This document shows positions 1 through 37,191 of a stretch of 37,191 nucleotides of DNA, piece by piece. The position numbers and the translations under genes are program-made. Source of the DNA: an uncultured Butyrivibrio sp. Its GTDB lineage: Bacteria; Bacillota; Clostridia; Lachnospirales; Lachnospiraceae. Location: positions 1-37,191 of the forward strand of contig CAMVJI010000009.1 of NCBI GenBank assembly GCA_947167765.1, given 5' to 3'. Every line of letters begins with the position of its first letter. Within the stretch, counting starts at the first letter, position 1. The notes beneath the pieces were generated by a model. The model made no database searches. It was not told the DNA's origin and saw nothing but the letters and a program-made list of their open reading frames with translations.

Positions 1-152
1 GTATATCACTAAAATCCGCGCCACAGGGCAATTTGCGGATATTAAAAAGAAAAAAACATTGCATTTGAGTCTTCACATGTACCACCTGCATCCAATATAA
101 TTAAGAGTACTATTGAAAACTTCTTGTTATAAGCGAGAAAGGATTATCACTA
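1..152. other. Intergenic leader region of the DUF362 gene
   Basis: No gene is seen here. A short imperfect stem (ATCCGC near 16 with GCGGAT near 36) is followed by an A-rich run, so it is not a convincing plus-strand terminator. A TATAAT hexamer lies at 96-101 and could be the -10 box for the gene starting at 153, but no good -35 is found at 16-18 bp. AAAGGA lies about 9 nt before the ATG. Confidence 0.4.
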
Positions 153-1385
153 ATGTCAAATACCCCGGTAGCACTGGTTAAGTGCGACAGCTATGAATAT
201 GAAGAGGTGAAAAGAGCTCTCGATGAGAGCCTTGATCTCATAAATGCCCTGGACTTTGTTAAGCCCGGCATGAAGATAGGTATAAAGGCGAACCTGGTTA
301 CAGGCTCCTCTGCAGATAAAGCAATCACCACTCATCCGGTACTTTTAAGAAGACTATGCGAGCTCCTTACAGAAAGAGGCGCAAGCGTAGTGATCGGTGA
401 CAGCCCCGGAGGTCTCTACACCCCGGCTTTTGTCCAAAACATATATAAGGCATGCGGACTCTATGAGCTTGAAAGTATCAAAGGACAGGATAACGATATC
501 CCTGGCGCGCCAGTTCCTTCCGTTACCCTCAACGCCGACTTTTCCATAAAGGACGGCAAGTTCCCGGATGCAGCATCCCTTAAGAGCTTCATCTACACTG
601 GATGGCTTGACGATGTGGACGCCATTATCGGTTTTTCCAAATTAAAAACTCACGCCATGATGGGCATGAGCTGCGCTGTGAAAAATATGTTTGGCTGTAT
701 TCCCGGAACCACCAAGCCCGACTACCACATGAGATTCCCAGAGGAGAAGGCCTTTGCCAACGTCATGGTGGATCTCAATGAATTCTTTAAGCCTGTGCTC
801 TACATCGTGGATGCCATAGACGGAATGGAAGGCAACGGCCCTACAGCTGGCGAAAAGAGACATATCGGTGCGATCCTTGCATCCAAAAGGCCCTATAGCC
901 TTGATATGGTCTGCGCCTCCATGATCGGCATGGGAATATCCGACGTCCAGACACTGCTTGCAGCTTCAGAAAGAGGCCTTGGCCCTAAAGATATAAGTGA
1001 AGTCTCTATTCTTGGCAGCTACAGCCTCGAAGATGCCAAGATCCCTGATTTTAAAAGAGCTACCATCCATCAGAGCATTACCTTTGAGGGCGGAAGCGCT
1101 TTTAACAGGATAAAATCAATTGCCGTAAAACTGGCCTACTCAACCAAGCCCCTTGTTAAAAAGGACGAGTGCATAGGCTGTAAAAAGTGCCACGACACCT
1201 GCCCCGCAAAGGCAATCACCATGGTTCCTTCAAAGGGTGCATCCCCAAAAGGCACCGGCAACATTCCGCAGATCGACCGAAGCAAGTGCATCAAGTGCTT
1301 CTGCTGCCAGGAGTTCTGCCCGGTAGGCGCCATGAAGGTCCACTACAATCCTGTAGGAAACATGCTGAACAAAATGCAGCGATAA
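153..1385 (+). CDS. DUF362 domain protein with C-terminal 2x[4Fe-4S] ferredoxin domain
   Basis: A 410-residue cytoplasmic iron-sulfur protein. Residues about 1-310 match the DUF362 family, which often occurs alone or fused to a ferredoxin module. The C-terminus has two classical cluster motifs, CIGCKKCHDTCP near residues 340-351 and CIKCFCCQEFCP near 380-391, so two [4Fe-4S] clusters are expected. The biochemical role of DUF362 proteins is poorly defined; electron transfer is the safe inference. No signal peptide or membrane segment is visible. The start at ATG 153 has AAAGGA about 9 nt upstream. The gene is convergent with the chemoreceptor, and a long hairpin separates them. Its closeness to the ferredoxin-dependent IorAB operon (2.3 kb away, same strand) suggests a related redox job, but the chemoreceptor lies between, so they are not one operon. 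Confident on family, not on function. Confidence 0.9.
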   Translation: MSNTPVALVKCDSYEYEEVKRALDESLDLINALDFVKPGMKIGIKANLVTGSSADKAITTHPVLLRRLCELLTERGASVVIGDSPGGLYTPAFVQNIYKACGLYELESIKGQDNDIPGAPVPSVTLNADFSIKDGKFPDAASLKSFIYTGWLDDVDAIIGFSKLKTHAMMGMSCAVKNMFGCIPGTTKPDYHMRFPEEKAFANVMVDLNEFFKPVLYIVDAIDGMEGNGPTAGEKRHIGAILASKRPYSLDMVCASMIGMGISDVQTLLAASERGLGPKDISEVSILGSYSLEDAKIPDFKRATIHQSITFEGGSAFNRIKSIAVKLAYSTKPLVKKDECIGCKKCHDTCPAKAITMVPSKGASPKGTGNIPQIDRSKCIKCFCCQEFCPVGAMKVHYNPVGNMLNKMQR

Positions 1386-1403
1386 CAAGACAAGGGGGTG
1401 GAC

Positions 1404-1480
1404 CACAAGCCACGGGGACGGTTCTTTTGGCTGGTTTTGAAAATCAAAACCAGCCAAAAGAACCGTCCCCGTGGCTTGTG
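1404..1480. repeat. Perfect 37-bp inverted repeat with GGGACGGTTCTTTTG core, likely bidirectional terminator
   Basis: The arms 1404-1440 and 1444-1480 are exact reverse complements over 37 bp with a 3-nt AAA loop. The arm contains CACGGGGACGGTTCTTTTGG, the core also found at 13936-13963 and 23638-23705. The element lies exactly between two convergent genes (stops at 1385 and 1488) and is followed on the plus strand by a T-rich run, so it can end transcription from both sides. The sequence type resembles dispersed intergenic palindromes of Clostridia, which may be moved by REP-associated Y1 transposases; no transposase is present here. Confidence 0.85.
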
Positions 1481-1487
1481 TTTGTTT

Positions 1488-3500
1488 TTACAGTGTATAC
1501 TGTGACAGATCAGAATTGATCTCGTCTGAGTACTTGTTCAGGTTCTCGGATACGGTCGTGATATTTTCAGTCTCCTGGCGGAGTCTGTTACTCTCAGTTA
1601 CGATCACATCGCTAAGTCCAAGGACTTCGTTGATGTTTGAAACCTGTTCCTTAGTGGTGACTGCGTTTCCAGATGCAACGTCGTTGATCCTCTCGATTCC
1701 ACTGGCGATCTCCTGAATGCCTTCTGTAGCCTTGCTGACATCTTCGTAGATAGTGTTGAAGGAATCGTTGGCCTCATTAACACCGCTTATGCAGGCCTCC
1801 ATATCTTTTACGCAGATATCAGCCTTGCTGTTGATATCTTCGATATTCTTGGTTACATCTTCAATAAGTCTTCTGATGTTGTCGGTAGCTTCTGATGACT
1901 GGTTAGCCAAAGCGCCAACCTCCTGAGCTACTACAGCAAATCCCTTACCCATCTCTCCTGCTCTTGCAGCCTCAATAGAAGCATTAAGTGAAAGAAGATT
2001 GGTTTGAGCTGAAATTGCATTGATGGCCTCTGTGATTCCGGTGATCTCTTCAACTGACTTGGCAGTAACTTTAATAAGGTCTGTGAGCTCGTTGATGGTA
2101 TTTCCAAGTGTTGTAACATTCTTGGTCATAAGTTCCATCTCGCCCTTACCCTTGCCTGAAGCATCCATGGTCTGGTCGCAGAGAGCACGTACATCCTCAG
2201 CGTTAGTAGCAAGCTGGCTGGATGTGGAAGCAAGCTCGTTGGCAGCATCTGCAATCTCTTCGATAGATGTAGTCATAGCATTTAAGGTGCTGTTGAGCTT
2301 TTCAATGGACTCTCCCTGATTCTGGTTGGCATCTGAAAGGCTGTGGGAGATGTCGAAACACTCTCCTGCGCGGCTGCTCATCTCGCCTGAAATTCCAGAC
2401 AGACTGTTGAGGGTTGTCCTCATCTTTTCAATATATGTATTTAAGCTCTCACTAAGAGTTGTGATCTCGTTGTTTCCTTCAGGAACAAGTGCAACGGTAA
2501 AGTCGCCCTGGCTGATGTCTGTAAGTCTCTCTGTAACTGTGGTTACAGGACCGATAGACTTTTTTATTGTAAAGTACATGAGCACAGCCATAAGGATAAT
2601 AAGTACCAGGCCAATAACCATTGTCAGTACCATGACCTTGACGATGGCGCCGCTAAGGATATCTGAAGAAACGGCACTTACTACAACCCAGGATGTGCCA
2701 GCAATATCAGTAGCAACAAACATCATGGAGCCTGCGCCAGTCTTTGCTGTCATAACTCTGCTGCCATCACTTGTAGCTGAGGTATTTAAGGTGTCATATA
2801 TAGCAGCAAGTCCCTTCGCTATTGGATCAGTTGTATCAGCAAGAGTCTGGCCAACACTCTCAGTCACATTGCTTATAAGTATGTCTTTTGTATCCTTATT
2901 AATGATGTAGTACTTGGCATCCGGTGCATAGGAGGTAAAACCATTTACCTTCTCAGCCACTTTATCAAAGTTGATGTCACTACTTAAAACTGTGCCATCG
3001 CTTATCATTACAGAACATGCAAGACAGGTCTTGCCTGTGGAGGCATCTACATAAGGCTCAGATGAAAAGACATTTCCTCCAGCCGCAATAGCTCCCTGAT
3101 ACCATGGTCTGTCTGTAAATACAAAGGTATCGTCAGGGATCCAGCCTGAACCATCAAGAAATACATTCTCGTTTCCATAAGCCATATAAATATCCTGAGA
3201 ATCCGGGTCCTCCGCAGTAAGAGCAAGCAGAAGATTTCTCATATCCTCATGAGACATAGAAGGAGACTTTTTGATAACAGATGCAGTCTGAGAAACTCTC
3301 TCCTGAACGCCGCTCCACCAGCTCTGTATCTCACTTGCATATGTCAGTGATTCTCTAGCCAGAATGTTGCAAGTAAGTGGCTCGATATTATCAACCGCAA
3401 GCTTAATACTAAGCTGTGTGATAATAACGATAATGATCGCTGAATAGATGATGATTTTGGTAAGTAATGTCTTTTTAAGGGATCCTCTTTTAGTCTTCAC
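1488..3500 (-). CDS. Methyl-accepting chemotaxis protein with dCache-type sensor domain
   Basis: A transmembrane chemoreceptor of about 670 residues. In order: a basic N-terminus, first membrane helix (about residues 15-35), a periplasmic-side region of about 250 residues with a dCache-like fold pattern, second membrane helix (about 287-310), HAMP domain, then the cytoplasmic signalling coiled coil. The hairpin tip [20 protein letters not shown] (about 503-522) is the conserved MCP core that contacts CheA and CheW. Start choice: the frame is open to a TTG at 3581, but GTG at 3500 has AGGAG 9 nt upstream. ATG at 3509 directly abuts that AGGAG, so it is less likely. The ligand is unknown; dCache domains commonly bind amino acids or organic acids, which would suit a neighbour of an aromatic acid operon, but this is speculation. 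A possible 24-codon leader ORF lies just upstream. Confidence 0.93.
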
Positions 3501-3555
3501 TTTTACCATCTCCTGTTCTTGAAAATTAGCTATAAAAAGTAGCACTATCACCATA

Positions 3556-3630
3556 TTAATACACGGAATGTCGTTTATCAATTATCCAACAAATAAGATA
3601 ATTATAATTTTTTCTAAAATTTTTCAGCAT
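3556..3630 (-). CDS. Possible 24-codon leader ORF upstream of the chemoreceptor gene
   Basis: On the minus strand an AAGGAGG sequence (the strongest Shine-Dalgarno in this region) stands 10 nt before an ATG at 3630. The frame reads [20 protein letters not shown] followed by four more residues and TAA at 3556. It ends 55 nt before the preferred GTG start of the chemoreceptor. A translated leader could couple to or attenuate the downstream gene. No homologue is recognised, and the AT-rich sequence could give such an ORF by chance. Confidence 0.25.
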
Positions 3631-3652
3631 CTGACTATTTCCTCCTTTTTAT

Positions 3653-3681
3653 TTGCTTTTTAAAAGAAAAGAAGGTATACT
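3653..3681 (+). promoter_or_regulatory. Predicted sigma-A promoter of the arylpyruvate operon
   Basis: TATACT at 3676-3681 is preceded by TTGCTT at 3653-3658 with a 17-bp spacer. It lies 37 bp upstream of the first ATG of the operon (3718), which has GGGGGAG about 9 nt before it. The -10 is good (5 of 6 to consensus) and the -35 is weak (3 of 6). No obvious operator palindrome is seen next to it. Confidence 0.5.
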
Positions 3682-3717
3682 TTACTTTAGCACTTTAAAG
3701 CGGGGGAGAATTATATT

Positions 3718-5352
3718 ATGCCAATTACAGATTTATTAGAGAGAAACTCTAAACTCTATGGAGATGAAGTTGCGCTTGTTGAGATCAATCCTGAGATAAA
3801 GGAAGAACAACGTGTTACCTGGAAGGAATACGAACTCATCCAGCCAACATCTACCAACTATTACAGAAGACAGATCACCTGGTCCGTGTTTGATGAGAAG
3901 GCAAACCGCGTGGCCAACATGCTGATCGAAAGAGGAATCAAAAAGGGACAGAAATGTGCCATTTTACTTATGAACTGCCTTGAATGGCTGCCAATCTACT
4001 TTGGTGTTCTTAAGGCCGGCGCCGTTGCAGTTCCTCTTAATTTCCGTTTTGACTCAGAGGAGATCGATTACTGTCTCAAGGCATCAGATTCAGATGTTTT
4101 GTTCTACGGACCAGAATTTATCGGAAGGATCGAGGACATCGCCCAGAAGCTGAAAAAAGAGATGCTTCTTTTATTTGTAGGCGATCAGTGCCCGTCCTAT
4201 GCAGATGACTACTACAGATATGCATCCAACGCATCCTCAAGGGCTCCCAAGATCCTTATTGAGGACAAGGATGATGCAGCTATCTATTTTTCATCAGGAA
4301 CTACAGGCTTTCCAAAGGCTATTTTGCACATCCACACAGCTTTAATGCAGTCAGCCCAGATGGAGGCCATGCATCATGAGACCACACACGCAGACAATTT
4401 CCTGTGCATTCCACCTCTCTATCACACTGGAGCAAAAATGCACTGGTTCGGATCTCTTTACACCGGAAGCCGCGCTGTACTTCTTAAGGGCAATTCACCT
4501 GAAGCAATCTTCAGGGCAGTGTCTGAAGAGAGATGCACCATCGTGTGGCTCCTTGTACCCTGGGCTCAGGACATTCTCGCAGCCCTTGACAGCGGCAAAC
4601 TAAAACTTGAGGACTTCCACTTAAAGCAGTGGAGACTTATGCACATCGGTGCTCAGCCAATCCCACCTTCACTGGTTCGTCACTGGCTTGAGTACTTCCC
4701 ACATCACAAGTACGACACCAACTACGGCCTTTCAGAATCAACAGGCCCCGGCTGCGTACACCTTGGCATGGAGAACGTCAGAAAAGTTGGCGCCATCGGT
4801 GTTCCCGGCTACGGCTGGAAGACCAAGATCGTAGATGAAGAAGGAAACATTGTTAAGCAGGGCGAGATTGGCGAGCTCTGCGTAAAGGGTCCTGGCGTAA
4901 TGGTTGAATACTACAAGAACCCAGAAGCCACAGCTGAGATATTAAAAGATGGCTGGCTCTTTACAGGAGACATGGCCCGTCAGGACGAAGAAGGCTTCAT
5001 CTTCCTGGTAGACAGAAAGAAAGACGTCATCATCTCCGGCGGTGAGAACCTGTATCCTGTTCAGATCGAGAGCTTCCTTATGAAGAACAACAAGATCCAT
5101 GACGCGGCTGTTATCGGCCTTCGCGACCAGCGTCTTGGCGAGATCGCAGCTGCCATCATCCAGGTAAAAGAAGGAATGACCTTAACAGAAGAAGAAGTTG
5201 ATGAGTTCTGCGTAGATCTTCCAAGGTACAAGAGACCAAGAAAGATCATTTTCGCAAATGTCATAAGAAACGCAACCGGAAAGATCGACAAGCCAAAGCT
5301 TCGCGAGATCTACGCCGGCGCACATATCGTCGAAGATCAGAATCAGTCCTGA
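3718..5352 (+). CDS. AMP-dependent acyl-CoA synthetase (class I adenylate-forming ligase)
   Basis: A 544-residue ANL-superfamily ligase that activates a carboxylic acid with ATP to acyl-AMP and then to acyl-CoA. Visible motifs: the P-loop SSGTTGFPK (about residue 193), YGLSESTGPG (about 337), GWLFTGD (about 413), the hinge DRKKDVIISGGENLYP (about 430) and the C-terminal ATGKIDKPK with the catalytic lysine (about 520-528). Near the N-terminus the usual 'RVTW...DEKANR' start is split by an insert of about 20 residues (PTSTNYYRRQITW, around residue 37), seen in a subset of bacterial family members. It is the first gene of the operon, and IorA follows after 37 bp. From context the substrate is probably an aryl or branched acid such as phenylacetate or indoleacetate, but medium- or long-chain fatty acids cannot be excluded from motifs alone. 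Confidence 0.88.
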   Translation: MPITDLLERNSKLYGDEVALVEINPEIKEEQRVTWKEYELIQPTSTNYYRRQITWSVFDEKANRVANMLIERGIKKGQKCAILLMNCLEWLPIYFGVLKAGAVAVPLNFRFDSEEIDYCLKASDSDVLFYGPEFIGRIEDIAQKLKKEMLLLFVGDQCPSYADDYYRYASNASSRAPKILIEDKDDAAIYFSSGTTGFPKAILHIHTALMQSAQMEAMHHETTHADNFLCIPPLYHTGAKMHWFGSLYTGSRAVLLKGNSPEAIFRAVSEERCTIVWLLVPWAQDILAALDSGKLKLEDFHLKQWRLMHIGAQPIPPSLVRHWLEYFPHHKYDTNYGLSESTGPGCVHLGMENVRKVGAIGVPGYGWKTKIVDEEGNIVKQGEIGELCVKGPGVMVEYYKNPEATAEILKDGWLFTGDMARQDEEGFIFLVDRKKDVIISGGENLYPVQIESFLMKNNKIHDAAVIGLRDQRLGEIAAAIIQVKEGMTLTEEEVDEFCVDLPRYKRPRKIIFANVIRNATGKIDKPKLREIYAGAHIVEDQNQS

Positions 5353-5389
5353 TATTAAATATTTTCTGTAAAAAGTAGGAGGTTTTACA

Positions 5390-7126
5390 ATGAACGACAA
5401 CAAAGACAAGCAGATCATGCTGGGCAATAAGGCTGTTGCCCGTGGTCTTTATGAGGCCGGTGTCTGCTTTATTTCAAGCTATCCCGGAACCCCAAGTACT
5501 GAGGTCACCGAGGAAGCAGCTAAATATGATGAGATCTACTGCGAATGGGCACCTAACGAGAAGGTTGCCATGGAGTCCGCTTTTGGCGCCAGCCTTGCAG
5601 GCCGCAGAAGCTTTTGTGCTCAGAAGCACGTTGGACTTAACGTGGCTGCTGACCCTCTTTACACCATGAGCTACACAGGTGTAAATGCAGGAATGGTCAT
5701 CGTTGTAGCTGACGACGCAGGCATGCACTCATCTCAGAACGAGCAGGATTCAAGGCATCACGCCATCGCATCCAAGGTTCCCATGATCGAGCCATCAGAC
5801 TCAGAAGAGGCTCTGGAGTATACCAAGCTTGCCTACGAGATCTCTGAGAAGTTCGACACTCCTGTGCTCCTTAAGATGTGCACAAGAGTTGCTCACTCCC
5901 AGTCCCTGGTAACTGTTGGCGAGCGTCAGGTTCCAGATTTTCCTTATGAAAAAGACATCGCTAAATACGTTATGATGCCTGGCAATGCCAAAAAACGTCA
6001 TCCAATCGTTGAAGAGCGCACAAGAAAGCTCATCGAGTACGCAGAGAACTGCCCTCTTAACCGCGTTGAAATGGGCGGCACTGAGATTGGTATCATCACC
6101 TGCTCTACTTCATATCAGTATGTAAAAGAGGTATTTGGAGATTCCGTTTCAGTTCTTAAGCTTGGAATGACCAACCCTCTTCCAGAAAAACTAATTAAGG
6201 ACTTCGCATCAAAGGTAGACAAGCTCTTTGTTGTTGAGGAGCTTGATCCCATAATCGAGAATCATGTTAAGGCCCTTGGACTTACTGTCACAGGAAAAGA
6301 ACTTCTTCCTGTATGCGATGAATTCTCACAAAATCTCATTGCAAAGGCCTTCGGAAAAGACACAGCTGACAGCTTTGCTCTTTCTGACAACATTCCAATG
6401 AGACCTCCTGTAATGTGTGCAGGCTGCCCTCACAGAGGACTCTTTTACACTCTTAAAAAGAATAACTGCACAGTCCTTGGAGACATCGGATGCTACACCC
6501 TTGGCGCTGTTCCTCCACTTGGAGCAATAGAGATGACTCTTTGCATGGGCGCATCTATCGGCGCTTTGCACGGTTTTAACAAGGTTCGTGGAAAAGAGTC
6601 TGAAGGAAAGACTGTAGCTGTTATCGGAGATTCAACCTTTATGCACTCCGGAATGACTGGCCTTGCTAACGTTGCCTACAACCAGAGTAATTCAACCATC
6701 ATCATCGTAGATAACTCCATAACCGGTATGACAGGTCACCAGCAGAACCCTACCACAGGTTACAACATCAAGGGCGACCCTGCAGGCAAGATCGATCTTG
6801 AGGCCCTTTGCAAAGCTATGGGCTTTGAGAGAGTACGGGTTGTGGATCCATATAACTTAAAGCAGTGCGACGAAGTTCTTAAAGAAGAGCTGGCAGTCGC
6901 TGCTCCTTCAGTTATCATCTCAAGGCGTCCATGTGCACTTCTTAAGTATGTCAAGCACAATCCTCCGCTTACCGTTAACCACGATAAGTGCGTTGGCTGC
7001 AAATCCTGTATGAAGATTGGATGCCCTGCTATTTCCATGAAGAACGGCAAGGCAACCATCGACAACACACTTTGTGTCGGCTGCAACGTATGCAGCCAGC
7101 TGTGCCCTGTTGGAGCATTTGTGTAG
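5390..7126 (+). CDS. iorA: Indolepyruvate:ferredoxin oxidoreductase alpha subunit
   Basis: The catalytic subunit (578 aa) of the thiamine diphosphate enzyme that converts aryl-2-oxo acids, CoA and oxidised ferredoxin into arylacetyl-CoA, CO2 and reduced ferredoxin. The N-terminal part is the pyrimidine-binding domain (SSYPGTPSTEV near residue 29). CAGCPHRG (about 343) and GDIGCYTLG (about 364) mark the ThDP-binding domain, and GDSTFMHSGM (about 413) is the family signature. The C-terminus carries the two clusters CVGCKSCMKIGCP (about 533) and CVGCNVCSQLCP (about 563). AGGAGG is 7 nt before the ATG. The length is normal for IorA. The partner subunit IorB follows after a 103-bp gap that contains two tandem hairpins. 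The enzyme is oxygen sensitive and cytoplasmic, and physiologically reversible when reduced ferredoxin is plentiful. Confidence 0.96.
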   Translation: MNDNKDKQIMLGNKAVARGLYEAGVCFISSYPGTPSTEVTEEAAKYDEIYCEWAPNEKVAMESAFGASLAGRRSFCAQKHVGLNVAADPLYTMSYTGVNAGMVIVVADDAGMHSSQNEQDSRHHAIASKVPMIEPSDSEEALEYTKLAYEISEKFDTPVLLKMCTRVAHSQSLVTVGERQVPDFPYEKDIAKYVMMPGNAKKRHPIVEERTRKLIEYAENCPLNRVEMGGTEIGIITCSTSYQYVKEVFGDSVSVLKLGMTNPLPEKLIKDFASKVDKLFVVEELDPIIENHVKALGLTVTGKELLPVCDEFSQNLIAKAFGKDTADSFALSDNIPMRPPVMCAGCPHRGLFYTLKKNNCTVLGDIGCYTLGAVPPLGAIEMTLCMGASIGALHGFNKVRGKESEGKTVAVIGDSTFMHSGMTGLANVAYNQSNSTIIIVDNSITGMTGHQQNPTTGYNIKGDPAGKIDLEALCKAMGFERVRVVDPYNLKQCDEVLKEELAVAAPSVIISRRPCALLKYVKHNPPLTVNHDKCVGCKSCMKIGCPAISMKNGKATIDNTLCVGCNVCSQLCPVGAFV

Positions 7127-7127
7127 A

Positions 7128-7202
7128 GCACTTGGTGAGGTAGTATCGAACCTAGTGCGAACCAGTCACGTGCACTTAACGAGGTATTTTCGAGTTTAGT
7201 GC
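7128..7202 (+). repeat. Two tandem 31-bp imperfect hairpins between iorA and iorB
   Basis: Units 7128-7158 and 7172-7202 are each 31 bp. Both have arms of the form GCACTTnnY / RnnTAGTGC that pair with a single mismatch, and nearly identical 13-nt loops (GAGGTAGTATCGA and GAGGTATTTTCGA). They fill the gap between two subunit genes whose products are needed in a fixed ratio. Possible roles are mRNA processing or stability, a protein binding site, or a dispersed intergenic repeat that happened to insert here. There is no T-tract, so they are not simple terminators. Confidence 0.75.
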
Positions 7203-7229
7203 AGCGGGACAAGAATAAGGAGAAGAAAA

Positions 7230-7802
7230 ATGAATACCAAAAATATTATGATCGTGGGCGTTGGCGGACAGGGCTCACTTCTTGCAAGTAAACTCCTTGG
7301 ACATCTCTTGATGAGCCAGGGCTATGACGTAAAGGTTTCAGAAGTACACGGAATGAGCCAGAGAGGTGGCTCAGTTGTCACATACGTAAGATACGGCGAC
7401 AAGGTCTTTTCACCAGTCATCGACAAGGGTCAGGCTGACTACATCGTATCCTTTGAGCTCCTTGAGGCTGCAAGGTGGCTTCCATTCCTTAAAAAGGACG
7501 GACAAATCGTTACCAACACTCAGCAGATCGATCCAATGCCAGTTATCACCGGCGCTGCAGAGTATCCTGATAACCTTGTTGAAAAACTCAAAGCAACAGG
7601 CGCAAAGGTCGATGCCCTTGACTGCCTCACATTGGCTGAGCAGGCAGGTAGCGCAAAGGCAGTAAACATCGTGCTCCTTGGAAGGCTCTCCCACTACTTC
7701 GACCTCCCGGAAGAAGCATGGATGAAGTCTCTTGAAGCCAACGTACCAGCCAAGTTCCTTGACATGAACAAGAAAGCCTTCGAACTTGGCAAGAACAACT
7801 AA
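7230..7802 (+). CDS. iorB: Indolepyruvate:ferredoxin oxidoreductase beta subunit
   Basis: A 190-residue protein of the pyruvate/ketoisovalerate oxidoreductase gamma domain family and partner of IorA. The N-terminal GVGGQGSLLASKLLG (about residues 10-24) and EVHGMSQRGGSVVTYVRYG (about 40-58) are the family signatures. It forms the CoA-side part of the heterodimer. Its length is typical. The start at ATG 7230 is preceded by AAGGAG about 8 nt upstream. It sits in the same operon, after iorA and before the PaaK-type ligase that shares the arylacetyl-CoA intermediate. Confidence 0.95.
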   Translation: MNTKNIMIVGVGGQGSLLASKLLGHLLMSQGYDVKVSEVHGMSQRGGSVVTYVRYGDKVFSPVIDKGQADYIVSFELLEAARWLPFLKKDGQIVTNTQQIDPMPVITGAAEYPDNLVEKLKATGAKVDALDCLTLAEQAGSAKAVNIVLLGRLSHYFDLPEEAWMKSLEANVPAKFLDMNKKAFELGKNN

Positions 7803-7861
7803 GCTATCAGCAAATTTATAAATATTTGGCGATGACACTTAATAAAGGAGGAGAAGAAAAT

Positions 7862-9163
7862 ATGGAGCAGTATTTTCAACCAGAGATTGAATGTGCCCCA
7901 GTGGAAAAAATAAAGCAGATCCAGTCAGAGAAGCTGGTCAAGCAGGTTAAGCATGTGTGGGACAACGTACCTCACTACCGCAAAAAGATGGAGGAGAAGG
8001 GCGTAACTCCTGATGACATCAAGTCAGTTGATGACCTTCACAAGCTCCCGTTTTTATCCAAGGCTGACCTTAGAGAGACTTATCCAAAGGGACTTCTTGC
8101 TGTTCCTCAGGATCAGGTTGTAAGGATCCACTCCACTTCAGGAACCACAGGAAAAAGAGTAATCGCCTACTATACACAGCACGACATTGACCTCTGGGAG
8201 GACTGCTGCGCAAGAGCTATCATGGCAGCCGGCGGAACCAAAGAAGATGTCTGTCAGATATCTTACGGCTTTGGACTTTTCACGGGAGGTGCAGGCCTTA
8301 ATGGCGGATCTCACAAGGTTGGCTGTATGACTGTTCCTATCAGCTCCGGTAACACAGACCGTCAGATCATGTTCATAAACGACCTTCAGGCTACAATCCT
8401 TTGCTGCACTCCAAGCTATGCTGCATACCTCGGAGAGCGCATGCAGGAAATGGGCTATGGTCCAGATGATATTCCTTTAAAGGCAGGCATCTTCGGAGCC
8501 GAAGCATGGAGCGAAGAAATGAGACACTCCATCGAAAAGACCATGGGCATCAAAGCCTTTGATATCTACGGACTTACAGAGCTGTCCGGTCCTGGCGTAG
8601 CCTTTGAGTGCTGCGAGCAAAAGGGCATGCACGTAAATGAAGATCACTTCATCGTTGAGATAATCGACCCTGAAACCGAGGAAGTCCTTCCTGAAGGAAG
8701 CCAAGGTGAGCTGGTATTTACAGCAGTTGATAAAGAAGCCTTCCCTATGATCAGATATCGCACAAGAGACATCTGCAAAGTCACAAGAGAAAAGTGCTCC
8801 TGCGGAAGAACTCTTATCAGAATGGCAAAACCCATGGGAAGATCCGACGACATGCTCATCATCCGCGGCGTAAACGTATTCCCAAGCGAGATAGAGACAG
8901 TTCTTTTGAACAACGGCTATGCAGCTAACTACCAGATAGTTGTTGACCGTGTAAACAACACTGATACCCTTGACGTTCAGGTTGAGATGACTCCAGAGAT
9001 GTTCAACGATAACCTTGGTGAAGTTGAGGAAAGACAGAACAAGCTCTCAGCAGACCTTAAGTCAATGCTTGGCATCAAGGCCAAGGTATCTCTCCTTGCT
9101 CCTAAGTCCATCACAAGGTCTGAGGGTAAGGCAGTCAGAGTTATCGACAAGCGTAAGATTTGA
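7862..9163 (+). CDS. paaK: Phenylacetate-CoA ligase family protein (PaaK-like)
   Basis: A 433-residue adenylate-forming ligase that interconverts arylacetate, ATP and CoA with arylacetyl-CoA. Motifs: STSGTTGKRVIAYYT (P-loop, about residue 95), IYGLTELSGPG (about 237), YRTRDI (about 299), a CSCGRT motif that often binds a metal (about 311), GRSDDMLIIRGVNVFPSEIE (about 325-344) and a C-terminal lysine in RSEGKAVRV. The frame opens at 7826, but ATG 7862 has GGAGGAG about 8 nt upstream and matches the normal family N-terminus, so it is chosen. This is the second acyl-CoA ligase in one operon. It follows iorB closely, as in many IorAB loci of archaea and clostridia, where the pair makes or uses arylacetyl-CoA. 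Confidence 0.93.
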   Translation: MEQYFQPEIECAPVEKIKQIQSEKLVKQVKHVWDNVPHYRKKMEEKGVTPDDIKSVDDLHKLPFLSKADLRETYPKGLLAVPQDQVVRIHSTSGTTGKRVIAYYTQHDIDLWEDCCARAIMAAGGTKEDVCQISYGFGLFTGGAGLNGGSHKVGCMTVPISSGNTDRQIMFINDLQATILCCTPSYAAYLGERMQEMGYGPDDIPLKAGIFGAEAWSEEMRHSIEKTMGIKAFDIYGLTELSGPGVAFECCEQKGMHVNEDHFIVEIIDPETEEVLPEGSQGELVFTAVDKEAFPMIRYRTRDICKVTREKCSCGRTLIRMAKPMGRSDDMLIIRGVNVFPSEIETVLLNNGYAANYQIVVDRVNNTDTLDVQVEMTPEMFNDNLGEVEERQNKLSADLKSMLGIKAKVSLLAPKSITRSEGKAVRVIDKRKI

Positions 9164-9211
9164 TGTAATATAATATTATATCCACACACCACATTTCACA
9201 GGAGGATAACC

Positions 9212-9646
9212 ATGAGCGTACAGCAGATATCCGTCTTTTTGGAAAATAAACCCGGAACTCTCAAGAAGATGACTGGGGTTCTTGCAGAGCACAAAATAGA
9301 TATGAGAGCCACATCCCTTGCTGAGACCAAGGACTTTGGAATTGCAAGACTTATCGTTGATGACGCCATCAGCGCCGTAAACACACTTAAAGAGCACGAT
9401 TTCGTAGCAAGCCTTACACCAGTTCTTGCTATCGAGATCCCTGACGAAGCTGGCGGACTTGACAAGCTCCTTGAGATCTTTGCCGCTGCGGAAGTAAACA
9501 TTGAATATATGTATGCCTTCCCAGGCGGAAAAGACACTGACAAGGCCGTAATGATCTTCCGCGTAGCCGACACCAAAGCAGCCGAAGCAAGGCTTCTTGG
9601 AAAGGGTGCTAAGATCCTTACCCAGGAAGAGATTTCGAATATTTAA
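9212..9646 (+). CDS. Tandem ACT domain protein, putative amino acid sensor
   Basis: A 144-residue protein made of two ACT domains (about residues 1-68 and 70-144). The first begins QQISVFLENKPGTLKKMTGV, which contains the ligand-loop pattern NKPGxL of ACT domains. The second half follows the same beta-alpha-beta order with EAGGLDKLLEIFAAAEVNIE. There is no catalytic domain. Stand-alone double-ACT proteins are commonly found beside PaaK/IorAB genes. They probably bind an aromatic amino acid and tune the pathway, but direct evidence is limited. AGGAGG lies 6 nt upstream of the ATG. It is the last gene of the operon, and a GC-rich hairpin follows. Confidence 0.9.
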   Translation: MSVQQISVFLENKPGTLKKMTGVLAEHKIDMRATSLAETKDFGIARLIVDDAISAVNTLKEHDFVASLTPVLAIEIPDEAGGLDKLLEIFAAAEVNIEYMYAFPGGKDTDKAVMIFRVADTKAAEARLLGKGAKILTQEEISNI

Positions 9647-9654
9647 CCATTAAA

Positions 9655-9699
9655 CAAGACAGGGAGCGGCTCTTTCGTGACAGGGAGCCGCCCCCTTTT
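9655..9699. terminator. GC-rich hairpin ending the arylpyruvate operon; diverged GGGACGGTTCT-type repeat
   Basis: GGGAGCGGCTC (9662-9672) pairs with GAGCCGCCCCC (9685-9695) with one mismatch and is followed by TTTT on the plus strand. It stands between the convergent ends of the ACT gene (stop 9644-9646) and the 1120-aa giant gene (stop 9703-9705). The stretch from 9655 (CAAGACAGGGAGCGGCTCTT) looks like a diverged form of the CAAGACACGGGGACGGTTCT element found at two other boundaries. Confidence 0.7.
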
Positions 9700-9702
9700 G
9701 CT

Positions 9703-12700
9703 CTAATTATTAGCTTGATTAACTGCAAGTCTTTTTATCTCTTCTTTGATCTTTATAGCCTGATTGGTGTAACCTTGCTTGATCTTGGCGATTTCTGTCA
9801 GATATACTCCCTCTTTTGCGTCTACATCAATAAGGTGACAACCCTTGACTTTTATGGCCAGTTCCTGAAGGGCTTTTATCTTTTCCTCAAATAAAGGCTC
9901 TTTATCCGGGGCGATGATCAGATCTTTACACTCATTCATAAAGCTAAAGTCCTGTATCATCTCATAATCCTTGCCGCCCATTTTGACAGTGATCTTTCTG
10001 CCCTCTTCCATATCTTTCTGGATGATCTTTTGAGCCTTAACCTGATATTTCTTTTCCATCCCCTCTACATCTTTGTTGAAATAGATCTTGTGTTTTACAA
10101 ATATTTCAGTACATTTCTGGACGGTATTTATGTATCTGATAAGTGGAACCAGCTTTTGCTTCTTAGTCTTTCCTATAGTATCTGCCTTCTTAAAGAGAGC
10201 CTTAAAGGGCTCCTTCATAGCTTCATAGTATTCTTTTTTTATGTATGGATTCTGGATGGGCGACTCCAGGTTATCCTCATCCCAATCAGGGCAAAGGTCT
10301 TCCTGAATGTGGTTCTGAAGATCAAGGTTTCTTCTTGCATCATATAAATTCTTTTTGATAAACAAAAGCTCATCTATCTCGTAATCCTTAAGCCCCTTAT
10401 CCTTAAGGGCTTTTAGATCAGACATTTGATCTTCAAACCATATTTCAAGTTTATGAACATCAGGTGCTTTAAGGCCGCCTACAAGAGTTGTCAGTCTTGG
10501 CTCAGTATCTTTTATGTACTTGGAATCAACCTCCTTAGGTATCGAGTCTCCTGCCTTATCAATGAGCGTACTTAGCAATCTATTCTCATATTCTTTCTGA
10601 GGTTCACCTTCATTCCGGAAAAGTCCAAATTTCTTTACCTGTAGGTAAATGGCTTCTTGTCTTTCAGCCTCCTTTTTCATCCTGGGCTCAGCTAATGCAT
10701 TCTCTCTATCCTTAGCGTTTCCACCTATCTTAAATGAGTCTTTTTTATCTCTAAGTGTCTTGTAGTTAGAAAGGAAATCAACAAGCTCTTGATCTTTTTC
10801 AGCGGTAGCATCATCAATCTTTTCCTGCAGTTTTTCATCAGAAAGCTGATCAAGATCACCTTGGGACTGTAATACATAGTGATTTGAAGTCATCATGGCT
10901 ATTCTGGTATCATAATCAGCCTTAACCTCCAAAAGGGCATCCAGGCGGCCCTCCAAAGCACTTAAAGCCATTTTCTTTCCGGTAGTAAGGACGTTATCCT
11001 TCTTTGCGATATCTACGGCACTTTTTAAAGACTCCGCCCTTTTTAGCCATATATAGTTATCCTTTATCTTGGCAGCAAACTCTTCATCGCTGCCATAATT
11101 GAACCTATTGATATCAATCTCAAGGAGTTTATTCCCATCAGTAACTATATTATTGACAATATGGCCATAACTCTCTTTTGTATCTGTTCTTTTAGTGATC
11201 AGATCGTCATCTTTGCACCAATCCAATGCATATTGGAAGAAGTCCTTATCGATCTGTTTTGGCAATTTCTCTTTGACACCCTCTTTTTCCTCCCAGACTT
11301 TTTTGTGCATCAGATAATTGAACATCGAATTCTCAGTGGCCCCGGCAATACTCAGCTGCCTTTTATCAAGAAAAGACTCAAGGCCTTTACGCATTTCCTG
11401 TTGAATCCTGCTCTTTTCCATATCTCCCTGAATCTCTCCGGAAAGCAGCTGTCTGCCCAGCTCAGTCTCTTTATGTGCTACGAGCTTTTTCCTCATGGCT
11501 CCATTAAAAGTATCCGGGAAGTTATTATGGAAATAATCCATGGAAGTTTTCTGTCTGGTGTTAAGGTGTTTTTCAACCTCATCCGAGGTGGCTCTTTCAA
11601 CGACAAAACAATTGTTGTAATTCCGCGCAAAATTTTGATAATCCAAGCTACGGTTTTCAATGTTCATCTGGTCCTCAGAATCTGCCTTACTGACACCTTG
11701 CTTGATATTATATCCGTCGCCTGCTCTTCCTACGAGATGTTTGTCGGCAATAATACGGTTCACATAAGTGGAAAAAGTAACCGCAACTCTTAATTTTTGT
11801 ACTATCTCAGGGTGATCAGTTTTGTATTCTTTTACAAATGGATCTACACTTTCAAGGTTCGATATGGTAAGTGAGAAATTCATTATATCGTTTATTTCTG
11901 CCGGATTTTCTTTAAGCAGCCGGTCGACACCCTTCTTCTGTATCTCTTCAGGACTTGGAATGGGTAATTTCATAAAATACTCAAATCTATTCTCCAAGAC
12001 CTTATTCTTTTTCTCTACATTTCCTTTAGAAAGGGCATCCAGCCACTCCTGGTTTTCCTTCTCCTTTAAAGCCTCCACCTTATTCACAGGAAGCCCATTC
12101 TTATCTTTGAGCACAGTTTTAAGGCCAGCGGTCAGCATGCGGCCAACATCACCCGGTCTAGCCTTATACCCCTTATACATTCCATTAAGTTCAAGGTTTT
12201 CAAGGACATCATTGTACTTTTGATCTGTAGCATATGAGTTCATGGATCGCATTTTGATCAGTACTTCAGCGTCTTCGCTGTTGATATCCTCGTTTTGCGC
12301 CTGAAGCTCTTCTGTTTTCTTATCAAGCTCTTCAGGAAAACCAAGTCCATTTTCCCACTGCTTTGTTACCGGTGGGATCATCTCCTTCATAGCGTTTTCG
12401 TACTCAGACAGCTTCTCCTCTATTTTGGAGAGTTCTCCCTCAAGTACATTTTTCTGCTTCTCATTCGTCTCATTTTTAAGCAGCTCTCTAGCCTGTTCAC
12501 GCAAAATGCGCTGGCATGAAATATTGGCCTTAAGGACCCTGTACTTCTCGTTCTCCTTGCTTGTACTCTTAACCGCTGCAGCCTTTTCCATTCCTTCAAG
12601 TCTGGCCGTCATGATCTCTTTACGGTGTTTTAGCTTATCAAGTGAAGTTACTTTAGAGTTATTCTCAAAATCTTTCTTGTACTTATCCTCAAGTTTTGCA

Positions 12701-13065
12701 GTTTTCTTGAATGCTGCTGCAGCCTGCTTGGCACTCTTTTTGCGCTTTCTGGCTGAATGGTTTTTGTACTTGGACGAAAACATATCCATATCGGTCTTAT
12801 CGCGCGCAGAGACAGGATTTGCAATACTGCGATAGCGGGCAGCCTTGGCTTCCATCACCTCTGCATCCTGAAAATAATATTTGGTACGGTCCAGAATAGA
12901 TCCTGTTTCCTCACGCTCAGCAAAATGTTCATTTAGCTGTTCAAAGCTAAGATCATAATCGCTGGAGATCTCTTCAGATCCAAATCCACGCGTTTTCTCA
13001 TGGTGCAAAAAGAGATCTTTATCAGTTTCTTTTTTGATATTTACATAATCATCAAACTTTGGCAT
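9703..13065 (-). CDS. Giant-protein module A: 1120-aa Lys/Glu-rich helical protein of unknown function
   Basis: No family is recognised. The protein has no signal peptide, no membrane segment and no sorting motif, so it is probably cytoplasmic or released by an unknown route. Residues about 80-235 are highly charged and probably coiled coil (ARKRKKSAKQAAAAFKKTAK and following); more helical charged stretches continue to the C-terminus. Around residues 585-620 the pattern FNYLMHKKVW...QIDKDFFQYALDW resembles the repeat of the 2922-aa neighbour (DLMVGKKIF...GIDWGLFANALKF), which suggests common ancestry. It starts at ATG 13065, with AAGGAG 7 nt upstream overlapping the stop region of the GNAT gene before it (11-bp gap), so the two are surely co-translated. 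It is the shortest of three giants in this locus. Structural scaffold, effector or acylated substrate are all possible; none is shown by sequence. Confidence 0.9.
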   Translation of the reverse strand: MPKFDDYVNIKKETDKDLFLHHEKTRGFGSEEISSDYDLSFEQLNEHFAEREETGSILDRTKYYFQDAEVMEAKAARYRSIANPVSARDKTDMDMFSSKYKNHSARKRKKSAKQAAAAFKKTAKLEDKYKKDFENNSKVTSLDKLKHRKEIMTARLEGMEKAAAVKSTSKENEKYRVLKANISCQRILREQARELLKNETNEKQKNVLEGELSKIEEKLSEYENAMKEMIPPVTKQWENGLGFPEELDKKTEELQAQNEDINSEDAEVLIKMRSMNSYATDQKYNDVLENLELNGMYKGYKARPGDVGRMLTAGLKTVLKDKNGLPVNKVEALKEKENQEWLDALSKGNVEKKNKVLENRFEYFMKLPIPSPEEIQKKGVDRLLKENPAEINDIMNFSLTISNLESVDPFVKEYKTDHPEIVQKLRVAVTFSTYVNRIIADKHLVGRAGDGYNIKQGVSKADSEDQMNIENRSLDYQNFARNYNNCFVVERATSDEVEKHLNTRQKTSMDYFHNNFPDTFNGAMRKKLVAHKETELGRQLLSGEIQGDMEKSRIQQEMRKGLESFLDKRQLSIAGATENSMFNYLMHKKVWEEKEGVKEKLPKQIDKDFFQYALDWCKDDDLITKRTDTKESYGHIVNNIVTDGNKLLEIDINRFNYGSDEEFAAKIKDNYIWLKRAESLKSAVDIAKKDNVLTTGKKMALSALEGRLDALLEVKADYDTRIAMMTSNHYVLQSQGDLDQLSDEKLQEKIDDATAEKDQELVDFLSNYKTLRDKKDSFKIGGNAKDRENALAEPRMKKEAERQEAIYLQVKKFGLFRNEGEPQKEYENRLLSTLIDKAGDSIPKEVDSKYIKDTEPRLTTLVGGLKAPDVHKLEIWFEDQMSDLKALKDKGLKDYEIDELLFIKKNLYDARRNLDLQNHIQEDLCPDWDEDNLESPIQNPYIKKEYYEAMKEPFKALFKKADTIGKTKKQKLVPLIRYINTVQKCTEIFVKHKIYFNKDVEGMEKKYQVKAQKIIQKDMEEGRKITVKMGGKDYEMIQDFSFMNECKDLIIAPDKEPLFEEKIKALQELAIKVKGCHLIDVDAKEGVYLTEIAKIKQGYTNQAIKIKEEIKRLAVNQANN

Positions 13066-13076
13066 AGGACACTCCT

Positions 13077-13898
13077 TTAGATAAGCTCAGCTTCATATAC
13101 AGGAACAGATTTTATTTTGGGGTAAATCTTTTTGGCTATAGCAGCTGCCTTGTCATTAACTGCATCAAAGATAAGCTTGCAGTCCGGATAGTACTGTTCA
13201 ATGTCGGCAGCTGCACCTGCAATTATTTCTCCCAGGGCAACAGGATTTATGCTGTACAGGTACGAAAGCTCCAGTTCCTTTTCAGATAATCTGTGGATGA
13301 ATATCAGTGAAAGAAGCTCGTCATTCCTCATAATGCACCTGCACAGTTCCGGAACCAGATCTCTTTTCCACTCCTCATAGTCACCTGTTACAAATCCCTC
13401 TTCGTCAGATAGCATTCGCAAAATGTTCTGCTGAACTCCCTTTGGCATGTCAAAAAATTTGACTTCCTTAAGTGACTCTTTCCCCGTGATCATAGGGTAT
13501 CTGCCCTTGTAGATATCATTTGGCTTAAGGATATATCTGTCGTGGGAATAAGTAACCTCCATCCCCTCATAGGATAAAAAGAAAAGGTAAAGCTGCTCAT
13601 CATCGCCCTGAAACCTCGCAGTTATCGGGTATACCTGTCCGGACTTTATAAGGAGCTCTCTCATCTTATCAAGTAGTAATGTGGCAATCTTCTGCCTCCT
13701 GTATTTTGGAATGACATAGAGCCAGAGTATATCCACCTGATAATCAGCACTACCATAGCAGATAACTCCCATGATGTTGTCATCATCATCCATTGCAGCA
13801 AGGCAGATATTATCAGCATCCACAATGAATTCCCACGGCATGATCACCTTGAAATCATCCATGACATCTTCGTTTATCCAAACATACTTCATGTTCAT
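13077..13898 (-). CDS. GNAT-like acyltransferase of giant-protein module A
   Basis: A 273-residue protein. The N-terminal lobe (about 1-125) follows the GNAT acetyltransferase pattern: a central strand LWLYVIP, then the acyl-CoA pyrophosphate loop region PKYRRQKIA (residues 64-72) and the helix TLLLDKM. The usual RxxGxG/A glycine is Lys here, so cofactor binding may be weakened. The C-terminal lobe (about 150-273) looks like a second, degenerate GNAT half (SLIFIHRLSEKELELSYLYS, then a long helix). The two-lobe plan and the length match the proteins at 22732 and 30776. It precedes the 1120-aa giant gene by 11 bp. GAGGGGG lies 3 nt before ATG 13898 and 9 nt before the second ATG two codons later, so the start could be 13892. 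A partner role for the giant protein is inferred from the threefold repeated gene order. Confidence 0.85.
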   Translation of the reverse strand: MNMKYVWINEDVMDDFKVIMPWEFIVDADNICLAAMDDDDNIMGVICYGSADYQVDILWLYVIPKYRRQKIATLLLDKMRELLIKSGQVYPITARFQGDDEQLYLFFLSYEGMEVTYSHDRYILKPNDIYKGRYPMITGKESLKEVKFFDMPKGVQQNILRMLSDEEGFVTGDYEEWKRDLVPELCRCIMRNDELLSLIFIHRLSEKELELSYLYSINPVALGEIIAGAAADIEQYYPDCKLIFDAVNDKAAAIAKKIYPKIKSVPVYEAELI

Positions 13899-13935
13899 AA
13901 GCCCCCTCTATCGCTATATTTTTTATGTCTCCTGT

Positions 13936-13963
13936 AAGACAAAAGAACCGTCCCTGTGTCTTG
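13936..13963. repeat. Partial GGGACGGTTCT-type intergenic repeat
   Basis: AAGACAAAAGAACCGTCCCT and the following GTGTCTTG match one arm of the repeats at 1404-1480 and 23638-23705. The ends AAGACA and TGTCTT can pair. It fills the 68-bp gap between the 2922-aa giant gene (stop at 13967) and the next GNAT gene. No T-tract follows on the minus strand, so read-through from giant gene to GNAT gene is likely. Confidence 0.7.
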
Positions 13964-13966
13964 TTT

Positions 13967-16900
13967 TTACCTTATATCCTGGCCCATGAGTCTGTTGTAT
14001 ACTCTCTGGGCTGTTTCGTTATCCTGCTTGCCAATAGCGTCCTTACAGCCGATAGCAGCAAGGAGAAGTGATGCTCTAAGGAACTGTTTTGCATCAACGC
14101 CGAAAGGACTTGCACACTGGAGCAGTGTCTGAACGATGTGCCACCCTACAAAGGAGGCCTGCTCACTAAAGTCCTTAAAGCCGTAGGCCTTCCTGAAGAG
14201 CTCGGCATTGCTCATTTCGCCCATGAACTCTGTCTCTTTCTTTTCAAGCTCGCAGCCATCCATGATGTCTCTTGTTCCCAGTTTCTTTCTGCCGGTCTGA
14301 TCGCTTATGATCTTGTTTACGTTGTCGCCCCTAAGTCGTTTGATCTCTTCACCCAGAGGTCCGTTATCTGCAAAATACTTATCCATTACAATCTTATCAG
14401 TTACCACACTGGTGATAAAACGTGCAGTTTCCAGAGTTTCCTGTATGATCATCCTGATACCGCCCACAAAGAAGTTGGTGACAGCCTGAATACCGATACT
14501 ACTTCCAGAAAGGACGTTGACGCAGGTAGTTGCAGTTTCAATGATATCCCTGGCGTTGGCTCCAGTTCCTGCAGCAGCTGAAACCTCCTGCAATATCCAT
14601 TCCTTGTTGAGCTGGTTGTCCTTTGTAACCAGCTGCTGTTCCTTGGTCTGGCGCTTCTTGCCTTCTTCCATGCGTTTCTCAGTCTGCTTCTTTAGCTCTT
14701 CCTCATTCTCCACAGGCTTACGGATTTCTTTTATACCCTTGCCATCAAGATAGATGTTATAGATTCCCATAAGTCCGTTGGCTGTCTGCTCAAGGCTCTC
14801 ACCGCCTATTGCAAAGCCGGTCTGAACAGCCTGGCCGACCACCTGAAGCACTGCAGATGTGGACTTGGTCACTGTACCACCGATTTCAGCATATCCAAGA
14901 TAATCAGTTGCAGTATTCTTGGTAATTCCAGGCTTAACAATTCCGGTGCTCAGCATCTTGTTTCTCATCTGAGGGCTAAGGCAAGCCATCATGATCCTCT
15001 GACCTACTGCATAACCTGGGATTGCCCCTTCAAGCTCTGCCCGGACTCTTCTGCCAATGAACCTTGTGAGTCTGTTGCCTGAGCGGTACAGATTCTTTCT
15101 AAGGAACTTGTAATTGTACATGAAACGTCCGTACTCATCTACATTACCGGTAGCACGGTAGTTTTCTGCTTCGCCTACAAATGTCTTTCTCTCGCCTTCG
15201 GTTCTTCTTACAAACTTAAGGGCATTTGCAAACAGTCCCCAGTCAATGCCAGTTTTTCTGTCAGCACCAATGTATGCCCAGTTAAAGATCTTTTTCCCTA
15301 CCATAAGGTCCACAAAATCTTTCTTCTTCTGTGGATTTCTCTTATCGGAAACCTGTGTTGAAACCAGTGACTGCATGGCTTCATGGATATCCTGCTGATT
15401 GGTGGCCAGGATATTTTTAGCTCCCGGTACAGACAGGTGCTCAATGTAGTAATCCGCCAGCTTGTCCCTTCCAGCCTCATTTACATACTTGTCTTCATTC
15501 ATGCCAATGGCAGTAGAGATATTGTTGTCGGTAGAAACATCCAGTATATCTCTATGCTTAAGAGCGTGAACTACCAGCATCTGCTCATTGTCGGACATTC
15601 CATAGAATGCAGAAATAAGCGGCATAGCCTCCTGTGGATTCTTCTTGGCTTCTCTGACAAGGAAATCCTTGAAGTAATCGAACTGGTTGAATTCCTTCTC
15701 CTTAAACTTACTGTCAATTTCCTTATAAAGATTTGCAGCCTCTTTGTTAGGAGCTGATTCGTCAGTAGTATGCTTAACAGTCTGTCTGCATACCTGGATC
15801 TTTAAGTTCTCAGCTTCAATTTCATCCACCAGATCCATAGCTCTTTCAAGGAGCTTCCAGTCAATCTTGGTAGCACGCTTAAGTGCACCTTTAGCAAAGC
15901 TTTCTGCTGAAACACCGGTCTGATTCAGATCTATGCTATCCTTGAGCTGGAAGCTAAAGAGCGTAGCTGCTGCCTTTGCATACATAGGGTTATCCACAGA
16001 TGTGCACAGCTGTGCGATCATATTCTTGTCCATACCTTCAGAGCTTGAAAGAGATTCTTTTAGGGCATTCCTCTTCTCCTCATTTACAAATGGGACTCCG
16101 CTGAGCATAAGCGCATCCCACTTGCCGTCATTAGTGGTATAGTCAACTACTGTTCTATCCTGAAGGATATGGAGCAGCATGTACATCTGTGTGTCGTTGT
16201 ACTTACCAAGCTTCTTTGAAATCTTGCCCACAGACTCATCAATCTTCATCTCTGAATCTGCATATTTAGTAAAGAACTCCTTGAAGGATTTGGCGCCATA
16301 GAAAGCTCCTGTATCCAGAGCATCCTGAACGATCTTGTACTCCCCGGGCTTTCCTGCAAGCTCTCTTCCGATCTCAGCGGTGTATCTTCCATCTGAGAGT
16401 CTTGCATCCTTAGGCATAACTTCCAGCTTCTTGCTTATGCAGTACTTTGTGTAAGTCATTGCCTTGTCAAAGATAGTCTTGGAAACTCTTCGCAAGCCTG
16501 TCTTTTTGTCAGTCTTAAGGAGCTTGCTCATTACAAGGTTGTAATCGATCTTAGGAGCAAAGTCCTTTCCGTAGATATAGGATGAGAGCTGCTCCTGAAG
16601 TTCTACCTCTTGGCTGATCTGCTTATCCCTGTCAACCATTACAGAGTTGGATGAGAGCTTATCGGAATCCAAAAGCCCCATTTCAGGGAAGGTAAGCACC
16701 AGTGCAAAGACCTTCTGTTCCTCGCAGGTAAGGTTGTTATACTCATTTATGAGATCCTCCCTGCCGGAAAGGGCAATCTCTTTTTCAACGTCAGCCCTTG
16801 TATAAGTTACTGAAGAGTTCATCTTCTCTGCAGCCGTAACACTATTACTTGAAACATGCTGCATAAGAGCCTTTGAGTCAGGAAGATAGGTGAGCGCCAT

Positions 16901-19900
16901 CTTTTGAGTGCTCTCCTTTGAAAGAGTTCCCTCTGCCTTGACCTGATCACCAACAAGCTTATCTACAGCGTCATTTATGCTATCTGTGAACTTCTTGATA
17001 TCAAGCTTTCCATCTTCGTTTATGTTTTCAAAGATATCCTTCTTTAAGTAATCAAAAAGTCCAAGCCTTACGCCCAGGTCTTTACTTACCTGTTCTATCT
17101 TCTGGCCGCAGATATCTGCAAGTTCAAAGTACTGTTTCTTTTCACTGCAGATTTCATGGAAGTCCTCTTTGCTCATGGTAAAGCGAGCCATGTTCATCTC
17201 TTCCATGAACTCGTCATACTCACGTTTTGCCAAAAGAGATTTTGGCTTAGCCATATCAAGTGCTTCATTCCTAAGCTTAAGCTCATCCAGTATCTCTTTT
17301 ACGTCGCCTTCGTTTGTGCCATCTAATGGAAGCTCTTTTCTTATGGCATTCTGAGCAAAAGCAAATACAACTGCCTTCTTGATCTCATCTTCAGATAGTC
17401 CCCCATGGGCGCGCAGGGCACTGTCAAGGGTAAGTAGCCTTTTCTTGTCTGCTGTAATGTAGTCAGAGAGCTTCTTTTCCTCAACCTTACCATAGGCAAT
17501 AACTCTCTCTGCAAGAAGTCCTTTTATGAATTCAGGATCTGCCTTGCCATAGTTATCGTTCAAATGGATATATACAAAATCTGCCGCATTATCTATAGCC
17601 TTTTGTGTGACAAGTTTTGGATCTGCATTATATGCGAAAAGACCTATTGTGCCCAGGGACTGCTTCTTTTCTGCAAACTCGTTGTACTTCTTTTCTTTAT
17701 TTCTCTGAAGGAGTCTTCCCTCGCCCTTTCTTATCTCAATACCAAGACGGATCTTCTCTTTTGTATCAAGCACAGTCCTGTCGCCATAGATGTCTTTATT
17801 CCTGTCAAGACCAAGGGCTTCCTTGTACTTCTTGAGGTTACCAAGGAATGAATGCCTGAACTCACTTTCATTTAACAGATACGCCTGAGGATTCATGATC
17901 TGCATAAGAAGACTGTAGTCTGCAAAGACCTTATCTTCCTCTGTGATCTCCCTCTTTGCATCAAGATCACTTAAGATCTTCGTAGAGCTCATGAGCTCTT
18001 TTTTCTGCTTGACCGCTCCGCCTAATGTGAATACATTAGCTGCCTCTTTGTACAGATCATCATTTTCTTTGACACTTGTGTGGGCCTTATTTTTCTGGGC
18101 TTCGTCATAGATGACCATCATGGTCTCATCCAGATACTGCATGTTCTTTTTGTACTGGTCTTCTATCTTTTTAACAGCTTCAAACATATCGTCTTCACTG
18201 TACAAAAGCGCGAAGGAAGCTGGATCTGCACCAAGGATGTAGGTCAGCTTCATAAGAAGGGTGCCAGAAGCCAATGATTTATCAATGCCCGCTGAGCACA
18301 TTCTTTCCTGGACATTGTTAAGTATGTCTCTGACGCTCTTTCCATTTATTTCCTTAAGATAGAATCCGTCATGGTAGTTCTTTATAGAGGTGTACCACTG
18401 ATCCTTGTTCCAGCTCTTCCTGCCCTTGAAGGATTGCCAGTTCTCCATGACATACTGCTCGTTAATGGGCATGGATCCTCTGAAGTCATTACTGGACATA
18501 ACATCAAGGCCCACACCGATCTCTGCATCCAGCTGCTTCATGAACTCTTCAAACTCGCTGTCGGTGGTGGTCATGATCTTCTTATAGATCTCAGGATCCT
18601 TCATCATCTGGTCTCTTACAACCTTGAACTTGCCATCCTGTCTTTTTCTGGGATCCCCATAATTATCGATGTAATCTCTTCTTCGTAAGTAGAGCTTTCC
18701 GATCTCCTCACTTTCTTTACGCGCCTTAACGCACTTATCGTCGCTGCCATAGATGTCCATAAGCCTCTGGGAAAGGTCAAGAAGGTCTTCAACTCCATAT
18801 TTTCTGACGTTTTCTTCTCTGTCTTTCTTGTTGTGAGTGACCTTAAGTCCCGCAATTACAGGTTTTAACCTGTTAAGGATCTTACTAACTTCCTCGGTTT
18901 TAAGGTCCTGTCCCTGTAAAATAGCAGTAAGCTGCTGTCTCTTGATTATTAAGTCTCTACTCTTTTCTACAATATCTGCGTAGTACTGATCATCTCCAGA
19001 ATCAAGGAATGCTTTCTCTCCGACGCCGCCTGCTCCAAAGTACTCTTTGCCGCAGCCAAACAAAAGCAATTCGCCCATACAGTCAGCCATTTCAAGCTTC
19101 GTTGATGAAGAATCTGCTGCTATGACATTGGCAAATATTGCCTTCACTGCAAAAAGAGTTTCAAGATCCATCTCCTGGATTCCATGATCTTTTCCGAGGT
19201 ATGTACTAAGCTCTTTTACAGAGTTCTTATCAAGAACCCACTTTACAGCCCCTGTACCTTCCTCATATGTTTTGGTGATCTCCATTTTTTTAATGAAAGT
19301 ACCAAAATCCCTGATCCTGCCTTTAACTTTATCAGCCGGAACCTCTTTTAAAGTAGCAAGGAACTTCTGGATAAGCTTGGTGAATCTATCCTCATGCTCA
19401 GGGTGCAGCCCAGGCGCAATCTGGGTTTCATCGCTCTTTGCCAAGTTCTTCCAGAAGGTCTCGGCAAAGTTGATCCTCTTGATCCTCGCCACCTGATTCA
19501 CCTGTTTGCCCTGAATATTCTGGTAATTGAATTTAAGGTAAGTGTTGTTAGGGTCAAAGTCTGTTGCCAACATAGCATCAAGGCGCATTCTGTTGACACT
19601 TTCCTCTCCGGCCATGACCTTTGTATGCTCCTCTTTCCTCTGTCTAAAGAGCTCTGGAGTCATCTGAAGAGTGAGGAAGTCTTTCATTAGCTTTTTCTTA
19701 AGGCCATATACGCCGCAAAACTTCCAGTCATCTAAAAGAATGCCATCTGCAGCCTTATCATCCTTGTAGCTTCCAACTGCAGACAGACTGAGCTTAATGT
19801 CCGCAAAGAACTGCGCATAGTCCACAACTCCAAGATTTGCAAGCTGCTCTATGCTCTTAACATCCTCAAGGTATGGGTATCTTGCGTGAAGAAGACTTTT

Positions 19901-22735
19901 TTCATTAAGGAGCTCTTCCTTTAAGACCTCCATAAAGATCTCTTTATCTTCCTTGACCTTCAGGGCATTTTTAAGGACAGCATCTTTAAAAATGTGATCC
20001 TCAATATCCGTATTTATGACAGGCTTTTTGAAGTCTACTGTAATGACAGGGTTATTCTTAAGTCCATCCAGGAATTCACTTCTTGTAACAAGGGTGGCAT
20101 TATAATCCTCAAGGGATGCAAAATCCCCATCATTAAAAAGGCTTTCTCGCTGTTTGGTTGTAGCCTTTATCTGCTCATCTATAGACTTTTTGACTTTCTT
20201 CTCGATCTCAGCAGTTTTTTTCTCAAGATTTTTTGCAGAGTACTTGTCAGCTCCATAAAGATCCTTAAGCTCATCAAGCCATATATCTTCAAAGCTGTTT
20301 TCAATATCATTCCACTGCTCTTTGGTCAGCTTTGTTTCGCCAGCAGCCTTCACTATGATCCCCGCAACATTACTGTTATAGATCTTTTTAATGTTGGCAA
20401 GGATACTGTCAGTCTTTTTATCTACCTCATCCCACTTCTTGTTGTACTCCTCTGAAGTGTTATATCCCTGCGGCCTTAGGTAGTACTCTTTGTTTTTATC
20501 ATCCTTGTTGGCCAGGGAAGCAACTCTTTTCTCGATCTTACTGCTAAGTCTTCCTGCAAGATTTGTCTTATTAAACTTCTTATCCCATGCTCTTTGGATG
20601 GAAGCTGCGTGACCGTCATAGTTCATCATATTGTCAATGGTATACTCGACAATATCTTCAGCGATCAGGTTGTAGCCAAGAAGGTATTCTCCACCCATTG
20701 ACTTAACGATACTTCTTTTAAGCAGTGCTTTTGCAGTGTCGCAGACTCCCATCATGCTGATCTTTTTGTCAATGATGGCTATGTTGCTTGTAACTGTAGC
20801 TTTTATCTTTGCAAGGGACTCCTCAAAGCTCTTATCGCTGATGCCATAGCTTTCTGATCTTGTAAAGATTCCTGAAGCTTTTTTTGTCAAAAGAGCCTGT
20901 ATATCATTGTTGGCCCACAGGCTCTCAAGGGATCTGGCATCAGTAAAGAATGTAATGCCCAGAGCCTCGTTTATAGTCTTCATTATGGCCTTCTGTCTGC
21001 TCTTTATAGCGTGGAACTCAGGGGTGTCAAAGATGTCATGAAGGACATTGTTATCCTTAAGAAGGTCTCTGAAATTAATGCCCGGCTTAAGGAGCATTCC
21101 AAATTTCTCTTTCTTTACCTTTTCGATAAAGAAGTCTCTCATCTTTGGAACGTAGCAGAATTTCTCCCCTACAGAAGTCTTGGGAAGCTCATCCCTAAGC
21201 TGCAGAAGGTTATGATGCAGATTGTCATTAATACTTATGAGATATCTCTTTATCTCAGTTCCGCTTTGATGATAAAGGTCAGGATCTGCCTTCATTATTT
21301 CCAAAACCTTATCAGCATATTCCTTATCACCGATCACCCAGGGCTTTTGCTTCATATCCTTTGTGTCTACTGCCTTAACACCGCGGATATCATTCTTGAT
21401 GAGAACTTCCCACTGCTTGAATACTTCCTCTGGATCAGTCTCTTTTTCCCCGATCATGGATTTCTTTACATCCATTGCCATAGGCTGTGCATTTCTTGCA
21501 AGGCGCACATTGATGTTGAGATTGTGCTCAGCCAATTGCTCTTTAGTTGCTGTCTTTTTAAAGATCTCAAGTCTGTTCTTTGCAATCTCTGTAGCATAAA
21601 CAGAGGTCATATCACGCATGGTGCGGATATTGACCATAAGATTGGAATTTAAAATATCATAATTTTTGATAAGTCTTTCTTTATCTTTTCCGTCGTTGTA
21701 GTAGTTTACTCCATCAAATGCGTCGTATCCTGCAAATCTGTTGATGGATTCATAGTACACCTTGGAAATAGAAGCCAGCAACAGAATATATGCCTCATTT
21801 GCATGGGCATCTGGAGCAAACTCCTCCTTTGCTCCCACAAAAAAGTCATTGTCTATATCCAGGATGTAGCCAAGCTCCTGAGGAACAGGTATTCTAAGCT
21901 TATTTGCGATATCAAGAACCTGCTGTGCATACTTCCTGATATCCTCATAGCGGTCTGTACTAAGATCCTTTACTGTGACCTTGCCAGTTTCTTTGTCCTG
22001 TACGTTTTTAGTAAAGGGGCTGGCGCTGTATTTAAGAATATTCTTAAACAAAGCCCCGATATCCTTAATGTCTGTCTGGTTCTCATAATCAAAATCGTTT
22101 ACATTAGTTTCAAGTTTAAGCGGTGAATCGCTTTCGTAAAGAAGTACCTTGTCAACGCTTGCCATGGTCTCATTATAGGAATCCAGAATATCGATCATGG
22201 AGTGCTTCGCAAGGCTTTCGTTGACTTTTCCAAGCATTTCTGCACTGCCGTCAGCAATCGTATCCTTGTATGCTTCCCTCGTAGTCTCCGCGTCCTGTAA
22301 GGCATGAATTTCTTTAGCTAATTTAAAATCGTTATATTTTTTTAGTCGGGCATTGTGAAGCTTAAGATCAGCCTCAGCATTTTTAATTCTGCCCTTCTGC
22401 TTTTTTGTCCATTTGGACCTTGCAAAGGTTTTCTTACAGCCCTTCAAATGAGCCGGCACCTTTGTAAGCTCAGCTCTTTCTTTTTTAAGGCGCAGCTTTG
22501 GAAGTTTTTCATAGGTCCAGACATCTTCTTTGCTAAGATCCATATCCTTGATATGACCGTAGTCAATAATGTCTTCCTGCCTAAGACCGGACTTAACAGA
22601 CTTATTATTTAAGAGCTTGGACTCATCCAGGATTTTAGTCTGATCAGTAATGTTCGAAGAAACGCTGTTCTTTTTTTGATTCAGGACTTTATCAGTTTTA
22701 TTTGTTTTAATTGCTCGTATGTTTCTATCGATCAT
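13967..22735 (-). CDS. Giant-protein module B: 2922-aa protein with internal repeats and hydrophobic C-terminus
   Basis: An 8.8-kb uninterrupted frame, the largest gene here; no known family is recognised. Most of the protein is charged and helical. Three degenerate repeats of about 150 residues are visible, starting near 2000, 2185 and 2385. They share [N/E]xEQxxxxxxLxxxDxLDxS, then R/KxxLxxxLSS and KTxIDWxLFxxAL (for example DNEQMLVVHALKHRDILDVS and TGIDWGLFANALKF). After them, near residues 2620-2665 and 2735-2785, come Gly/Ala-rich hydrophobic stretches (TKSTSAVLQVVGQAVQTGFA; GSSIGIQAVTNFFVGGIRMI) that could insert in a membrane. The C-terminus is again hydrophobic (LRASLLLAAIGC). There is no signal peptide and no LPXTG. 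ATG 22735 overlaps the preceding GNAT stop by 4 bp (ATGA), with AGAGG 7 nt upstream, so translation is coupled. Function unknown. Confidence 0.92.
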   Translation of the reverse strand: MIDRNIRAIKTNKTDKVLNQKKNSVSSNITDQTKILDESKLLNNKSVKSGLRQEDIIDYGHIKDMDLSKEDVWTYEKLPKLRLKKERAELTKVPAHLKGCKKTFARSKWTKKQKGRIKNAEADLKLHNARLKKYNDFKLAKEIHALQDAETTREAYKDTIADGSAEMLGKVNESLAKHSMIDILDSYNETMASVDKVLLYESDSPLKLETNVNDFDYENQTDIKDIGALFKNILKYSASPFTKNVQDKETGKVTVKDLSTDRYEDIRKYAQQVLDIANKLRIPVPQELGYILDIDNDFFVGAKEEFAPDAHANEAYILLLASISKVYYESINRFAGYDAFDGVNYYNDGKDKERLIKNYDILNSNLMVNIRTMRDMTSVYATEIAKNRLEIFKKTATKEQLAEHNLNINVRLARNAQPMAMDVKKSMIGEKETDPEEVFKQWEVLIKNDIRGVKAVDTKDMKQKPWVIGDKEYADKVLEIMKADPDLYHQSGTEIKRYLISINDNLHHNLLQLRDELPKTSVGEKFCYVPKMRDFFIEKVKKEKFGMLLKPGINFRDLLKDNNVLHDIFDTPEFHAIKSRQKAIMKTINEALGITFFTDARSLESLWANNDIQALLTKKASGIFTRSESYGISDKSFEESLAKIKATVTSNIAIIDKKISMMGVCDTAKALLKRSIVKSMGGEYLLGYNLIAEDIVEYTIDNMMNYDGHAASIQRAWDKKFNKTNLAGRLSSKIEKRVASLANKDDKNKEYYLRPQGYNTSEEYNKKWDEVDKKTDSILANIKKIYNSNVAGIIVKAAGETKLTKEQWNDIENSFEDIWLDELKDLYGADKYSAKNLEKKTAEIEKKVKKSIDEQIKATTKQRESLFNDGDFASLEDYNATLVTRSEFLDGLKNNPVITVDFKKPVINTDIEDHIFKDAVLKNALKVKEDKEIFMEVLKEELLNEKSLLHARYPYLEDVKSIEQLANLGVVDYAQFFADIKLSLSAVGSYKDDKAADGILLDDWKFCGVYGLKKKLMKDFLTLQMTPELFRQRKEEHTKVMAGEESVNRMRLDAMLATDFDPNNTYLKFNYQNIQGKQVNQVARIKRINFAETFWKNLAKSDETQIAPGLHPEHEDRFTKLIQKFLATLKEVPADKVKGRIRDFGTFIKKMEITKTYEEGTGAVKWVLDKNSVKELSTYLGKDHGIQEMDLETLFAVKAIFANVIAADSSSTKLEMADCMGELLLFGCGKEYFGAGGVGEKAFLDSGDDQYYADIVEKSRDLIIKRQQLTAILQGQDLKTEEVSKILNRLKPVIAGLKVTHNKKDREENVRKYGVEDLLDLSQRLMDIYGSDDKCVKARKESEEIGKLYLRRRDYIDNYGDPRKRQDGKFKVVRDQMMKDPEIYKKIMTTTDSEFEEFMKQLDAEIGVGLDVMSSNDFRGSMPINEQYVMENWQSFKGRKSWNKDQWYTSIKNYHDGFYLKEINGKSVRDILNNVQERMCSAGIDKSLASGTLLMKLTYILGADPASFALLYSEDDMFEAVKKIEDQYKKNMQYLDETMMVIYDEAQKNKAHTSVKENDDLYKEAANVFTLGGAVKQKKELMSSTKILSDLDAKREITEEDKVFADYSLLMQIMNPQAYLLNESEFRHSFLGNLKKYKEALGLDRNKDIYGDRTVLDTKEKIRLGIEIRKGEGRLLQRNKEKKYNEFAEKKQSLGTIGLFAYNADPKLVTQKAIDNAADFVYIHLNDNYGKADPEFIKGLLAERVIAYGKVEEKKLSDYITADKKRLLTLDSALRAHGGLSEDEIKKAVVFAFAQNAIRKELPLDGTNEGDVKEILDELKLRNEALDMAKPKSLLAKREYDEFMEEMNMARFTMSKEDFHEICSEKKQYFELADICGQKIEQVSKDLGVRLGLFDYLKKDIFENINEDGKLDIKKFTDSINDAVDKLVGDQVKAEGTLSKESTQKMALTYLPDSKALMQHVSSNSVTAAEKMNSSVTYTRADVEKEIALSGREDLINEYNNLTCEEQKVFALVLTFPEMGLLDSDKLSSNSVMVDRDKQISQEVELQEQLSSYIYGKDFAPKIDYNLVMSKLLKTDKKTGLRRVSKTIFDKAMTYTKYCISKKLEVMPKDARLSDGRYTAEIGRELAGKPGEYKIVQDALDTGAFYGAKSFKEFFTKYADSEMKIDESVGKISKKLGKYNDTQMYMLLHILQDRTVVDYTTNDGKWDALMLSGVPFVNEEKRNALKESLSSSEGMDKNMIAQLCTSVDNPMYAKAAATLFSFQLKDSIDLNQTGVSAESFAKGALKRATKIDWKLLERAMDLVDEIEAENLKIQVCRQTVKHTTDESAPNKEAANLYKEIDSKFKEKEFNQFDYFKDFLVREAKKNPQEAMPLISAFYGMSDNEQMLVVHALKHRDILDVSTDNNISTAIGMNEDKYVNEAGRDKLADYYIEHLSVPGAKNILATNQQDIHEAMQSLVSTQVSDKRNPQKKKDFVDLMVGKKIFNWAYIGADRKTGIDWGLFANALKFVRRTEGERKTFVGEAENYRATGNVDEYGRFMYNYKFLRKNLYRSGNRLTRFIGRRVRAELEGAIPGYAVGQRIMMACLSPQMRNKMLSTGIVKPGITKNTATDYLGYAEIGGTVTKSTSAVLQVVGQAVQTGFAIGGESLEQTANGLMGIYNIYLDGKGIKEIRKPVENEEELKKQTEKRMEEGKKRQTKEQQLVTKDNQLNKEWILQEVSAAAGTGANARDIIETATTCVNVLSGSSIGIQAVTNFFVGGIRMIIQETLETARFITSVVTDKIVMDKYFADNGPLGEEIKRLRGDNVNKIISDQTGRKKLGTRDIMDGCELEKKETEFMGEMSNAELFRKAYGFKDFSEQASFVGWHIVQTLLQCASPFGVDAKQFLRASLLLAAIGCKDAIGKQDNETAQRVYNRLMGQDIR

Positions 22736-23613
22736 ACTCTTACCTCTTTAATGCTTTCTTTTACCTTTAGCTGCTCCAGATATTTACCAAGATTAAATTC
22801 CGCATCTGCCATGATCAGCTCTGCTGTCTCCGGCTCATCGAAGAATGAATCCATTACCTTCTTAAGTTTTTCATTTGCTGCCACAAAGGAAATGTACTTT
22901 GGCGGGTTCATGCTCTGACTGGCATTTTCAACTGCAAAGGAAAGGAACCTTCGAAGGATCGTTGGATCATCAGTATCTGTGAAAAGATGAGTTACCTGGA
23001 CCTCATTCTGTCCCTGGTCCCTGTCAGCAAGAAGAAGCGCTTCAAGCTTGCCCTCCTCATTAAGGGCTGCAACACTTAGCTCCACGCTGGCTTCACTTAC
23101 ATCCCTTACAGTTATGTCTATATCTTTGATCTGTCTGATATCATCTAAAACAGCACTTATCCCGCTGGCCAGATTGACCATTATTCCGCTGTAGCTTCCG
23201 CTTTTTTTCGACGCAAGCTTCTTGTGTACTGTATCAAACGGCAAGCGGCACTCACGAAAATGGCGAAGACTTATATCAAACCCGTGGTCCGAAAAGAGCC
23301 TGCTCAGCTCCCATCCATGATCACCGTTATATTCAAACACCGCTGTGAGCATACTGGAGGGTTCCGATTTTGGAATATACTGATCCAGATAGAGCTCAAG
23401 CATTATATCTCCGTATCTGTGTCCCTGATAAAGACTTGGTACCATGAAAAAAGATATCTCGCTGATACCATCGCTTTCCGTTATCTCCATAAATCCCTTG
23501 TACTGCCCTTCATCACTTAGGCCATACCAAAAGACATTTTTCCCTTCCTCAGGCATATCTGCCGGCATGTTGTTTATCTGTGCTTCAAACAACGATATCT
23601 GCTTAAGTTCCAT
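22732..23613 (-). CDS. GNAT-like acyltransferase of giant-protein module B
   Basis: A 293-residue protein. The frame is open to a TTG at 23676 inside an inverted repeat, but ATG 23613 has AAGGAGG 5 nt upstream and is chosen. The N-terminal lobe has the GNAT strand-loop-helix ISFFMVPSLYQGHRYGDIML (residues 53-72), with YQGHRYG in place of the classical Q/RxxGxG loop. The C-terminal lobe (about 165-280) again looks like a degenerate GNAT half (LEALLLADRDQG, then VTHLFTDTDD and a helix). The layout is the same as in the proteins at 13077 and 30776, but sequence identity is low. The stop overlaps the start of the 2922-aa gene (ATGA), the tightest coupling in the locus. It is likely to act on, or with, the giant protein made from the same message; the substrate is unknown. 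Confidence 0.85.
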   Translation of the reverse strand: MELKQISLFEAQINNMPADMPEEGKNVFWYGLSDEGQYKGFMEITESDGISEISFFMVPSLYQGHRYGDIMLELYLDQYIPKSEPSSMLTAVFEYNGDHGWELSRLFSDHGFDISLRHFRECRLPFDTVHKKLASKKSGSYSGIMVNLASGISAVLDDIRQIKDIDITVRDVSEASVELSVAALNEEGKLEALLLADRDQGQNEVQVTHLFTDTDDPTILRRFLSFAVENASQSMNPPKYISFVAANEKLKKVMDSFFDEPETAELIMADAEFNLGKYLEQLKVKESIKEVRV

Positions 23614-23637
23614 GTTTTCCTCCTTAAAAGTCATGGC

Positions 23638-23705
23638 CAAGACACGGGGACGGTTCTCTTGACTTATTGCACGCAATGAGTCAAGAGAACCGTCCCCATG
23701 TCTTG
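23638..23705. repeat. 33-bp inverted repeat of the GGGACGGTTCT type
   Basis: The arms 23638-23670 and 23673-23705 pair at 31 of 33 positions around a 2-nt loop. The arm begins CAAGACACGGGGACGGTTCT, nearly the same as in the perfect palindrome at 1404-1480. It lies just upstream of the module B GNAT ribosome binding site and downstream of the predicted promoter at 23731, so it would be transcribed as a strong hairpin in the 5' untranslated region. Confidence 0.85.
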
Positions 23706-23730
23706 TTTGCTCTTGACTCCATACATTTCA

Positions 23731-23736
23731 ATTATA
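23731..23736 (-). promoter_or_regulatory. Possible -10 box of the module B operon
   Basis: On the minus strand TATAAT occurs 118 bp upstream of the module B GNAT start and 15 bp downstream of the strong terminator of module C. This is where a promoter is expected if the modules are separate transcription units. No clear -35 is present at 16-18 bp. Confidence 0.35.
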
Positions 23737-23751
23737 CGATTTATAAAAGAA

Positions 23752-23787
23752 AAAAGCAGAGAAAACCGTGTGGTTTTCTCTGCTTTT
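23752..23787 (-). terminator. Strong Rho-independent terminator after the 2307-aa giant gene
   Basis: A 16-bp perfect stem (23752-23767 with 23772-23787; arm AAAAGCAGAGAAAACC) has a 4-nt loop and is followed on the minus strand by TTTTTCTTTT. It starts 19 bp after the giant gene stop. It separates module C from module B. Confidence 0.9.
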
Positions 23788-23805
23788 AAGAATATTTATA
23801 CTTTT

Positions 23806-26800
23806 TTAATCAACTGAATTGATACTGAAGAGATCGTTCAGAACTGGATCTGCCTGACCATTCTGCTGTTTTTCAATCTCTTTCTTTGCCTTCTCCTTTT
23901 GCCTGCACTCTTCGAGGTATTCTTCCTCTCTGGACACAACGTATGCCCGTAACATTTCGAAGATGTTTTCAGCATCAAAGAATCTGTCAGTGTACTTTGC
24001 AAACTGGCCTTTATAAGACTTGATGACCGTCAGCTCGTCGCTTGAGTATTGCTTAAGAACTAAACTAATATTCTTTGAGCCTTGATTTACCAGGACCTTA
24101 TCATATACATCCGCAAGAATTATCAATTCTCTAAGGTTTGCAAGTGTCTTGGCCTCTGCTTGCTGTTTTCTCTTTTCCAGGAATTCCGTATTGCTGCGGC
24201 CATATTTCCTAAGCTTAAGCTTTTCTTCGTCTGTAAGGCCATTAAGCATGAATTCCACATCGTCCTTGATCTTTGATTTCTTCTTCTTTGCAAGGATGGC
24301 ATCAAATGTTTTATGGATCTGCGTAGGCATTGCTGCATCTTCTCTGTCAAGCATCGTCTGCCTTGTTTCCAATGCTTTATACTCCTTGAGATAATCACCG
24401 CTCTTTATATACTCCTGCTTAGCATTGAAAAGCTGGATCGCATTCTCTCTGGCCTGGGTGCTTACTTCCTTACCCATTTCCAGGGCATCGCTCTTGGACA
24501 TATTCGCTTTGCCCTCTTTAGATCTTGTTATCTCAGCAAGTGACTCGTCATAGATATTAGCATTTACAAGACTTCCGTCGATCTTAATTCCATTCTTTAA
24601 GAGATAAGCACTAAACAGATCAAAGTATGTAGAAACCATAAATCTTGTCTTTGGATCTGAAAAAATGGACTGGATCTTTGTCAGAGAATTGAGCTTGTTA
24701 GGCGACAAAAGCTTTGTATCATACTGTTCAGCGTGTGCTTTTCCATTTTTATAAAGGTCCTCATACACTTTATAATAGTTGTCAAATACACTGTCAGCTA
24801 CTGTTCTTTGTGCCTCTGCTTCTCGTGTAAGATTATTGATCTTACTATCAAGTTCCGCCATCTTCGCAGACTTATCCTGGATAAGGAGAGAATTATTAAT
24901 CACTGACTCCGGTGTCGCTTTTAATCGCAACATATCCATCTCCAAAGTTTCTCTCTGGTCTATCAGATTTCTAAGCTCCTTGTCGTAATTCTCAACCTTG
25001 GCCTTCATCTTGTCATATTCTTTTTCTGCAATCTCTTTAGCTTCCCATTGCGTGTACATATCCTTTTCATTGCCAGCTTTAGTAAAGGCCGATTCTATTT
25101 GTCTTCTGTAGCCTGGAATGTTGAAACTATCATTGCCATTTTCATAGAGAACGCAGAAATTCATTGCATTTATCATACTCACATAGAAGTCTGGATCCTT
25201 CTCTAATTTTTCTTTAAAGAAGTCGTCTTCATAAATGGCTTTTCCTGTTGCTACAGGCTTACTGATCTTGCCCATATCAAGCTTAAGGTCGCTGATCATC
25301 TTGATAACATTGTTACATTTTTCTTCATCTACAACTGAAAGGTTAGCCGCAATATTTGAAACATCATCAGAAAGCAGATTCTTAAAGCTGATCACCGTAG
25401 ATTTGGCATTTATCTTGCTGGTTGCACTTGTAAGTCCCTTCTCTGGGGCCATAAAGAACAGCATCTGAGGGTGGTAGGAATTGGAAACTGTAAATGTAAC
25501 CTCATCGGTGCTCTGCTCCTTTAATTTAAACTCATAATACTTTTTCTGTGTCTGCTGATAAGCGTCAGTATAACCATGATAGAACTTCTCAAGTTCATTA
25601 GCTTGTTTTTTATCACCTTCCTTAAGGCCATAAGTATCTCTCTTGACAACAGTCTTTTTGCTGTCACCTACCTTTACGTAGTCCTCAAGTCCAACACCCA
25701 CAAGCGTTCCAGATACTGACTGTCTGATCTTCTGAGCCATCTTGGTCTGGGCATAGGCAGTCTTCATTGTGTCTAAGCTATCTGTAACTTTAGCCTGTGC
25801 ATCAGAAACATTTTTTCCGACCTGCATCTTGAGAGCCTTCTGCTGATCCTGTAGCTCTTTCTGTTTCTTTAGAGCCTCTTCATCCTTTGACTTCTTATCA
25901 ACGTTCATCTGTGTTTGCAGAGTCTCAATCTCTTCAGGTGCAAGTCCAAAGCTCAAGCCGCCTTTTTCTGTAATACCATACTTATTGGCAACAGATATGA
26001 CTGCATTGTAGAAAAGAACGTAGGATTCACCATGACCTTTGTCGAAATAATCCCTGATCCTCTGCACAGTATTTCTCTTTCCATAAACATCATATAGTCT
26101 GTCAAAGCTCTCTTTTTCACCGTAATATAACTGCTGGAATGCAAGAAGCTTATTTGCATTGAAATAGCACTCTGCGAAGTTATTTACGATATAGTCCTCA
26201 TTCACATCATCAATCTTTATTGATTCACCAACTTTAAGAGCGTCCTCCGCAGCTTTAACAAGGAACTCGTCCCTGGTCTCTACGTGAAGATACTTATCAA
26301 CATCCGCTTTGTTCTGGTCTTCTTTGTTTATGTTAGACTTAGTTACTGATTTTCCTGCAAAACCGACCTCATGACTTCTAAGCAGGAACATAAACTGCTT
26401 TTCATCTATGCCCTTAAGGTTCAGGTCTTCTTTTAACTCATCAAGAAATCTGGGGTTCTGCATGTCATTTACAGAAGCATTAGTTTCTGCAATGGTTTCC
26501 ATGATGTTCTTGATCTTATCGATGTTTTTCTTTGCAAACTCCTCCTGTCCAAACGCTTTACATCTTTCTACAAGGACCTCCTTGCTGTCCTTGGCATTTT
26601 TCCAGATGAAATAATCGTTCATGGCAGTCTTATCTTTTTTATAACGTCTAAGCCTTAGCTCAGCTTCAGCCCTGGCTCCTTTTGATAATGTAAAGAAGAA
26701 CGTTTTAGTAGCCTTGGTGAGGATATCTTCAACCTTATTTTCGTCAAAGAATTCCATATCTCCGGCCTTTTTATGAATATACTCAAACAGCTCATCAACA

Positions 26801-29800
26801 TAGTTCCTAGGCGCAGGCATATCCATTTTCTTAAGACTGTTTTCTATGAAATCCTTCTTTTGTCTCTTTCTGGCTGTGATCCAATCTTCGCCTTTTTCAA
26901 GATCCTTCTCGTTCTTTTTGATCTCTTCTTCCTGGGCACCATAGGTAAGATACTGGTACAAAGTAACATTATCCTTGAGCTGGTCAAAGTTCTTTTCAAG
27001 TCTGTCTTTTTCTTCTTCCAGGCTCTTTAACTGTGAATCATATTTACTCTTTACCCTGTAGGCGACAAACTTGTATATGTTCTTCTTTTCGATTCTCTTA
27101 TCCCCTTTATTATAAAGGGCTTTCATCTCCTCAAAAGACAGCTCCTCCTGAGTTGCCTTCTCATCATCCATAAGTCTTCTGATCTTAGCAATTTCAGCGT
27201 TTACCTCAGCCTTTCTCTTGCTTTCTGCTTTTTCTCTTTCAGTTAATGCTTTTCTTTCTGCATCAAGCTGCTTCCACTTGCCAGAGAATGACTGATCTCC
27301 AGTTATCAGATCTCGCTTCATTCCCTTTCTCTTTAAGTACTTATAATCATCCCAATCAGCGATACCGTGATCAGCCAGAAGCATTCTGACATACTCTCTA
27401 AAGTCTGACAGAAGCATTTCCTGCTCTCCAAGTTTATCCAGTTCCTCACCAGAATATATCTTTGCCATGAGATCGGGATTTTCTTCATCTGTCTGATGAT
27501 TAAACCCAATATAATTGTCGATGAATTCCATTTCACCAAGTATATCTCTAATATTTGAAATTATGCTGGCATCATCAACACTACCATTCTTACAGTACTG
27601 GGTCTTTACTTTGTTAAGGATGATCTGGAATTTGTCTTTATAAGTCCTTAGGTATTTTGCCTTTTCATCATCAGTAAGCTCTTTTCCGTCTCTCTCTTTT
27701 TTCATATTCTCAAACATCTGCGTGAAGTAGTTCACATTAGCATGCTTGGGAAGTTCCATACCGAGTTTAGAAAGGCACTCAGCTTTGTTTTTAGCAAAAT
27801 ACTCACACTGCTCCTTGAGGAGGATGGCATTATCCACTCTCTTATTAACATATTCTTCTTTATTTTTTGCTCCACTAAAGACACGTCCATCCTTTACAAG
27901 TTCATCATAGTCTTCACTAAAGAGCTTTCTCGTTACGTATAATGCATCATCTTTATAAATCTGGGCTATATAAGAATCCAGAGCGCTCTTGCCAAGGATC
28001 TTGATTTCTTTAGCCTGGTAGTTATTGGCTTCCTTCATTCCAAGCATAAACTTATTGAGCTCATTGAGCTTATGGAGCTTAGCGTACTCAGGATCCTCTT
28101 CAGTGATATTAGGATGTTTCTGTTTAAAGTCATCAAGCTTATCCTGAACCTTCTTCTGCATATCAGTCATTGCAGAAAGGCGGTACTCTTTATCAATACC
28201 TTCAATGATCTGATTATTGCCCTCCATATTTGGCGTATCATAGATGTAGGAGTATGCCTCAGACTTCGTATAATCCATAGCTCCCTGCCACCTATGGAAA
28301 TAATCTCTAAGGAGTCTTCCTTTTGCCCTTACCAGGATCTTGTCATTATTTGAAAGTGTGTTGTAATCAGCAGGTCCCTTCCTGTCAAACTCAATACCGT
28401 CACATATCTTGATAAATTTCTTGAGCCAGAAATACTTTTTAAAGGTGTCAACATTAGTGACATCCAGCTCCTTTGTAATGTTGTAATCTTTCTCAAGCTG
28501 TTCAGGTGTGATCTTTACTATCTCTGCAATTGATATTTCAGGATCGCTGATCTCAGGCTGGTTTTCATACTCAGTGAAATTCTTCTGAGCTAACATGCGT
28601 CTTTCAATGTTATTGAGCATCTGAGGATTCTTAACATCCTTCTGGGTCTTACCATCAACCAGCTTGTTTACGAAACGTGTTCTTTCCATTCCCCTCTTAA
28701 GGAGAGTGTAGTTGTACTGAGCCTGCATGTCTTCAAGCTTGATGGTCTTACCACCAGCAACTTCGATCGTATCGAACTTTTCGAAGTCATAGTAATCAAG
28801 AGTCTTGTAGAACAGGTCATTATATTCAAAGGCCTCTTTAAGCTTAAAGATATGTTCAAGACCTTCGTACTTAAGGACATTCCTAACAGAAGGAAGTGCA
28901 TTCAGCTCTAATTCCTTCTTAGTGAGATCAATATTGGTAAAGAAGTCGATAGTTCCCTTGTAATTCTCAAGCTGCTGTTCAAGGATCGATGTTTCCTCTT
29001 TAATACGGACTTGTTCCTTGTCAATATAGTCTTTCCAAATCTGTTCAAGATCTGGAATACCTGTTTTTTTGCCCCCAGTGATACCCTCCTTTGAATTTGC
29101 TTTTCTCGCAAGCCCTTTTATTGCCTCATTTCTTGCTTTGAGCTCATCAAGCCTTCTCATCTGTTCGTTGTACTTGTTGAAGATCTTATCGATCTCACTG
29201 CCAAACAGATCATAAATCGCAGGTTTTTCCATGATCTGTGCTTTGAGTGCCTTAAGCTTTTCTTCGCCCTCACCAGTGGCATCGTACTTAAGCTTAAATT
29301 CTGTCTCTTCCTTATTCTCCTGCTTCTGATCCTTTTTCTGATCCTGATCCCGCTTCTCTACTCCAGCTTTTTCTGCTTTTTTCTGGCGGGTTTCATTTGC
29401 CTTGTTCTCAATTTCGTCAAGCTTTGCCTTCATCTTGGCATCAGCCGCATCATCCATATAGTCAGTTGTAGAATTGTATGCCTTTTGTAAAGTTTCCCAT
29501 GTTTCTTCTACAAACTTCTGGTATTCTTCTTCTCCGTTTAATCCATCTTTTTTCTCTTCATAACTTAAGAAACTTATGGTCCTGCCTTTTTGTGCCAGTC
29601 CTTCATCTTTCTTGTAACCGCAGTAACGGGCATGGGTCTCCATAAAAGTCTTCATGATAGGCGCGATCAATATGATCCTGCTCCAGATTACAGCTGCGAG
29701 ATCAGGGTCTGTGTGATCTTTGCTGTTCATATCCAGATAATTAGGATTGCACTGAGTAAGAAAAACAAATGAATTAAGCATATCCGTGTATCTCTGCATC

Positions 29801-30729
29801 TGTAGCATATTTGCAGCCAGATACTTATTGCTGAGCATATTGGGAGTCAGTTTGAAATTGATGAGCTTAAGTGCAAGCTCATTCATCACTTTCGTCCTTC
29901 CGCCATCTTTATTTGCTATGTACTCTCTCATGATCCGCTTGTTATACTCGGATCCGTCTTTACGTTCTTCTTTGGTCTCTGTGCCCAGAAGTCCAACCTG
30001 TTTTTTCCAAAAGATGACTTTTTTGGTCATGCTAAAGAAAGGCCGAATGCCCTTGTCCATTTCATCCTTGCAGGATACTTTATTTGCAGTAAATTTGCTG
30101 AGAAAATCAGCCCCCCTCTGCTTAAGGCCTTTCCAGGTTCCTGTCAGAGCTCCAAAGAACTTGCCATGAGCCTTCATCTGTCTTTCGTATATCTTTCCCC
30201 AGTCCTGTACTACAACATTCTTGTCCTGACCAACATACTTATCATAGATATCTCTCTGGTTATTTCTTGAATGGAAATAATCTTTGTGATATGCATTGTA
30301 CTTATCAAGTGCATTCAATTCCCTGACTGTATTAAGGCCAAAATGAAGCATTGGCCGATCTTCCTCAAGCGCACTACTCCTGTAATCGTTTATTTTTTTC
30401 TTTTCATTTTTCCTTGTTTTGTACCAGGAACTCTCAGCAGGCTGCTCCTGCCTGTCGAACTTGCCCTCCATTGATGAATGAATAGCGACCTGCTCAATTT
30501 TCTTAAGTCTGTCCTTATAATCGGTTTCCTCGTTGGCTTCCCACTTTTGGTAGTAGTTTTCCATAAAGTTCTGCTTGTGTTCGCGGTAAGACTGCTCACT
30601 CCAGTCCTTCTGCATATCCACATTCATTTTCGTAAGGTTCTTATTCACAGACTCAGTTGTAGTCTGCTGTTTTTCTAGAGATTCTAATACTTTTTTCTGT
30701 TCTTCCTTTGTTACCTTAAATCCATCCAT
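23806..30729 (-). CDS. Giant-protein module C: 2307-aa charged coiled-coil-rich protein of unknown function
   Basis: A 6.9-kb frame without known family. Very rich in Lys, Glu and Asp, with predicted coiled coils at about residues 420-480 (KAKLDEIENKANETRQKKAE), 1150-1260 (QLDAERKALTEREKAESKRK; KSLEEEKDRLEKNFDQLKDN), 1600-1680 and 1885-1980 (DKELRNLIDQRETLEMDMLR). A short hydrophobic stretch occurs near 350 (VIWSRIILIAPIMK). No signal peptide, sorting motif, nucleotide-binding loop or catalytic motif is seen. It starts at ATG 30729 with AAGGAG 8 nt upstream, 46 bp after the module C GNAT gene, and is followed by a strong terminator. Local similarity to the other two giants is not obvious by eye, so the link rests on gene order, size, composition and the paired GNAT. 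An elongated scaffold or a releasable effector are both possible. Confidence 0.9.
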   Translation of the reverse strand: MDGFKVTKEEQKKVLESLEKQQTTTESVNKNLTKMNVDMQKDWSEQSYREHKQNFMENYYQKWEANEETDYKDRLKKIEQVAIHSSMEGKFDRQEQPAESSWYKTRKNEKKKINDYRSSALEEDRPMLHFGLNTVRELNALDKYNAYHKDYFHSRNNQRDIYDKYVGQDKNVVVQDWGKIYERQMKAHGKFFGALTGTWKGLKQRGADFLSKFTANKVSCKDEMDKGIRPFFSMTKKVIFWKKQVGLLGTETKEERKDGSEYNKRIMREYIANKDGGRTKVMNELALKLINFKLTPNMLSNKYLAANMLQMQRYTDMLNSFVFLTQCNPNYLDMNSKDHTDPDLAAVIWSRIILIAPIMKTFMETHARYCGYKKDEGLAQKGRTISFLSYEEKKDGLNGEEEYQKFVEETWETLQKAYNSTTDYMDDAADAKMKAKLDEIENKANETRQKKAEKAGVEKRDQDQKKDQKQENKEETEFKLKYDATGEGEEKLKALKAQIMEKPAIYDLFGSEIDKIFNKYNEQMRRLDELKARNEAIKGLARKANSKEGITGGKKTGIPDLEQIWKDYIDKEQVRIKEETSILEQQLENYKGTIDFFTNIDLTKKELELNALPSVRNVLKYEGLEHIFKLKEAFEYNDLFYKTLDYYDFEKFDTIEVAGGKTIKLEDMQAQYNYTLLKRGMERTRFVNKLVDGKTQKDVKNPQMLNNIERRMLAQKNFTEYENQPEISDPEISIAEIVKITPEQLEKDYNITKELDVTNVDTFKKYFWLKKFIKICDGIEFDRKGPADYNTLSNNDKILVRAKGRLLRDYFHRWQGAMDYTKSEAYSYIYDTPNMEGNNQIIEGIDKEYRLSAMTDMQKKVQDKLDDFKQKHPNITEEDPEYAKLHKLNELNKFMLGMKEANNYQAKEIKILGKSALDSYIAQIYKDDALYVTRKLFSEDYDELVKDGRVFSGAKNKEEYVNKRVDNAILLKEQCEYFAKNKAECLSKLGMELPKHANVNYFTQMFENMKKERDGKELTDDEKAKYLRTYKDKFQIILNKVKTQYCKNGSVDDASIISNIRDILGEMEFIDNYIGFNHQTDEENPDLMAKIYSGEELDKLGEQEMLLSDFREYVRMLLADHGIADWDDYKYLKRKGMKRDLITGDQSFSGKWKQLDAERKALTEREKAESKRKAEVNAEIAKIRRLMDDEKATQEELSFEEMKALYNKGDKRIEKKNIYKFVAYRVKSKYDSQLKSLEEEKDRLEKNFDQLKDNVTLYQYLTYGAQEEEIKKNEKDLEKGEDWITARKRQKKDFIENSLKKMDMPAPRNYVDELFEYIHKKAGDMEFFDENKVEDILTKATKTFFFTLSKGARAEAELRLRRYKKDKTAMNDYFIWKNAKDSKEVLVERCKAFGQEEFAKKNIDKIKNIMETIAETNASVNDMQNPRFLDELKEDLNLKGIDEKQFMFLLRSHEVGFAGKSVTKSNINKEDQNKADVDKYLHVETRDEFLVKAAEDALKVGESIKIDDVNEDYIVNNFAECYFNANKLLAFQQLYYGEKESFDRLYDVYGKRNTVQRIRDYFDKGHGESYVLFYNAVISVANKYGITEKGGLSFGLAPEEIETLQTQMNVDKKSKDEEALKKQKELQDQQKALKMQVGKNVSDAQAKVTDSLDTMKTAYAQTKMAQKIRQSVSGTLVGVGLEDYVKVGDSKKTVVKRDTYGLKEGDKKQANELEKFYHGYTDAYQQTQKKYYEFKLKEQSTDEVTFTVSNSYHPQMLFFMAPEKGLTSATSKINAKSTVISFKNLLSDDVSNIAANLSVVDEEKCNNVIKMISDLKLDMGKISKPVATGKAIYEDDFFKEKLEKDPDFYVSMINAMNFCVLYENGNDSFNIPGYRRQIESAFTKAGNEKDMYTQWEAKEIAEKEYDKMKAKVENYDKELRNLIDQRETLEMDMLRLKATPESVINNSLLIQDKSAKMAELDSKINNLTREAEAQRTVADSVFDNYYKVYEDLYKNGKAHAEQYDTKLLSPNKLNSLTKIQSIFSDPKTRFMVSTYFDLFSAYLLKNGIKIDGSLVNANIYDESLAEITRSKEGKANMSKSDALEMGKEVSTQARENAIQLFNAKQEYIKSGDYLKEYKALETRQTMLDREDAAMPTQIHKTFDAILAKKKKSKIKDDVEFMLNGLTDEEKLKLRKYGRSNTEFLEKRKQQAEAKTLANLRELIILADVYDKVLVNQGSKNISLVLKQYSSDELTVIKSYKGQFAKYTDRFFDAENIFEMLRAYVVSREEEYLEECRQKEKAKKEIEKQQNGQADPVLNDLFSINSVD

Positions 30730-30775
30730 ATCTAATGCTCCTTACATTTGAAAATTAAAATGTTTTATCGTGTCT

Positions 30776-31615
30776 TCAGATCACGTATCTGTATCTGCAG
30801 GAGATATCGTTTATATCCTCAAACAGGTTCAGGATTATATCTTCTCCAGCTTCATCAACTGGCTGGATCAGTATCCTGTGATTCTTAGTGAATTTCTTTT
30901 GCAAAAGATCTGTGCTCTTCTCTAACATGTGCAGCAATTCTACCGGCGACTTGTCCTTAGAATGTATAGCTGACAAAAGCAACAGGTCTTTTGATATATT
31001 TTCAAATACAAGATAGGACTCGAGAATTCCGTTATTTATGATGCCCACGCTGACATCCTTATCTATCCTTGGTGATGTAAGTCCGTTAACAGGCGTCATC
31101 GCGCCTGTCTTTTCAGCTTCACCTGTTGCATGCTTTAACAGCTTTGGGTCTATCTCAGAAAACTCTATGCCACTTCCTTTTTTTCCAAAGAGCTTGGTAT
31201 TCTTAAGATCCCCAACTGTTGTCAGGTAGCAGTCATATTCAGGATCTGCGTACGTAAATCCGTACTCCTCAAGGAAGTTTGCAAGGTCTTCCTGCTCTTT
31301 ACCATAGATTAGGAATTCCGTGTTAAATTCCATGTTCTTTTCGCCAAATATTCTCTTGGTCTCATCCAAAAGAAATTTTCCAGCACCTCTGCCTCTATAC
31401 TCCGGTGCAACATAGAAGGATGTTATGTTTAAAAGAAAATCATCCGGCCTTATACATATGGCTCCGGCAGCTATGTTTTCGCCTTTTTTAAGTTCGTCAG
31501 CCACAAGCCCGATTGGCAAGATCTTAAGATCCTCGTTTATGAATTTCTCATCTTCTGAAGTGATAAAGCTCTTAAAATACTCAAGATTGTCCTTTGTGAT
31601 AGTTGTGATCTTCAT
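30776..31615 (-). CDS. GNAT acetyltransferase of giant-protein module C
   Basis: A 279-residue protein with the clearest GNAT signature of the three. After the strand ITSFYVA comes PEYRGRGAGKFLLDETKRIF (residues 71-90), where RGRGAG is the canonical Q/RxxGxG/A acyl-CoA loop. The end of the N-lobe, LANFLEEYGFTYAD, is typical of the GNAT 'poorly conserved C-terminal strand' region. The second lobe (about 150-279) has a degenerate GNAT-like order (ILESYLVFENISKDLLLLSA, then a long helix). Catalysis is therefore plausible here, and less certain in the two paralogues. ATG 31615 is preceded by GGAAGGCGG. A good promoter lies at 31646-31674, so this gene opens the module C operon. The substrate is unknown; the giant protein encoded next is the obvious candidate. 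Confidence 0.9.
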   Translation of the reverse strand: MKITTITKDNLEYFKSFITSEDEKFINEDLKILPIGLVADELKKGENIAAGAICIRPDDFLLNITSFYVAPEYRGRGAGKFLLDETKRIFGEKNMEFNTEFLIYGKEQEDLANFLEEYGFTYADPEYDCYLTTVGDLKNTKLFGKKGSGIEFSEIDPKLLKHATGEAEKTGAMTPVNGLTSPRIDKDVSVGIINNGILESYLVFENISKDLLLLSAIHSKDKSPVELLHMLEKSTDLLQKKFTKNHRILIQPVDEAGEDIILNLFEDINDISCRYRYVI

Positions 31616-31645
31616 TTCTACCGCCTTCCCTTATAGTCTTAATTG

Positions 31646-31674
31646 TTTATACGTAATTCTTTTATTTGTGGCAA
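31646..31674 (-). promoter_or_regulatory. Strong predicted sigma-A promoter of giant-protein module C
   Basis: On the minus strand TTGCCA (31669-31674) and TATAAA (31646-31651) are separated by exactly 17 bp, each one mismatch from consensus. The ATG of the GNAT gene is about 30 bp downstream. The promoter lies in the 71-bp gap after the sensor kinase gene, so the module can be transcribed independently of the kinase. Confidence 0.7.
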
Positions 31675-31686
31675 AAAATCTTTTGA

Positions 31687-33015
31687 TCAGGCTTGTTCTG
31701 AATCCTTAACAGGGATAATGATCTCCACTGTTGTTCCTTCGCCTTCTTTTGACTTTATGTGAAGCTCTGCGTCCTCAAGGATTTTTAACCTGTTTCTTAC
31801 ATTCTGGATTCCAGCTAAATTTCGAGCCACACCAGGTCCCTCTGATAATTTATCAAGGTCAAATCCAACACCATTATCGGTTACTGTGATCTTGACGTAT
31901 CCGTATCCTTTTTCCGAAAAAATCTGTATCTTGCCCCGTTTATCTGGCGGAAGCTTGTAGATTCCATGAGTCAGGGCATTTTCCACAAGGGGCTGTATTG
32001 TAAGTGCCGGCAGTTTAAAAGAAGAAGCCTTTGTATGGTACTCTACTGTAAATCTGCCGGGGTTCCTTGTCTTTTCAAGCTCTAGATAAACCATGGTGTG
32101 GTTTAGCTCTTTTTCAAAGGAAACAAGATTCTCTGCATCGATGGATTCAATGTCCTGGCGAAGGTAATTTGACAGGTGCACTATTACCTCTTTTGCCCTG
32201 GCTGTATCTGTGTCACAAAGAGTGTAAATGGAGTTTAAGGTGTCATACAAAAACTCCGGCTTGATCTGGGAAAGAGCTATCTTGGTCCTCATGTCCATCA
32301 GCTCATCAGACTGCTTCTTGATAAATACTTCCTTGGCGATCATGGTCTTGGCATTATCATCAAGAGCCTGGGCAAACATGATCATCCCGCTTATGATGAT
32401 AGCGATATTTGAAAGTGAATAACCATAGATGAACACCTGGATAACAGACGCTAAAAGAGGCAGAATAAGAAATGTCAAAAGGGCATAGCGCCTGGGCCTG
32501 TCGATATTTTCCATATATATGTGGATAAAGACGATGCCCACTATCATCTGCATAGCGAACATCACTGTCAGGATGTCAAAACCTGGCCCCCTCTGGTAGA
32601 GGTTGGTTGCAGGATCGATCCTGTAGAGAAAGCCATTGAACTGGGAAGCTGATATAAATATCAGCTGCAAGAGCGACAGCCCGGTTATCACATACACAAA
32701 CTTGCTGCTGGACTTCTCCCCTCTGATGGACAATAGGATATAGATGGCATAGAAAACAGGTAAAACTGCATTCGCCACAAAATTTATGAAGTTGACCACG
32801 TTGAGGATTATGAATTCTGTTGATCCCATCGTACCTCTGTAAAACCAGGCGATAGCATCAAAAAATAGCACGACACCAATAGCAGCTTCAAGACTTGCAA
32901 GAGCCTTGTACTGCATCTTGATGACAGACCTGCTTATGACCAGATATATTGCTGCAATAAAACAAAAGATTGCGCCAAAAAATTCAAGATCAGTATAAAT
33001 ATATTTAATTGCCAC
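31687..33015 (-). CDS. LytS-like sensor histidine kinase family protein lacking the phospho-acceptor histidine
   Basis: A membrane protein of about 442 residues. Residues about 10-220 hold six or seven hydrophobic helices, then comes the His_kinase region (about 240-325) and a C-terminal HATPase domain. The ATP-binding parts look intact: QPLVENALTHG (N box), DNGVGFD (G1) and GIQNVRNRL (G2). In the dimerisation motif, where the family normally has NPHFLFNTLNSI, the sequence reads KPEFLYDTLNSI: the phospho-accepting His is Glu (codon GAG at 32254-32256) and the following Asn is Asp. It may therefore be a pseudokinase or use another residue. No response regulator gene is adjacent. Start: the frame opens at TTG 33021; GTG 33015 is preferred with GGAG 10 nt upstream, but this is uncertain. 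It could sense a signal for the giant modules downstream, though a separate promoter follows. Confidence 0.88.
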   Translation of the reverse strand: MAIKYIYTDLEFFGAIFCFIAAIYLVISRSVIKMQYKALASLEAAIGVVLFFDAIAWFYRGTMGSTEFIILNVVNFINFVANAVLPVFYAIYILLSIRGEKSSSKFVYVITGLSLLQLIFISASQFNGFLYRIDPATNLYQRGPGFDILTVMFAMQMIVGIVFIHIYMENIDRPRRYALLTFLILPLLASVIQVFIYGYSLSNIAIIISGMIMFAQALDDNAKTMIAKEVFIKKQSDELMDMRTKIALSQIKPEFLYDTLNSIYTLCDTDTARAKEVIVHLSNYLRQDIESIDAENLVSFEKELNHTMVYLELEKTRNPGRFTVEYHTKASSFKLPALTIQPLVENALTHGIYKLPPDKRGKIQIFSEKGYGYVKITVTDNGVGFDLDKLSEGPGVARNLAGIQNVRNRLKILEDAELHIKSKEGEGTTVEIIIPVKDSEQA

Positions 33016-33021
33016 CCTCAA

Positions 33022-33268
33022 AGATCTCCAATCTGAACGATTTAACGAACATCTACCTTTTATTATACATTATATTTATGCACCACTTTCGAAAATAAGT
33101 ATAAAAAAACGCTGCCACAACAGATATGAGGTATGTGGAAATATCAATTTTACTTTTACATTTTGGTCATGTATCAATTTACTTTTTTTCATTTATAGCG
33201 ATTCTCTGACATCGAATCATTTTATAGACAATTCTTATCCATAGCGTGAACGCTGAGCATCATTAATG
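33022..33268. other. Promoter region of the sensor gene and left flank of CATG array 1
   Basis: AT-rich, non-coding. Two overlapping minus-strand TATAAT boxes (33062-33067 and 33069-33074) are suitable -10 elements for the sensor gene; no clear -35 is seen. A short direct repeat ATCAATTTTACTTTT / ATCAATTTACTTTT occurs at about 33143 and 33173. A degenerate unit of the neighbouring array is visible: CATT at 33218 and CGTG at 33245, 27 bp apart and 24 bp before the first CATG of the array. Confidence 0.45.
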
Positions 33269-33598
33269 CATGCTATACACATTACTTCTTTTAGGCATGA
33301 CGTTTTGAAGGTGACTAAAACATGTTAGTTGCAATTCCTTTCTTGAACATGTCATTTTGATGGAGGCTAAACCATGCCTGGTACAATTCTTTTTTTGAAC
33401 ATGTCATTTTGAGCATCATTAGAGCATGACATGCACAAAAGCTTTGGTTGGCATGACTTATATGTCATGCTGTAGCACACATTGATTACTAGCATGATAT
33501 TTTGCAATCTTAGATGCATGTTCAAATGAAAACTATTCGTGAGCATGACCTCCACGAAATATATGATCATGCCCCCATCATTATTGTTAACTAGTATG
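33269..33598. repeat. CATG array 1: seven CATG-N23-CATG units with phased linkers
   Basis: CATG tetramers start at 33269, 33296, 33321, 33348, 33373, 33400, 33425, 33452, 33466, 33493, 33517, 33544 and 33568, and TATG at 33595. Successive distances are 27,25,27,25,27,25,27,14,27,24,27,24,27. The seven units of CATG-N23-CATG are therefore rigid at 27 bp. The linkers are 21 bp (three times), then 10 bp, then 20 bp (twice). One extra CATG sits inside unit 4 at 33430. Interiors are mostly unique, with weak likeness (AATTC and TTTTTGAA in units 2 and 3); linkers share ATTTTGA. The array lies between the divergent sensor gene and the nucleotidase gene. It is not CRISPR (4-bp repeats). The class is unknown; it resembles a set of protein binding sites with fixed geometry. 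Confidence 0.9.
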
Positions 33599-33695
33599 AT
33601 TAATAATTCTGATGATGTATTACCTTGTGCATAACAGCCAAAATAAAAGTGACAAAATTGTGTATTTAACTGTTAAATTTAAGGGGCAATTGTCA

Positions 33696-33701
33696 TATAA
33701 T
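33696..33701 (+). promoter_or_regulatory. Possible -10 box of the nucleotidase gene
   Basis: TATAAT lies 49 bp upstream of ATG 33751. With a 17-bp spacer the -35 would be TTAAAT, which is weak, so an activator or the nearby CATG array may matter. Confidence 0.4.
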
Positions 33702-33750
33702 TATAGTCACGAGCCCTCATAAAGGGTAAGAATAATCGGGAGGTGTGTTT

Positions 33751-35409
33751 ATGACAAAACACAGTGTAGTTAAACGTATTGTATCTATTGTTATGGCAAT
33801 GGCACTTGTTCTTTCACTTGGTATGCCAAAGCTTACAGCAAGAGCTGCAGAGCCAGTTAAGGAGAAGTCAATCTTTGATCTACCTGACGATTTCAGCGGC
33901 AAGACTGTAATCCTTCACTCCAATGATATTCATGGAGCTGTTGGACGTTATGCGTACATCGCATCAGTTAAGCAGAACCTGATTGGCAGAGGCGCAGAAG
34001 TTATTCTTGCAGACGCAGGTGATTTCAGCCAGGGAACAGCTTATGTAAGCACTACTAAGGGACTTGATGCTATTTCTGCTATGAACGCAGCAGGTTATGA
34101 CGTTGTTACTCCAGGTAACCACGAGTTTGATTATGGTGTAACTCAGCTCAAGGCTAACCTTGCAACAGCTAAGTTCCAGACAGTATGCGCAAGCGTACTT
34201 GATGCCAACGGTAATTCTATTTTCCAGCCACACACAATCATTACAAAGGGCGGCGTAAAGATTGGTTTCTTTGGACTTGAGACACCAGAAACCATGACAA
34301 AGGCAAACCCTGTATTCGTAAGACCTTACACATTCCTTGAGAAGGATGCACTTTACAAATGTGCTCAGACTCAGGTTGATGAACTTAAGGCTGAGGGCGC
34401 GGACATTGTTGTTTGTATCGCTCACCTTGGTGTTGATGAAGAGTCTAAGGGCAATGCTTGCAGAAGCGTTGATGTATTCCCTAAGGTAAAAGGCATCGAC
34501 TTCATGCTTGATGGGCATTCACATACAGTTATGTCTGCTTCAAGCAACAACCTTCCTATCCAGTCTACAGGAACCAAGCTTCAGGACATCGGTGTAGTAG
34601 TTATTGACAATGCAACCAAGAAGATTGAGGACAACTACCTTGTATCTCTCGAAGGACTTCAGAAAGAAGTTATCACTGATGCTGTTACTACAGCTATCAT
34701 CAAGAGAGTTGACAAAGAGTATGGCCAGTCATTTGGTAAGAGTGAAGTAGAGCTTAACGGCGCTAAGGCTCCTGGAAACAGAACAGAGGAGACAAACCTC
34801 GGTGATCTTATCACAGATGCACTCCTTTGGAGCGTAACTCAGAATAAGGGCAACATCACAGTTGACAACGATCACATCGTAGCTATCACAAATGGTGGTG
34901 GTATCCGTGCAGCACTTCACACAGGTTCTGTTACTAAGAAGGACATCAACACAGTTCTTCCTTTCGGAAACACAGTAGCTGTTGTTTATGTAACTGGTGC
35001 TGAGCTTCTTGAGGCTCTTGAGGCATCTACATTTAACACACCAGAGGCTATCGGAGGATATCCTCAGACTGCAGGCATCAAGTTCACTATTGATACCAAG
35101 AAGGCATTTGCAAAGGGCGCTAACTATCCTGATTCTACATATGCTAAGCCAAACTCAATCAACAGAGTAACTATTGAGTCTATCAATGGTCAGCCTTTCT
35201 CAAAGGATGATACATATGCAGTTGTAACAAACAACTTCTGCGCAGAGGGTGGCGATACATATTATGTATTCAAGAACGCAAGCGCACAGTTTGACACAGG
35301 TATAGTTATGGATGAGGCAGTTATGGATTATGTTAAGACTGTTCTTAAGGGAACAATTCCTGCATCCAAGTATGGTCAGCCTCGTGGCGATCAGACTATC
35401 CTTAAATAA
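33751..35409 (+). CDS. Secreted bifunctional metallophosphatase / 5'-nucleotidase
   Basis: A 552-residue exported enzyme of the UshA/YfkN type. The N-terminal signal peptide has a basic start, the core SIVMAMALVLSLGM and a likely cut after ARA at residue 32. The metallophosphatase domain follows with SNDIHG (57-62), DAGDFSQG (88-95), GNHEFDYG (122-129), IAHLG (about 230) and DGHSHT (about 254), which supply the two-metal ligands. The C-terminal 5'-nucleotidase domain shows NLGDLITDALLW (about 352) and NGGGIRA (about 381). It hydrolyses nucleotides outside the cell for phosphate and nucleoside salvage. There is no wall-sorting motif or C-terminal membrane helix, so it may be released. ATG 33751 has GGGAGG 7 nt upstream; the frame also offers GTG 33745, which is less well spaced. 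It lies between the two inverted CATG arrays. Confidence 0.94.
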   Translation: MTKHSVVKRIVSIVMAMALVLSLGMPKLTARAAEPVKEKSIFDLPDDFSGKTVILHSNDIHGAVGRYAYIASVKQNLIGRGAEVILADAGDFSQGTAYVSTTKGLDAISAMNAAGYDVVTPGNHEFDYGVTQLKANLATAKFQTVCASVLDANGNSIFQPHTIITKGGVKIGFFGLETPETMTKANPVFVRPYTFLEKDALYKCAQTQVDELKAEGADIVVCIAHLGVDEESKGNACRSVDVFPKVKGIDFMLDGHSHTVMSASSNNLPIQSTGTKLQDIGVVVIDNATKKIEDNYLVSLEGLQKEVITDAVTTAIIKRVDKEYGQSFGKSEVELNGAKAPGNRTEETNLGDLITDALLWSVTQNKGNITVDNDHIVAITNGGGIRAALHTGSVTKKDINTVLPFGNTVAVVYVTGAELLEALEASTFNTPEAIGGYPQTAGIKFTIDTKKAFAKGANYPDSTYAKPNSINRVTIESINGQPFSKDDTYAVVTNNFCAEGGDTYYVFKNASAQFDTGIVMDEAVMDYVKTVLKGTIPASKYGQPRGDQTILK

Positions 35410-35420
35410 AATTCATTATA

Positions 35421-35458
35421 AAAGATGGAGTTATCTTCGTGATAGCTCCATCTTTTTT
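35421..35458. terminator. Bidirectional terminator between the nucleotidase and nuclease genes
   Basis: AAAGATGGAGTTATC (35421-35435) pairs with GATAGCTCCATCTTT (35441-35455), with one G-T pair and a TTCGT loop. A T-run follows on the plus strand and an A-rich start gives T's on the minus strand. It serves the convergent genes ending at 35409 and 35477. Confidence 0.88.
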
Positions 35459-35476
35459 ATTTCACAGAAAACTGTG

Positions 35477-36277
35477 TCATTTTAAATAGCTTTTTATGTT
35501 CTCTTTTACACTTCGAATTTCAAGAGGCATATCCTCAGATTCCATAGTGATGATCAAATTATCACCAAGAACAATCCCATTTCGCTCGTATATCATTAGT
35601 TTGTTGAAATTAGACAGACAATACCCTTCATCAGAAAGCCTTCCAAAATGTTCCCAATATATGGTTTTTCTGGTCCCTATGTTTAACGTCGCAAAATCAG
35701 GGTATTTATAAATACCACCATCGAGCGAAAGTCGTGGTTCATACACATAAGGAATGCCTTCTTTTAGCAGCATATCAGCTATTATCTTTTCGCTTTTACT
35801 TTTCACATTCTCGCCATTCATGGTTTCAAATGTAACTTTCACTGGATATGTATTCTGTCCTGAGGGATTATCATGAAACCATTTTTCAATGTATTCCTCA
35901 TCAGGCATTATAATTGGAGTTATCAAGCTTCTCTTTGCATCACAGGTCTTACTGTAAACATCTGTGATCATACTAATATCATAGTTTTTCAAGAAACTCT
36001 TTACCCTACTAAGCTGAGAATGAAGTTCATTATTCAACTTACGTTCATACTCTTTTTGTATGATCGGTCTTATTTCATTAAGCTTATTCTTTCGCAGGTA
36101 TTTGCGCTTTCCAGACTCCAAATCCCTACGGTAGTATTGATGAACATTTCCTCTTGAAGAAGTCAAAATACATTCATCAGGTATATCACAATATCTTTTT
36201 AAATTATTATCAGAAAGTTTTACCAGCTTGTTCAGGAGTGCTAATTGCTTTTCCAATTCTTTCTTGTAGGTTTCCAA
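35477..36277 (-). CDS. PD-(D/E)XK-like nuclease of unknown role
   Basis: A 266-residue soluble protein. The N-terminal 110 residues are charged and helical (ELEKQLALLNKLVK and following). The C-terminal half shows the order of a PD-(D/E)XK nuclease: KSKSEKIIADMLL with Glu163, YPDF with Asp194, and a second acidic strand TIYWEHFG with Glu209-His210 (a WEH variant also seen in related hypothetical proteins). Such proteins are common, uncharacterised single genes in gut Firmicutes; restriction, repair or phage-related roles are possible. The start is TTG 36277 because no ATG or GTG is available in the N-terminal part and an in-frame stop lies 15 nt upstream; the ribosome binding site is poor, so low expression is likely. 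It has no operon partner, and CATG array 2 lies upstream of it. Confidence 0.75.
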   Translation of the reverse strand: METYKKELEKQLALLNKLVKLSDNNLKRYCDIPDECILTSSRGNVHQYYRRDLESGKRKYLRKNKLNEIRPIIQKEYERKLNNELHSQLSRVKSFLKNYDISMITDVYSKTCDAKRSLITPIIMPDEEYIEKWFHDNPSGQNTYPVKVTFETMNGENVKSKSEKIIADMLLKEGIPYVYEPRLSLDGGIYKYPDFATLNIGTRKTIYWEHFGRLSDEGYCLSNFNKLMIYERNGIVLGDNLIITMESEDMPLEIRSVKENIKSYLK

Positions 36278-36531
36278 TGTTCTTAAGTTTCAATCCCTTT
36301 CTCAATTTTTAATATTATCATGTATCACTTGTTTGGATGGCCGGTCATCAAGGTTATTGGTCTCTGTTTATTTACTGAGTTGATGAAGATATGGCAGATT
36401 GCCAGTACCGGTATGCGACTGAGATTGATTGTAACACATTGGCATATGAGAAATCTTTAAGACTTTCTGAAGATTTATTAATTTTACAGGGTGTTTTCTT
36501 AAGAAATCTTCGGAATATCGAACCTGACAGA
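36278..36531. other. Upstream region of the nuclease gene
   Basis: Non-coding apart from one possible small ORF (36391-36543). A minus-strand AT-rich block at about 36300-36320 may hold the nuclease promoter; no clear consensus pair is seen. AAGAAATCTTCGG near 36511 and GAAATCTTTAAG near 36448 form a loose repeat. Nothing else is recognised. Confidence 0.35.
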
Positions 36532-36543
36532 CATGCTTATTAG
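36391..36543 (+). CDS. Possible 50-aa ORF of unknown function
   Basis: ATG 36391 opens a 50-codon frame, MADCQYRYATEIDCNTLAYE and onward to IEPDRHAY, with a protein-like mix of residues. There is no Shine-Dalgarno sequence. Its end overlaps the first CATG of array 2. It may be a gene remnant or a chance frame. Confidence 0.2.
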   Translation: MADCQYRYATEIDCNTLAYEKSLRLSEDLLILQGVFLRNLRNIEPDRHAY

Positions 36544-36809
36544 CAATAATGATATTGACATGACTTGAGGTTTTTCGCCAGTCATGCTGACATTTACTTT
36601 TTCTTTGAGCATGAACAAATTTTTAAGAAATATCATGTTATAACGTATTATTTTCATTAGCATGCTTGATCATTCATGTTATGCAAAGAATTGTTGTGTA
36701 ACATGATAATAAGATGGCCAAAAAGTCATGCTTTCAAATGCTTTTGCTTACAACATGATTTAATGGTGTAAAAGTAGACATGTTATATCAAAAAATGAAT
36801 ATCAGCATG
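36532..36809. repeat. CATG array 2: six CATG-N23-CATG units, mirror image of array 1
   Basis: CATG starts at 36532, 36559, 36583, 36610, 36634, 36661, 36675, 36702, 36727, 36754, 36779 and 36806. The distances are 27,24,27,24,27,14,27,25,27,25,27, the reverse of array 1 less one unit. Read on the minus strand, units align with array 1 by position. The interior of 36532-36562 matches the last unit of array 1 at 16 of 23 positions (shared ATCATTATTG), and that of 36583-36613 matches the next-to-last unit at 15 of 23. The arrays are thus diverged inverted copies in which all CATG sites and spacings were kept, except one TATG in array 1. Confidence 0.9.
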
Positions 36810-37003
36810 CTTCCACTCCATTCCCTCTCACTACAGACCACATTCCAGCCATCCACAGACCATTTCAAGTAATAGCATTCCGCATACCAATAAAAAAACT
36901 GCAGCCTGCTTTTATGCAGAGCTGCAGCTTTTGCCTGTAAAAATTCAAATATAAAAATTAGTATCAACAGAGTGACTGTTGCCCCATAACCCTAATAAAT
37001 GTA
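36810..37003. other. Intergenic region between CATG array 2 and the symporter gene
   Basis: No gene is seen. It holds C-rich, T-poor sequence at 36810-36870 and the terminator of the symporter gene. Confidence 0.5.
36892..36927 (-). terminator. Rho-independent terminator of the symporter gene
   Basis: On the minus strand, CTGCAGC (from 36927) pairs with GCTGCAG (to 36899), extended by an inner TGC/GCA pairing, and is followed by a run of seven T's. It lies 77 bp after the symporter stop. Confidence 0.8.
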
Positions 37004-37191
37004 TCATTCATCCTCATCAGAAAGGGATGTGCTCTGGTGCACCATAACCTCTTTCTCATAACATGCAAATGCGCCGTCCACAAGGGCCTTGTCTGGCTTC
37101 TTGGTAAAGAGTGAAACTACAGGTACGATCACAAGTCCTGCCAGCATGCAGAATGCTCCGGCATTGATCGGTGACTGCAAAAGCTTTGGGA
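37004..37191 (-). CDS. C-terminal end of a sodium:solute symporter (SSS family), partial
   Basis: Only the last 61 codons are in the window; the gene continues beyond its right end. The reading begins PKLLQSPINAGAFCMLAGLV and continues IVPVVSLFTKKPDKALVDGA, then a charged tail with CYEKEVMVHQSTSLSDEDE and TGA. A final membrane helix followed by the 'SPxNAG...PVVSLxTKKP' pattern and a 'CYE' tail is typical of proline/pantothenate-type SSS permeases in Firmicutes. The transported solute cannot be told from this fragment. Confidence 0.75.
   Translation of the reverse strand, partial: PKLLQSPINAGAFCMLAGLVIVPVVSLFTKKPDKALVDGAFACYEKEVMVHQSTSLSDEDE

Follow-up and report, generated by a model that had tools for sequence, protein, structure and literature searches.

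The 37,191-nt Butyrivibrio stretch analyzed here (contig CAMVJI010000009.1, positions 1 to 37,191, assembly GCA_947167765.1; hereafter the window) carries, between positions 9703 and 31615, three intact gene pairs on the minus strand. In each, a small GNAT gene lies directly 5′ of the gene for its giant partner, which confirms the alternating layout described in the initial annotation. The first giant, P0001 (1120 aa, family B, 9703..13065), is paired with the GNAT protein P0002 (13077..13898; Pfam Acetyltransf_1, E = 1.5e-7). The middle pair consists of P0003 (2922 aa, family C, 13967..22735), homologues of which lie at or near operons for extracellular contractile injection systems (eCIS) in two genomes, and P0004 (22732..23613; 293 aa from its ATG), a tandem GNAT by structure model and fold comparison. 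The third combines P0005 (2307 aa, family D, 23806..30729) with P0006 (30776..31615; Pfam Acetyltransf_7, E = 6.3e-8). The genes of one pair overlap by 4 bp, which suggests coupled translation. The P0004 frame stays open further, to a TTG at 23676.

The small proteins do have the GNAT fold originally proposed for them: P0002 and P0006 match Pfam, and the predicted model of P0004 is a tandem GNAT. Among the matches listed, the closest solved structures to this model are tandem GNATs, namely, 2wpx, 5kf1, 7q3a (MAB_4324), and 1ozp/2c27 (MshD), at an identity of ∼10%. Of these, 2wpx is a clavulanic-acid pathway protein and 5kf1 a glucosamine acetyltransferase; within this comparison, only the window family is partnered with giants and with an eCIS. 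A resemblance of P0006 to succinylglutamate desuccinylase (NCBIfam, 18.1 bits against a cut-off of 170) was taken as a chance match.

Domain profile searches, including Pfam and NCBIfam, recognized no toxin domain in P0001, P0003, or P0005, and a profile search listed no RTX repeat families for them. P0001 gave nothing above cut-off in Pfam, no NCBIfam match (E ≤ 0.1), and no PDB-sequence match (E ≤ 1). Every other family-B member shares its N-terminal ∼450 aa except L075, which is truncated (11 of 12). The C-terminal 823 aa of P0003 yield an all-helical predicted model (pLDDT 59.5), and no relative of this part is encoded in 111 pattern-matching viral-contig stretches. P0005 is 60% identical to its allele in genome G006, while their GNATs are 96% identical. 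Effector-like domains do occur in sister giants: calpain passes the cut-off in three, and three have Fam20C or PI3/PI4-kinase matches that fall short of threshold. Across the set, the N-terminus is Q-rich (2.4-fold in the first 45 residues), P0001 being without such enrichment. In the three window giants, the 19-residue segments of highest hydrophobicity have mean Kyte-Doolittle values of 0.8 to 1.7.

Family GNAT matches occur in at least 24 of 79 genus genomes when the best thirty candidates per genome are scored, so that counts are lower bounds. The window's own genome, at 79% completeness, carries 16 family GNATs, spread over 12 contigs; this points to a so far unexplored supply of effectors in a rumen genus. 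A same-strand ORF of at least 400 aa stands directly after 83 of 115 family GNATs, compared with 13 of 95 controls; these GNATs are non-identical rather than non-redundant, and their regions were chosen for holding a GNAT, a P0003 relative, or an eCIS. The gene order is conserved. Fourteen of the 115 have no adjacent ORF of this kind within 150 bp, and 5 more stop at a region edge. The GNAT tree also tracks the giant family, with 7 label changes over 58 rows, where the minimum possible is 5 and the shuffled mean 33.7. Homologues of the giants had been expected to sit usually beside a GNAT gene, and in the P0003 family they do. Of 19 distinct giants of this family whose neighborhood could be read, 14 have an adjoining family GNAT (one by a weak match, L091) and 5, including the operon-embedded ones, have none. 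P0003 relatives were scored from the best two candidates per genome, and their counts are again lower bounds.

The pairs are found mainly with an eCIS, as eCIS cargo should be, at both the genus and the family level. Scoring eCIS presence by the tube family PF06841, we found that among the 79 Butyrivibrio genomes 21 have both a family GNAT and a tube, 3 a GNAT only, 5 a tube only, and 50 neither (p = 1.4e-11, a value affected by the nonindependence of genomes of one genus). The corresponding numbers are 7, 1, 0, and 39 for high-quality genus genomes. Across Lachnospiraceae (397 genomes from 334 genera) they are 16, 3, 27, and 351 (p = 1.6e-14), with the best six candidates per genome scored and counts therefore lower bounds. 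The GNAT-only genomes are G018 (81% complete), G003 (60%), and G042 (99%) in the genus, and G156 (60%), G279 (68%), and G212 (99%) in the family; the G212 match is a short frame (open frame of 146 aa, ORF of 128 aa). One tube-only genome, G069, has a weak family GNAT (L090, E = 5.5e-11) beside a P0003-type giant, and counts were left as thresholded.

Since the pairs occur mainly in genomes with a phage-tail-like syringe, this syringe probably has the giants as cargo, and each small protein would be the dedicated handler of its giant. On balance we favor the reading that the three pairs are eCIS cargo cassettes, with the tandem-GNAT protein acting as an N-terminus-specific chaperone or loader. 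The giants are likely eCIS cargo; their GNAT partners would be chaperones, and the giants may be loaded into the eCIS and be toxic to rumen eukaryotes or bacteria. It is very unlikely that the pairs are intracellular regulatory or defense modules unrelated to the eCIS and present in the same genomes by chance. Such a reading would suit the window contig, which has no eCIS gene among its scanned ORFs, as well as the 99%-complete G042 with its GNAT match and no tube match, but the association spans 334 genera and is biased to one tube type (14 of 21 versus 2 of 22, types being sorted by judgment on E-value and length). Moreover, arrays of GNAT and large genes lead directly into the eCIS operon in G489, where the array includes a P0003 homologue, and in G313. 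In G069, a run of minus-strand genes leads from the eCIS core to its 3′-terminal gene, a P0003-family giant, and in G076 about 25 kb separate a broken P0003-family fragment (one stop) from the tube. The tube is on the same contig for 22 of at least 67 family-level GNAT matches in tube-bearing genomes, and within 62 kb for 19. The window's own genome has a real eCIS on a separate contig (C29), in an operon encoding sheath, tube, CIS_tube, gp25, baseplate J, and Pvc16_N. The eCIS link is not visible from 37 kb alone and emerges from the wider genome comparison. Within the cassettes, GNATs follow one end of their giants. Over 74 modules, 9 of 83 having been dropped because another GNAT >85% identical was kept, GNAT similarity showed a partial correlation of 0.67 with the giant's N-terminus and of 0.12 with its C-terminal 450 aa, taken by assumption as the toxin part; the latter value, though small, lay above all 1000 permutations. 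Modules that are probably mispaired (with a SpoIIE protein, AAA ATPases, a lipoprotein-like ORF, or an eCIS core gene) were all retained. Related GNATs accompany 53 of 81 giant pairs alike at the N-terminus only, versus 1 of 50 alike at the C-terminus only (p = 1.4e-11, the pairs not being independent). This pattern makes an immunity or antitoxin function of each GNAT against its giant highly improbable, despite the cognate pairing and the eCIS toxin–immunity pairs on record in the available parts of PMC8213781. We also judge it unlikely that the tracking is recombination linkage only, whereby a GNAT beside the giant's 5′ end hitch-hikes when C-termini are swapped. The predominance of GNATs directly upstream fits such linkage, but 3′-placed GNATs match by N-terminus too: a close GNAT relative (E < 1e-30) exists for 9 of 16, and the giant of that relative is alike at the N-terminus only in 4 cases, at both ends in 2, at neither in 3, and at the C-terminus only in 0. 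These numbers are small; near copies account for the two "both" cases, and a tandem duplicate within its own locus accounts for one of the "N only" cases. N-terminus tracking is probably not only linkage to the giant gene's 5′ end.

The initial annotation held that each GNAT modifies or matures its own giant. Gene order and tree tracking uphold the cognate pairing, whereas the modification is weakened by the acetyl-CoA loops, for which we used the strict motif [RQK]xxGx[GA]. The loop is intact in P0006 (RGRGAG), and the first glycine is missing in P0002 (RRQKIA) and P0004 (QGHRYG). The motif is intact in 51 of the 74 modules and fails in 23, two window GNATs among them; it is intact in 53 of 73 modules of the genus-level set. 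The loop of L046 is possibly misaligned. We find it doubtful, then, that the GNAT is an enzyme acetylating or acylating its own giant, whether for HlyC-like activation or for silencing in the producer. Seventeen failures lack the first glycine, and the intact or failed state changes at least 11 times along the GNAT tree. P0004 is one of these 17, yet it has an omega of 0.06–0.07, the family GNATs being under purifying selection. On the other side, six failures (L149, L255, L265, L078, L188, and L134) keep the first glycine, which makes the loop-loss argument slightly weaker and, together with the 51 intact loops, implies that catalysis is conserved in most modules. HlyC and RtxC acyltransferases have a GNAT-related fold, and their gene lies directly before that of a very large protein, an RTX toxin. 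The window pairs share both traits but differ in their tandem two-lobe fold, often decayed loop, eCIS association, and lack of matched RTX repeats. The Pfam library includes a HlyC model, and it gave no hit with E ≤ 1 for P0002, P0004, or P0006. With tandem GNATs as the nearest solved folds listed, the earlier HlyC analogy finds no family-level support, and HlyC-like activation is set aside as the main reading because the loops are often decayed and no HlyC profile matched. HlyC/ApxC chains are not among the best 50 matches of the fold comparison, an absence that carries no weight as proof.

Under the cargo-cassette reading, the giant would be an effector predicted to be cytosolic, polar at the N-terminus and variable in its body. 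The tandem GNAT paired with it would recognize the N-terminal domain and keep or present the giant for loading into the eCIS particle, probably with the eCIS AAA ATPase. The GNAT fold presumably derives from an enzyme, and the acetyl-CoA loop appears decayed in a quarter to a third of modules; the retained job may therefore be binding, with or without residual acetylation. More tentatively, and at somewhat less than an even chance, the large tandem-GNAT family (115 non-identical members in the regions covered) could make up a novel class of adaptors serving contractile injection systems. Each would be cognate to one giant effector and read its N-terminal address, often with no need for acetyl-CoA. 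In this way, a single injector type in a rumen bacterium could accept at least a dozen giants, each exchangeable for another. T6SS adaptors and T3SS chaperones are likewise small cognate proteins, encoded next to the secreted effector that they bind, often by its N-terminal part; to our knowledge, they are not GNAT folds.

The literature drawn on consists of the available parts of PMC8213781, PMC11297309, PMC12923769, PMC4631099, and PMC10097599. The word "acetyltransferase" is absent from the main text of PMC8213781 and PMC11297309. Searches pairing contractile injection systems with acetyltransferases in Lachnospiraceae, or with Butyrivibrio, returned no paper, preprints and most subscription papers lying outside their range; those pairing contractile injection with GNAT or Lachnospiraceae returned, from the parts available, apparently unrelated papers. 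As far as the accessible portions of PMC8213781 and PMC10097599 go, eCIS-associated toxins (EATs) and PVC/Afp payloads are encoded next to eCIS operons, in many cases at the 3′ end, and their N-terminal region is thought to direct loading. P0003 homologues are found in or beside eCIS operons in G069 and G489, one at the 3′ end, but the window contig itself shows no such neighborhood among the ORFs scanned. Here, by contrast, there are many cassettes per genome, and very large proteins each have their own tandem GNAT. The cargo reading has a size against it: at 2922 aa, P0003 is large for a contractile tube. DUF4157 is common but not universal in EATs, as their usual companion domain (PMC8213781, in part), whereas it had no row in the profile search of the six window proteins and ten other scanned window ORFs. 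It is only partly understood how eCIS select payloads of such variety and load them. The candidates in the portions available are a disordered N-terminal packaging region, an ATPase, and DUF4157 (PMC10097599, PMC8213781), and PVC payload loading needs both the ATPase Pvc15 and N-terminal packaging domains (PMC10097599). Cognate partners that follow the payload N-terminus open the loading question to experiment. In three genomes, an AAA ATPase like those of these eCIS loci is encoded next to family GNATs, four in all.

Among 115 non-identical members of the tandem-GNAT partner family (family GNATs) in the fetched genomic regions, 83 have a same-strand ORF of at least 400 aa immediately downstream, compared with 13 of 95 control ORFs of 240–345 aa. 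The downstream ORFs have a median length of 1295 aa and begin after a median gap of 23 bp. For 13 family GNATs a same-strand ORF of at least 400 aa lies only before the gene, five stand at a region end, and 14 show other arrangements. The 73 genus-level partner proteins form six clusters (20, 13, 12, 7, 5, and 4 members) plus 12 singletons, some perhaps not true partners; the three giants of the window, P0001, P0003, and P0005, belong to three different clusters. Mapped onto the 58-row GNAT tree, partner clusters switch 7 times, the minimum possible being 5; shuffled labels averaged 33.7 changes and came as low as 7 in 0 of 200 trials. An adjacent family GNAT, in one case a weak match (region L091), accompanies 14 of 19 distinct P0003-family giants; the other five, operon-embedded ones included, lack one (L086, L092, L093, L210, and L253). 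P0005 (window 23806–30729) and its allele in genome G006 (L127, 7156–13983) share 60% amino acid identity, with dS saturated, while their paired GNATs are 96% identical. Thus, a giant can change beside a GNAT that persists, either by diverging fast or by being replaced on its own.

A profile built from ten GNATs of the window's own genome (E ≤ 1e-20) gave 67 matches in 24 of 79 genus-level genomes; a broader profile (E ≤ 1e-15) gave matches in 19 of 397 family-level genomes, or 17 of 334 genera. In the own genome, 16 family GNATs are spread over 12 contigs. Sister partners include three proteins with a calpain protease domain over cut-off and three with sub-threshold Fam20C or PI3/PI4-kinase-like matches. 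Because of these domains, together with an AAA ATPase in one neighborhood, we tested for PF06841, the inner-tube family of extracellular contractile injection systems (eCIS). Fisher tests, whose assumption of independent genomes is fairer over 334 genera than inside one genus, gave p = 1.4e-11 in the genus (both 21, GNAT only 3, tube only 5, neither 50), p = 1.6e-14 in the family (16, 3, 27, and 351 in the same order), and p = 1.2e-13 in the family without the own genome (15, 3, 27, and 351). The 47 high-quality genus genomes divide 7, 1, 0, and 39. Judged by eye from E-values and lengths, and with exceptions (G463 has two matches), family-level tube carriers are of two kinds: 21 genomes with a weaker, usually single best match (about 165–187 aa) and 22 with mostly stronger, often paired matches; GNAT modules accompany the former in 14 genomes and the latter in 2.

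The own-genome eCIS operon (contig C29) encodes sheath, tube, CIS_tube, gp25, baseplate J, spike OB, DUF4280, and Pvc16_N proteins. In G489 and G313, GNAT genes and large genes form arrays that abut the eCIS operon, and in G069 a minus-strand gene run begins with the eCIS core and ends with a P0003-family giant; a passage in PMC8213781 puts the toxin genes of eCIS operons at their 3′ end. Four family GNATs, two of them in G048 and the others in G313 and G262, have as direct neighbor an AAA ATPase of the type that these loci carry (regions L156 6846–9791, L258 8837–12137, L270 12455–15728, and L196 617–3846). Payload loading in PVC requires such an ATPase, according to a passage in PMC10097599.

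GNAT similarity follows the giant N-terminus. Across 74 modules, with ends taken as 450 aa (or half of a shorter protein), its partial matrix correlation is 0.67 with the N-terminus given the C-terminus and 0.12 with the C-terminus given the N-terminus, both exceeding all 1000 permutations. GNATs are related in 43 of 47 giant pairs that resemble each other at both ends, in 53 of 81 that do so at the N-terminus only, in 1 of 50 that do so at the C-terminus only, and in 90 of 2523 that do so at neither. Since most GNATs adjoin the giant 5′ end, linkage could mimic this tracking. However, among 16 GNATs placed 3′ of the giant, the nine with a close GNAT relative (E < 1e-30) have giants that match at the N-terminus only in four cases, at both ends in two (near copies), at neither in three, and at the C-terminus only in none.

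The strict acetyl-CoA loop motif fails in 23 of 74 modules, including P0002 and P0004, the partners of P0001 and P0003; the first glycine is missing in 17 of the 23 (recounted from listed loops), and loop state changes at least 11 times along the GNAT tree. P0004 is nevertheless under strong purifying selection (omega 0.06–0.07). Taken together, N-terminus tracking, loop failures despite this selection, and the ATPase neighbors lead us to favor binding at the giant N-terminus, as chaperone or loader, as the GNAT role. Against this, 51 of 74 modules keep an intact motif, and catalysis may thus matter in most of them. Whereas eCIS and their payloads are already known, the literature searches made found no report of payload-like giants individually paired with a cognate tandem-GNAT protein. 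Candidate targets are rumen ciliates, fungi, or bacteria, and the eukaryote-like domains of sister cassettes give no more than a hint.

SpoIIE (L090, L093, and L164) and STAS (L086) Pfam matches recur near eCIS and giant genes, and sequence reading alone places SpoIIE-type phosphatase or STAS proteins beside such genes in L194, L196, and L210. This recurrence suggests putative partner-switching control of this eCIS. In L086, a 1208-aa ORF cut by the region edge (15374–19000), three genes apart from the P0003-type giant, matches Peptidase_C70 (AvrRpt2-like protease family) at 19.2 bits, just above the cut-off of 19.

The own genome comprises 2.95 Mb in 310 contigs and is 79% complete, the window being one entire contig (C9). 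The C-terminal part of P0003 has nine related loci in named records, the closest six from Butyrivibrio (SIG344, SIG347, FCS014, and others), which makes this very probably the genus of the own genome. At 31687–33021, on the strand of the first GNAT and 71 bp ahead of it, lies a gene for a sensor histidine kinase (domains His_kinase and HATPase_c) that could share its transcript. Two AMP-binding enzymes, two 2-oxoacid ferredoxin oxidoreductase subunits, and an ACT-pair protein cluster at 3718–9646; in at least two further genomes (L080 and L081), ORFs resembling this cluster neighbor the P0003 module.
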